From a virus: a stretch of DNA of 39,072 nucleotides. The stretch covers positions 1 to 39,072 of IMG/VR virus record IMGVR_UViG_3300025085_000069, one strand, 5' to 3'. The position numbers and the translations under genes were made by a program. The notes under the pieces were generated by a model that was not told the DNA's origin, did no database searches, and saw only the letters and a program-made list of their open reading frames with translations. Below, piece by piece: positions 1 through 39,072 of the stretch; the first letter of the stretch is position 1, and each line of letters begins with the position of its first letter.

Positions 1-691
1 ATTGAGTCAGTCTTTTGTATTCAAGAAGATTCGTAATGTAAATTACGGCTGCTACATAGTTGGGTTTAATTGTCTCCTGTCTACTCTGTAGAGTTTTCTC
101 AAAAAATGAAAATACTATTCCGGAGCATCTAGAAAAGTCTAGGTCGCCTAAGTTAGTTGAAAATTTTTCAACAAGACCTAGATAATTCATTGGGTTTGTT
201 CCTGCATTCCCGAAATGCTTTGCTATTCTCTTTGCTATTTTAGAAACTTCTTTCGTACTAGAACCAAACTCTGCACATACTTGCTTGAGTGTGTAAGGCA
301 GATTTCTTTCTCTAAGAAGATAATAGGTAATAGCAGTGGCTCTAGCCTCATAAGAAGATACACCGAAAACACCTCCTCGGAAACAAGAAAGGTAAGCATT
401 CTCTAACCTATCTATGAGGGAACGGGATTGAGTAATAGATGCCATACACATTTTACTAAGAGTTAGGCCTCTAAGAATATGGCTTGCCATGACTCTATCG
501 TATTTATTGACAGCCTTGGAACCTACTGATTTATCAACAGAGCGTATAGGATTACCCTGCTCGTCGTAGAGTCTAATCTCTTGCTCAAAGGGTTGGGTAA
601 CGACAACAAGACCGCAATAATCACAAACACTTTCACCTAAAAACTCGTTAAAGGTGAATTCATTTTCTCCACATTCGGAACAAGGAACCAC
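1..691 (-). CDS. tfb: Viral transcription factor B (TFB/TFIIB-like), 3' end cut by window edge
   Basis: Archaeal-type general transcription factor that bridges TATA-bound TBP and RNA polymerase. Reading the minus strand from a GTG at 691 gives about 230 residues open to the left edge. A zinc ribbon is formed by C4, C7, C23 and C26 (PCSECG...VCDYCGLVV). A first cyclin-like repeat is recognisable in SYEARATAITYYLLRERN and the following KQVCAEFG / KEVSKIAKRIAKHFG helices, and a second repeat begins with KPNYVAAVIYITN near the edge. The linker between ribbon and core looks shortened. The GTG shares one base with the upstream gene's TAG and is preceded by GGAGGA, so translation is coupled. It probably redirects host polymerase to viral promoters. 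The family is well supported; its promoter preference is unknown. Confidence 0.88.
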   Translation of the reverse strand, partial: MVPCSECGENEFTFNEFLGESVCDYCGLVVVTQPFEQEIRLYDEQGNPIRSVDKSVGSKAVNKYDRVMASHILRGLTLSKMCMASITQSRSLIDRLENAYLSCFRGGVFGVSSYEARATAITYYLLRERNLPYTLKQVCAEFGSSTKEVSKIAKRIAKHFGNAGTNPMNYLGLVEKFSTNLGDLDFSRCSGIVFSFFEKTLQSRQETIKPNYVAAVIYITNLLEYKRLTQ

Positions 692-2073
692 TATTCCTCC
701 TCCTCGTTTTGTTGTTGAGAATGGCTCATAGAAAAATATACTGAGCCATTAAGTAGGGTAAGGGATGAGAAATCTATTCTATTAGGGGCCTCATAGATGC
801 TATGCATAGTGCTTACCATAGGTTTAGTGACTTTATCGTTCAAAACAACTAGAGCCCTAGAAATGGCTTGGTCCACTTGGGGAGAATTACGCTGTAGATT
901 ATCTACACATACTCCCATAATTTGATACTTTTGTTGCCAATCAAACCCGTTGTCGGTCTCTCCTTCTTTGGGGAATCCTAATTGAACACCTTCATCTAAA
1001 TCGGAAATAGTGATTCTCCAAGTGAAATCGGAAATATCCTTGCCAAAGTTTTTTTCAATCCTTCTAATTTCAGTCCATCCTTCTTCTGTTAGAGAACCAA
1101 TATGTTTAGTAGACACCAACTGCCTACCATCCTTAGTATGAGACCTCCAAAAGATAATCCAATCGTTCTCTACACCCTTGACGAATAGTGCTTGGTTCCC
1201 ATTAGTTTGAAAGAATCTCATTCTTAGAGGATATTTTTCAAGAGTATCCTGTAGTAGAACATTGGCTCTTTTAGCGATTAAATCACTCGTCCTATTCTGC
1301 ATAAGGAAGTTTTTCATAACTTTGATATCGGACTCTCTCCCTTCTTTGCCCATCAAACGACGGTAGAGGTTTTCCGGAGAAGTGTGTACCCAACTTCCTC
1401 TCTGAGTCCCATGAAGATAATGAGATAGATAACCCATGAATTCCGTAATTGGTATTTTTCCCCAAATACCCTCACTTATTTCCAACGCTATTTCTTTAGA
1501 AGATATTTGCTGAGTGTTTAAGCGGCACTTGATAAAAGTTCTATTATCGTAGAATGAGTAAGGAGTCCGGTTTAGAATCACATAGTTGATATCGGGTGGC
1601 AGAGAGACAATTTTGAAAAATGCATCTCTGACCTGTTCCCTAGTATCGGAATTGTTTGTTTGAAAACAAAGACTTGCTAGATGTCTAGAAGCAGTAGTCC
1701 TAGTCATAGTTTGACCGTTCATCCGTAGGCTGCCTCCTAGGTTTTCAATAATAACTGAGAACCCATTAAGTACGAATTCCGCTATATTTTTTTTGCTGGT
1801 ATGACTAGCACTAGAAAGGGCTGCCTTGAAAATACTGTTTCTAAAACTTAGGGCTACCGCTTCGGTAGCGTAGTCCATCTTGAAGGAGGTTTTTACTGAT
1901 GAATAATCAGTGTGCCAATAATCCCATATGTTAGTTTTACGGTAAGAGTCCAAGTCTTGATGGTACATCCAAAGATTTCCTTCTATCAACCTATCCAAAA
2001 GGGCAGGGTTATTTCTTCTTTGATATGGGGGTCTGTAAATTATTTGCTTTTTATTTTCATTCATTTTAATCAC
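691..2073 (-). CDS. Hypothetical protein, about 460 aa
   Basis: I do not recognise this family. It is a soluble, mixed-composition protein with no signal peptide or membrane segment. An aromatic N-terminal stretch (GNLWMYHQDLDSYRKTNIWD) and a glutamate-rich C-terminus (QQQNEEEE) stand out. The GTG start forms a four-base GTGA overlap with the stop of the small zinc protein upstream; an ATG at 2064 is the alternative. Its last codon overlaps the first base of tfb, so the two are translationally coupled, and a role with TFB in viral transcription is possible but only by position. Confidence 0.75.
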   Translation of the reverse strand: MIKMNENKKQIIYRPPYQRRNNPALLDRLIEGNLWMYHQDLDSYRKTNIWDYWHTDYSSVKTSFKMDYATEAVALSFRNSIFKAALSSASHTSKKNIAEFVLNGFSVIIENLGGSLRMNGQTMTRTTASRHLASLCFQTNNSDTREQVRDAFFKIVSLPPDINYVILNRTPYSFYDNRTFIKCRLNTQQISSKEIALEISEGIWGKIPITEFMGYLSHYLHGTQRGSWVHTSPENLYRRLMGKEGRESDIKVMKNFLMQNRTSDLIAKRANVLLQDTLEKYPLRMRFFQTNGNQALFVKGVENDWIIFWRSHTKDGRQLVSTKHIGSLTEEGWTEIRRIEKNFGKDISDFTWRITISDLDEGVQLGFPKEGETDNGFDWQQKYQIMGVCVDNLQRNSPQVDQAISRALVVLNDKVTKPMVSTMHSIYEAPNRIDFSSLTLLNGSVYFSMSHSQQQNEEEE

Positions 2074-2228
2074 AACATTCTAAATTTTGATGTATATTTT
2101 TGGAGACAATTTTCGTGGGCTTCTAGTTTAATATCTTGAGCCGTGTAGAGGTTGCCTCCGCACACTCTACATTTTGTAGCGATTTTACCGCCTCGTGAAT
2201 AATTCACATAGTTTGGGTCTTTAGACAT
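2070..2228 (-). CDS. Small zinc-finger protein, 52 aa
   Basis: Short minus-strand gene starting ATG at 2228. It carries a CxxC...HxxxC knuckle (CRVCGGNL, then HENC after about 14 residues), which should bind one zinc ion and probably a nucleic acid. Its start lies 25 bases inside the end of the upstream gene, and its stop overlaps the GTG start of the 460-aa gene by four bases. That packing supports it as a real gene despite its size. It is one of several tiny CxxC proteins in this leftward block; no specific function can be assigned. Confidence 0.6.
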   Translation of the reverse strand: MSKDPNYVNYSRGGKIATKCRVCGGNLYTAQDIKLEAHENCLQKYTSKFRML

Positions 2229-2518
2229 AATTCACACACCGTTCCTTTACAGTTTTTTTTGTGGTAAGCATTGAATCTATCCAACTCTTTTATGTGTTTT
2301 TTGATATATTGAGAGAAACCTTCTTTTACAGCATCTTCAATATCAAATAATTCACGATACAATTTATCGTTTAAGAATTTAGTGGCTTCTTTAGTTTCAA
2401 GGAAGATGCGTGAAGCACGCAAAGCACCTTCCATTTTTTTTCGCCCCTCTACAGAGAGCAGAGGTAGTAGTGACTGGACTACCTCCCTACAATGAGTGTA
2501 GTTTCTATAGAGGGGCAT
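2204..2518 (-). CDS. Hypothetical protein with C-terminal zinc knuckle, 104 aa
   Basis: Mostly helical protein with a C-terminal Cys/His cluster (HKKNCKGTVCELC) that looks like a small zinc-binding knuckle. The central part (EGRKKMEGALRASRIFLETKEATKFLNDKLYRELFD) predicts amphipathic helices. The 3' end overlaps the following small zinc gene by 25 bases. No family is recognised. It belongs to the leftward early block, and a nucleic-acid-binding role is a guess from the knuckle. Confidence 0.65.
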   Translation of the reverse strand: MPLYRNYTHCREVVQSLLPLLSVEGRKKMEGALRASRIFLETKEATKFLNDKLYRELFDIEDAVKEGFSQYIKKHIKELDRFNAYHKKNCKGTVCELCLKTQTM

Positions 2519-2560
2519 AGCGATTCGGCTAAGAGGATATAGCGATTGAGGGATGCTAAC

Positions 2561-2767
2561 TCAGTAGCAGCCTCCAACGATAGCAGGGCTGAGTTGAACT
2601 GAATCTACCTCATCCCAATTGACTTCTGCGATATCGGCTCGTGTCACCAATTCCCCATCAATAAAAATCCAATGGGTTGGATGACTTCCAATCTGTTCAA
2701 TAATCTGAGAAGCCTCAAGCGCTAATTCTGTGTGTCCTGTTTCATTCATAATTGTCAATGTAATCAT
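2561..2767 (-). CDS. ThiS/MoaD-like beta-grasp (ubiquitin-like) small protein
   Basis: 68 residues from the ATG at 2767. That start has a good GGAAGGTGAT ribosome site six bases upstream; a GTG at 2776 would add three residues. The pattern is an N-terminal strand (ITLTIMNETGH), a helix, a strand pair around HWIFIDGELV, then VDSVQLSPAIVGG followed by Cys-Tyr. The hydrophobic-Pro-x-x-x-Gly-Gly ending matches sulfur-carrier and ubiquitin-like proteins such as ThiS and MoaD, where the terminal GG is activated by an E1-like enzyme. Here two residues follow the GG, so conjugation would require trimming. No E1 or JAMM protease is visible in the window. The fold is inferred from pattern only. Confidence 0.6.
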   Translation of the reverse strand: MITLTIMNETGHTELALEASQIIEQIGSHPTHWIFIDGELVTRADIAEVNWDEVDSVQLSPAIVGGCY

Positions 2768-2772
2768 AATAA

Positions 2773-3933
2773 TCACCTTCCTGTTTCATCTACCTCGTAT
2801 TCACTATTTAAGCCATCCTGTTTAGCCTGTATCAGGGAAGAGGCTTGCCGTTTTGTCACTTCTGTCTCTTCCTCGGTGAAACCTAGTTTCATCATGTGGT
2901 TTTTCTGCTTGTCCGTAGCGGGGGTGAAAATATCCCACAACTTATTGAGTTGGTTGATAGAAAGCGATTTATTCGGATGACGAATAATCCTGTTTTCAAT
3001 ATCTTCCACAAATCTAGTCTCCCACTTGGGGAGGGAAGAATTATTTTTCAAAGAACGGTATGTTGGAATACCATAAAAGGACATTTTAGCATCCACGAAA
3101 CCTTGCTGCTTTTCCATTCGGGTCTCTTTAGATTGTTTGATTCTATCCGTTAGCATTTCATCCTCCGCATCAGCAACCGCTTGATATTTTTTAGATTCAT
3201 AGTAAAAATCATCCAAATCTGCTAGTAGTTGGCGGTTAGGATATCCACGGGTTTCAATTTGACGCTTAGGGTTATCCGGATGGTTCCATCTCCAAACAAG
3301 GGAAGCCATTTGTCCGTTCATAGCCCTCTTGCGAATGAAGGTTTTATCACGCCACATTCCTAGAGAAGAATCGTAATAGGTTCCTTTGACCCTAACATTC
3401 ATACGCAAATCTAAATCTTTGATTCTATCAAATTTGTAAGTAAATAGTGTCCCGTGCTGTTCCCACCAAGACTCTTTTTTCATTCCTTCAACCCGAACAT
3501 CAATCCATTCTGCAATCATTTCATCAGTAATAAATTCATCAGCGAGTCCTGTAGATTCTCTAATGGCTCGGATAATCAAGTAGGTATTGATGTGGTCGCT
3601 TCCGACACATTCAATCGTCCCATTCACTGTGTTTTTAATTTCAAAGTGATATTTGACAGGATGTCCACAAAGACATTTTCCATATCCTTGATGAGATTCA
3701 TGCACCCAATCGGGTGCAGACGGTACAGATTCATTGTAAGGCTTCCACCAAACATTACCTGTCGCCAACCATTCCATTTTAGCCTCGTCATAATTGTCTG
3801 CTTCGGATAGTAGGGTTAGGTGCCTCTTGAGGGCTTTATCCCAACGACCATTACCCAATTCTCGCTTTGCTTGTATTGTGGTGTATCCTTCTCTTTCGTA
3901 AGTTAATTCAATTGCTTCTCTTGGTATTTCCAT
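2773..3933 (-). CDS. Hypothetical protein with CxCGH motif and C-terminal KQ-helix domain, 386 aa
   Basis: Residues about 80-116 contain YGKCLCGHPVKYHFEI followed by NTVNGTIECVGSDHI. This is a recurring viral motif in which C87, C89, H91, C109 and H114 could hold a metal. The C-terminus (ATDKQKNHMMKLGFTEEE, then TKRQASSLI) resembles the short helical module ending many phage nucleic-acid enzymes. The middle is rich in charged and aromatic residues. I expect a DNA- or RNA-binding accessory protein of the replication block, but no enzyme motif is visible. It starts at ATG 3933, three bases after the stop of the upstream gene. Confidence 0.72.
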   Translation of the reverse strand: MEIPREAIELTYEREGYTTIQAKRELGNGRWDKALKRHLTLLSEADNYDEAKMEWLATGNVWWKPYNESVPSAPDWVHESHQGYGKCLCGHPVKYHFEIKNTVNGTIECVGSDHINTYLIIRAIRESTGLADEFITDEMIAEWIDVRVEGMKKESWWEQHGTLFTYKFDRIKDLDLRMNVRVKGTYYDSSLGMWRDKTFIRKRAMNGQMASLVWRWNHPDNPKRQIETRGYPNRQLLADLDDFYYESKKYQAVADAEDEMLTDRIKQSKETRMEKQQGFVDAKMSFYGIPTYRSLKNNSSLPKWETRFVEDIENRIIRHPNKSLSINQLNKLWDIFTPATDKQKNHMMKLGFTEEETEVTKRQASSLIQAKQDGLNSEYEVDETGR

Positions 3934-3935
3934 AT

Positions 3936-4406
3936 TTATTCACTCCAATAGTCTCTTTCTAGATTTTGATTTTCTTTCCAATCTTCTAATGCGGGAGACT
4001 TCCGCTTTTTCTTTTTTGATGGATTTGCTTTTTCCATCATCCTGCTGTGCAATAGCACTAACTGGTTTTGCATCCTTTCTAACTCTTGCCTAAAGGGAGC
4101 AAGATTTTCTTGCAGAAAAGACTCTAAGATAGGAGTAATAATTCTCTCCCAATCCAAATTAGCCACTTCACCTTTAATGGCTGTTTCAGCAATAAAAGAG
4201 GACATACCCCTTTCCTCCTCAAGAGAAAGAATACGATTTTCTAGTGCAGAAACTAGATTATCAATTTTTTTATTGCTGTTTTTTACGCTACGAGATTGCT
4301 TCATCAATGTTTTACAATCCCTACAGACATCCTTTCCACCTCTTCGCTCCTGAAAGGCTAAACTCCAAGGTTGGAATTGCTTTTCACAAATAGAACAAGT
4401 GAACAC
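3936..4406 (-). CDS. Zinc-ribbon plus coiled-coil protein, 156 aa
   Basis: The N-terminus forms a zinc ribbon, CSICEKQF...VCRDCKTL (two CxxC pairs about 20 residues apart). A long heptad-rich segment follows (NKKIDNLVSALENRILSLEEERG and later QENLAPFRQELERMQNQLVLLHSRMME), then a lysine-rich stretch (NPSKKKKRKSP). This suggests a multimeric nucleic-acid-binding protein. The GTG start shares one base with the TAG of the upstream gene, the same coupling seen at tfb. No known family is recognised. Confidence 0.7.
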   Translation of the reverse strand: MFTCSICEKQFQPWSLAFQERRGGKDVCRDCKTLMKQSRSVKNSNKKIDNLVSALENRILSLEEERGMSSFIAETAIKGEVANLDWERIITPILESFLQENLAPFRQELERMQNQLVLLHSRMMEKANPSKKKKRKSPALEDWKENQNLERDYWSE

Positions 4407-4663
4407 TACTGTCCCTCCATAAATTCACGGTCTGCCTTCTCAAAGGCATACTGTTCTTCCAAGTAGCCCTGTAGAATACCATCCAATTGTTCTTGCATGG
4501 CTTCTATGATACCGGCAATTGTGCGCCGATTTATTGACAACCAAATCCTGTCATGGTTGTTAATGACCACTTTTAATTCATCTTTCTCTCCTCTCGTAAT
4601 CACGATAGGAGGCATCTCGTTACTGTTTATTAATCTAAATTCTACTGTTTTCATTTTTTTCAC
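4406..4663 (-). CDS. Hypothetical protein, 85 aa
   Basis: Small acidic protein with alternating strands in its first half (MKTVEFRLINSNEMPPIVITRGEKDELKVVINNHDRIWLSI) and a helix in its second half ending EQYAFEKADREFMEGQ. No motif is recognised. It starts at ATG 4663, 17 bases downstream of the tRNA-Leu gene in the same orientation, and its stop overlaps the next gene by one base. Confidence 0.65.
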   Translation of the reverse strand: MKKMKTVEFRLINSNEMPPIVITRGEKDELKVVINNHDRIWLSINRRTIAGIIEAMQEQLDGILQGYLEEQYAFEKADREFMEGQ

Positions 4664-4680
4664 TTCCTTGTGGAATCAAA

Positions 4681-4764
4681 TGTCGGGGGCAGGATTTGAA
4701 CCTGCGAACCTTTACGGACAGGAGTTTAAGCCCTGCGCTTTTAACCTAACTCAGCCACCCCGAC
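4681..4764 (-). tRNA. tRNA-Leu (anticodon UAA)
   Basis: The minus strand folds as a class II tRNA. The acceptor stem pairs GTCGGGG with CCCCGAC, followed by discriminator A. The anticodon stem CAGGG/TCCTG encloses the loop CTTAAAC, reading UAA. There is a long variable arm, and the T arm GCAGG-TTCAAAT-CCTGC is canonical. CCA is not encoded, as is usual in many archaea. It should read TTA and TTG, codons used often in this A+T-rich genome. It lies eight bases from tRNA-Arg in the same orientation, between protein genes. Confidence 0.93.
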
Positions 4765-4772
4765 TTGAATGG

Positions 4773-4844
4773 CGGGCATAGAGGGAATTGAACCCCCATC
4801 TCAGGCTTAGAAGGCCCGAATGCTATCCATTACACCATACACCC
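4773..4844 (-). tRNA. tRNA-Arg (anticodon UCU)
   Basis: 72-nt cloverleaf on the minus strand. Acceptor GGGTGTA pairs with TATGCCC, with two wobble pairs; discriminator G. The anticodon stem CGGGC/GCCTG has loop CTTCTAA, reading UCU, and the T arm is GGGGG-TTCAATT-CCCTC. CCA is not encoded. It reads AGA and AGG, the dominant arginine codons in the late genes here, so it probably supplements the host tRNA pool. Its first base is the last base of the TAG stop of the upstream gene, so it is likely processed from the same transcript. Confidence 0.92.
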
Positions 4845-5074
4845 TATATTTTCTCCCAAACATTTGCTTGGAATTTATGTCCCCGTTGGTTGGAGACAAG
4901 AGTTGTTTCTACTGAAACAAATTGAGGACGCTTTGATAGAAGACTTCTAATCTTACTCTTGTTGGGTGATTTATTCCAACGGTTGTCTACGAAATCATAA
5001 ATCTCATTCAAAGTTAAAGTATTGCCTAACTCTTCAAAAGCATCTTCAATCATTGATATGTGACTCTTTCCCAT
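4844..5074 (-). CDS. Small winged-helix-type DNA-binding protein, 76 aa
   Basis: The sequence SMIEDAFEELGNTLTLNEIYDFVDNRWNKSPNKSKIRSLLSKRPQFVSV reads as helix-turn-helix followed by a strand wing, like small archaeal winged-helix proteins. A comparable pattern occurs in the gene at 16154-16393. A regulator or DNA-binding accessory role is likely; its target is unknown. The stop codon abuts the tRNA-Arg gene. The start is ATG 5074. Confidence 0.62.
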   Translation of the reverse strand: MGKSHISMIEDAFEELGNTLTLNEIYDFVDNRWNKSPNKSKIRSLLSKRPQFVSVETTLVSNQRGHKFQANVWEKI

Positions 5075-5100
5075 GTTATCACATCCATACTATCAAGTAT

Positions 5101-5406
5101 TTAGTTTATCCAATTGAGAATCCAAGCATCATTTTTTTGAGTGCATAGGCTCTGTAATTGAAAGAAGGAATAGTCATCATCTTTGTGTTTATCAACAATC
5201 GCACTAGCGAGAGTCAAGGCAATTTTTTCAAAGTTGCTCTTTTCAAGAAAGAGGGCTGCTATATCCTTTGTTAGAGTTTCTGTCTCCCTTTCGTGTTGAA
5301 GGGTGCAATAACATGGCTCTTTGTAAACAACATCATGTGTATTATCAATAACTTCCATGAAACCGCTCCCATCACAATGGCTACATTGGCAACATTTTTC
5401 GTTCAT
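5101..5406 (-). CDS. Cys-rich zinc-binding protein, 101 aa
   Basis: The N-terminus has a CxxCxxCxGxGF cluster (CCQCSHCDGSGFMEV) and a later CYC, recalling the DnaJ/rubredoxin-like knuckles that bind zinc. The rest predicts two or three helices (HERETETLTKDIAALFLEK...KIALTLASAIVDKHKDD). The start overlaps the stop of the upstream gene by four bases. The function is unknown; it is one of the recurrent small zinc proteins of this leftward block. Confidence 0.65.
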   Translation of the reverse strand: MNEKCCQCSHCDGSGFMEVIDNTHDVVYKEPCYCTLQHERETETLTKDIAALFLEKSNFEKIALTLASAIVDKHKDDDYSFFQLQSLCTQKNDAWILNWIN

Positions 5407-5774
5407 TCAATCATCTCCTTCGGTTGCCATCCATCTTCTTCTGTGTATGTGTATAATTCTTTGAGAATAATTCCCCAGTCTGCGTGAGCATAACGCTCGT
5501 CAAGGTCTTCGTATTGGTCGTGCATGGAATAGTCATCCATACACATAGACCAACAATCCGTAATACTCCACAATGCGCCACATTCTTTCTCTGCCCTGTC
5601 AAGTTCTTCACGCAACCGCTTGACCTCCTCAAGGAGAAGCGGTGCGTCTTCCAATAGTGCGCTGGTGGCCTTATGTTGCTCAATCGTTTTAGCATTCTTG
5701 AGCATCCACTTTGACTTTCGCCAAGTCTGTCCTTCGTTTGCTAAGTGTCCTGTATATTTTTCTATGTCAATCAT
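5403..5774 (-). CDS. Hypothetical coiled-coil protein, 123 aa
   Basis: A helical stretch (ATSALLEDAPLLLEEVKRLREELDRAEKECGALW) with leucine heptads is followed by an acidic, aromatic C-terminal half (MCMDDYSMHDQYEDLDERYAHADWG). No catalytic motif is seen. It overlaps both neighbours by four bases (ATGA), which supports co-translation in the early block. Confidence 0.62.
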   Translation of the reverse strand: MIDIEKYTGHLANEGQTWRKSKWMLKNAKTIEQHKATSALLEDAPLLLEEVKRLREELDRAEKECGALWSITDCWSMCMDDYSMHDQYEDLDERYAHADWGIILKELYTYTEEDGWQPKEMIE

Positions 5775-6019
5775 TCTTGTTCACCCCATAGTTTCAATTG
5801 TTCTTTGGTGTAGCCACCTGTTCTTTTCTTTTCTTCAAAGCACTTAACACAAATCTCGTCTTGAAACATGATGTGCCTTTGCGCTCTCAATTCATTGAGG
5901 TGAGTCATAGGAAAGAAGTTTAGACAATAATCACATTTACCCATAGGTATGCCTTTTGTTTCCCAAACTTTCAATGCTTCGTCTTGCGTAATTCCTTTGT
6001 GTTTGTTTGTGTCATTCAT
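5771..6019 (-). CDS. Small zinc-ribbon protein, 82 aa
   Basis: Two CxxC pairs, CDYCLNFF and CVKCFEEK, separated by about 25 residues, form a probable zinc ribbon. Helical ends flank the ribbon. It overlaps the downstream gene by four bases and lies three bases after the upstream one. No family name can be assigned; binding of nucleic acid or of a partner protein is the likely role. Confidence 0.65.
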   Translation of the reverse strand: MNDTNKHKGITQDEALKVWETKGIPMGKCDYCLNFFPMTHLNELRAQRHIMFQDEICVKCFEEKKRTGGYTKEQLKLWGEQE

Positions 6020-6021
6020 TT

Positions 6022-6597
6022 TTATTCACCTCGTATTTTGTTTACAATAAATGAGACTGGAAACCATTCGGGGTTATCTCTTCGTAGCCAGTAAGCAAAA
6101 CTCCACTTACCTTCACGGTAATAATGTCGGTAGGAACGGATAACAAAATCCCAAGTATGCTTTTCTTCGGGCAAACGGTATTCGTCTGCCATAGCGATAG
6201 AAACAGGAGTCAAGTCCTCTTCATCGTATGAAAAGGTAAACGAATCTAGAATTCTCTTTTCTGTTCCATGTTTCTTTTTGTAGCGATAGGTATATTCTTC
6301 ACACAATGCAAGAGCGTGGTTGTAGAGCCACATGAAATTAGCCTTTGTCTTTCTAGCCCAAATTGTGCTAGGATGATTGAGCATGGCTGGCTTCATCAAG
6401 TAATTGAAGTGAGATTCTTTGTGAAATTCTTTCAATTCTTTGAGAGAAGGTTCTCGTCCATGAGACTCCCAAAACAAGAAGTATAGACAATTTGTGTGCA
6501 ACATTTGACAACTTTCCGTGGGCATTTTCACTACATGTTTGTCTATCATTTGATGAGCAGATTCTACAGGAGAACGGGATAGTGCGAAAATATTCAT
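6022..6597 (-). CDS. Conserved viral protein of the DKHVVKM/HP-W family, 191 aa
   Basis: The sequence begins MNIFALSRSPVESAHQMIDKHVVKMP, and later has LNHPSTIWARKTKANFMWLYNHALALCEEYTYRY and SYRHYYREGKWSFAYWLRRDNPEWF. I know this pattern from proteins of many tailed phages. Such proteins are often left hypothetical and sometimes labelled as pyrimidine-dimer glycosylase-like. The conserved His, Lys and Trp residues hint at an enzyme acting on DNA or nucleotides, but I cannot confirm the reaction. The ATG at 6597 shares a base with the stop of the upstream small gene; a TTG at 6600 is less likely. Confidence 0.68.
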   Translation of the reverse strand: MNIFALSRSPVESAHQMIDKHVVKMPTESCQMLHTNCLYFLFWESHGREPSLKELKEFHKESHFNYLMKPAMLNHPSTIWARKTKANFMWLYNHALALCEEYTYRYKKKHGTEKRILDSFTFSYDEEDLTPVSIAMADEYRLPEEKHTWDFVIRSYRHYYREGKWSFAYWLRRDNPEWFPVSFIVNKIRGE

Positions 6598-6725
6598 CAA
6601 ACATCAACTCCCATAACATGGTTCAATCCGCCTAAAGGCCAAATCGGTTCTCCGTCGTTAGCCCACACGCAAGACATGTGAACATCGGCTATAATCGTCA
6701 ATTCAATAATTTCTTCTTCATTCAT
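6597..6725 (-). CDS. Hypothetical small protein, 42 aa
   Basis: Short gene between two overlapping neighbours. Its ATG forms an ATGA overlap with the gene upstream, and its TGA shares one base with the ATG downstream. The product begins MNEEEIIELTIIADVHMSCVW and ends in a Gly/Pro-containing tail; no motif is recognised. The double coupling is the main reason to believe it is translated. Confidence 0.5.
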   Translation of the reverse strand: MNEEEIIELTIIADVHMSCVWANDGEPIWPLGGLNHVMGVDV

Positions 6726-6895
6726 ATTTTCATCCTCTGTTGTGATAACTGAAACGCTTTGTAAGAAGGCGTTCCTAAACTTCTCAATTCTTTGTAGATT
6801 TCTCTACGCTTTTTTTCTAATTCGTAAGGTCTTTCAAGATATTCCTTTTTGAAAAACCTATACGAATCCCTTTGTATGATATCTCTCATTTTCAT
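6722..6895 (-). CDS. Small basic helical protein, 57 aa
   Basis: Lysine/arginine-rich helical protein (MKMRDIIQRDSYRFFKKEY...EKKRREIYKELRSLG). I chose the ATG at 6895 because a GGAG site lies eight bases upstream; an in-frame TTG at 6955 would extend the product to 77 residues but has no clear ribosome site. It overlaps the 42-aa gene downstream by four bases. Its basic character suggests nucleic-acid contact; the family is not recognised. Confidence 0.52.
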   Translation of the reverse strand: MKMRDIIQRDSYRFFKKEYLERPYELEKKRREIYKELRSLGTPSYKAFQLSQQRMKI

Positions 6896-6981
6896 TCGTA
6901 TTTCTCCATTGTAGATTCCATCCAAATGGGCTACATCGCCATAACCCGAAGGCAATGGTATAGTATAGACAAATATGACAA

Positions 6982-7056
6982 TCGGGGGAAGAGATGGAGG
7001 TAGAACGAACCCCCTTCACCGAAGGAGCCTTCTCTCTTCATTACTGGTAAACCCGA
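6982..7056 (-). other. Nested inverted repeats downstream of the helicase gene (possible RNA structure)
   Basis: Three nested arms can pair. TCGGG at 6982-6986 pairs with CCCGA at 7052-7056, GAAGAGA at 6988-6994 with TCTCTTC at 7033-7039, and CCTTC at 7013-7017 with GAAGG at 7021-7025 across a 3-base loop. On the leftward transcript this lies just after the helicase stop and before the next gene. It could be a processing signal, a partial terminator or a small RNA. It lacks the arms of a tRNA, and no long reading frame crosses it. Confidence 0.35.
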
Positions 7057-7073
7057 CCATCATAGATGGAGTA

Positions 7074-8504
7074 TCAACTTCGTGGAGCAGGGCCACAATA
7101 GAACAAATTCTTCTTGGCCCGTGTGATGCCCACATAGCAAATGTTTCGCTCTTCTTGCGGGTTTATCGCCTTTGGATGGGGCATTCTCTCAGTAGCAAGA
7201 ATGAACACATTGTCAGCCTCAAGACCTTTCGCCTTGTGAATCGTAGACAACATGATTTCACCCTTGCCATCCGAAGAAAACACTCTGTTGATTTCATCAA
7301 TAATTCCTTGAACAGTATCAGCCTTGGTAGCAAAGATACTCACACAATTGAATTTATCTTCAAGAGCATTTGCTTGATTCTGCTTTTCCGCAGCAACCAA
7401 ACGGTTATAGTTTTTGGAGAAGTCTGCACTTAGCAAAGTTAGAAACTCACCACTTGCCATTCCCTTCTTTTTGCGAGCAACCTTGTTCACATAATTGACA
7501 AGGCCTTTCGTCATGTCCTTTCCTAGAATGTAGGCAGACTTTCCATCAGCCAATAAACTATAGAACGCTGTAGCGAGAGGCGCATTGTAGCGACAAAGAA
7601 CAATATCATCCTTAACTGGATTCAAGGGAGCATTCTCCTTGACCGAACCCAAATCAGCATCCTCACGACAATGGAAGTTAGAAACATAACGATTAGCCTC
7701 CTTCACTACATTGACAGGACAACGCCAAGTCAAAGTTAGTGGGAAAATACTTACTTCTCTATTTGTAGTTTTGAGAAGGTCCACAAACATATCCATACTA
7801 GAAGAATCAGCACCACGGAATCCGTAGATTGCTTGGTTGGGGTCTCCAACAACAATACAACGGCCTTCGGGTTCAACACTTCGGTAAATCAGTTGCCTTT
7901 GGGCTTCATTGAAATCCTGTGCTTCATCTACAAACAGAACATCGTATTTCTGCAATGGAATGTTGTTTACAATAGGACACCAAATCATGTCGTCAAAATC
8001 AACAGTTTTCATGTCCTTGCACAATTCCATAATACGAGGAAGATTGTCAAAAGCCAACACTTCATCGTTATCCGAGTTGAAAGTAATGTGATATTCATCC
8101 ACAAGTCTAGCAATTGAACGGCGGTCTTTGGCATCAACCATTGAACCCTTCATCAATCCAACCAACTTTACAAGTGGCACTGCGAAATAATCCTTGCCCA
8201 AAACCCGCTCTACAATTTTGTAGGTTTTGCTCTTGTCTACTTTGCACCATCCTTGTTGTTTGATAGCACGAAGTCCCATTGAATGGAATGTTGCGGCATA
8301 CACATCTTCGGGAAGACGCTTCTCTAATTCACGGGCGATGCTTTTATTGAAGCAGAGGAAAGCCTTCTCGCCTTCCATCAAGTTAGAACCTTCAACGATA
8401 GTGAAGGTCTTTCCAGTTCCAGCACCGGCTTTGATAACCATGTGGTTTTTGCCGTGTTCCATTTCATTCCAAATTAAGTCTTGTTCTTGTGTTCCTTTTA
8501 GCAT
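7074..8504 (-). CDS. UvrD/PcrA-like superfamily 1 DNA helicase
   Basis: 476-residue ATP-dependent 3'-5' type helicase, compact compared with the roughly 650-750 residues usual for UvrD/PcrA. Motif I is AGAGTGKT (residues 26-33), motif II VDEAQD (192-197), motif III GDPNQAIYGFRGA (220-232), a motif IV-like LTWRCP, motif V HKAKGLEADNVF (from 423) and motif VI YVGITRAK (457-464). The accessory B domains are shortened. A GGAGTGATT site precedes ATG 8504. It is second in the leftward block nearest the origin candidate, which suits a role in viral DNA replication or repair. The helicase call is secure. Confidence 0.95.
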   Translation of the reverse strand: MLKGTQEQDLIWNEMEHGKNHMVIKAGAGTGKTFTIVEGSNLMEGEKAFLCFNKSIARELEKRLPEDVYAATFHSMGLRAIKQQGWCKVDKSKTYKIVERVLGKDYFAVPLVKLVGLMKGSMVDAKDRRSIARLVDEYHITFNSDNDEVLAFDNLPRIMELCKDMKTVDFDDMIWCPIVNNIPLQKYDVLFVDEAQDFNEAQRQLIYRSVEPEGRCIVVGDPNQAIYGFRGADSSSMDMFVDLLKTTNREVSIFPLTLTWRCPVNVVKEANRYVSNFHCREDADLGSVKENAPLNPVKDDIVLCRYNAPLATAFYSLLADGKSAYILGKDMTKGLVNYVNKVARKKKGMASGEFLTLLSADFSKNYNRLVAAEKQNQANALEDKFNCVSIFATKADTVQGIIDEINRVFSSDGKGEIMLSTIHKAKGLEADNVFILATERMPHPKAINPQEERNICYVGITRAKKNLFYCGPAPRS

Positions 8505-8509
8505 TCAAA

Positions 8510-8674
8510 TCACTCCGTATAGATGGATTCGTATTCTGCAATCCAAGCGAGTAGTGCTTCACCGCTAATCCACCCTACACGACTACCACTATTTTCCGTC
8601 TTGGTGAAGGGTTCGTTCTTCACTTCTTCTGCTAATTCTTTGATTCTATTAAGAATCCTTTCGTGTCTGTTCAT
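8510..8674 (-). CDS. Hypothetical small protein, 54 aa, first gene of the leftward block
   Basis: Starts at ATG 8674 after TAGGAA and ends five bases before the helicase start, with the helicase ribosome site overlapping its stop. The product is a helical N-terminus (NRHERILNRIKELAEEVKNE) followed by a short aromatic segment (GWISGEALLAWIAEYES). No family is recognised. As the promoter-proximal gene it may be an early accessory protein of the helicase. Confidence 0.55.
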   Translation of the reverse strand: MNRHERILNRIKELAEEVKNEPFTKTENSGSRVGWISGEALLAWIAEYESIYTE

Positions 8675-8744
8675 TTCCTACAACTCCATGAGTCTCCGGT
8701 GAGGCGGCTCGCCCGTCGCCGGTGATGCCCCGCCTCCCACGCCG

Positions 8745-8757
8745 CCTTTATATGCTC
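8745..8757 (-). promoter_or_regulatory. Leftward TATA-type promoter with structured leader
   Basis: On the minus strand the sequence GAGCATATAAAGGCGG holds an archaeal TATA box (CATATAAAG). It lies about 75 bases upstream of the first leftward ATG, with a purine-rich stretch just upstream that could serve as a BRE. About 15 bases downstream the leader has an inverted repeat, GAGGCGG at 8701-8707 with CCGCCTC at 8730-8736, in a G+C-rich island unlike the rest of the region. It is probably the main promoter of the leftward block. Confidence 0.5.
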
Positions 8758-8856
8758 CTCCCTCAAATGTGGCATAAGCAGTAATAGTTTTCTCACCACC
8801 CCTGTTAAAGAAAACAATACTAACCTAAGCATTAGATAAATACGCTTCTGTTTGTA

Positions 8857-9101
8857 TTTCTACAACTAGTTTCTACACACTTTCTACAAGCGACAGCCTC
8901 GCAGTCCCCTTGTTTCTACTTTTTCTACTTTTTCTACCCCCCTCTCTATTTCTCTCCCCCCCTCTCCCCCCTCTCGTTCCCGCCGGAGAGTATGTATGTA
9001 TGTATAATAAGTATAATAATAGAATTATAATATAAAATCATTGAAAATGATTCAATTTCCAACATTCCATTTCTACTTTCGGGGTAGAAACACGGTAGAA
9101 A
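8857..9101. other. Iteron-rich intergenic region, candidate replication origin
   Basis: The gap between divergent blocks (8675-9323) has no credible gene. It holds TTTCTAC at 8857, 8870, 8881, 8913, 8922, 8931 and 9070, and inverted GTAGAAA at 9084 and 9095; copies at 8913-8937 are spaced nine bases apart. A polypyrimidine tract (about 8905-8985, pure from 8949 to 8975) and an A+T-rich stretch (8991-9060) with the dyad AATCATT/AATGATT (9036-9052) lie between. Iterons, a melting-prone segment and divergent transcription together fit an origin. Operators for an early/late switch are the alternative. Confidence 0.45.
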
Positions 9102-9323
9102 AACGAAAATGTTCATATATATTATATCATATAAGACCAATTGGAACATAATATCATCAAATAACACCAAAAATAAGTAAAATAATAGACGGGTTTTAGA
9201 GGAAACAAGGATAATGGTTCTTGGTATTGAACGGAAGACACTTTGAAGATGTAGGAACAATACCCTGCTTGGCTAGTAGGGCAAGTCCCCCGACACAAGG
9301 ACACAAAGCAGAGGTGAATAACC

Positions 9324-9845
9324 ATGCCAGCAAAGAAAGCCAAAACCGAAACAAGCGAAGCCCCTCAAGGGGTGGATTACGACCGCTACCAAAAGCGTCT
9401 TGGGAACCTGCCCGACCTTCTCAAGGTTGAGCCCCAACCCCGCATTGAAATGGCGGTTGAAGACTTGATGACAGCCATCGAGAATGAAGAAGACTCCAAA
9501 ATGATGGAGGCCCTTCTAATCGGTGTCAAAACTCAAGTGAAACTTCACGGTAGCGAGGCACACAAAACCTCAATGCCGGAGCGAGTGCGAAAAACCGACC
9601 CTGCACGACAGGCCCACTTTGAGAGCGTAGACCGACAGGTAGATGAAATCATTGCCAACAATTCCGACCTTGCTAACCTCCTCGTTGAGGTTGGCTTCGG
9701 TATGCGAGCAAAGAAGAACGACGACAACACCCTTATCCCGTTCTCTCTTGGTCAATTGGCTGATGGCTTGAAGAACAAGGCCCACGAAGCCCGCCCTTAC
9801 AAACCCACTCCGAACGAGGGCGGAAACTCGGAGGTTGAAGGCTGA
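9324..9845 (+). CDS. Paralogous protein A (173 aa), G+C-rich, related to 12105-12611
   Basis: Starts at ATG 9324 behind AGAGGTGA. A lysine/alanine-rich N-terminus (MPAKKAKTETSEAP) precedes a helical body. It aligns by eye with the minus-strand protein at 12105-12611: QKRLGNL...AVEDL...VKTQVKLHGSE against QNRLGRL...AVEDC...CRAQATLHGYE, and later RAKKND..LIPFSLGQLADGL against FRKKNKEGLVYYTEDTLADFL. Its codon use is G+C-richer than that of the late genes. It is the first rightward gene beside the origin candidate and is followed by a strong hairpin. The basic tail and location suggest a DNA-binding protein, but no known fold is recognised. Confidence 0.75.
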   Translation: MPAKKAKTETSEAPQGVDYDRYQKRLGNLPDLLKVEPQPRIEMAVEDLMTAIENEEDSKMMEALLIGVKTQVKLHGSEAHKTSMPERVRKTDPARQAHFESVDRQVDEIIANNSDLANLLVEVGFGMRAKKNDDNTLIPFSLGQLADGLKNKAHEARPYKPTPNEGGNSEVEG

Positions 9846-9878
9846 TTGTCCCACCGTGTCGGGGGGCCTCTTCTCCTT

Positions 9879-9897
9879 CCCACCCCGTCGGGGTGGG
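9879..9897 (+). terminator. Hairpin terminator after 9324-9845
   Basis: CCCACCCC at 9879-9886 pairs perfectly with GGGGTGGG at 9890-9897 across a 3-base loop, 34 bases after the stop codon. There is no T tract, so it may act as an RNA 3'-end stabiliser rather than a classical terminator. The next control element begins 13 bases later. Confidence 0.5.
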
Positions 9898-9909
9898 GTG
9901 CTCCTGTTT

Positions 9910-9958
9910 CAAAGTGCATGCTCAACCATATGGTTTGACACTTTGGGACGAACCCTAT
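9910..9958 (+). promoter_or_regulatory. Control element 1 (CAAAGTG / ACCATATGGT / CACTTTG / ACCCTAT)
   Basis: CAAAGTG (9910-9916) and CACTTTG (9939-9945) form a perfect inverted repeat around the palindrome ACCATATGGT (9925-9934). ACCCTAT follows at 9952-9958, about 26 bases from the palindrome centre. The same order occurs at 11589, 12669 and 13443. I read CATATGG as the TATA box, the CAAAGTG arms as an operator, and ACCCTAT as the transcription start. Geometry supports this but nothing here proves it. Confidence 0.55.
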
Positions 9959-9982
9959 TCAAGCCTAAGCATTCAACTGGGT

Positions 9983-10273
9983 ATGCACCCCCTAATGGAA
10001 TCGCTAACCGGAGCCTTTACCGAAGAATACACTCTCCATGCTGGATGCAATCCATCCATAAGAAGAGTTTGGACATACAAGGATGAGTCTATGTTCTTGA
10101 ATGATTTAGAAAGATTAGACAATGAGATATCTCTACTGGAAGGAAACTGGACGGCAGAGAATTGTTCTTTTGGGATGACTATCACCTTCAAGAATAAGAT
10201 TACATTCACCACATATATTATTGGCAAACGAAAGCAAATCAAGGGGTCGGAGAGTGAGCGTGAGGAAGAGTGA
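9983..10273 (+). CDS. Hypothetical protein, 96 aa
   Basis: I placed the start at ATG 9983, just after control element 1; the frame is open from 9893 but that would run through the promoter, and ATG 9995 is the alternative. The product has a segment of strands (NCSFGMTITFKNKITFTTYIIGKRK) and a charged tail ending SEREEE. No family is recognised. GGGT next to the start codon can pair with ACCC of the control element, a feature shared with other genes in this region. Confidence 0.55.
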   Translation: MHPLMESLTGAFTEEYTLHAGCNPSIRRVWTYKDESMFLNDLERLDNEISLLEGNWTAENCSFGMTITFKNKITFTTYIIGKRKQIKGSESEREEE

Positions 10274-10283
10274 GGAAGGAGAA

Positions 10284-10303
10284 CCCATATCTAGACATAT
10301 GGG
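10284..10303. promoter_or_regulatory. 20-bp near-palindrome, possible operator
   Basis: CCCATATCTAGACATATGGG matches its own reverse complement at 18 of 20 positions. It lies in the 103-base gap before the overlapping mini-operon that starts at 10377. It resembles the ACCATATGGT core of the neighbouring control elements but lacks the CAAAGT arms. Direct copies of GAGTGAG/GAGTGAGG flank it upstream. Probable regulator site or variant promoter. Confidence 0.4.
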
Positions 10304-10376
10304 ATTTCCTACCACAATCTCTTCCAAATACAACTACCCCACAAAAACAACAGGAAAAGAACAGGAGACAATAAAA

Positions 10377-10607
10377 ATGACGAACACAGAAGGAACACTT
10401 ACAAAAAACGAAAATTGGATGCCCGATAGCATCTTTGATAAATACAAGATTACCTACCATCACATTATGAGCGATGGAAAGTTAGCCACGGAATCAACGA
10501 TAACTCCCACGCTATTCACATTTCCTAATATGCTTAAAATTTGGGCAGAACACGGAGCAAAGGTAATAATTACATCCATTGAGCAAATCACGGAGGGAGA
10601 CGAATGA
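10377..10607 (+). CDS. Hypothetical protein, 76 aa
   Basis: The start at ATG 10377 has CAGGAG ten bases upstream. An upstream frame exists but would cross the palindrome at 10284. The product runs MTNTEGTLTKNENW...ITYHHIMSDGKLATESTI and ends AKVIITSIEQITEGDE, alternating strand and helix. No motif is recognised. It is the first of seven genes joined by four-base overlaps through 11549, so all are probably made from one transcript. Confidence 0.62.
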   Translation: MTNTEGTLTKNENWMPDSIFDKYKITYHHIMSDGKLATESTITPTLFTFPNMLKIWAEHGAKVIITSIEQITEGDE

Positions 10608-10732
10608 GAAACACAAGTAGAGCCTATCAAGGACGACCCATGAGGAAAGTAGAACGATTGACCTTGACCGAAAGGCATCGCCGTCACCGTTTAAACAACC
10701 CCAATGACTTGACTATGGCGGTGAAAGAATGA
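10604..10732 (+). CDS. Small Arg/His-rich basic protein, 42 aa
   Basis: ATGA overlaps on both sides support it as a gene. The product is strongly basic (RPMRKVERLTLTERHRRHRL) with a short acidic C-terminus, which suggests binding to nucleic acid. It is too short for a family assignment. Confidence 0.52.
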   Translation: MRNTSRAYQGRPMRKVERLTLTERHRRHRLNNPNDLTMAVKE

Positions 10733-10836
10733 TTTGTAACCACTGTAAGGCAGATTCGCAAGCGTGCTTTGCCGACGACTTTTGGGACGACGACATTTGT
10801 ATTCCCTGCGCTGAGAAGAAGGAGTTGATTGAATGA
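10729..10836 (+). CDS. Tiny zinc-ribbon protein, 35 aa
   Basis: Two CxxC pairs, CNHC near the start and CIPC 20 residues later, with acidic residues between them (DDFWDDD), form a minimal zinc ribbon. Four-base overlaps tie it to both neighbours. It resembles the small zinc proteins of the leftward block; the function is unknown. Confidence 0.55.
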   Translation: MICNHCKADSQACFADDFWDDDICIPCAEKKELIE

Positions 10837-10997
10837 AAACCTACAAAATTATTAGATTTAGAAACAACGGAAACTACAGCACAAGGAGAGTAATCAAGCG
10901 AGGCCTTACATTGGAAGAAGCGAGGGCGCACTGTAATGACCCCGCTACTAGCGGGCATAATTGGTTTGATGGCTACGATTTGGAGTGGAGAACATGA
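10833..10997 (+). CDS. Hypothetical protein, 54 aa
   Basis: Coupled by ATGA overlaps at both ends. The N-terminus is basic with strand character (MKTYKIIRFRNNGNYSTRRVIKRG). A segment LTLEEARAHCNDPATSGHNWFDGYD resembles the short phage proteins that carry an EEAxxHC-x-D motif, a recurrent but uncharacterised family. Function unknown. Confidence 0.6.
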   Translation: MKTYKIIRFRNNGNYSTRRVIKRGLTLEEARAHCNDPATSGHNWFDGYDLEWRT

Positions 10998-11197
10998 AAT
11001 GGGAAGTTTTTGAAACTAGGACTGTAGGTTGGTCCTTTTCCGATGTAGTAGACTTTCTAATGGAGGGAAATAAATGGTGCGACGATATTATGGGTTTCAT
11101 TAAACAACATTGGAAAGATGAAAACATAGATTTTGACCTAGAAGACATTGATGTTTATGAATTATTGAACATGAAGATAGTGGAGATGATTGAATGA
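10994..11197 (+). CDS. Hypothetical acidic protein, 67 aa
   Basis: Starts at ATG 10994 in an ATGA overlap; a GTG at 10985 would add three residues. The product is Trp- and Asp-rich (WCDDIMGFIKQHWKDENIDFDLEDIDVYELL). It could be a partner or mimic protein because of its negative charge. No family is recognised. Confidence 0.55.
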   Translation: MKWEVFETRTVGWSFSDVVDFLMEGNKWCDDIMGFIKQHWKDENIDFDLEDIDVYELLNMKIVEMIE

Positions 11198-11367
11198 GCG
11201 ATTACACCGAGGAAGAAGTTGAGCAGATGATTGAAGAAGTGCGTAAGTCATACAATGTACGAGAAGTGGTTTGTGTTAAGACAGGACGACGATATCCTGT
11301 AAAGACATGGACATATTTCACTGGAGTTGTCTCAATTGATACGACGGATAAGGAGGAAGGAAAGTGA
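11194..11367 (+). CDS. Hypothetical protein, 57 aa
   Basis: ATG at 11194 overlaps the upstream stop (ATGA), and its TGA overlaps the GTG of the next gene. A helix (EEEVEQMIEEVRKSY) precedes strands (REVVCVKTGRRYPVKTWTYFTGVVSID). There is no known motif. Confidence 0.55.
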   Translation: MSDYTEEEVEQMIEEVRKSYNVREVVCVKTGRRYPVKTWTYFTGVVSIDTTDKEEGK

Positions 11368-11549
11368 CTAGTCTAGTTTATTGGGTCTATTCAAGCCTAA
11401 GAGGTAGTGGTCTTGGGATTAGAAGGGTATTTGGTTCTAATGGAAAGGGTCTAAGTTTTAACAACTTTGACGCAGCAGAAGTGTTCTGTAAGAATCTTGA
11501 AGAAAGATTCCCTAATTTAGAGTGCCATATTATCGTAAGAGGAGCCTAA
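11364..11549 (+). CDS. Hypothetical protein, 61 aa, last of the mini-operon
   Basis: GTG start at 11364 overlaps the upstream stop (GTGA). The product has strands and one helix (SLVYWVYSSLRGSGLGIRRVFGSNG...AAEVFCKNLEERFPNLECHIIV). No family is recognised. A hairpin follows 21 bases after the stop. Confidence 0.58.
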   Translation: MTSLVYWVYSSLRGSGLGIRRVFGSNGKGLSFNNFDAAEVFCKNLEERFPNLECHIIVRGA

Positions 11550-11570
11550 CTCCCCCCTTAGGGACCTAGT

Positions 11571-11586
11571 GTTCCCTTTGGGGAAC
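11571..11586 (+). terminator. Hairpin after the 10377-11549 mini-operon
   Basis: GTTCCC (11571-11576) pairs with GGGAAC (11581-11586) across TTTG. It directly precedes control element 2, matching the pattern hairpin then control element seen four times in this region. Confidence 0.42.
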
Positions 11587-11588
11587 CC

Positions 11589-11636
11589 CAAAGTGCTACC
11601 ATATGGTTTGAAGAAACTTTGAGAGGCATACCCTAT
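11589..11636 (+). promoter_or_regulatory. Control element 2 with start-codon hairpin
   Basis: CAAAGTG (11589), ACCATATGGT (11598-11607), ACTTTG (11616-11621) and ACCCTAT (11630-11636) repeat the arrangement of element 1. ATACCCT (11628-11634) can pair with AGGGTAT (11653-11659), which includes two bases of the ATG at 11658; inside it GCCT-GTAA-AGGC forms a GNRA-capped stem. The leader may thus control translation as well as transcription. Confidence 0.55.
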
Positions 11637-11657
11637 AGCGGCCTGTAAAGGCAGGGT

Positions 11658-11960
11658 ATGACGACCTATACGGAAGCCTACGAAGCCCGCAAGAAGCAGT
11701 TAGACGAGTTGCATCAGCAATTCCTTGACGGAGACATTGACCCAAGCGACTACATGCACGAGAGGTTGGTTCTAGAACCCGAAGTCGCCCTCTTCGCATT
11801 TGAACACGAATTCATCAAGAGGTGGAAACTTGACCGTGAAGAATGGGATTCCCTCTCGGACAACATGAAGAAAGTCATGCTCAGGGTTGGCCGTCAAGTC
11901 GAAAAATATGACCTCTTAGTAGACCAAGTCAAGGAATGGGTGGGGGACTGCCCCGTCTAA
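11658..11960 (+). CDS. Hypothetical helical protein, 100 aa, single-gene unit
   Basis: ATG 11658 follows GGCAGGGT. The product is helical and charged (YEARKKQLDELHQQFLDGDIDPSDYMHERLVLEPEVALFAFEHEFIKRWKL), ending in GDCPV. Its codons are G+C-richer than those of the late genes, like 9324-9845, 12105-12611 and 13511-13816. It has its own control element and a UUCG hairpin right after the stop, so it is probably strongly and separately expressed. The function is unknown. Confidence 0.65.
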   Translation: MTTYTEAYEARKKQLDELHQQFLDGDIDPSDYMHERLVLEPEVALFAFEHEFIKRWKLDREEWDSLSDNMKKVMLRVGRQVEKYDLLVDQVKEWVGDCPV

Positions 11961-11961
11961 C

Positions 11962-11973
11962 GCCCTTCGGGGC
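11962..11973 (+). terminator. UUCG-tetraloop hairpin after 11658-11960
   Basis: GCCC-TTCG-GGGC starts one base after the stop codon. The same 12-base hairpin follows 13511-13816. C(UUCG)G is an unusually stable tetraloop, which suggests 3'-end formation or protection of the mRNA. Confidence 0.5.
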
Positions 11974-11997
11974 CATTCCCATACGCCTTACAAGCCA

Positions 11998-12024
11998 ACC
12001 CTATGACCATATGGTTGCACTTTG
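11998..12024. promoter_or_regulatory. Variant control element 3 between convergent genes
   Basis: ACCCTAT (11998-12004) lies directly left of ACCATATGGT (12006-12015), followed by CACTTTG (12018-12024). The left CAAAGTG arm is missing and no gene starts nearby, because the flanking genes converge here. It may be a relic or a binding site only. Confidence 0.4.
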
Positions 12025-12038
12025 ACGCACACCTTAAA

Positions 12039-12055
12039 CCGCCCATAACGGGCGG
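12039..12055. terminator. Hairpin between convergent genes
   Basis: CCGCCC (12039-12044) pairs with GGGCGG (12050-12055) over a 5-base loop. It lies between the ends of 11658-11960 (plus) and 12105-12611 (minus) and could act on either transcript. Confidence 0.4.
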
Positions 12056-12065
12056 CTAAGGGGGC

Positions 12066-12078
12066 CTAGTGGGATACT
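12066..12078 (+). repeat. Left 13-bp inverted repeat of a gene cassette
   Basis: CTAGTGGGATACT here is the exact reverse complement of 12630-12642. The pair brackets the whole minus-strand gene 12105-12611 and its end hairpin, making a 577-bp unit. Confidence 0.6.
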
Positions 12079-12089
12079 TTAGCCCATAT

Positions 12090-12106
12090 GAGAGGTTAAA
12101 CCTCTC
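12090..12106 (-). terminator. Hairpin at the stop codon of 12105-12611
   Basis: GAGAGGTT and AACCTCTC pair perfectly around one central base. The arm overlaps the TGA stop of the minus-strand gene, so it probably marks the 3' end of that mRNA. Confidence 0.45.
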
Positions 12107-12611
12107 AAGCGTCCTCCTGTTGGGTTTCTTCCAAGGAAGAACGATATTTTTCCATAAGAGAGTCAAGAGACCCGTCCCACTTCTTGTCCTTGTAGTCATC
12201 TTCAAGTCGCCGGTTAGAGGATTTGAACAGGAAATCTGCCAATGTATCCTCTGTGTAGTAGACCAGTCCCTCCTTGTTCTTCTTACGGAACAAGAAAGCC
12301 AAAACATCGGGGCTGGCTTGGATACCGCCAGCAACAAACGCTACAAGAGCGTTCTTAGCGGAATCAAGGGTTGGTTGGATGGCGGAAGAACCTCCACGCT
12401 CTCCGGACTTGGGGAGATAAGGTTCGTATCCGTGAAGGGTGGCTTGCGCTCGGCATGACCGATACAAGTCCTCACGGAGTTTGTCATCAATGTCGGGAAT
12501 AAGACAGTCCTCAACAGCAAATTTAACTCGCTGATTGGCATCTTTTCCTTCGGCTTCAAGTTGGGCGATGAGTCGCCCTAGTCGGTTTTGTATTCTTTCT
12601 AAATTGTTCAT
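12105..12611 (-). CDS. Paralogous protein B (168 aa), related to 9324-9845
   Basis: ATG 12611 has GGAGTGAG six bases upstream; an ATG at 12629 is in frame but lacks a site. It shares with the 9324 protein an N-terminal RLG-x-L, an AVED segment, a LHG motif and a C-terminal RKKN...LADFL segment, with otherwise diverged sequence. It is the only minus-strand gene in the rightward region and lies between perfect 13-bp inverted repeats, which suggests inversion or cassette movement after duplication. Its promoter is the left half of the bidirectional element at 12669-12729. Molecular function unknown. Confidence 0.75.
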   Translation of the reverse strand: MNNLERIQNRLGRLIAQLEAEGKDANQRVKFAVEDCLIPDIDDKLREDLYRSCRAQATLHGYEPYLPKSGERGGSSAIQPTLDSAKNALVAFVAGGIQASPDVLAFLFRKKNKEGLVYYTEDTLADFLFKSSNRRLEDDYKDKKWDGSLDSLMEKYRSSLEETQQEDA

Positions 12612-12629
12612 GTTTCTCACTCCTAGCAT

Positions 12630-12642
12630 AGTATCCCACTAG
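12630..12642 (-). repeat. Right 13-bp inverted repeat of the gene cassette
   Basis: AGTATCCCACTAG is the exact reverse complement of 12066-12078. It lies about 20 bases upstream of the minus-strand start codon, inside the leader. Confidence 0.6.
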
Positions 12643-12668
12643 ACTAACCTACAACACCGGAACCTTTC

Positions 12669-12729
12669 ATAGGGTTGTTGCCCAAAGTGCCACAACCATA
12701 TGGTATGAATGCTTTGGAGAGTACCCTAT
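12669..12729. promoter_or_regulatory. Bidirectional control element 4
   Basis: ATAGGGT (12669-12675), CAAAGTG (12683-12689), ACCATATGGT (12695-12704), CTTTG (12712-12716) and ACCCTAT (12723-12729). The ACCCTAT motif appears on both strands, each about 27 bases from the palindrome centre. That is what one expects if a symmetric TATA palindrome drives both the minus-strand gene 12105-12611 and the rightward unit 12995-13314. Confidence 0.55.
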
Positions 12730-12994
12730 CAATCCTAAACACTAGGTGGGGCTGTAGCAGCGCCGCTCCGGAGTAGCCTAGGTAAGCCCTGCGAAAAGAC
12801 CCCAATGATACAGACCGTATGAGGACGCAAAAACCACGCATTAACTCGCACAATAGCACAACACTTTGGCCCCGTTCTAGAGAGAGGTTACAGAGTCTAT
12901 GTCCCTGTGGCGGAAAGTAATACGATGTGAGCCGAGCAAGAGGACGAGAAGTTAGGGGACCGATTCAACATATCACAAACAAGGAGAGAAGAAC
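12730..12994 (+). other. 265-base leader or RNA region without a clear gene
   Basis: Between control element 4 and the gene at 12995 there is a G+C-rich stretch with short inverted repeats (for example GCGCCGCTCCGGAG) but no large frame. A 33-codon frame at 12819-12920 ends in SLCPCGGK, but it has no ribosome site and I do not call it. A long leader, a small RNA or an undetected small gene are all possible. Confidence 0.3.
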
Positions 12995-13183
12995 ATGAAA
13001 TATGCTAAGACGATTAATCTCCGTTCACTCTTCCACCTACAAAGTGGAATAGAACCAACCATACCCGACGAGTCATGCAACCGTCAAGACTACTACAAAC
13101 GCAACCTACCAAACCAATGTATGTGTCCCTTTTGCGACCCTACAAGCGAAACAAGAAAAATGCGGTGGAGGAGACAAGCATGA
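12995..13183 (+). CDS. Hypothetical Cys-containing basic protein, 62 aa
   Basis: ATG 12995 has GGAGAGAAG eight bases upstream, a strong site. The product has a possible metal site (NQCMCPFCDP) and an Arg-rich end (RKMRWRRQA). It overlaps the next gene by four bases. No family is recognised. Confidence 0.58.
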   Translation: MKYAKTINLRSLFHLQSGIEPTIPDESCNRQDYYKRNLPNQCMCPFCDPTSETRKMRWRRQA

Positions 13184-13314
13184 GCGAATATACGCCAAGA
13201 GAATTAATTACCAAAAGCGTTACCAAGGTATGTTCCGAGTTTGGACATAGGTATTCACTAAAGTCTTGCACGACCTGTAAGCAAAACCGTTCTTCTACGG
13301 AACAAAAGGTGTAA
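13180..13314 (+). CDS. Small Cys/His protein, 44 aa
   Basis: ATG 13180 lies in an ATGA overlap with GGAGGAG upstream. The product MSEYTPRELITKSV...CSEFGHRYSLKSCTTCKQNR has one Cys-His pair and a CxxC, enough for a zinc knuckle. The function is unknown. Confidence 0.52.
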   Translation: MSEYTPRELITKSVTKVCSEFGHRYSLKSCTTCKQNRSSTEQKV

Positions 13315-13394
13315 GCAGAAAACAACAGCCCGTTATCCGTGCGACCCTCGGCACGATAGCATGACCCAAAAGACAGGGAATGTAGGGATATATG

Positions 13395-13429
13395 GGAGTC
13401 CAGTAGGAAGGGTAAAACTACTGGGCTCC
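13395..13429 (+). terminator. Long hairpin after 12995-13314
   Basis: GGAGTCCAGTAG (13395-13406) pairs with CTACTGGGCTCC (13418-13429) with one G-U pair, an 11-base loop and a 12-bp stem. It lies 80 bases after the stop and 14 before control element 5. Either a terminator or a structured RNA end. Confidence 0.45.
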
Positions 13430-13442
13430 AACGGGGTATTGT

Positions 13443-13487
13443 CAAAGTCAAACCATATGGTAACATCAACTTTGAGGTGTACCCTAT
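13443..13487 (+). promoter_or_regulatory. Control element 5
   Basis: CAAAGT (13443-13448), ACCATATGGT (13452-13461), ACTTTG (13469-13474) and ACCCTAT (13481-13487), with the last about 27 bases from the palindrome centre. CCCT of the motif can pair with AGGG directly before the start codon at 13511. Confidence 0.55.
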
Positions 13488-13510
13488 CAAAATAGTGTAG
13501 ATGCTAGGGC

Positions 13511-13816
13511 ATGTCTAAGATTTCGCAAGACGCCGCCCGAGCCTTTGAGTATCGCCAACCCTTCAACCGAGGTAATACACAAGTTAAGGTTATTGAGTTT
13601 CAACAACCTTACAGGCACGAAGAGGTTCAACTTTTTCTTCATGGCAACCTCATCGCTTGGGATGGTGACCATGGGCGTTTCGTTCAAACTGCCGGTTGGC
13701 CTACGCAGACCACCAAGAGCCGCCTTAACGCCCTCCTTGGCGTTGAAATCAAGACGGTTAAGGGTCAATTAATGCTCAACTCTCACCCTTGGGATGGGGA
13801 GCAGAGCCCTGTCTAG
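13511..13816 (+). CDS. Hypothetical protein, 101 aa, single-gene unit
   Basis: ATG 13511 follows CTAGGGC. The sequence ARAFEYRQPFNRGNTQVKVIEFQQ...EEVQLFLHGNLIAWDGDHGRFVQTAGWPTQTTKSRLNALLGVEIKTVKGQLML resembles short phage proteins that have the GxPTxTTxxRLNALLxxxG pattern, a small uncharacterised viral family. Codons are G+C-rich. It has its own control element and a UUCG hairpin, like 11658-11960. The biochemical role is unknown. Confidence 0.68.
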   Translation: MSKISQDAARAFEYRQPFNRGNTQVKVIEFQQPYRHEEVQLFLHGNLIAWDGDHGRFVQTAGWPTQTTKSRLNALLGVEIKTVKGQLMLNSHPWDGEQSPV

Positions 13817-13817
13817 C

Positions 13818-13829
13818 GCCCTTCGGGGC
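13818..13829 (+). terminator. UUCG-tetraloop hairpin after 13511-13816
   Basis: GCCC-TTCG-GGGC one base after the stop codon, identical to the hairpin at 11962-11973 and in the same position relative to the stop. Confidence 0.5.
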
Positions 13830-13835
13830 CTAACT

Positions 13836-13896
13836 CAAAGTTTACAACCATATGCTTTGCACTCAAATTTTTTAATTTTAGTAATACTATTATATG
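13836..13896 (+). promoter_or_regulatory. Degenerate control element 6 and TATA-like box
   Basis: CAAAGT (13836) and ACCATATG (13847-13854) are recognisable but the right half is altered. About 35 bases on, TATTATATGC (13888-13896) in an A+T-rich stretch resembles an archaeal TATA box (compare the minus-strand box near 8750). It could serve 14052-14276 and the late block. Confidence 0.4.
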
Positions 13897-13923
13897 CTTT
13901 CTAAACACTATAATTGTTATAAT

Positions 13924-14016
13924 ATGCGTGTTTTTGTAGTAAAATTAAGGTTTTTTAAGGTTAGCAGTAGTAATACGGCACCAACTTCGCAACACATTAC
14001 ACTCCGATTATGTTAA
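13924..14016 (+). CDS. Possible 30-aa small protein
   Basis: Short frame (MRVFVVKLRFFKVSS... ending ITLRLC) downstream of the TATA-like box. Its last 22 bases closely match the end of the small tagged gene at 17416-17520. There is no ribosome site and composition alone cannot show coding; a leaderless transcript would be needed. Weak call. Confidence 0.22.
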   Translation: MRVFVVKLRFFKVSSSNTAPTSQHITLRLC

Positions 14017-14051
14017 GTAGTTATCACCCCTGCCATTGAACAAGTCTCGCC

Positions 14052-14276
14052 ATGACATCTCAAGATAACATCTACAATCTCTTTAATGAAATACATCAAG
14101 ACCTAAAATATATTTTAGATAAATACAATAGTAGCAAACTTAGCAAGACGGATAACGCCAAATTACAACAAATAGTAAAACAATTACAACTGCTAAGAAT
14201 AGAAATTAATAGAACACTAGATACACAAAGACAAAGTAAAGAACAACAGAACTTAAGTCAATACTTCAATAACTAG
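14052..14276 (+). CDS. Small coiled-coil protein, 74 aa
   Basis: Gln/Asn/Lys-rich helical protein (EIHQDLKYILDKYNSSKLSKTDNAKLQQIVKQLQLLRIEINRTLD). It has heptad leucines and no catalytic motif. It stands alone between the degenerate control element and the late block. A strong ribosome site is absent. Function unknown. Confidence 0.6.
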   Translation: MTSQDNIYNLFNEIHQDLKYILDKYNSSKLSKTDNAKLQQIVKQLQLLRIEINRTLDTQRQSKEQQNLSQYFNN

Positions 14277-14333
14277 TAGCATTTTTATCCTGTAAATACA
14301 ATAAATAGTAGAAAAAAAGGCGGCATAGTGGTA

Positions 14334-14368
14334 AAAAAATTCCGAGAAATTTTTTGAATATTTTTAGG
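14334..14368 (+). repeat. Intergenic ATTCCGAG repeat, copy 1
   Basis: ATTCCGAGAAATTTTTTGA before the first tagged gene. Related copies lie at 14660, 15054 and 15303. In frame it would read K-F-R-E-I-F-stop, like the real C-terminus at 15054, so it looks like the leftover end of a lost gene. Confidence 0.5.
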
Positions 14369-14376
14369 GTGATATT

Positions 14377-14661
14377 GTGAATTGGAGAACCGTTCTAAAA
14401 CAAGACGAGGAATTCTCCAAAGAATCTCTTGCTCAATTGGGTAAGAAAATGTCTGTTGGAGCAATTGGCATATTTGACATAGCAGAAAATTTTGAGCGTG
14501 AAGGTTTTCAAGTTGAATATATAGATTCTAATAAGGGAGAAAGCCCTGATGGTGTTTCAGTATCTAAAGACGGAAAACTGCTAGGCTCAATCTTCTATAA
14601 GATATTTGGCGGAGAGTTGTTGGGGAATGTTAATCCTGTAGAGAGTGTGATTTCTTCGTAA
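14377..14661 (+). CDS. W-ILK-tagged small protein, 94 aa
   Basis: GTG start behind AGGGTGAT. The N-terminus MNWRTVLKQDEEF is the recurring tag of this region. The rest contains a helix (ESLAQLGKKMSVGAIGIFDIAENFEREGF) and strands (VEYIDSNKGESPDGVSVSKDGKLLGSIFYKIFGGELLG). The body matches no family that I know. It is the first tagged gene of the late block. Confidence 0.7.
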   Translation: MNWRTVLKQDEEFSKESLAQLGKKMSVGAIGIFDIAENFEREGFQVEYIDSNKGESPDGVSVSKDGKLLGSIFYKIFGGELLGNVNPVESVISS

Positions 14662-14696
14662 AAATTCCGAGTGATTTTTGAAATATTTTTAGGTGA
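14660..14696 (+). repeat. Intergenic ATTCCGAG repeat, copy 2
   Basis: Starts at the stop codon of 14377-14661 and runs ATTCCGAGTGATTTTTGA then AT-rich sequence up to the GGTGAG ribosome site of the next gene. The 3' part (ATATTTTTAGG) also matches copy 1. Confidence 0.5.
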
Positions 14697-14701
14697 GCAA
14701 A

Positions 14702-15076
14702 ATGAGTTGGGAAACTGTGTTGAAGGAATTTGGCGAGTATGGCTTTCCCGTAGGTGATGAGCGTAATGAGAAATCACGGGTGGCTAATGAGAGATTTAAT
14801 AAAGAAATAAGAGAGATTGCGGGGAGGGTTGCTAATTCCTTATCTATGGTGGAGGATTTAGAAGTGGTTAGGAGAAAAACTGATAGCGGTTTGGAAAGAC
14901 CTATCGGGCTTCTTTTTGACAACCTCGCTGATTTACTAGAGGCAAAAGCCGATTTTATAATGGAGGCTATTGAAATTGAGGGAGATACTTTAGATTCTAG
15001 AAGAACAAGACCTTCTTTAGATGAAGCGGTGAAAAATATGCGGGAATTGGCAAAAAAATTCCGAGCCAAATTTTGA
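14702..15076 (+). CDS. W-ILK-tagged small helical protein, 124 aa
   Basis: ATG 14702 behind AGGTGAG; an upstream GTG at 14693 is in frame but overlaps the ribosome site. Tag MSWETVLKEFGEYG, then a long helical region (RVANERFNKEIREIAGRVANSLSMVEDLEVV...LFDNLADLLEAKADFIMEAIEIEGD) ending in ELAKKFRAKF. The end codes through repeat copy 3. No known family. Confidence 0.7.
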   Translation: MSWETVLKEFGEYGFPVGDERNEKSRVANERFNKEIREIAGRVANSLSMVEDLEVVRRKTDSGLERPIGLLFDNLADLLEAKADFIMEAIEIEGDTLDSRRTRPSLDEAVKNMRELAKKFRAKF

Positions 15077-15079
15077 GAA
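15054..15079 (+). repeat. 26-bp direct repeat, copy 3 (coding end of 14702-15076)
   Basis: Identical over 26 bases to 15303-15328. Here it encodes the last residues K-F-R-A-K-F and the stop, whereas the other exact copy is intergenic. Confidence 0.6.
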
Positions 15080-15091
15080 AAAGTGATTGTT

Positions 15092-15304
15092 ATGTGGGAA
15101 AAAATCTTAAAATATCTGTCCGATGCTCCGAGAGATGTTGGTGAAAAAATTGACCAATTAAAAGAGGATATTGACGACTACCGAGCATTTGTGTATAAAC
15201 TATCAAGGGCCGAATATTTAAGTGAATATGAACAAGAAGCCTTTTCTGAAATGACTCAACTGTTTAATAAACTTACAAAACTTATGGATGATATTTACGA
15301 ATAA
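15092..15304 (+). CDS. W-ILK-tagged small protein, 70 aa
   Basis: ATG 15092 behind AGTGATT; GTG 15083 is an alternative. Tag MWEKILKYLSDAP, then helices (DVGEKIDQLKEDIDDYRAFVYKLSRAEYL and EAFSEMTQLFNKLTKLMDDIYE). Helical hairpin-like, no family match. It lies between the two exact 26-bp repeats and so could be an inserted cassette. Confidence 0.68.
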   Translation: MWEKILKYLSDAPRDVGEKIDQLKEDIDDYRAFVYKLSRAEYLSEYEQEAFSEMTQLFNKLTKLMDDIYE

Positions 15305-15328
15305 AATTCCGAGCCAAATTTTGAGAAA
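15303..15328 (+). repeat. 26-bp direct repeat, copy 4 (intergenic)
   Basis: Exact copy of 15054-15079, placed after the TAA of 15092-15304. Its frame would again read K-F-R-A-K-F-stop but is cut off from any start. Confidence 0.6.
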
Positions 15329-15341
15329 TTTAGGTGATATT

Positions 15342-15596
15342 ATGTGGAAAGATGAGATTAAAAAGCAGGAATATAATGAAGCCGACTTCTTTATGACGGA
15401 AGAAGCAGTTGAGGGGAAAGTTGGAGAAAAAATACAAGAAATGTATAGTATGGCGGAAGAACTATCTAAAATGCAGAACATTTTGAGTAGCCCCGACTTT
15501 CAACGAGGTTTTCCAAAGTATTCATTGAAAGAAATTGAGAAGGCTGTAAAGGGACTAGGTATGGCCGTTAGTGCTATGGAGAGTTTTCCTTCGTGA
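15342..15596 (+). CDS. MWKDEIKK-tagged small protein, 84 aa
   Basis: ATG 15342 behind TAGGTGAT. Tag variant MWKDEIKKQEYNE, followed by helices (EEAVEGKVGEKIQEMYSMAEELSKMQNILSS and KEIEKAVKGLGMAVSAMESF). The same eight-residue start occurs at 15613 and 15827 with nearly the same DNA, although the bodies differ. Confidence 0.68.
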   Translation: MWKDEIKKQEYNEADFFMTEEAVEGKVGEKIQEMYSMAEELSKMQNILSSPDFQRGFPKYSLKEIEKAVKGLGMAVSAMESFPS

Positions 15597-15612
15597 AAGA
15601 GGATGTGAGATT

Positions 15613-15810
15613 ATGTGGAAAGATGAAATTAAGAAACAAAGGTCAGATGAACAGCAAACTAGAATGGACGCTATGGATTTTGCTGAAACTATTATAAGCA
15701 GAATTGAAGCAGAACTTGCTAGGAATTCCCTTAAAGTAGATAAAGATAGGCTCTTAGAATTTAGACAAACCCTAAGAGAATTGTTCTTAGAAGCCGCCGG
15801 ATTAGAATAA
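15613..15810 (+). CDS. MWKDEIKK-tagged small protein, 65 aa
   Basis: ATG 15613 behind GATGTGAG. Tag MWKDEIKKQRSDEQQ, followed by a single long helical region (ETIISRIEAELARNSLKVDKDRLLEFRQTLRELFLEAAGLE). No family recognised. One of three neighbouring copies of this tag variant. Confidence 0.66.
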   Translation: MWKDEIKKQRSDEQQTRMDAMDFAETIISRIEAELARNSLKVDKDRLLEFRQTLRELFLEAAGLE

Positions 15811-15826
15811 AATTGGGAGTGATATT

Positions 15827-16135
15827 ATGTGGAAAGACGAGATTAGGAAAAACATAAGATTTGTAGATAAAGAGGACGATGTAGAGATTACTACTACAAA
15901 TTTGCTTGCCCCAAGCAGACTTGTAGATGCTAAAATTGCTGAACAATTCTCAAGCCTACACAAAGACCTGCAAAGAATGGGGCCTAATATTTTAGAATCG
16001 GCACTTAGGATTTACAATGAAAATGTCGGCCCTAATGGTAAACCAATTGACATTTCTGTTAGTGAATTAATCCCATTGTTGCATCAATTAGAAATGGCTA
16101 TGAGAGGCTATGTTCAGTATTTTGAGCGAAACTAG
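15827..16135 (+). CDS. MWKDEIRK-tagged small protein, 102 aa
   Basis: ATG 15827 behind GGGAGTGAT. Tag MWKDEIRKNIRFVD. The C-terminal part (SELIPLLHQLEMAMRGYVQYFERN) resembles the end of the 15342 protein (KEIEKAVKGLGMAVSAMESF) in helix pattern, so the two may share an ancestor. Function unknown. Confidence 0.68.
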   Translation: MWKDEIRKNIRFVDKEDDVEITTTNLLAPSRLVDAKIAEQFSSLHKDLQRMGPNILESALRIYNENVGPNGKPIDISVSELIPLLHQLEMAMRGYVQYFERN

Positions 16136-16153
16136 GTTTGAGACTGTGATAAA

Positions 16154-16393
16154 ATGTCCGATTGGCGAGCCGAGTTAGCAAGAGATGGTATCACCTCTCG
16201 TCAAAAAAGGTTAATTTTTGATATTTTGACTGGTGGTTCGGAGATTTCGCTAAAAGGTATTGTTGAAGGCTTAACAAATCGGGGAATGAAGCGGGTTACT
16301 AAGTCAAAAATTAGAAAATATTTAATCAATGAGCCAAAAATTACGAAAAAGACTGATATTCATAATCAAACAATTTACAAAATAGTGGAGTGA
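16154..16393 (+). CDS. Tagged winged-helix protein, 79 aa
   Basis: Starts MSDWRAELARDG, a looser form of the tag, followed by a winged-helix-like domain (TSRQKRLIFDILTGGSEISLKGIVEGLTNRGMKRVTKSKIRKYLINEPKI and strands DIHNQTIYKIVE). It is probably DNA-binding. If the tag delivers proteins into the virion, this could be an injected regulator; that is conjecture. Confidence 0.62.
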   Translation: MSDWRAELARDGITSRQKRLIFDILTGGSEISLKGIVEGLTNRGMKRVTKSKIRKYLINEPKITKKTDIHNQTIYKIVE

Positions 16394-16399
16394 CTATAA

Positions 16400-16864
16400 A
16401 TGTGGTTTGACATTCTAAAATCGGTTGAATTGATGGCCGAAAGTAGTGTTTTGAGCCGCATGGAGGGTGCAAAATCGGCTGTTGAGAAGGGTTATCCTTC
16501 AATTATTACGCCATTAACGCTTGTTGTCAAGAAAGAAGGCGAAAAATTGGTTGCTTACACTTCATTTAGCGATTTTGGTGACTTTTTCTTTGTTGGTAAT
16601 TCGTATACTGTTCCGGATGAGCAAGGAAAGGGCTACTATTCGCAAGTTATGTCATCTAGAAATGATTACACGAAGGGAAAACCGAGAGTTACGCTTTTGA
16701 ATCCTTTAGATGATAGGTCTATTTCTGTTACGAGAACAATGGTTCGGCGTGGCGGAGGTAAAGAGATACAATCTTATGATGATGTTAGCGATTTTATGAA
16801 GAAAAAGGACTACGATGGTATGTTTTCTACAGGATTGATTGGATTTAGGTATCCGGTTTTGTGA
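16400..16864 (+). CDS. Tagged GNAT-like acetyltransferase, 154 aa
   Basis: Tag MWFDILKSVELM at the start, then a GNAT-like core: strands LTLVVKKEGEKLVAYTSFSD, then SYTVPDEQGKGYYSQVMSSR, which matches the acetyl-CoA-binding motif A pattern (V-P-x-x-Q/R-G-K-G-Y). RVTLLNPLDDRSISVTRTMVRRGG follows. The substrate is unknown. A packaged or host-modifying acetyltransferase is an attractive reading given the tag, but not shown. Motif A is good; the rest is divergent. Confidence 0.62.
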   Translation: MWFDILKSVELMAESSVLSRMEGAKSAVEKGYPSIITPLTLVVKKEGEKLVAYTSFSDFGDFFFVGNSYTVPDEQGKGYYSQVMSSRNDYTKGKPRVTLLNPLDDRSISVTRTMVRRGGGKEIQSYDDVSDFMKKKDYDGMFSTGLIGFRYPVL

Positions 16865-16867
16865 GGT

Positions 16868-17413
16868 ATGACTATGAAAGTAAAAAACAGGCAAGAATTG
16901 ATAGATTCTTTTTCGGAAGGTAAGCCGGAAATGCGAGAGGTTGTAGCCGAGCGAGACGATGTTGCTCAAGTGGATGAAGATTCTTTCAAGGATTTTTGTT
17001 GTAGGAAGGCACATGGCGAAACGATTGAATTATTGGAGGATATTCTTGCTAAATATAAGAAAGGGGAGCCTAGACCGCCGTTTGAAGGCGCATTAAATAT
17101 GTTAAAGAACAATCCTTCTTGTGATTTGGTCAAAGAGTATTTGATGCAAATATCAAAGAGAAAGAAGTATGGTAAAACAATTCCTAATCCTCAAAATAAA
17201 AAGATAAATCCTTTTGTTATTAGAGCGGGAGAAATCCTTGATGATTTAGAGCGTTGCGAAGGCATGAAGAAATCTTGGTTTCAACAATTGAAGAAAGAGG
17301 AAGAGACCGAAAAGGTAGCGGGAGCGATAACTACTTCAAGTGTTGCCCATTCACATCTCTTTAAGCCGACTTACGGAAAGCGCCGTAAGCGTAAGAAAAA
17401 GAAGGAGGAGTGA
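16868..17413 (+). CDS. Hypothetical protein with internal tag-like motif, 181 aa
   Basis: Starts at ATG 16868 or 16874, after GTGAGGT. The first two-thirds is helical (ETIELLEDILAKYKKGEPRPPFEGALNML...). At about residue 138 the sequence KKSWFQQLKKEEE copies the W-xx-LKxE tag, and a very basic tail follows (GKRRKRKKKKEE). It may be a fusion of an untagged protein with a tagged one. No family recognised. Confidence 0.65.
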   Translation: MTMKVKNRQELIDSFSEGKPEMREVVAERDDVAQVDEDSFKDFCCRKAHGETIELLEDILAKYKKGEPRPPFEGALNMLKNNPSCDLVKEYLMQISKRKKYGKTIPNPQNKKINPFVIRAGEILDDLERCEGMKKSWFQQLKKEEETEKVAGAITTSSVAHSHLFKPTYGKRRKRKKKKEE

Positions 17414-17415
17414 GA

Positions 17416-17520
17416 ATGAGTTGGAGAAACGCCATTAAAAAAAGGAAAGAGTTAGGGACACATGAACATGGCGTTCAACAAGAAGATTTGCCAACCACGA
17501 TTGCACTCCGGATATGTTAA
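17416..17520 (+). CDS. Very short tagged protein, 34 aa
   Basis: ATG 17416 follows GGAGGAGTGAGA. It encodes MSWRNAIKKRKELG and 20 more residues ending in IALRIC. It is little more than the tag plus a tail and may be a decayed gene or a bare tag. The last 22 bases nearly match 13996-14017. Confidence 0.5.
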   Translation: MSWRNAIKKRKELGTHEHGVQQEDLPTTIALRIC

Positions 17521-17558
17521 GAGAAATGCAATTCCAATTAGATAATAGGTGAGGAAGT

Positions 17559-18560
17559 ATGGCAAAGAAAGTGCAGAAGGTCACCGCTAAGGTTGGAGAT
17601 GCTACTCTAGAAAGAAGAGGTACAATCAGTTTTCCCGAAAAATACAAAAAATGGGAGAATCAATGTAGGAATCTTGGGCCGAGTAAAATTGGTGGTAAGG
17701 TGTCTTTATTGGCTTGGCTAAAAAAACACGGAGAACCTTCTAAAAAAGCGTCTAGGGCTAATTCTCCTAATACTGGTCTTTCGGGGATGGGTGTCACAAT
17801 AGATAAGATTAATGAAATTCTCAATAATCGTCTCAATGGAATTTACTACGAAAAAGATGTTGAAGATTTTGAGGATATTCTAGATGATTTATCGGTGTAT
17901 GATAGCGGTGGAGACCTTGACCCTGCTATGATTCCTTTCACCACTTACCCAACAAGAAGTGGTAAGGTCATCCCCGATGCAGAGTCAATCACTATTTATG
18001 GTCACTATATTGACGAATATTTTGAAGCAAAAGGTTGGGGAGGAACAGGAAGCCCGAAGGCTAGTGCCGCAAAAGGATGGCTTAGTCAGACAGCAGGTGA
18101 GGGAAATCCTCCGATTAAGCAAGCCATTTTTGGTGGGCCTTTATTTGGGGCTGGTCTAAGCCTAAAAGAAATTATTGAGGTTGCCATTAAGGAAATTAAC
18201 AATATCGGTTATATTCTTGAAGTTAAGACGGGTCGTTCTCCTGTAGCGTTGGTCAATGTTCCATCGTTTAGAAGTAAGTTGGCTGGTGCTGTTCGTTCTT
18301 CTTTAGTGGATGGAAACATTAGCGTTAAGCAAGTGCAGAGCAAGATGAACAATGTTCCGTTCAAGATTGAAGGGGATAAAGAGAAGGCTTTCGTTGCGGC
18401 TTATTCCAAGACTCAAGGTGTTGCTGGCGAGTTTGAGGCTTTTGAAGTAAACATGAGTCCGGCCAATACAAAGAAGGTTATTGAGACTTGGATGTCTACT
18501 TCTAGAGGTGTCAAGGAACGAGACATTGTGAAGTCTTGGGTTGATATTGTGAGGGTTTGA
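17559..18560 (+). CDS. Hypothetical protein, 333 aa
   Basis: ATG 17559 behind AGGTGAGG. It has no tag. A basic N-terminus (AKKVQKVTAKVG) is followed by an acidic middle (KDVEDFEDILDDLSVYDSGGDLD), then Gly-rich segments and helices. No family is recognised. The position upstream of the small terminase candidate suggests a structural or packaging role. Confidence 0.7.
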   Translation: MAKKVQKVTAKVGDATLERRGTISFPEKYKKWENQCRNLGPSKIGGKVSLLAWLKKHGEPSKKASRANSPNTGLSGMGVTIDKINEILNNRLNGIYYEKDVEDFEDILDDLSVYDSGGDLDPAMIPFTTYPTRSGKVIPDAESITIYGHYIDEYFEAKGWGGTGSPKASAAKGWLSQTAGEGNPPIKQAIFGGPLFGAGLSLKEIIEVAIKEINNIGYILEVKTGRSPVALVNVPSFRSKLAGAVRSSLVDGNISVKQVQSKMNNVPFKIEGDKEKAFVAAYSKTQGVAGEFEAFEVNMSPANTKKVIETWMSTSRGVKERDIVKSWVDIVRV

Positions 18561-18561
18561 T

Positions 18562-18789
18562 ATGTGGAAGAAAATTTTGAAGAGCGAAAAGGAATACATT
18601 GTCATAAGCCAGCCTTATGAAAATGAATTTAATCAAAAAGAGATTGCTGTTGGATGGGGATATGGTGATGGGGGAGAAGGCCCCGAAATCGCTACATTTA
18701 CCGATAAGAGCCGAGAGGATGTTCACGATTGGGTAGAGGATTGGTTAAAGAGAAATCAGTATAAAAGAATTGATATTGAATACGAGTGA
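18562..18789 (+). CDS. W-ILK-tagged small protein, 75 aa
   Basis: ATG 18562, one base after the upstream stop. Tag MWKKILKSEKEY, then strands (IVISQPYENEFNQKEIAVGWGYGDGGEGPEIATFTDKSRED) and a helix (VHDWVEDWLKRNQY). A compact beta-alpha protein with no family match. Confidence 0.68.
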   Translation: MWKKILKSEKEYIVISQPYENEFNQKEIAVGWGYGDGGEGPEIATFTDKSREDVHDWVEDWLKRNQYKRIDIEYE

Positions 18790-18798
18790 GGAAATAGC

Positions 18799-19452
18799 AT
18801 GAGAAGAAAAAGTTGCTCTTTCTGCCAACATGAAAATGTTGATGCTCTAGAAAAGGAGTTGGAAGAGTGCCTTATCGCTTGTGATGATTTAGACCAAAGA
18901 GAAGGCTGGCGTAGTGGAACTGCCGCCCAACACCAACGAAACCACATGGGCGACTATGTGAGCAGTAGTAATCCTAAATGTAAACTCTGCACCGACCCTA
19001 TGCGAAAGCAGTATGAAACAGGGCTGAGTGAAGGCAGACTTGAGACTCAAATCGTTGCAGATATTTTGGAAACTTCTAAGGAGCAGATTCAGCGCCACAT
19101 GAAACATCATCTTGCTCCTCTTGTTCAAGAGTCTGCGGCTACAATTATTGCCAAGAAGGAAGTCAATGAGGTGGATATGTTGGCAAACAACCTTACGGTG
19201 CTGGATGATAAACTCACAGAGATTGCTTCACGGGATGATTTGGATGCTAAGGAGTTAGATGCTTTGGTTAAGTTGGCTAGAGAAATCCGTGAGTCGTTGA
19301 AATACATGATGGAATTCAAGGGCAAACTTGTGCATAAGAGGCAGGATACGATTATCATTGCACAGATGCAAATTGTTCAAGAGGTTTTAGCGCAGGGTCA
19401 TCCGGAAGTTTGGCTTGATGTTAAGAAGAAAATGCAGGAGAGATTACAATGA
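18799..19452 (+). CDS. terS: Candidate terminase small subunit, zinc-finger type, 217 aa
   Basis: Would recognise viral DNA for packaging with the large terminase. It has an N-terminal CxxC (CSFC), then CKLCTDPMRKQYETGLSEGRLETQIVADILETSKEQIQRHMKHHL, a Cys-plus-helix-turn-helix pattern common to small terminase-like proteins of environmental tailed viruses. The C-terminus (LDALVKLAREIRESLKYMMEFKGKLV and following helix) suits oligomerisation. It precedes the large terminase with five genes between. Family call by pattern; moderate certainty. Its last 16 bases are copied downstream as repeats. Confidence 0.62.
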   Translation: MRRKSCSFCQHENVDALEKELEECLIACDDLDQREGWRSGTAAQHQRNHMGDYVSSSNPKCKLCTDPMRKQYETGLSEGRLETQIVADILETSKEQIQRHMKHHLAPLVQESAATIIAKKEVNEVDMLANNLTVLDDKLTEIASRDDLDAKELDALVKLAREIRESLKYMMEFKGKLVHKRQDTIIIAQMQIVQEVLAQGHPEVWLDVKKKMQERLQ

Positions 19453-19460
19453 GTTGGAAA
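19436..19460 (+). repeat. 25-bp junction repeat, copy A
   Basis: Contains the end of 18799-19452 (GAGAGATTACA...) and the first codons of the next gene (TGAGTTGGAAA). Copies B (19693-19717) and C (19911-19935) match except for the A/G that makes the start codon ATG or GTG. Confidence 0.65.
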
Positions 19461-19694
19461 AAAATATTGAAACAAGATGAAATATCTCGAATGAAAGATT
19501 CTCTAAACGCTAATATGGATTTATTTAATGATTATTTTAAAAAAATGGAAGAGTTAATGGGTTCCCTTGAGTCTCAACAAATAGAAAAAGCAGAAAAACT
19601 TTGGACGGATATGCAAGGCATGGTAAAAGATGTTGAGGGCTTAGGCTTACACAAAAATATTCACGCTTACTTAAACAGGATTATTTTAGACTAG
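19449..19694 (+). CDS. W-ILK-tagged small protein, 81 aa
   Basis: ATG 19449 overlaps the stop of the small terminase candidate (ATGA). Tag MSWKKILKQDE, followed by helices (MDLFNDYFKKMEELMGSLESQQIEKAEKLWTDMQGMVKDVEGLGL). It is flanked by junction repeats A and B. Confidence 0.68.
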   Translation: MSWKKILKQDEISRMKDSLNANMDLFNDYFKKMEELMGSLESQQIEKAEKLWTDMQGMVKDVEGLGLHKNIHAYLNRIILD

Positions 19695-19717
19695 GAGAGA
19701 TTACAGTGAGTTGGAAA
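19693..19717 (+). repeat. 25-bp junction repeat, copy B
   Basis: Lies at the TAG of 19449-19694 and holds GAGAGATTACAG plus the first codons of the next tagged gene. The left half is a non-coding copy of the terminase gene's end. Confidence 0.65.
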
Positions 19718-19912
19718 GATATTGTAAAAGAGGACTACCCCGAAATCGTTTGGACAAACGAAAAGAAAACTATGGGATATGTTGATGGAAGAGGCCCTTA
19801 TACCAAAGAATCAATTGCTACGGAATTGAAAAGAGTCGGGACTTACGACAAAAGAAAGGAATTCATTTCTGTTCGTGGTGGACAAACCCCTACTGAATCG
19901 GCGTGGGAATAG
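19706..19912 (+). CDS. W-ILK-tagged small protein, 68 aa
   Basis: GTG 19706 behind AGGAGAG. Tag MSWKDIVKEDYPE, followed by strand-rich sequence (IVWTNEKKTMGYVDGRGPYTKESIATELKRVG). Flanked by junction repeats B and C. No family match. Confidence 0.66.
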   Translation: MSWKDIVKEDYPEIVWTNEKKTMGYVDGRGPYTKESIATELKRVGTYDKRKEFISVRGGQTPTESAWE

Positions 19913-19935
19913 GAGAGATTACAGTGAGTTGGAAA
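19911..19935 (+). repeat. 25-bp junction repeat, copy C
   Basis: Covers the end of 19706-19912 (TAG inside AATAGG) and the start of 19924-20142. Identical to copy B. Confidence 0.65.
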
Positions 19936-20142
19936 AATATTCTAAAAAAGGATTTGACTTCGGAACAGAAGTCGGAAACTGATGCATATGTTTCTTCTCA
20001 AGATTCAATAACAGTCCGAAAGGTTATGCAACACTTGTTGAAGAAACTTGGGTTTGTCAAAGGTTCAGTTGGCCGTAGGGACATTGAGAGATACCTTGAG
20101 GAAAAGTATCCGGATAAGTTGGAACATCGGCGGTCTTATTAG
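19924..20142 (+). CDS. W-ILK-tagged small protein, 72 aa
   Basis: GTG 19924 in junction repeat C. Tag MSWKNILKKDLTSEQ, then SITVRKVMQHLLKKLGFVKGSVGRRDIERYLEEKYPDKLE, a helical body that could be a small DNA-binding or adaptor fold. No family assignment. Confidence 0.66.
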   Translation: MSWKNILKKDLTSEQKSETDAYVSSQDSITVRKVMQHLLKKLGFVKGSVGRRDIERYLEEKYPDKLEHRRSY

Positions 20143-20153
20143 GGGGGGTTGCT

Positions 20154-20612
20154 ATGAGTTGGAAAAATATTATCAAAGAGGATGAAGATGATGATTTTCC
20201 TCGTTATGTCCCAAGAGATGGTGCATATGTTACAGTAGAAGAACAAGAAGAAAGAGGACGGTATCTATTTGATAAGAAAAATGTAGGGCGAGTTTATCGC
20301 AACAAAGTAAATGGGAAAAATTATGTTTTTAACAGGCTCTACAATAATGGAGAAATTGAATTGGTGAGCCAGCCCGAAGAGAAAGAATCTCTAACCATGC
20401 GAGAACAATTACAGGCATCTATTGACAAATTGAAAGAAGCGCAAGGTAAAGAAGGGGAAAATCCAAATCTTGATGCGGCCATAAAGAATACTCAATTATT
20501 AATGGAAAACGAGGACGATGAGGTGCTTGATTACAGACCAACTGAAAAAGAAACGGTTCACCGAATTACACCAGTATTTGCATTAAATTATGAATTATTG
20601 CCGGAGCAGTAA
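20154..20612 (+). CDS. W-ILK-tagged small protein, 152 aa
   Basis: ATG 20154 behind GGGGGGTTGCT. Tag MSWKNIIKEDEDDDFP. The middle has strands (VGRVYRNKVNGKNYVFNRLYNNGEIELVS), then an acidic helix (TMREQLQASIDKLKEAQ), giving a Tudor- or SH3-like look in the middle, but this is a guess. No known family. Confidence 0.68.
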   Translation: MSWKNIIKEDEDDDFPRYVPRDGAYVTVEEQEERGRYLFDKKNVGRVYRNKVNGKNYVFNRLYNNGEIELVSQPEEKESLTMREQLQASIDKLKEAQGKEGENPNLDAAIKNTQLLMENEDDEVLDYRPTEKETVHRITPVFALNYELLPEQ

Positions 20613-20624
20613 GGTGAGAAAATA

Positions 20625-22340
20625 ATGTTCACCAAAGGCATGACTCCCATACGAGTGTTATACACTCTTATTCGGTATGGTGAAGATGGAGCAAAGGACT
20701 TCATAGATGCTTTTCAAAATAGAGAGAAAGGATTTCAAACCTTTCAACGAATTATTTCTCCTTTCAAGAATTTGACAAGGGCTGACATTAAGGGGCTGTT
20801 GAGAAGGGATTACAAGGAGCAGATTGAATCGGACTCCATGTTTCAAAGTTTAGATAAACAGACTTCAACGATTATTAGAGAATTGTCGGTTCTGTTAGCG
20901 TTTGTTGCACAAGGAATTGATAAGCCCGTAGAGGACATGAACATATCGGAATTGATTTCAGCATTTGTAGAGGAAACTGATTCCACAAAGAAAGAGCGCA
21001 TGGCAGGTCTTTTGTTTAAGACAATCAAGGGTAGAGTAAACTACGAAAGAACCAAGAAAAAGGATGGTTCTCAAGTTTCCAAAGAAGAGTTGAAGGATGC
21101 TTTCAACAGCATTTATTCTCCCTTAGAGGGCATTGGTGAACTTGATGATAAAGAGAAGTTCCTAACAGAGTTAAACGCTACAGGACAATTGCATTCTGCT
21201 CTCCTTGTATTGGCCTACGAATCCGAAGGTTCAGTAGCAAGAAAAATTGCCTTCTTCCCCATAGACGAATTGGATGTTGGGGGTCAGTATCGTAAACTTG
21301 GGATTGATACACCGACAGACAGAAAATTTGTTTCTGTTATCTATCCCGACCTTTGGGAAAATCTAGAATTGCCTAAACCAAGAAAGGATTCGTTTACAGA
21401 TAAGGTTTCAGCAGAGGGAGCAACTTCTCGCAGAGAGTATCAAATTGTCAATGACAGCGAGACTACAGTAAACTACATCAAATTCTTGGCGAATGAAAAA
21501 TCTCAACAAAGAACGGGCTATATGCAGGGACCAAAAAGAACCTCCTCGGTAAAATCTATCCCTACTTCAATTATCAAAACACTCGTTCCTAAAATTGCTG
21601 GAAGAGACATGACTAAACCCAACACGATAATTTTCAGCAAGAGCAAGAGGGGCTATATTATGAACACCTACCTTCGCCAGTTCTTTGAAGAGGGACGGTC
21701 TTATCTAGAGGGATTGCTGAGAGGGACTACCAAAGTAAGCGATGAAGACATTCTTTCTTATTTTGCCGGAGAATTAGGTAGAGGTCTAAGAGACCGATTT
21801 TTTGCATTTCTTGATGACGAGTCATATCGGAGTGCAATAGAAATTTTAGAAGAAGACGAGATACCTTACAAAGAAGATGAACGAAACAATGTTGTTCTTC
21901 TTGATAATTTGAGCGACTTAGGGGCGTTTAGAAAGGAAATTGATGTAGACAGTTTGAACTACACTCAAAGCGAAATTGAACAAGATGTCAAATCAATTCC
22001 GATTTCAACCTCTCTACAAACTACCAATGAATATTTTTTACCGACAAAGGAAGGAGAAGCAGGTGCTAAATTAGGCATTGAAACTCTTTACAAAATAGGA
22101 GTCACCTATGAGGATTTGGAGCCTCTTTTAACCGAAGAAGGAGACCAGCAGTTCATCAATGAAGAGTTTGGAAAGAAGTTGTTGGAAACTTCTATGAGAT
22201 TTAAGAACGACTTTGATGAAGCGGTCTTAGCAAAACTGAATGAGATTATAGAAAAAAGGGAAAAATACGAAAAGGAATTCCCCCAAATTTTTAAAGAGTT
22301 AGGCTATTACGATTTAATCACCGAGTCCCAAGGAGAGTAG
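20625..22340 (+). CDS. Large hypothetical helical protein, 571 aa
   Basis: ATG 20625 behind AAGGTGAGAA. It is charged and mostly helical (FIDAFQNREKGFQTFQRIISPFKN, LSVLLAFVAQGIDKPVEDM, ILSYFAGELGRGLRDRFFAFLDDE). No tag, no signal peptide, no enzyme motif. It sits four bases upstream of the next large protein, just before the large terminase, and with it forms a pair of large unknowns. Virion-internal or packaging-associated roles are possible. Confidence 0.72.
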   Translation: MFTKGMTPIRVLYTLIRYGEDGAKDFIDAFQNREKGFQTFQRIISPFKNLTRADIKGLLRRDYKEQIESDSMFQSLDKQTSTIIRELSVLLAFVAQGIDKPVEDMNISELISAFVEETDSTKKERMAGLLFKTIKGRVNYERTKKKDGSQVSKEELKDAFNSIYSPLEGIGELDDKEKFLTELNATGQLHSALLVLAYESEGSVARKIAFFPIDELDVGGQYRKLGIDTPTDRKFVSVIYPDLWENLELPKPRKDSFTDKVSAEGATSRREYQIVNDSETTVNYIKFLANEKSQQRTGYMQGPKRTSSVKSIPTSIIKTLVPKIAGRDMTKPNTIIFSKSKRGYIMNTYLRQFFEEGRSYLEGLLRGTTKVSDEDILSYFAGELGRGLRDRFFAFLDDESYRSAIEILEEDEIPYKEDERNNVVLLDNLSDLGAFRKEIDVDSLNYTQSEIEQDVKSIPISTSLQTTNEYFLPTKEGEAGAKLGIETLYKIGVTYEDLEPLLTEEGDQQFINEEFGKKLLETSMRFKNDFDEAVLAKLNEIIEKREKYEKEFPQIFKELGYYDLITESQGE

Positions 22341-22344
22341 AAAA

Positions 22345-24771
22345 ATGAAGATAAGTGAAGAAGACTTTGCTCAACTAGGATTGACTGAAAAGGACTTGGT
22401 TTCTGCACTTACAGAAGAAGCCTACCAAGCCTACAAAGAGAGCCCTAGCCTACGAAGATTAAGAAAGGCCATTCGTGAATCTGTTCTATCCGGTCTTGAA
22501 GAAAAAGCAGAACAAATGAATTTCAAAGAATCTTTGGTTGGCAAAGATGTTCGTGGACATCTCAATGCTATGCTAAGAGACCAAGAGTTAGCACAAATTA
22601 TACAGGACTACGAAAGAAGTAAGGGAGAAATTGGAGGACGAGAAGTTACAGCAGTATTTGAAAATAAAATTGCTGAGTCTCTTTTCCGTGGTCTTTCATA
22701 CAACGGTCAAAAAATCACTCTTGACTTGTTAAGGACAAAGGATATTGTTCCTTCTATGGTTGAGATTACTGCCGCCAATATGGATGGTGCTTTGTTCGCA
22801 AGAAGAAGAGATAGGATGCTCCAAGATGAAAAAACGGGAGAAACAATAGATTTTTTCAATACACAATTCGGTGAGAAGATTAAAAATATTGCCGAAGGAA
22901 TCAAAGAAGCCATTCAAGAAGGAGCCTCTACGCAAAAAGAAGTGGATGGCTTTTTGGAAATTCGGGATGATATTCTTTCCTTTATGGGGGCTACTTCAAA
23001 GAATGTTTTGAAAAATAAAGACAAAATCTATGCATATTGGGCTGATATCCACAAAAAACATAAGGATTTGGTGACTGCTGTTGATGCTTTAACCGAAGGC
23101 GCTGAGAATGAAGAAATGAGTAAGTTGAAAACCGCCTTTGAAGAAATTAGAGATAAACCCTACATTGTTGAGTATGCCCCTATGTCGGTGAAAGAAACAC
23201 ATGACCAACTTTTGGCTTTGGATTTATTAGAAGCGTTTCAAAAGAGGATTGGTAGGAGCGTAGATGATAACGAGGAATTCCTTACAACTGTTGAAGGTGC
23301 TTTGGAAGCAGACCCAAACAAGGAAGAAGAAGAGATACAAGATGTAGTAGATGATTTTTCTAGTTTCACTTCGGAAAAACTTGACCCAATTAGCCGCTAT
23401 TACATCTCTAAAATGTTGAATGGAATTTTTGTCTCAAGCGCAATGAAGGAATCTATCATTGAAGAAGTGAATAATTTGGCTACTACTTTTGGCATGGATG
23501 AAATAGACCTCAAGAATTTGAAGAAGTTTTTATCCGATATTCCCGACTTTACAGGAACAAATAGCAATGTTATGCTACCATCACAATTTTCTACAGGCTT
23601 CTTGATGGAAACTTCAAAAGACGGAAAAATAGAGTATGGCGAAAAATTAGTAGATGACATAAACTCCGACTATTCTTTGTTTATTGAAAGGCTGGCAACG
23701 GTTATTGAAACTGGGGCTTTTAGAATTGGAAGGCGGGGCGAAACTACTACCACTATTACCGGAACTGCGGGAGAAGCCAAGAGGAAAATAAAGGACAAGG
23801 CGAAAGGTGAAGCCGAGAAAAGAACCTACTCTGCTTCGTTTACATCAAGAGGTATGTCTTGGAAACAATTAGAAGAGGGGCAAGCAAAAAAAGTAAATGC
23901 TGTAATTAACGCCCTTAATGACTATTTATTTGTCCCTATCTCAAACAAAATTATGACTTTAGGGCATTCATTTAGAGATTTGAGAAGAACGAAGGCATTC
24001 AAAATTATCTCTGTTTATGCAGATACACGAACAGAAAAGCAAACTTCGCCTTCTACAAAGGCAGTATCGGTTCTATACCAAAGGTTAGAGAAAAGAGGAC
24101 AGGCCACCTTTACTTCAAAACAATACGACAACCTCAATAATTTTATGGATTCCTTGAGGACTCAGTTTGATTTCGGAAAGATACGAAATAGTGCAAATAA
24201 GGCGTTTATTAGTCTTAACCAAATCTACCGAGGGGCTGGCGCTGACTTCTTAAAAAATATGAAGAAAGGGTTCGGTAAACTCATTGGAGCCATTCATAAA
24301 AAGACTGTTGCTAAGGGAAGAATTGAGCCTATTCTAAGAGACTTTGATGTGAGTCCGGAAGAAGTGGATGTTGATTATGACATTAGCGATATTGTGGCGT
24401 TTACAGAAGTTATTGATTTCATGTTAGAGAATAAAAGTGCTCTAGGAAAACCGTTTGAAAGAAAAATAAAGAAACTAGATTTCAATTTCAACCGATTGTC
24501 AAAGTCCAAAGACATTCGCAACAAAATTTTGGAAGCGCATGATGCATTTAGAATTTTGAAAGGAATGCCGATTTACTACGGTAGAGGGGATTTGTCGGAC
24601 ATTGATGATGTGTCAAGCGTTGCTAATTTTATCCGAAACGATATGGGGATAAACATTGTAGCGAATGAAATCGTGAAGATGGTTGAAGAGGTAGATTCTT
24701 TCGCCAATATCGCCAAAAACATAGGGGTCACCGAGGAAACTGTTTACTTTGTGAAGGCTAATTTCCGGTGA
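22345..24771 (+). CDS. Large hypothetical helical protein, 808 aa
   Basis: ATG 22345 follows AGGAGAG. It is almost wholly helical and strongly charged, with an acidic run (DPNKEEEEIQDVVDDFSSF) and basic patches (KRKIKDKAKGEAEKR). At about residue 508 SFTSRGMSWKQLEEG recalls the tag sequence inside the protein. The end (NIAKNIGVTEETVYFVKANFR) reads like a helix-turn-helix. No family is recognised. The GGTGA at its stop is the ribosome site for the terminase gene. Confidence 0.72.
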   Translation: MKISEEDFAQLGLTEKDLVSALTEEAYQAYKESPSLRRLRKAIRESVLSGLEEKAEQMNFKESLVGKDVRGHLNAMLRDQELAQIIQDYERSKGEIGGREVTAVFENKIAESLFRGLSYNGQKITLDLLRTKDIVPSMVEITAANMDGALFARRRDRMLQDEKTGETIDFFNTQFGEKIKNIAEGIKEAIQEGASTQKEVDGFLEIRDDILSFMGATSKNVLKNKDKIYAYWADIHKKHKDLVTAVDALTEGAENEEMSKLKTAFEEIRDKPYIVEYAPMSVKETHDQLLALDLLEAFQKRIGRSVDDNEEFLTTVEGALEADPNKEEEEIQDVVDDFSSFTSEKLDPISRYYISKMLNGIFVSSAMKESIIEEVNNLATTFGMDEIDLKNLKKFLSDIPDFTGTNSNVMLPSQFSTGFLMETSKDGKIEYGEKLVDDINSDYSLFIERLATVIETGAFRIGRRGETTTTITGTAGEAKRKIKDKAKGEAEKRTYSASFTSRGMSWKQLEEGQAKKVNAVINALNDYLFVPISNKIMTLGHSFRDLRRTKAFKIISVYADTRTEKQTSPSTKAVSVLYQRLEKRGQATFTSKQYDNLNNFMDSLRTQFDFGKIRNSANKAFISLNQIYRGAGADFLKNMKKGFGKLIGAIHKKTVAKGRIEPILRDFDVSPEEVDVDYDISDIVAFTEVIDFMLENKSALGKPFERKIKKLDFNFNRLSKSKDIRNKILEAHDAFRILKGMPIYYGRGDLSDIDDVSSVANFIRNDMGINIVANEIVKMVEEVDSFANIAKNIGVTEETVYFVKANFR

Positions 24772-24775
24772 TACA

Positions 24776-26203
24776 ATGGAAATAACCCAATTCAACCTAG
24801 AGCATCAAATGGATTTGTCGCTCTCCCAAAAATCATTTGCGTATTTTTTTGAGCATGTTCTAGGTTTCCAAATGACAGACCATCAACTAGAATGGTTGTC
24901 TCTTATGGATGAAAGCAATCGTAATGTCATTATTTGTAGCCGTGGTCACGGTAAGTCTGTTTTTATGCACTCTTGGGTTGCTTGGAATCTACTCTTCCAA
25001 CCCGCCCCTTACCAAATTGTCTACATGTCTTCTAACCAAAAGCAGACAAACATGCACATGAAGTCAATTGACAAACTGTTCAACAATCCTATTCTATCGG
25101 CATTCAAACCAAAGGGCGCAAAGGGTTGGGCCGTAGAAGAAATGAATTTGACAAACGGAAACTCAATCGTAGCCCGTTCTGTAAACTCGCAGGTTCGTGG
25201 CCTTCACCCTCAAGAGATTATTATTGACGACCCTTTGAAAGAATTCAGTCTTGTAGGTATCCAAAAAGTCACTGATTGGTTTTTTGGTGATATGATTCCA
25301 GCCTTGCACCACACCGCTTCTTTACGAATTATTGGAACGCCTTTCTCCTATACTGACATCTATTCCCAACTTGAAGAAAATTCTCAATATCTTGTAAGAA
25401 AGTATCCTTGTTTGAATGCACTCAACGAACCTCTTTGGCCGGAAAGATGGGATTACGATTCTTTGATGAATAGAAAAGCAGAAATTGGTTCACTCAAGTT
25501 TACAAGAGAATACATGTGTGTACCTATTGCCACAGGAACCTCTCTGTTTAATCCTGAATATCTTGAGAATGCTAAAAATAAGAATTTCGTCCTTTCTTCT
25601 AGAAGAAGAGAAGGGTGTAAATATTATGCCGGTATTGACCCTGCTATTTCTACAGACGGGGACTACAATGTAATCACTGTCATTGAAGTTGATGAAAATG
25701 ACAATAAATCAATTGTTTACATTGACCGAGCAAAGAATGTAGAGTTTAGAGAAAATCTACAAAAGGTTAGACTGATAGGTAAAATTTTCAATCCGGAAGT
25801 GGTTCTATTTGAAACAAACACTTTCGCAAAGTCATTTACTCAAGAGTTGAGGAATATCTCCGACATCAATGTGCATGATTTCAATACAACAAGAAAGAAG
25901 AAGCAAGACATCATTCTAAATCTACAAATGAATTTTGAAAATTCTAAAATTCATTTGCCTTACGGCAATGAAGAAAGTAGAAGAGTCACTACAGCCCTCA
26001 TTGAAGAATTATCTATGTTTTCAATTACCGAAAAGGGTAAGTTTGAGGGTGTTGGAGCGCATGACGACATGGTTATGAGTCTTGCTTTAGCAAATGCCGC
26101 TACTCAAAGAGCAAGTGAAAATTTCTTATTGTTGGACGATATGGGCTTATTTAATGAGAGGCCGTTTTCTCCTTTAAGAGGCATACAAGGTTTGAATTTT
26201 TGA
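24776..26203 (+). CDS. terL: Terminase large subunit
   Basis: ATP-driven DNA packaging motor with nuclease. Residues 54-61 CSRGHGKS form the Walker A, and IIIDDP (148-153) the Walker B. The C-terminal RNase H-like nuclease shows GIDPAIS with D288, E346 in VVLFETNTF, and HDD (D430/D431) in GAHDDMVMSLALA. At 475 residues it is of usual length. ATG 24776 follows the GGTGA that also contains the upstream stop. Confident. Confidence 0.95.
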   Translation: MEITQFNLEHQMDLSLSQKSFAYFFEHVLGFQMTDHQLEWLSLMDESNRNVIICSRGHGKSVFMHSWVAWNLLFQPAPYQIVYMSSNQKQTNMHMKSIDKLFNNPILSAFKPKGAKGWAVEEMNLTNGNSIVARSVNSQVRGLHPQEIIIDDPLKEFSLVGIQKVTDWFFGDMIPALHHTASLRIIGTPFSYTDIYSQLEENSQYLVRKYPCLNALNEPLWPERWDYDSLMNRKAEIGSLKFTREYMCVPIATGTSLFNPEYLENAKNKNFVLSSRRREGCKYYAGIDPAISTDGDYNVITVIEVDENDNKSIVYIDRAKNVEFRENLQKVRLIGKIFNPEVVLFETNTFAKSFTQELRNISDINVHDFNTTRKKKQDIILNLQMNFENSKIHLPYGNEESRRVTTALIEELSMFSITEKGKFEGVGAHDDMVMSLALANAATQRASENFLLLDDMGLFNERPFSPLRGIQGLNF

Positions 26204-26212
26204 GGTTTAAAT

Positions 26213-27814
26213 ATGGCAACGGCTCAAGACTTGCGAGAGGCTAGCGACCTACTAGAAGAACAGGCCGAGGCTAGACAAGACTCGGAAGACGACATTGAGA
26301 CTCTTTTTGAATCTCTAAAATCGCAATTTGTTGTTAAGTCCGAATACCAGATTGTAAAAGAGATGTCTAGGACTTACAAAATTAACGCCACAGAAGCAAG
26401 AAAGGTCATCTCTGATTTTCCGCCTACTTACGAAATCTATGACCATAAAATACCCGATGTTATCAAAACTATGAGAAAGGAAAGAAGGTCATTAAAAGGA
26501 GAATATAGGGATAAGATGACAAAGAATATTGACGCTCTTATTGATGGGTATTCGGAACATATTGACAAATGTATTGAATCTATTTATTGGATAAATCCTT
26601 ACAAAACAACTTTGAAGAAAATGACTTTCAAAGAGACTGATTTAAAGAAACTACATTCTCTAAAAGAAGCAAATGAAAGAAGAGAAATCGTTGATTGTTT
26701 GTGTAAATATTGGGAATCGGAACTTGATTCTAAAGAAGTTAATTATGGGCCAGTTTATGCAAAGATGCAGAAATCAATGAAAGAGTCTAAATCTAATTTT
26801 AGAAAATTAGTCAAGAAAATTCCCGATGTGGTTCTTCGTAAAAGTATCAAAGAGAAAACCGAATATTTTATCCTTAAACAAGTCTGCGAAAATCAAGGGA
26901 TAAGCGCTAGAGAATTGCATGATAAAATGCCTACATCACTTTACGAAAACAATTCTTGGAATAGCATCTCAAAGATGGCTAAGAGGTTGGATATTATTTC
27001 TTTGGAAGGCAGATATTACAAAGTGAATTCCGAAATAAAGAAAAATATTTGGGCTTATACTGCGGCATTCATTGATTCCGATGGATACATCACTATGGAT
27101 AGGAAACATAACCCTAGAGTAGGATTGGTGGCTACAGGAGATAGAGGTAAGGTTTTCATGCAAGAAATCCATAAGGCTATTGGATTTGGAAAACTGCATC
27201 TTGACCAAAAATCTCCTCAAGATACACGGCCTGTTAATCGTCTCAACTTTTACTCTCAAAGCGATGTTTTTAATTTGCTTACCAAGTGTCTTCCGCATTT
27301 CCGAATGAAGCAAGGAAATGCCAAACTTTTGCTAGAGTTGGTTAGAATTAAGAAGGGCTACAAGAAGGCTGATTGGTATAAGCAACGATGTGGAGAGATT
27401 TTCAAGTTGATGAAGTGGGAGAATCACCGTGACCATGTAGGGTATGATTTTGCCAAAGAGGGGATTTACCGAGATGATATTCAAAAATATAGGGATAATT
27501 GTAAGGTCTCTCTTATGGACGAGATGGAAAACATTGGAACAATTATTAAACAAGATGGGTATAAAACAAAAGAAATTTTAGATTACATGACTTACAAATC
27601 TTGGGCTTGGCAATCCGAAAGAGCGAGAAAGGATGCTGGACTAGGCGAAGGCGATGGTTTTAGTGATGAAGAACATTTGGAGTTAATTACAACACCTAGA
27701 GGTAAAACGCTAGGCTATTCTCCGGAAGGCGCAGAATTAAAGGCATGGATACGCACTTGGAATGAGGAATTCGGTAGAAGGTTAGGCATAGTTTACCCAA
27801 CAGGAGATGAATGA
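26213..27814 (+). CDS. LAGLIDADG homing endonuclease-like protein with large N-terminal region, 533 aa
   Basis: Residues 281-293 (AYTAAFIDSDGYI) match a LAGLIDADG helix with the acid at D290. The continuation PRVGLVATGDRGKVFMQEIHKAIGFGKLHL...LTKCLPHFRMKQGNAKLLLELVRIK fits the rest of the domain. A winged helix (LKQVCENQGISARELHDKMPTSLYENNSWNSISKMAKRLDIISLEGRYYKV) precedes it. The first 215 residues are helical and unknown. It is free-standing, directly behind terL, and may have been acquired and then kept as a packaging-associated nuclease, or be simply mobile. Start at ATG 26213 behind GAGGTTT. Confidence 0.78.
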   Translation: MATAQDLREASDLLEEQAEARQDSEDDIETLFESLKSQFVVKSEYQIVKEMSRTYKINATEARKVISDFPPTYEIYDHKIPDVIKTMRKERRSLKGEYRDKMTKNIDALIDGYSEHIDKCIESIYWINPYKTTLKKMTFKETDLKKLHSLKEANERREIVDCLCKYWESELDSKEVNYGPVYAKMQKSMKESKSNFRKLVKKIPDVVLRKSIKEKTEYFILKQVCENQGISARELHDKMPTSLYENNSWNSISKMAKRLDIISLEGRYYKVNSEIKKNIWAYTAAFIDSDGYITMDRKHNPRVGLVATGDRGKVFMQEIHKAIGFGKLHLDQKSPQDTRPVNRLNFYSQSDVFNLLTKCLPHFRMKQGNAKLLLELVRIKKGYKKADWYKQRCGEIFKLMKWENHRDHVGYDFAKEGIYRDDIQKYRDNCKVSLMDEMENIGTIIKQDGYKTKEILDYMTYKSWAWQSERARKDAGLGEGDGFSDEEHLELITTPRGKTLGYSPEGAELKAWIRTWNEEFGRRLGIVYPTGDE

Positions 27815-27815
27815 T

Positions 27816-28034
27816 ATGTGGTTTGAGATTCTTAAGAAGAAAAAGAAGAAGAAAAAGAAGTATAAGTCCCCTACCGGCGTCTACACTAAGCCTAAACTAA
27901 GAGAGAGCATACACGCTACTTTACTTGGTGAGAATACTCATGGAACTGCCGCAGGTCAATGGTCTGCTCGTAAATCTCAAGAATTAAATAGACGGTATCA
28001 AAAGGCAGGTGGTGGCTTTGTCAATAAAAAGTGA
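27816..28034 (+). CDS. Tagged small basic protein (first half of a WSARK...GGG family), 72 aa
   Basis: ATG 27816; an in-frame ATG at 27807 is less likely. Tag MWFEILKKKKKKKKK with a pure lysine run. Then LRESIHATLLGENTHGTAAGQWSARKSQELNRRYQKAGGGF, which I know as the N-terminal part of a small basic protein family found in many aquatic viruses. The C-terminal part of that family seems to be the next gene. Role unknown. Confidence 0.66.
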   Translation: MWFEILKKKKKKKKKYKSPTGVYTKPKLRESIHATLLGENTHGTAAGQWSARKSQELNRRYQKAGGGFVNKK

Positions 28035-28284
28035 TTGGTGGAACACTATCAAAGGCTTAACGGATAAGCAAAAAGACATGGTAGAATGGAACAAAGAGAA
28101 TTGGCAATCTCTTGGTGATGGAAAGAATGACAGGTATGCTCCTAAAGCAGTAGCGGATTCTCTTACCTCCGACCAAAAAGCATATGAAAATAGAAAAAAA
28201 AGTGAAGGAAAGAAAAAAGGAAAACAGCATGTCCCTAGAGGAAAGACCGCTAAAAAGGTGTATAGGAGAGTTGAAGGAAGATGA
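28018..28284 (+). CDS. Tagged small basic protein (second half of the same family)
   Basis: A TTG at 28018 or GTG at 28009 starts a frame with SDWWNTIKGLTDKQKDMVEW, again tag-like, then NKENWQSLGDGKNDRYAPKAVADSLTSDQKAYENRKKSEGKKKGKQHVPRG. That pattern (W-x-R-Y-x-P-K-A ... KKKGKQ) belongs to the C-terminal part of the family started by 27816-28034. It overlaps that gene. Either a split gene or two partners; start uncertain. Confidence 0.58.
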   Translation: MSIKSDWWNTIKGLTDKQKDMVEWNKENWQSLGDGKNDRYAPKAVADSLTSDQKAYENRKKSEGKKKGKQHVPRGKTAKKVYRRVEGR

Positions 28285-28706
28285 TGCTAGACTGGATGAT
28301 TATACTAAAAGAACTGACTTGCCCTAGAGCAACACAGGATTTAAAACTTAATACAAAAAACCGTAATGAGGCTATCAAAGATGAGGACATCAAGTACGGT
28401 CCTCTTAATATTGATGAACCGGCTGATTATTGGGAGAAGGTGGCTGAACATTGGGATACATCAGTAGAGGCCGCTAAGAAATCAAAGTGTTCTAATTGTA
28501 TTGCCTTTGACATCAGCCCAAGAATGAAAGACTGTATGCCTATTGTGGATGTTAAGGGTGGTCTTGGCTATTGTTGGATGCACGATTTCAAATGCCACGA
28601 AGATAGAACCTGTTATACATGGGCAAAGGGTGGGCCAATTACCAAAGATGAGAAGTCCAAGAAGAATCAAATGAAGCGTGAAGAACCGGAGGATGAGGAA
28701 GAATGA
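28281..28706 (+). CDS. Tagged Cys-rich protein, 141 aa
   Basis: ATGA overlap with the upstream gene. Tag form MLDWMIILKE. The body has C-x2-C (KCSNC) and later MKDC, GYCWMHDFKCHEDRTCYTWAKGGP, a six-Cys pattern reminiscent of proteins holding an iron-sulfur or zinc centre, like the high-potential iron-sulfur type. An acidic tail (EEPEDEEE) follows. Cofactor unknown. Next gene overlaps by four bases. Confidence 0.66.
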   Translation: MMLDWMIILKELTCPRATQDLKLNTKNRNEAIKDEDIKYGPLNIDEPADYWEKVAEHWDTSVEAAKKSKCSNCIAFDISPRMKDCMPIVDVKGGLGYCWMHDFKCHEDRTCYTWAKGGPITKDEKSKKNQMKREEPEDEEE

Positions 28707-29113
28707 GTTGGAAAGATATTTTGAAGGCTAGTTGTGGTAGCCACAGAGAAAAGATTGATACTGAAAAGGGTGGATGTGGATGTGCTTCCTGCGAAAAGCA
28801 ACAGTTTGAAAAGAAACTGGTTGGTAATCAAAAAAGAATTGATGCGAACAATGACAAAAAAATCACAAGAGAGGATTTTAAAATCCTTAGAAACCGCAGA
28901 AGAAAAAAGGTAAAGAAAAGCATAGAAGAGGAAATCCTTGAAGAAGTTGAAGATGAAGGCGGTGCTTTAGGAATGAAAAATCTAAAGGATATTGCTGACA
29001 AAAAGAAACTCAAAGAAACCCTTTCGTCTATGGAAGATAGAGAGATGATTTTTGAGCATGAGGACGGAGATTTCTATACTCACGAACCGAAAAGAGATAA
29101 GAAAAAGCGGTGA
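28703..29113 (+). CDS. Tagged EF-hand-like protein, 136 aa
   Basis: Tag MSWKDILKASCG, then a CGCASC cluster. Next comes RIDANNDKKITREDFKILR, which fits the 12-residue EF-hand calcium loop (D-x-N-x-D-x-K-I-x-x-x-D). The rest is charged with a basic end. Calcium binding could act as a structural switch in the virion or in seawater sensing, but this is speculation; the loop itself is clear. Confidence 0.7.
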   Translation: MSWKDILKASCGSHREKIDTEKGGCGCASCEKQQFEKKLVGNQKRIDANNDKKITREDFKILRNRRRKKVKKSIEEEILEEVEDEGGALGMKNLKDIADKKKLKETLSSMEDREMIFEHEDGDFYTHEPKRDKKKR

Positions 29114-29114
29114 A

Positions 29115-29471
29115 ATGATGGGTTGGCAAGACATTCTCAAGAAGAAGCCTAAGAGCGCAAGGTCAAAGGCAGTAGAAAGGGCTAAGGCAAAGGGGCTTAG
29201 AACTGTTAATGACCCACAGGCTCTTAGAGACGACCCCAAAAAATCTCATCATGTCATGGCTTTTGAAGGCAAGAAAGCAAAATACATCAAGTTTGGACAA
29301 AAGGGAGTTAAAACCAATCAAACTGCTGGACAACGCCGAGCATTCAAATCACGCCATGCAAAAAACATCAAGCGTGGAAAAATGTCTGCGGCTTATTGGG
29401 CTGATAAAGTAAAGTGGAGTCCGAGCAAGACTAAAGAGAAGAAGAACAAAAAATGGCGAAAGGGTTCGTAA
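29115..29471 (+). CDS. Tagged small basic protein, 118 aa
   Basis: ATG 29115 (or 29118) behind GCGGTGA. Tag MMGWQDILKKKPKS. The C-terminal part (FGQKGVKTNQTAGQRRAFKSRHAKNIKRGKMSAAYWADKVKW) is a recognisable small viral family with the RHAKNI...AAYW...W pattern. It is strongly basic, so it may bind nucleic acid. Function unknown. Confidence 0.7.
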   Translation: MMGWQDILKKKPKSARSKAVERAKAKGLRTVNDPQALRDDPKKSHHVMAFEGKKAKYIKFGQKGVKTNQTAGQRRAFKSRHAKNIKRGKMSAAYWADKVKWSPSKTKEKKNKKWRKGS

Positions 29472-29533
29472 AGCCCAAAGCAATTAAAAAGGCGAAACCA
29501 TACATTTTGATTAGGGGGCTTTACCATGGCTGA
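29453..29533 (+). CDS. Possible tiny basic protein, 26 aa
   Basis: A frame MAKGFVKPKAIKKAKPYILI and 6 more residues overlaps both flanking genes. It fills the gap before the portal gene, but composition alone does not prove coding. Weak call. Confidence 0.25.
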   Translation: MAKGFVKPKAIKKAKPYILIRGLYHG

Positions 29534-31163
29534 AAAACGACGATTTTCATTCACGAATTTGTTCCGCCGAACAACTCCTAAACCTTACGATAGAAAGGTC
29601 TACAATGTGGGAATTCAAGAGCGTGAGCAGTCATACATGATGACGGCTCCCCTCGTTTACAGTGTTGTTCAACAATCTGTTATCGCAAGAACCTGTATTA
29701 CACAATTGAAGCAAGAAGTTTTTCGCAGAGGGTATGTTTGGCAAAAGGCCTTTGAATCAAAATGTAAGACCTGTCAAAAAACACACAAAATGCCAGTGCA
29801 GGAGTGTTCAAGATGTGGTTCTACAGAACTTGAAAGGCCCGACCCTAAACAGTTGGAGTTTGCTGAAAGATTCATTGAAGGGTATGTGAATAGTTCGGAA
29901 CAAAAATTTATTGATGTTTTTAAGGAATTAGAAGATGACCTAAATATTATGGATGATGCCTACATTGTTCTTGTTAAGGAATATTATTTAGATGGTAATG
30001 GTAAAATTCGTATGCATCGTATTAAGGAAATATACAGAGGCGACCCCGTGACAATGAATATTTATGCTGATGAAGTAGGTGTCCGTGGAACAAGAGGATT
30101 CACTTGTATCAACCATAGAAACCATATGGCTCCCGAACCACACGAAAACTGTCAAGAATGTGGAGGACCTGTTTACCCAGTGCATTATGTTAATCGTGCA
30201 AATGGAGAAGAGCAGTATTTTATTGAAGGCGAGGTTCTTCATTTCAGTAAATACAGTCCCAGTAGACTTTATGGGCAGTCGCCAGTCCTTACTTTATTCA
30301 ACAACATTATGACTCTCATCGCTATGGAAAATTATGTCAATTCCTCTTACACCAAGAGCCGTATGCCAAGAGGACTACTTGCTGTTCAAACAAGAAATAT
30401 GGATTCTATGGCGGCTTTTTGGCGAGGAGTTAAAGAAAAGATGGAACAAGACCCCCACTACATTCCTGTTATGGGTATTGAAGCCGAGAACGGAAAGGGT
30501 TCTGTTGAATGGATTAAATTCATGGACAGTCTAAAAGAAATGGAATATGTTGCTGTCAAAGATGACTTACGAGACCGTATTTCAGCCTTTTATGGAGTAA
30601 GTAAAGTTTTCATGGCTGACAATACTACAAGCGGTGGTTTGAATAACGAAGGTATGCAAATTCTTGTCACTAACAGGGCCGTTCAAATGGCACAAAATGT
30701 CTACAACAATTATGTATTCCCGTTCCTTGTAAAGCAATTTGGCATTACAGATTGGATTCTTGAACTTCCTCCAAGCGAAGAAGAAGATGAGATAGCAGTT
30801 CTTCGCAAGAGAGAATTAGAAGTCAATATTGCTGCTTCTACTAAAAATTTAGGATTTGATGTGGACATGGATGAGGACGGCCAATTCACTTTCACAAAAC
30901 CGGAACCTAAAGAAACTCCGCAAGGAGAAGAGGGTGAGCCGGTAGAAACGAATCCTATGGCTGGTTCTAGTGTAGACCAAAGAGAATTAGCAGAAGCACA
31001 AATGGCTATGTTGGAAGGAGGGGGTTCTAAACCCCAAGAGAACCCTCCAGCCACAAGGAATAAAGCAAGGAATAGCGTAGGGCCGGACAAGCGGCTTACA
31101 GGACTACCACAGGAAGCCGGAAATCAAAATGTGGATAGAAGAAGTGAAAGGAGAGTTGGTTAA
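29526..31163 (+). CDS. Portal protein with two zinc-ribbon insertions
   Basis: 545 residues. Position between terL and the protease, and features such as VVQQSVIARTCITQLKQEVFRRGY, HFSKYSPSRLYGQSPVLTLFN and the DDLRDRISAFYGVSKVFM segment, fit HK97/SPP1-type portals that form the dodecameric DNA gate. Two zinc ribbons are inserted: C80, C83, C94, C97, and C194/His with C209, C212. Such ribbons are unusual in bacteriophage portals. The C-terminal 90 residues are Pro/Gln/acidic and disordered. ATG 29526 behind AGGGGGC. Confidence 0.82.
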   Translation: MAEKRRFSFTNLFRRTTPKPYDRKVYNVGIQEREQSYMMTAPLVYSVVQQSVIARTCITQLKQEVFRRGYVWQKAFESKCKTCQKTHKMPVQECSRCGSTELERPDPKQLEFAERFIEGYVNSSEQKFIDVFKELEDDLNIMDDAYIVLVKEYYLDGNGKIRMHRIKEIYRGDPVTMNIYADEVGVRGTRGFTCINHRNHMAPEPHENCQECGGPVYPVHYVNRANGEEQYFIEGEVLHFSKYSPSRLYGQSPVLTLFNNIMTLIAMENYVNSSYTKSRMPRGLLAVQTRNMDSMAAFWRGVKEKMEQDPHYIPVMGIEAENGKGSVEWIKFMDSLKEMEYVAVKDDLRDRISAFYGVSKVFMADNTTSGGLNNEGMQILVTNRAVQMAQNVYNNYVFPFLVKQFGITDWILELPPSEEEDEIAVLRKRELEVNIAASTKNLGFDVDMDEDGQFTFTKPEPKETPQGEEGEPVETNPMAGSSVDQRELAEAQMAMLEGGGSKPQENPPATRNKARNSVGPDKRLTGLPQEAGNQNVDRRSERRVG

Positions 31164-31528
31164 TGAACTGGAAACTAATTTTGAAAAGTGCAAAACCTCG
31201 GTGGTCTGCTTTTTTTTCCGAAAACGATATTACCGAATTCATTAAAAATGCAAAAAAGAAATCAGACGAGGATTTTGAGACCCACGGTTTTTATATGGAC
31301 CAATTTTATGCACTAAGCGACAAATACAATATTCCTAGAAATTCTGCCCAGTTTATATTGCGGAGCCACAATAAGGACAACTATTACAATATTAAGCCAA
31401 TCACAAGTGTTGAATCTTATAATTCTGAAAATAGAAAAGTAATTGAACGCAAACAAAAGGAAAAAATGAAGGAAAGAGCAAATCGTCCACCCCGAAGAAA
31501 AGGTCAAAAGAGGAGGTCTCGTAGATGA
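31163..31528 (+). CDS. W-ILK-tagged protein, 121 aa
   Basis: TAATG overlap with the portal. Tag MNWKLILKSAKPRW, then helices (DITEFIKNAKKKSDEDFETHGFYMDQFYALSDKYNIPRNSAQFIL) and a very basic C-terminus (KQKEKMKERANRPPRRKGQKRRSRR). Nucleic-acid binding is likely. No family match. Confidence 0.68.
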   Translation: MNWKLILKSAKPRWSAFFSENDITEFIKNAKKKSDEDFETHGFYMDQFYALSDKYNIPRNSAQFILRSHNKDNYYNIKPITSVESYNSENRKVIERKQKEKMKERANRPPRRKGQKRRSRR

Positions 31529-31746
31529 CTGATACAGCAAGAAAAGAAAAACAATTAGTAAAGGAATTAGCAAAAATCCGTTCGCAAAGAGCGGCGGAAG
31601 ATAGAGTAGTAAAGAAAAATAGAGATTTTTCGTTGGGAGGATTACCGCCCGACACGACTCACACAGCAAAAAGGGGTTCTGCGGATACTCCCGATGTTGT
31701 TCAACTTCCTGTTAAGAGAAGGCCTAGAACAGAAAACAAATGGTGA
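31525..31746 (+). CDS. Hypothetical basic protein, 73 aa
   Basis: ATGA overlap with the upstream gene. A helical N-terminus (TARKEKQLVKELAKIRSQRAAEDRVVKK), then a disordered Pro-rich end (LPVKRRPRTENKW). No tag. Function unknown. Confidence 0.6.
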   Translation: MTDTARKEKQLVKELAKIRSQRAAEDRVVKKNRDFSLGGLPPDTTHTAKRGSADTPDVVQLPVKRRPRTENKW

Positions 31747-33383
31747 GTGTTGTGATTTTGGAGAAAGCCCAAAGACAACCTAGGAAAATTCCTAGACTTT
31801 CTCCCGAAGCGAAGCAATCCATCATTGACTCTACAGAGAAAAATATTGAGACATTAGAGACAGCACAAAAAATAATGGCTAGTGCTATCAAGGAAGCCCA
31901 AGAACAAATCAAAAATGCAATTAGAGAAGAGAAGGAAAAAAACACTCAAGAAGAGGAAGAAGATAAAAAAACCGATTCTGTTAAAGTGTTGGGTTCTTAC
32001 ATTGATTTGGATGTTAAGGCTTCGGAAATCAAAGATGAAGCCGAAGAATATGTTGTAAACAGTTTACCTAGAAGGGCTAGAGAATTGATTAAACCAATGA
32101 TGTTTTCTACGGAATGGGTCAGTGAAACAGGTCAATTTGGGGACAAGTATTCCTACCGTAAAGAGATTAAAACAGGTTCTCTTATTCAAACCGTTAAAGA
32201 AGCGATAAAGCAAGAAAAGCAAGACTTAGCAAGATACAAGACGGCAGAAGAATCCGAAGCAGAGGAAATTGAGGAGCAAGTTGAGGAGTTGGATAAGGAT
32301 AAACCGAGAGAAGAAAACCTCAACGCTTTCATCAACGAAGAAATAGCGGGTATAGACCCCGAAACAGGAAAGCCCATACCTAAACAGTTTAAATTTGATT
32401 ATGTCAAACTATTGGAAGCCTTGAAATCGGCTTTAATTGTAGATGATTTAAAGAATTTACTAGAGGCAGGGGGAACAATTACCAATGAGCAACTTGAAGA
32501 AGTGCAAATGGTATCTCAAGAATTAGAAGAGTCAGTTGCTCTCACTACTAACATTCTTTCTCGTATGGGGGTGAGAGATGTGGACGGTATTCGTAATTTA
32601 ACCAAGGCATTGATTTCCGTTTCAAGAACCATGAAAAAAGATAAGAGAGAAGGAGTGGACTTCATAGAGAGTCAAATTAGCGCCCTACAAGAAAGACTAC
32701 AAGGTTTTGAAGAACCGGAGGGACATAAAATTACTCCTAAAACACTCAAAATGCTTAAACAAATAAAGAGCATGTTGGAGAATCTAGACAAAACGAAGGG
32801 AGAAGATTTAGAAATCCTTGAAGTTTTAGGCAAAGGAAACATCGCTAAAAATAATTTTTCTTTCCTAAAAAAGGTCAAGGCGAATGCCGAAAGTGCATTC
32901 TATAACCATGTTCCATCGGGTAAAAATTTCTTTATGCCGCTTATTGAACAACCTACGAAAAATAAAGGTAATCGTTATTTTGAACCGAAAAGGTCGGGTA
33001 AACGAATGGAAGCCTATAGAGAATTGGAAAAATTGGGACGAGACATTCACAGTTTGCTCAATAAAGAAGATGAAGGAAAAGCCCTCATTGAATTATTACG
33101 GGATGTTTATCGTTCTATGACGGGGCAGATTCTAGATATAGGGGCCGAAAAAGACCTCAAAAGAAAATTTAAGGACGAGAGAAGGAGAAGGATGGCCTTA
33201 ATTAGAGATTCACAAGAAGATACTTCGGAAGAATTTGACGAGGAAGAAATTGCTGATGTAAGAGAGAGACGAAAGGAAATCAAAGAGCGTGAAGAAGAAT
33301 ACATGAAAGAACGGGCTCAAAAGATAGCAGAAAGAAAAGCCAAAGAGGAAGCCGAAAGAAAAGCCAAAGAGGAGGACGAATGA
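31740..33383 (+). CDS. Large coiled-coil hypothetical protein, 547 aa
   Basis: ATG 31740 overlaps the upstream gene's stop. Long heptad-rich helices run through most of it (TEKNIETLETAQKIMASAIKEAQEQIKNAIREEKEK) and the end is a tandem repeat KAKEEAERKAKEE. The middle contains VSETGQFGDKYSYRKEIKTGSLIQTVK. No family is recognised. Between portal and protease, so a head or scaffold-associated protein is possible. Confidence 0.72.
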   Translation: MVSVVILEKAQRQPRKIPRLSPEAKQSIIDSTEKNIETLETAQKIMASAIKEAQEQIKNAIREEKEKNTQEEEEDKKTDSVKVLGSYIDLDVKASEIKDEAEEYVVNSLPRRARELIKPMMFSTEWVSETGQFGDKYSYRKEIKTGSLIQTVKEAIKQEKQDLARYKTAEESEAEEIEEQVEELDKDKPREENLNAFINEEIAGIDPETGKPIPKQFKFDYVKLLEALKSALIVDDLKNLLEAGGTITNEQLEEVQMVSQELEESVALTTNILSRMGVRDVDGIRNLTKALISVSRTMKKDKREGVDFIESQISALQERLQGFEEPEGHKITPKTLKMLKQIKSMLENLDKTKGEDLEILEVLGKGNIAKNNFSFLKKVKANAESAFYNHVPSGKNFFMPLIEQPTKNKGNRYFEPKRSGKRMEAYRELEKLGRDIHSLLNKEDEGKALIELLRDVYRSMTGQILDIGAEKDLKRKFKDERRRRMALIRDSQEDTSEEFDEEEIADVRERRKEIKEREEEYMKERAQKIAERKAKEEAERKAKEEDE

Positions 33384-33384
33384 T

Positions 33385-33735
33385 ATGTGGGAATTAGTAT
33401 TGAAGGAAGATAAGATAAAAAAAGAGAATAGCCCTATTCTTGAATCATTGGATGAAAAGAAAAGAAAGCGAGTCAAGAAAACGCTACAGACGGCTGAACC
33501 TACCGAATATTTCGGTCAAGACTTCACCCAACTAGGCGAATTAATTGACATGCTTAAAGAATTACAATTCATCAAATCCGATGAAAAAATGGTTAAGAGA
33601 TTCAAATCCATAGATGAAAGGAACATTGATATGTTGGCCCTATCTAGCAAACTCCGTAAGGAGTACGAATTGCTTTACAGACAACTTCGTGAAATCGTTT
33701 ATCCAAAGAGAAAGGGGGATTTGAGAGATGAGTGA
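33385..33735 (+). CDS. W-ILK-tagged protein, 116 aa
   Basis: ATG 33385, one base after the upstream stop. Tag MWELVLKEDKIKKEN, then charged helices (QLGELIDMLKELQFIKSDEKMVKRFKSIDERNIDMLALSSKLRKEYELLYRQLREIVYPK). Overlaps the next gene by eight bases. No family match. Confidence 0.68.
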   Translation: MWELVLKEDKIKKENSPILESLDEKKRKRVKKTLQTAEPTEYFGQDFTQLGELIDMLKELQFIKSDEKMVKRFKSIDERNIDMLALSSKLRKEYELLYRQLREIVYPKRKGDLRDE

Positions 33736-33952
33736 AACCGAAGAAGAAATGTTGGGAGTTTTGAAAGCCCTTGTAGAAAGAATTCAATCCCTTGAAAAAA
33801 CAGTGTATCATCAAGATAACCTTTTGATGAAATCCGGATTCGTTGTTGCCAATTCACCTACGCCTTCCATGACCAACTCCACTCTACCCGCAGGGGATAT
33901 GATTCACAAGATGTCGTGGGACGACATAGAAAAATTCGTTAATGGACGGTGA
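33728..33952 (+). CDS. Small coiled-coil protein with C-terminal tag, 74 aa
   Basis: An N-terminal coiled coil (TEEEMLGVLKALVERIQSLEKTVYHQDNLLM) is followed by a Pro/Thr/Ser linker (SPTPSMTNSTLPAGDM), ending HKMSWDDIEKFVNGR. The last residues reproduce the tag (MSW-x-DI-x-K) at the other end of the protein. The protease-scaffold protein ends the same way. Confidence 0.68.
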   Translation: MSETEEEMLGVLKALVERIQSLEKTVYHQDNLLMKSGFVVANSPTPSMTNSTLPAGDMIHKMSWDDIEKFVNGR

Positions 33953-33957
33953 AAAGA

Positions 33958-34449
33958 ATGCCCGAAAAAATGACCAAGGAAGAAGCAGTTCTAGCACATA
34001 CAATAGACCAATTGAGGGTAGTAAAGGAATTAATCAAGAAAGAAAAGAATCTTCGGGAAGCCGAAGAGACAAGAGAGAGAACCGCATACGATTCTTTAGG
34101 AGAAGAGGTCAAGGTTAAGCGACCCAAGAAAGCCGGTGAAAAGGATACTACCAAAATTGAGAACAATACAGGGACTCATTCGGGATACGGTTTAGCCGGT
34201 CAAGAATCTCATTTTAAAAAATCTAGTCCTCAAAAGCCGACTTCTTATCAAGAGATGGCTGAAATGGCGCAAAAGCGAATTCAGCAAGGCGATAAGAGTA
34301 AGATGTTGGAGAGAATTAGATTGTTAGCAAACAATAAGGCTAAAACCGATGCTCCGTTCAACGATGCTGGGATTAAAGAAATTATTGAAACTGCCGCCCG
34401 AAGCATGAGTATTGAAGATGCTTTCGGCTTAAGCGGAAACAGAATGTAG
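33958..34449 (+). CDS. Hypothetical protein, 163 aa
   Basis: ATG 33958 behind GGTGA, which also contains the upstream stop; a GTG at 33949 is the alternative. Charged helix (EAVLAHTIDQLRVVKELIKKEKNLREAEETRER), a disordered middle (GTHSGYGLAGQESHFKKSSPQKP), then a C-terminal helical part (DAGIKEIIETAARSMSIEDAFGLS). No family is recognised. Confidence 0.65.
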   Translation: MPEKMTKEEAVLAHTIDQLRVVKELIKKEKNLREAEETRERTAYDSLGEEVKVKRPKKAGEKDTTKIENNTGTHSGYGLAGQESHFKKSSPQKPTSYQEMAEMAQKRIQQGDKSKMLERIRLLANNKAKTDAPFNDAGIKEIIETAARSMSIEDAFGLSGNRM

Positions 34450-34457
34450 GTGGCTAA

Positions 34458-36959
34458 ATGCCCTCCACAGGCCTCATGTTTGGAAAGGTGAAAGCGCCTG
34501 TTTCCGACGAAATTCTTGCTCTTTTTGAAAAGACAAGAGTAGCCTATCTTTCGGCTAGAGAGGACAAAAAAGAATACGGTGGTCGTTGGAGAAACACCCT
34601 TGAAGAAATCAAAGAGGCTTTTGATGCAATCTCTCCTCTCGGAGAAGAAATCAAGCGTTTCCTAGATGAGAAACATATTGAAGATAATAATGCAAAAGAC
34701 CCCGAAAGTAACACGGCTAGAATTATCTATGAAGGGATTAAGGATATGAGATTTGAGTCGGAAGAAGTTTCCGACCCATTCGCTGAGACTTTCAAAGGGG
34801 ATGTCTTAGAGGCTCTACTTACAGATATCGGAACAATGGTGAAATTTATTCACTACGCTATTCGCTCTAACGATAAAGCCCTTCCTGCAAAATACTACGC
34901 TTCTAAAGATTTGAAAGAAGATGGTATTACAGATGGTTTGGAAGGCATGGACTTGGAAGTAGATGATGTCCCCCTATACATCATTGAACATTATGGGGAC
35001 GGTAAGGACTCTAAGAAAGTAGAAGCGCAGTTCAAAAGAGCCAATGATATTCTAGAAGATATCATGCTTGACAATTCTTCCGAAGATAAATTAGAAGAAT
35101 TACAGGAAGTTGATTTGGAAAAGGCTGAAAAGTCTGAAGAAGAAAAAGCGATTACACAATTTATCGCCCCCAACAAACCGATGTATCGTATCTTTGACAT
35201 TGAGGACATGAATGAGTTGAAGGGTTTTAGCGGAGAGTATGTTGTCCAAGAAAAGTATGACGGTATGAGAATACAACTACATAAAATAGATAATAAGGTC
35301 AAAGTCTTTTCCTATAATGAAAAGGATATTACAGAAAAGTGTAAGGAACAAGTTGAGGAATTAAAGAAGAAGTCTTATGGTGATTGTATTCTTGATGCAG
35401 AATTGATTTTGTTTGATGGAGATAAAGCCCTGCATAGAGCAGATACTATAGCCCATGTGTTCAAGAATAAATACCAAGATATGGAATTGAAGGCTCATGT
35501 GTTTGACATCATGCGCCACGAATCTAGGGATATGACAGAAGAACCTTTGAGGGACAGAATTAATCTCCTCTTCAATAATTACTCTGCTAAATCATCCGGC
35601 CATCTTTTCTTCCCATCTAAGAAAGACACGAGAATTGCAGACTCGCTAAAAGACATTGACGAGTATGCTAAGGAAATCATGGCTATGCCTACAGCAGAAG
35701 GTGTGGTCATTAAGGACATTGAATCTACTTACTTTATTGGAACGAAGAAGAATCCTAAGTGGGTTAAGTGGAAAAAATTTGTGGACTTAGATATGCTCGT
35801 TCTAGATAAGAAGTCTACAAAATCAGGACTCTATTCCTACACTTTAGGGGCTGGACCTGTAGATGAAAAGGAAGAAGGGAAGTTTATCGTAGAAATGGAT
35901 GGCAGAAAATACATGAATGTAGGTAAGGCTCTCAACACGAAGATTAAGGTTGATGTTGGGGAAATCATCCGTGTTAAGGTTGATGAAGTTAAGGAAGATA
36001 ACGGAAGATATTCCCTCTATTCTGCAAAAGTTATTGAGGTTCCCGAAGCAATTCTTCCCGATAAGATAGTGACTCTACAAATGCTATCAAACGATTCAAA
36101 GCCGAGTGTGAAATACAAGGCTCTGTCCCTAGAGAAAGGAATTACAATTACCGATGGCATTCATGGTGAAGCCACTATTATCGCTAAGAGTATGGACGGA
36201 TTCGTTCTTTACGGTTTCAAAGAAAACAATCTCATGGCTAAGAATGCTCTCAATGATTTGGATATGTGGAAAGAAGAAGCGAGTAATGCTCTAAAAACTT
36301 ACCAATCTAAAATCCGAGCCGCTACAATTAGATTCGTCAAAGACAACTCCGAAAGAGGAAAAGAAACTAAAGTCAAGGAATTACAAGAATACCTTATGCG
36401 GAATTATTCAAAGGAGTTTGATAACCTCTTTGAAGATAGACAGGCTTTCAGTAATTTCTTGAACGCAAGCGAATACATTAATGTAGCCAACAATGAGATT
36501 ACCATTGATGATTCAGTCTTACAAAAGAGCCAAGCGCAATTCAAGGTTTATCTCCGTAAAGATGGAAACCTCAACTTCTCTGTAAACTACAAAAATGAAT
36601 TGTTAATGTGGACAATTGATTTACAAACGGATGATGACATTTTCGCTCTCTTTGGTAAAGCAGTAAAATATCCTGCCGAGATATCGGAGCAACAGGATAC
36701 TCATCAATTAATTGATGAGGGTGATGTTACTATCGGCGCACAACGGCATGGATACCATGAATACATCTTAAACGGTAATAAATTTGAAACCAAGTTGCAT
36801 TTCCGTGTAGTAGACTACAAAGAAAAGAAAGTTTGGATTGCATTTACAGGATATGAACAAAAACCAGTAGACAAAGATGCTGATGACGGGCTATGGAATA
36901 TTTATGAGGATAAATACAAAACGCTCAAATTAGTAGAAAATACGGATACGGTTAAATAG
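34458..36959 (+). CDS. Very large ATP-dependent DNA ligase-like protein, 833 aa
   Basis: Adenylation domain at about residues 245-440: motif I EKYDG with K266 as nucleophile, motif III DAELILFDG (313-321), motif IV EGVVIKD (414-420) and motif V WVKWKK (435-440). An OB fold follows (about 441-530). ATP ligases of this core size need about 300-550 residues. Here about 245 residues precede it and about 300 follow it. The C-terminal part (from about 690) has strand-rich sequence that weakly suggests a phosphoesterase-like domain of LigD, without its usual His pair. It lies in the head block, between small genes and the protease, not with the replication genes. Confidence 0.85.
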   Translation: MPSTGLMFGKVKAPVSDEILALFEKTRVAYLSAREDKKEYGGRWRNTLEEIKEAFDAISPLGEEIKRFLDEKHIEDNNAKDPESNTARIIYEGIKDMRFESEEVSDPFAETFKGDVLEALLTDIGTMVKFIHYAIRSNDKALPAKYYASKDLKEDGITDGLEGMDLEVDDVPLYIIEHYGDGKDSKKVEAQFKRANDILEDIMLDNSSEDKLEELQEVDLEKAEKSEEEKAITQFIAPNKPMYRIFDIEDMNELKGFSGEYVVQEKYDGMRIQLHKIDNKVKVFSYNEKDITEKCKEQVEELKKKSYGDCILDAELILFDGDKALHRADTIAHVFKNKYQDMELKAHVFDIMRHESRDMTEEPLRDRINLLFNNYSAKSSGHLFFPSKKDTRIADSLKDIDEYAKEIMAMPTAEGVVIKDIESTYFIGTKKNPKWVKWKKFVDLDMLVLDKKSTKSGLYSYTLGAGPVDEKEEGKFIVEMDGRKYMNVGKALNTKIKVDVGEIIRVKVDEVKEDNGRYSLYSAKVIEVPEAILPDKIVTLQMLSNDSKPSVKYKALSLEKGITITDGIHGEATIIAKSMDGFVLYGFKENNLMAKNALNDLDMWKEEASNALKTYQSKIRAATIRFVKDNSERGKETKVKELQEYLMRNYSKEFDNLFEDRQAFSNFLNASEYINVANNEITIDDSVLQKSQAQFKVYLRKDGNLNFSVNYKNELLMWTIDLQTDDDIFALFGKAVKYPAEISEQQDTHQLIDEGDVTIGAQRHGYHEYILNGNKFETKLHFRVVDYKEKKVWIAFTGYEQKPVDKDADDGLWNIYEDKYKTLKLVENTDTVK

Positions 36960-36987
36960 TCAATTAGACAACGAGGGGTTGGGAAGA

Positions 36988-38166
36988 ATGTCTTCTATCA
37001 TCAAGGCGGAACTTAAACAGGAGTTTGAAATTCTAAAATCTGACGAATTGATGATTGGTGGATATGCTTCTATTGAAATGGTGGACAAACAAAACGACCT
37101 TATCACACTCAAAGCACTGAACGAGGCAGTAAAAAAATACATGGAAAATCCCAAGTATAGAAATGTTATGACAAACCATTCAAATGTCCAAGTCGGTGAA
37201 GTAGTAGAAAGTTATAGAGACAACAAAGGGAGACTATTCAAGACAGAAGTAGATGATGTCGGTTTTTTTGTAGTAATAAAATTACGAGACGATATAGAAA
37301 AAGCCAAAGAAATAGGAAGAGGAATTCGCAAGGGAACACTGAGGAGTTTTAGCATTGGAGGGCAAGCACTACAAAAAGTGAAAAAGCGTAATGAAGAGTT
37401 GGGCGAATACAACGAAATTAGCAAACTTGAATTACACGAAGTAACCATCTGTGAGAAAGGAATCAATCCCGAAGCGAAATTTGACATACTCAAACAAGAG
37501 GTGAACAATATGAACAAACTGGAAAAAGCATTGGCAGAGTTGGACACGCTTCTAGAAGAAGTGAACACTCTCCGTAAAGAAGAAGAAAAACCCGCTATGG
37601 AAAACATGGACGGAGAAGAAATGATGGATACAGAAGAAATGATGGGTGGCGGAGAATACCAAGACGCAGAGATGAAGGCAAAGCCTACTCTTGACGGTGG
37701 CTCAGTTGAGCAAGGTGAACCTGCTGACCAAATCGTTGTTAGCGGTGGCCGACCTGTTGGGCAATCCCAAGCGGCATCAGAAGGAAAGGTTTCAAAGGCC
37801 TTTGGAAACGATGAGTTTTCAACGCTAAATCTCTCTCCTGAAAACATTGAGAAGGCTTACGCTCAATTCCGAGCAGAGCAACTTGAGAAGTTGGCTTTTG
37901 ACAACCTCCAAGATACCTTTGCTAAGAGATTTGAAACGGAAGTTTCTACTCGCAATGATATGGTAGCAAAGTCCGAGTATGATGCTCAGTCCGAAATCGC
38001 TACTCTTCAAGACCAATTCAGCCAACTCCGAAAGTCTTTGGAGACTGGTACAGAACAAATTCGCAAGGCTAACGAAGCCGCTCAAGAAGTTAAGGCTCTC
38101 TCCTTAGAGGAAGTCGGAGACATGTCTTGGAGCGACATTCATAAGATGGTCGGCGGAAACATTTGA
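36988..38166 (+). CDS. HK97-type prohead protease fused to a scaffold, 392 aa
   Basis: ATG 36988; a TTG at 36979 is an alternative. The N-terminal half is a U35/S78-type protease: GYASIEMVDKQND, catalytic H64 in MTNHS, S122 in RSFSIGG, and ELHEVTICEKGINPEAKF. It matures the prohead by cutting scaffold and capsid arms. The C-terminal half (about 175-392) is acidic and helical, like a scaffold: LEKALAELDTLLEEVNTL...YAQFRAEQLEKLAFDNLQDTFAKRFETEVSTRND. It ends DMSWSDIHKMVGGNI, the tag signature again. It lies 10 bases before the capsid gene. Confidence 0.88.
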   Translation: MSSIIKAELKQEFEILKSDELMIGGYASIEMVDKQNDLITLKALNEAVKKYMENPKYRNVMTNHSNVQVGEVVESYRDNKGRLFKTEVDDVGFFVVIKLRDDIEKAKEIGRGIRKGTLRSFSIGGQALQKVKKRNEELGEYNEISKLELHEVTICEKGINPEAKFDILKQEVNNMNKLEKALAELDTLLEEVNTLRKEEEKPAMENMDGEEMMDTEEMMGGGEYQDAEMKAKPTLDGGSVEQGEPADQIVVSGGRPVGQSQAASEGKVSKAFGNDEFSTLNLSPENIEKAYAQFRAEQLEKLAFDNLQDTFAKRFETEVSTRNDMVAKSEYDAQSEIATLQDQFSQLRKSLETGTEQIRKANEAAQEVKALSLEEVGDMSWSDIHKMVGGNI

Positions 38167-38176
38167 GGTGAAAAAA

Positions 38177-39072
38177 ATGGGATACATTAACACAATTAGA
38201 GACTTAGAAGCAGCAACTTATGGACTACCAAACTTTGGCGGAAACTCCTTGCTTAAGCAAGCGGGTGTCGTGCAGGGCCTACATACTGGCCACGATATCG
38301 CTGATGCAGGAGCCAGTGGTGTTTCTGCTATTGGCGATACAACCGGACTTTACAATGTTCTATTCGGACAGAAAGTTTGGTCTATGCTTAACCGTGAAGT
38401 AAACGCATTGGCTATGTTGTCAAAGCGACCTTACACCGCTAGCGGTTGGAGAATTCTTAAGAGCCGACCCTTTGGTGGTAGCGGTTCTACTTTGACCCTA
38501 CAAAGCGATGGTAGTGGCGGCGGTATTGGTGCCGACGACCCACAAGCCGATGAAATCGGTGGTGTTCCGGAGAACGCTGGACTATCTACTGCGGCTGACG
38601 GCCTTAGCAGTATGGCTCCAACCTACGCTCAACTCTTTATGAGCCCTAAAACGGTTGCTCATCAATTTGACATCTCCGAATTGGCTATGGAAATGGCACA
38701 AATTGACGATGGATTGGGAGACATTCGTGCTATTATCCGTGAAGATATGGGTAAGGCTCACGCAGAAGCACAAAACAAGATGCTCGTTATGCCTGTTGAA
38801 TTCTACGGTGAAGTTTCGGCTCTTGGAGACATTGAGCGAAACTACACTTCGTTGTTGAAGATTGTTTCAAGCAACGCAGAATTGGCCGCACTTGACGGCG
38901 GTGTTCTTGCTACTGACACTCTTAGCGCATCTAATGGACTTGGTAAAATCTTCGGAGATAATCGAAACTCTGCCTCTTTCCTTGATGCAGAAGTGGACTT
39001 TGGTGCTTCTTACGCCGCATCTTCTGTCCGACCATTGACCTTGACTCTGCTCAACGATATGATTCGCAGACT
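38177..39072 (+). CDS. Major capsid protein (HK97-like), 3' end cut by window
   Basis: ATG 38177 behind GAGGTGA. The frame stays open through the last base, giving 298 residues. Placed right after the protease-scaffold gene, as capsid genes are. Features: N-terminal arm (GYINTIRDLEAATYGLPNFGGNSLLKQAG), Gly/Ser-rich E-loop-like region (FGGSGSTLTLQSDGSGGGIG), helical spine (EDMGKAHAEAQNKMLV). Codons are G+C-richer than in neighbours, as for highly expressed genes. Family call rests on location and pattern. Confidence 0.85.
   Translation, partial: MGYINTIRDLEAATYGLPNFGGNSLLKQAGVVQGLHTGHDIADAGASGVSAIGDTTGLYNVLFGQKVWSMLNREVNALAMLSKRPYTASGWRILKSRPFGGSGSTLTLQSDGSGGGIGADDPQADEIGGVPENAGLSTAADGLSSMAPTYAQLFMSPKTVAHQFDISELAMEMAQIDDGLGDIRAIIREDMGKAHAEAQNKMLVMPVEFYGEVSALGDIERNYTSLLKIVSSNAELAALDGGVLATDTLSASNGLGKIFGDNRNSASFLDAEVDFGASYAASSVRPLTLTLLNDMIRR

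Follow-up and report, generated by a model that had tools for sequence, protein, structure and literature searches.

Many small, otherwise unrelated proteins of a magrovirus-like tailed virus share a tag of about seven residues, mostly at the N-terminus, and we consider it probable that this tag is a portable terminal address which recruits variable late proteins into the prohead, as the T4 targeting sequence does. The window analysed is the whole 39,072-nucleotide stretch of IMG/VR record IMGVR_UViG_3300025085_000069 (positions 1 to 39,072), and its features are listed in Table 1.

Unrelated small proteins share a terminal tag

Strict N-terminal tags were found on 15 of the 70 genes called in the window, compared to 0.017 expected from residue shuffles (which gave a maximum of 2), and chance is thereby excluded. 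A sequence-only reading had proposed a shared N-terminal tag on unrelated small proteins at 21 starts, and this was confirmed in that all 21 exist and translate as described, but not all are of equal strength. Scored with a weight matrix (PWM) derived from 214 unrelated clusters found in relatives, 15 of the 21 reach 12-21 bits, while those at 15342 and 15613 (10.4 bits each) and 15827 (5.6 bits) are a W-K-D-E-I-K variant with one residue extra, that at 28018 (9.2 bits) has its tag some residues inside the TTG/GTG start, and those at 17416 (6.4 bits, an ORF of only 34 amino acids) and 16154 (-5.4 bits) score low. The 16154 start may nevertheless be a degenerate tag, as its relative in genome G003 reads MSWRDDLARDGI (MSWRDDLAR). 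Terminase, portal and capsid proteins carry no N-terminal tag, as the same reading had observed, and the protease likewise lacks one. What had been overlooked was that 17559-18560 carries the motif at its very C-terminal end (...IVKSWVDIVRV), and that both 36979-38166 (...MSWSDIHKMVGGNI) and 33728-33952 (...MSWDDIEKFVNGR) end in a related one.

Table 1. Tagged genes and untagged landmarks of the window, in order of position.
Feature	Position	Strand	Basis or remark
N-tagged protein VNWRTVLK	14377..14661	+	translation; PWM 12.6 bits
N-tagged protein MSWETVLK	14702..15076	+	PWM 15.4 bits
N-tagged protein MWEKILK	15092..15304	+	PWM 17.0 bits
Variant tag MWKDEIKK	15342..15596	+	PWM 10.4 bits
Variant tag MWKDEIKK	15613..15810	+	PWM 10.4 bits
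Variant tag MWKDEIRK	15827..16135	+	PWM 5.6 bits
Degenerate tag MSDWRAELAR	16154..16393	+	PWM -5.4 bits; G003 relative MSWRDDLAR
N-tagged GNAT-fold protein MWFDILK	16400..16864	+	PWM 20.1 bits; AlphaFold; Foldseek
Degenerate internal tag MKKSWFQQLKK and second shared tail	16868..17413	+	sequence comparison; homologue in L008 has a C-terminal tag at its end (..MKKSWFKVLKERT)
34-aa ORF MSWRNAIKKRKELG	17416..17520	+	relative in L009 is 60 aa
C-tagged family, end IVKSWVDIVRV, tag 18531-18557	17559..18560	+	PWM 8.4 bits; C-terminal tag in 15/36 cluster members
N-tagged protein MWKKILK	18562..18789	+	PWM 17.4 bits
N-tagged protein MSWKKILK	19449..19694	+	PWM 17.4 bits
N-tagged protein VSWKDIVK	19706..19912	+	PWM 18.3 bits
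N-tagged protein VSWKNILK	19924..20142	+	PWM 20.0 bits
N-tagged protein MSWKNIIK	20154..20612	+	PWM 18.6 bits
Terminase large subunit, untagged landmark	24776..26203	+	phrog_38, E 2.9e-57
N-tagged basic protein MWFEILK	27816..28034	+	phrog_17747
Loosely tagged basic protein (..SDWWNTIK)	28018..28284	+	phrog_14910
N-tagged Cys-rich protein (M)MLDWMIILK	28281..28706	+	cluster analysis; N-terminal tag in 40/40 cluster members
N-tagged protein MSWKDILK, weak EF-hand	28703..29113	+	translation, Pfam, PWM
N-tagged basic protein MMGWQDILK	29115..29471	+	phrog_7595
Portal, untagged landmark	29526..31163	+	phrog_18178, E 3.3e-67
N-tagged protein MNWKLILK	31163..31528	+	PWM 15.3 bits
N-tagged protein MWELVLK	33385..33735	+	14/76 cluster members tagged
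Small scaffold-like protein, C-terminus (33911-33949) MSWDDIEKFVNGR	33728..33952	+	PWM
S78 prohead protease with scaffold domain, C-terminus (38122-38163) MSWSDIHKMVGGNI	36979..38166	+	Pfam PF04586
Major capsid protein, untagged, cut by window end	38168..39070	+	phrog_24667

The bodies behind the tag are diverse. The GNAT assignment made from sequence for one of them gained fold support from AlphaFold and Foldseek (the 16400 protein, whose body is predicted to be folded and whose tag residues 1-6 are predicted to be disordered), whereas the EF-hand is present as a match but a weak one (E 0.0024, below the Pfam cut-off) and the suggested winged helix found no support in the Pfam search. For the Cys-rich 28281 family the AlphaFold model was poor (pLDDT 41). 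Among relatives a PAP2 phosphatase is tagged, and Pfam and PHROGs searches with 137 tagged proteins returned almost nothing else. The phrog_17747 body occurs untagged in pelagiphages, and the phrog_7595 body untagged in Roseobacter phage CRP-13 and marine bacteriophages.

The tag in related viruses is confined to the head side of the genome

The consensus derived from the 214 unrelated clusters is [S/T/N]-W-[K/E/Q]-[D/N/E]-I-L-K, with W in 100%, I in 84%, L in 71% and K in 98%, and an alignment of the 137 proteins gave MSWxxILK with W3 invariant. The core W-x-x-[ILV]-[ILV]-[KR] was counted across 80 relatives: it lies within 4 residues of a start codon 572 times, near C-termini 47 times and elsewhere 83 times. 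Copies stand at the extreme C-terminus or at the junction of fused domains, and one protein bears a copy at each end. Taken with the untagged homologues of a tagged body, these C-terminal, inter-domain and double copies indicate a portable peptide address rather than a start-codon effect. An apparent switching of the tag from N- to C-terminus within the cluster upstream of TerL was rejected, as that cluster includes two neighbouring families that fused genes link together.

A search of related virus genomes, as the sequence-only reading had suggested, placed the tag on the packaging and head side. In eight near-full-length genomes, tags are carried by 130 of the 268 genes in the interval -18/+7 kb around TerL and by 6 of 129 at +7/+20 kb, but by none of the 147 tail-side genes and none of the 497 on the opposite (replication) strand; clade II has a few tagged genes tens of kb away from TerL, and the head-region module also holds some conserved untagged proteins. 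Each genome carries 11-23 N-tagged genes. Genomes of the phylum to which a Thermoplasmatales MAG belongs rarely show the pattern (12 matches in 145 genomes, against 3 in the 39-kb window alone), and no description of the tag turned up in searches of the literature.

Judged by its gene content (split PolB, RFC, Cpn60, ATP ligase, S78 protease) and layout, the window virus is a magrovirus-like tailed virus, and the tag-bearing family is one of ocean viruses, probably of archaea. Magrovirales are described as having a virus-encoded replisome and chaperonin opposite the head strand and a genome of 90-110 kb (PMC10768690, PMC12999244). By Pfam, relative G003 encodes a PolB, RFC and ATP ligase replisome and a chaperonin on the strand opposite its head genes; the contigs of relatives measure 84-97 kb, so that some fall slightly under the Magrovirales range. 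The marine group carrying the tag is widespread, and 345 terminase relatives were matched in IMG/VR. Terminase matches in MAGs were uninformative as to host, being mostly binning artefacts in bacteria. The probable hosts, the Poseidoniales, are uncultured.

Scaffold-like proteins end in a motif resembling the tag

Both the protease-scaffold protein and the small 33728 protein have a C-terminus that resembles the tag (by PWM in the window, 7.6 and 7.1 bits, with p about 0.0014-0.0018 for either), the related motif being M-[S/D/E]-W-x-[D/E]-[I/L]. Relatives carry a tag-like C-terminal motif on both kinds of protein, and the M-S/D-W-x-[D/E]-[I/L] core is kept in a clade with about 54% TerL identity. 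Tag and scaffold end were not seen to co-vary strictly from clade to clade: in clade II the tags stay ILK, whereas the small scaffold-like protein has an end that drifts (WSDLDSLV, -6.4 bits), and we therefore treat mimicry of the scaffold as a sub-hypothesis only.

Probable loading into the prohead and the alternatives

Confinement to the head side, unrelated bodies, resemblance to scaffold ends and a T4-like design together make prohead targeting, which the sequence-only reading had proposed, the best-supported explanation. As in T4-type targeting, a short N-terminal peptide is common to otherwise unrelated proteins and a prohead protease (Peptidase_S78, 36979-38163) is encoded in the tag-bearing genome. 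The accompanying idea that this protease removes the tag found no support in the sequence: conservation drops to background a few residues past the tag core, with a weak charge preference at +6/+7, and past +7 there is no in-register conservation of a cleavage site just after the tag, although a variable site is possible. Packaging, a receptor and cleavage are what we infer for the tagged proteins. Late proteins would carry the tag on a flexible end, mostly N-terminally and sometimes C-terminally or between fused domains, where it might form a short capped helix (W at i, I at i+3, L at i+4) and in this form bind a partner on the scaffold or capsid core as that core grows, perhaps the very surface used by the C-termini of the protease-scaffold and 33728 proteins. 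Cargo would be trapped within the head and later released into the cell along with the genome. The tagged proteins are best read as an exchangeable cargo set that includes the GNAT acetyltransferase and, in relatives, the PAP2 phosphatase.

We think it unlikely that the tag instead docks late proteins to one non-capsid partner (a viral hub, the virus chaperonin or a host machine), so that they act unpackaged in the producing cell. Generic docking peptides are likewise short, terminal and on flexible ends, these viruses encode a Cpn60 chaperonin, and enzyme bodies such as GNAT and PAP2 could act in an infected cell, but the absence of tags from all replication-strand genes and, in eight genomes, from tail-side genes is hard to explain for a general hub, and the related motif on scaffold-like proteins also speaks against it. 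That similarity to scaffold C-termini, together with the position of tagged genes beside those for portal, protease and capsid, would fit a tag-assembled structural core or scaffold that is degraded or leaves the head at maturation; we regard this as improbable, since 112 of the 214 tagged clusters occur in one record only, unlike essential core proteins, and the enzyme folds among the bodies point to cargo.

Two further explanations deserve very little credence. The leader aggagagattaca precedes the tag in three adjacent genes (19449, 19706 and 19924) and codons are biased at S(-1), K1 and D2, which could suggest a favoured late start sequence that encodes MSWKDILK incidentally; the C-terminal and inter-domain copies, and Ile, Leu and Lys codons that vary much as they do genome-wide, refute such a translation-start or mRNA effect, which the sequence-only reading had kept as an alternative, and the same operon holds untagged genes. 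Least credible of all is an origin of the tagged genes by duplication and divergence from a single gene, with the tag as residual homology. Some tandem paralogues do exist (six in genome G013), but N-tagged proteins span 247 BLAST clusters, and common descent of the bodies was rejected on this ground; moreover GNAT and PAP2 already indicate unrelated folds, one body is homologous to untagged bacteriophage proteins and the tag occurs at both termini.

If the tag is a prohead address, hundreds of unannotated proteins become likely cargo of the virion and candidates for a role in host takeover or counter-defence, and the tag itself offers a short, testable peptide for studying protein loading into an archaeal virus head. 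More tentatively, and at rather less than even probability in our estimation, marine archaeal viruses might use a position-independent loading code, read at the site of the scaffold C-terminus, by which gaining some seven residues turns a new gene product into injected cargo. Were this so, each virus would bring a changing repertoire of at least a dozen proteins, among them an acetyltransferase, a phosphatase and DNA-binding proteins, into the archaeal cell along with its genome, functionally like an effector system with a secretion signal; in this widespread marine group the near-invariant motif is found on at least a dozen genes of each virus.

Comparison with known systems

A few bacteriophages are known to package and inject proteins, and each of these phages, to our knowledge, shows few recognisable tags. 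The closest likeness is to T4, where a short N-terminal peptide also stands on several unrelated and poorly conserved internal proteins (IPI-III, Alt), and where MKTYQEFI of ipII/ipIII has the same order of T/S, aromatic, polar, acidic and two hydrophobic residues as the tag. Residues 4 and 7 matter most for targeting in T4 (PMC9026906); these two positions hold the aromatic and the hydrophobic at i+3. This likeness is one of residue-class pattern only, as ipI/II/III score -3.7 to -14.6 on our matrix and have no residue-level similarity. Unlike T4, the viruses here have 11-23 N-tagged genes per genome plus C-terminal and inter-domain tags, no visible cleavage site and a protease of S78 type.

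In P1, the N-terminal 30 residues of DarB, an injected anti-restriction cargo, are enough to direct a reporter into the capsid, and BLAST revealed no consensus shared by the Dar proteins (PMC9024508), in contrast to the near-invariant consensus of the tag-bearing viruses. SPN3US and phiKZ package a large set of head proteins, whose conserved N-termini were proposed to act like the T4 targeting sequence (PMC5694885). Their propeptides are mostly >100 residues with a clear cleavage motif, compared to 7 residues for the tag. Phage scaffolding proteins of P22 and phi29 have capsid-binding C-termini, and the scaffold-like proteins here similarly bear a short, probably helical C-terminal segment, a likeness in general design. 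Short terminal peptides (N or C) also bring unrelated cargo into a shell in encapsulins (cargo-loading peptides) and microcompartments (encapsulation peptides), which, unlike the present case, are not viruses with genome ejection and which we liken to it by design rather than by peptide sequence.

The virus and its head-gene region

The 39,072-base IMG/VR record (landmarks are in the table) has a terminase with 345 relatives in IMG/VR, 80 of which were fetched as the set for the tag counts. In a near-full-length relative, G003, whose terminase is 91% identical to that of the window, the strand opposite the head genes encodes a split PolB, an RFC small subunit, a Cpn60 chaperonin and an ATP ligase, and the same gene layout has been described for Magrovirales, a virus group linked to archaea of the Poseidoniales (PMC10768690, PMC12999244). 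"Magrovirus-like" is thus a safe name, assigned by gene layout rather than by classified exemplars, and the host is presumptive.

The head gene cluster also encodes an ATP-ligase-like protein (PF01068, E 2.9e-28), found in 8/8 genomes compared for gene layout; it is a second one, the relatives' replication strand also having a normal ~509-aa DNA ligase. Part of the gene following terminase resembles an HNH endonuclease (phrog_5046, E 9e-6) and may be a homing endonuclease that has inserted there. A 184,733-base relative record (G019, the contig with locus L034) has tag clusters ~94 kb apart, which might mean that two genomes were assembled in tandem or as a chimera.

Features of the window and of related loci
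Feature	Record	Coordinates	Remarks
Adjoining tRNA genes, Leu(taa) and Arg(tct)	window	4681-4844	replication strand
Second C-terminal module	window	16868-17413	
Second C-terminal module	L009	844-1419	
Second C-terminal module	L011	1111-1692	
Second C-terminal module	L014	563-1207	
Second C-terminal module	L015	809-1555	
Conserved C-terminus, untagged protein	window	22345-24771	808 aa; upstream of terminase
HNH-like segment	window	26213-27814	next gene after terminase
ATP-ligase-like protein	window	34458-36959	833 aa
Terminase large subunit	window		
Portal	window		
S78 prohead protease with scaffold domain	window		
Major capsid protein start	window		
Protein tagged at both ends	L084	1460-2587	
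Run of tagged paralogues	G013 (L095/L096)	56915-60859	adjacent; ~220 aa each

Distribution of the tag

The sequence-only reading had described a shared N-terminal tag on about 21 small proteins, and this was borne out: all 21 starts are present in the translated window, 15 of them strong (12-21 bits on a weight matrix built from relatives), three being a variant one residue longer, MWKDEI[KR]K, and three loose (16154, 28018 and 17416, an ORF of 34 aa). Strict tags lie on 15 of the 70 called window genes, far above residue shuffles (mean 0.017, maximum 2). The observation is confirmed and much extended. In the 80 loci the core pattern W-x-x-[ILV]-[ILV]-[KR] occurs 702 times: 572 copies are at most 4 residues from the start codon (W at position 3 in 459), all on the head-gene strand, 47 are at most 25 residues from the C-terminus and 83 are elsewhere, some between fused domains. 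A consensus of [S44 T14 N13]-W100-[K E Q]-[D N E]-I84-L71-K98 emerges from 214 unrelated clusters; beyond it conservation reaches background within a few residues, and an alignment of 137 proteins, one per cluster, gives MSWxxILK with W3 invariant. Clade II, a second group of relatives (its query terminase shares ~54% identity with that of the window), has the same consensus, in 180 N-terminal, 4 C-terminal and 15 internal copies.

Across the whole of IMG/VR the exact MSWKDILK DNA pattern was found in 76 stretches, of which 64 have two or more genes in common with these viruses and 7 more bear start tags. A looser pattern, run against 145 genomes from the phylum to which a Thermoplasmatales MAG belongs, gave only 12 matches, against 3 in the window alone. 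Measured from terminase in eight near-full-length genomes, the interval from -18 to +7 kb has an N-terminal tag on 130 of its 268 genes and that from +7 to +20 kb on 6 of 129; none of the 147 further genes of the head-gene strand and none of the 497 on the opposite strand has one. In clade II a few more distant genes of the head-gene strand are tagged too.

A portable tag on varied bodies

The 17559 protein, which ends in the tag (..IVKSWVDIVRV), belongs to a 36-member cluster with C-terminal tags in 15 members; some members of a family upstream of terminase are also tagged at this end, fused neighbouring genes have the tag between domains, and one protein bears it at both ends. The 29115 body is a stand-alone protein in ~40 marine bacteriophages (the CRP-13 copy, up to 71% identical, has no tag), and pelagiphage copies of the 27816 body are also tagless. 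Three adjacent window genes have the leader aggagagattaca plus tag in common, which suggests that the tag may spread together with its leader.

Only one of the 137 tagged representatives had a strong Pfam match, to a PAP2 phosphatase family that about a dozen relatives encode and whose active-site signature looks complete. The 16400 protein has a confidently predicted GNAT fold (pLDDT 89) with tag residues 1-6 below 50, so the tag is modelled as a flexible end. Single-record clusters make up 112 of 214, and the tagged proteins are thus a fast-changing accessory set. The paralogue run in G013, a relative's genome (..ILKxVITQxRV..), suggests amplification of a putative cargo gene.

Scaffold ends and proposed targeting

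The protease-scaffold protein ends in MSWSDIHKMVGGNI and the small 33728 protein in MSWDDIEKFVNGR; in relatives the scaffold-end motif is conserved as M-[S/D/E]-W-x-[D/E]-I-H-K-M-V. These ends score 7.6 and 7.1 bits respectively on the tag matrix, scores equalled by shuffled sequences in ~0.14-0.18% of C-terminal windows. The likeness suggests that tag and scaffold C-termini may use a common putative binding site. Clade II scaffold ends keep the core M-S/D-W-x-[D/E]-[I/L], and the rest drifts.

Several distinct bodies, mostly N-tagged as well, end in a second common C-terminal module, ..EKVAGAVTTSSAAHSHLFRPTYGxRRKRKKK. The 808-aa protein ends in ..VYFVKANFR, conserved in relatives (..IYKIKGLFR in its clade II counterpart), possibly another terminal signal.

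The tag may form a short helix, capped by Ser/Thr/Asp and with W, I and L along one face. It would bind a partner located on the capsid or the prohead core, and cargo would be loaded through this binding. Prohead targeting, as proposed earlier, is the best-supported reading, a putative one that we consider rather probable; the accompanying claim that the prohead protease removes the tag finds no support in the sequence.

T4 is not the only phage with N-terminal packaging signals, since P1 DarB (PMC9024508) and SPN3US (PMC5694885) have them too; the P1 Dar proteins lack a consensus among themselves (PMC9024508). T4 internal proteins are loaded into the capsid via a 10-residue N-terminus (PMC9026906). 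The MKTYQEFI of T4 ipII/ipIII does not resemble the tag residue by residue (best matrix score -3.7) but follows the same class order of T, aromatic, polar, acidic and two hydrophobics, and residues 4 and 7, reported as most important for T4 targeting (PMC9026906), are the aromatic and the i+3 hydrophobic of this common pattern.
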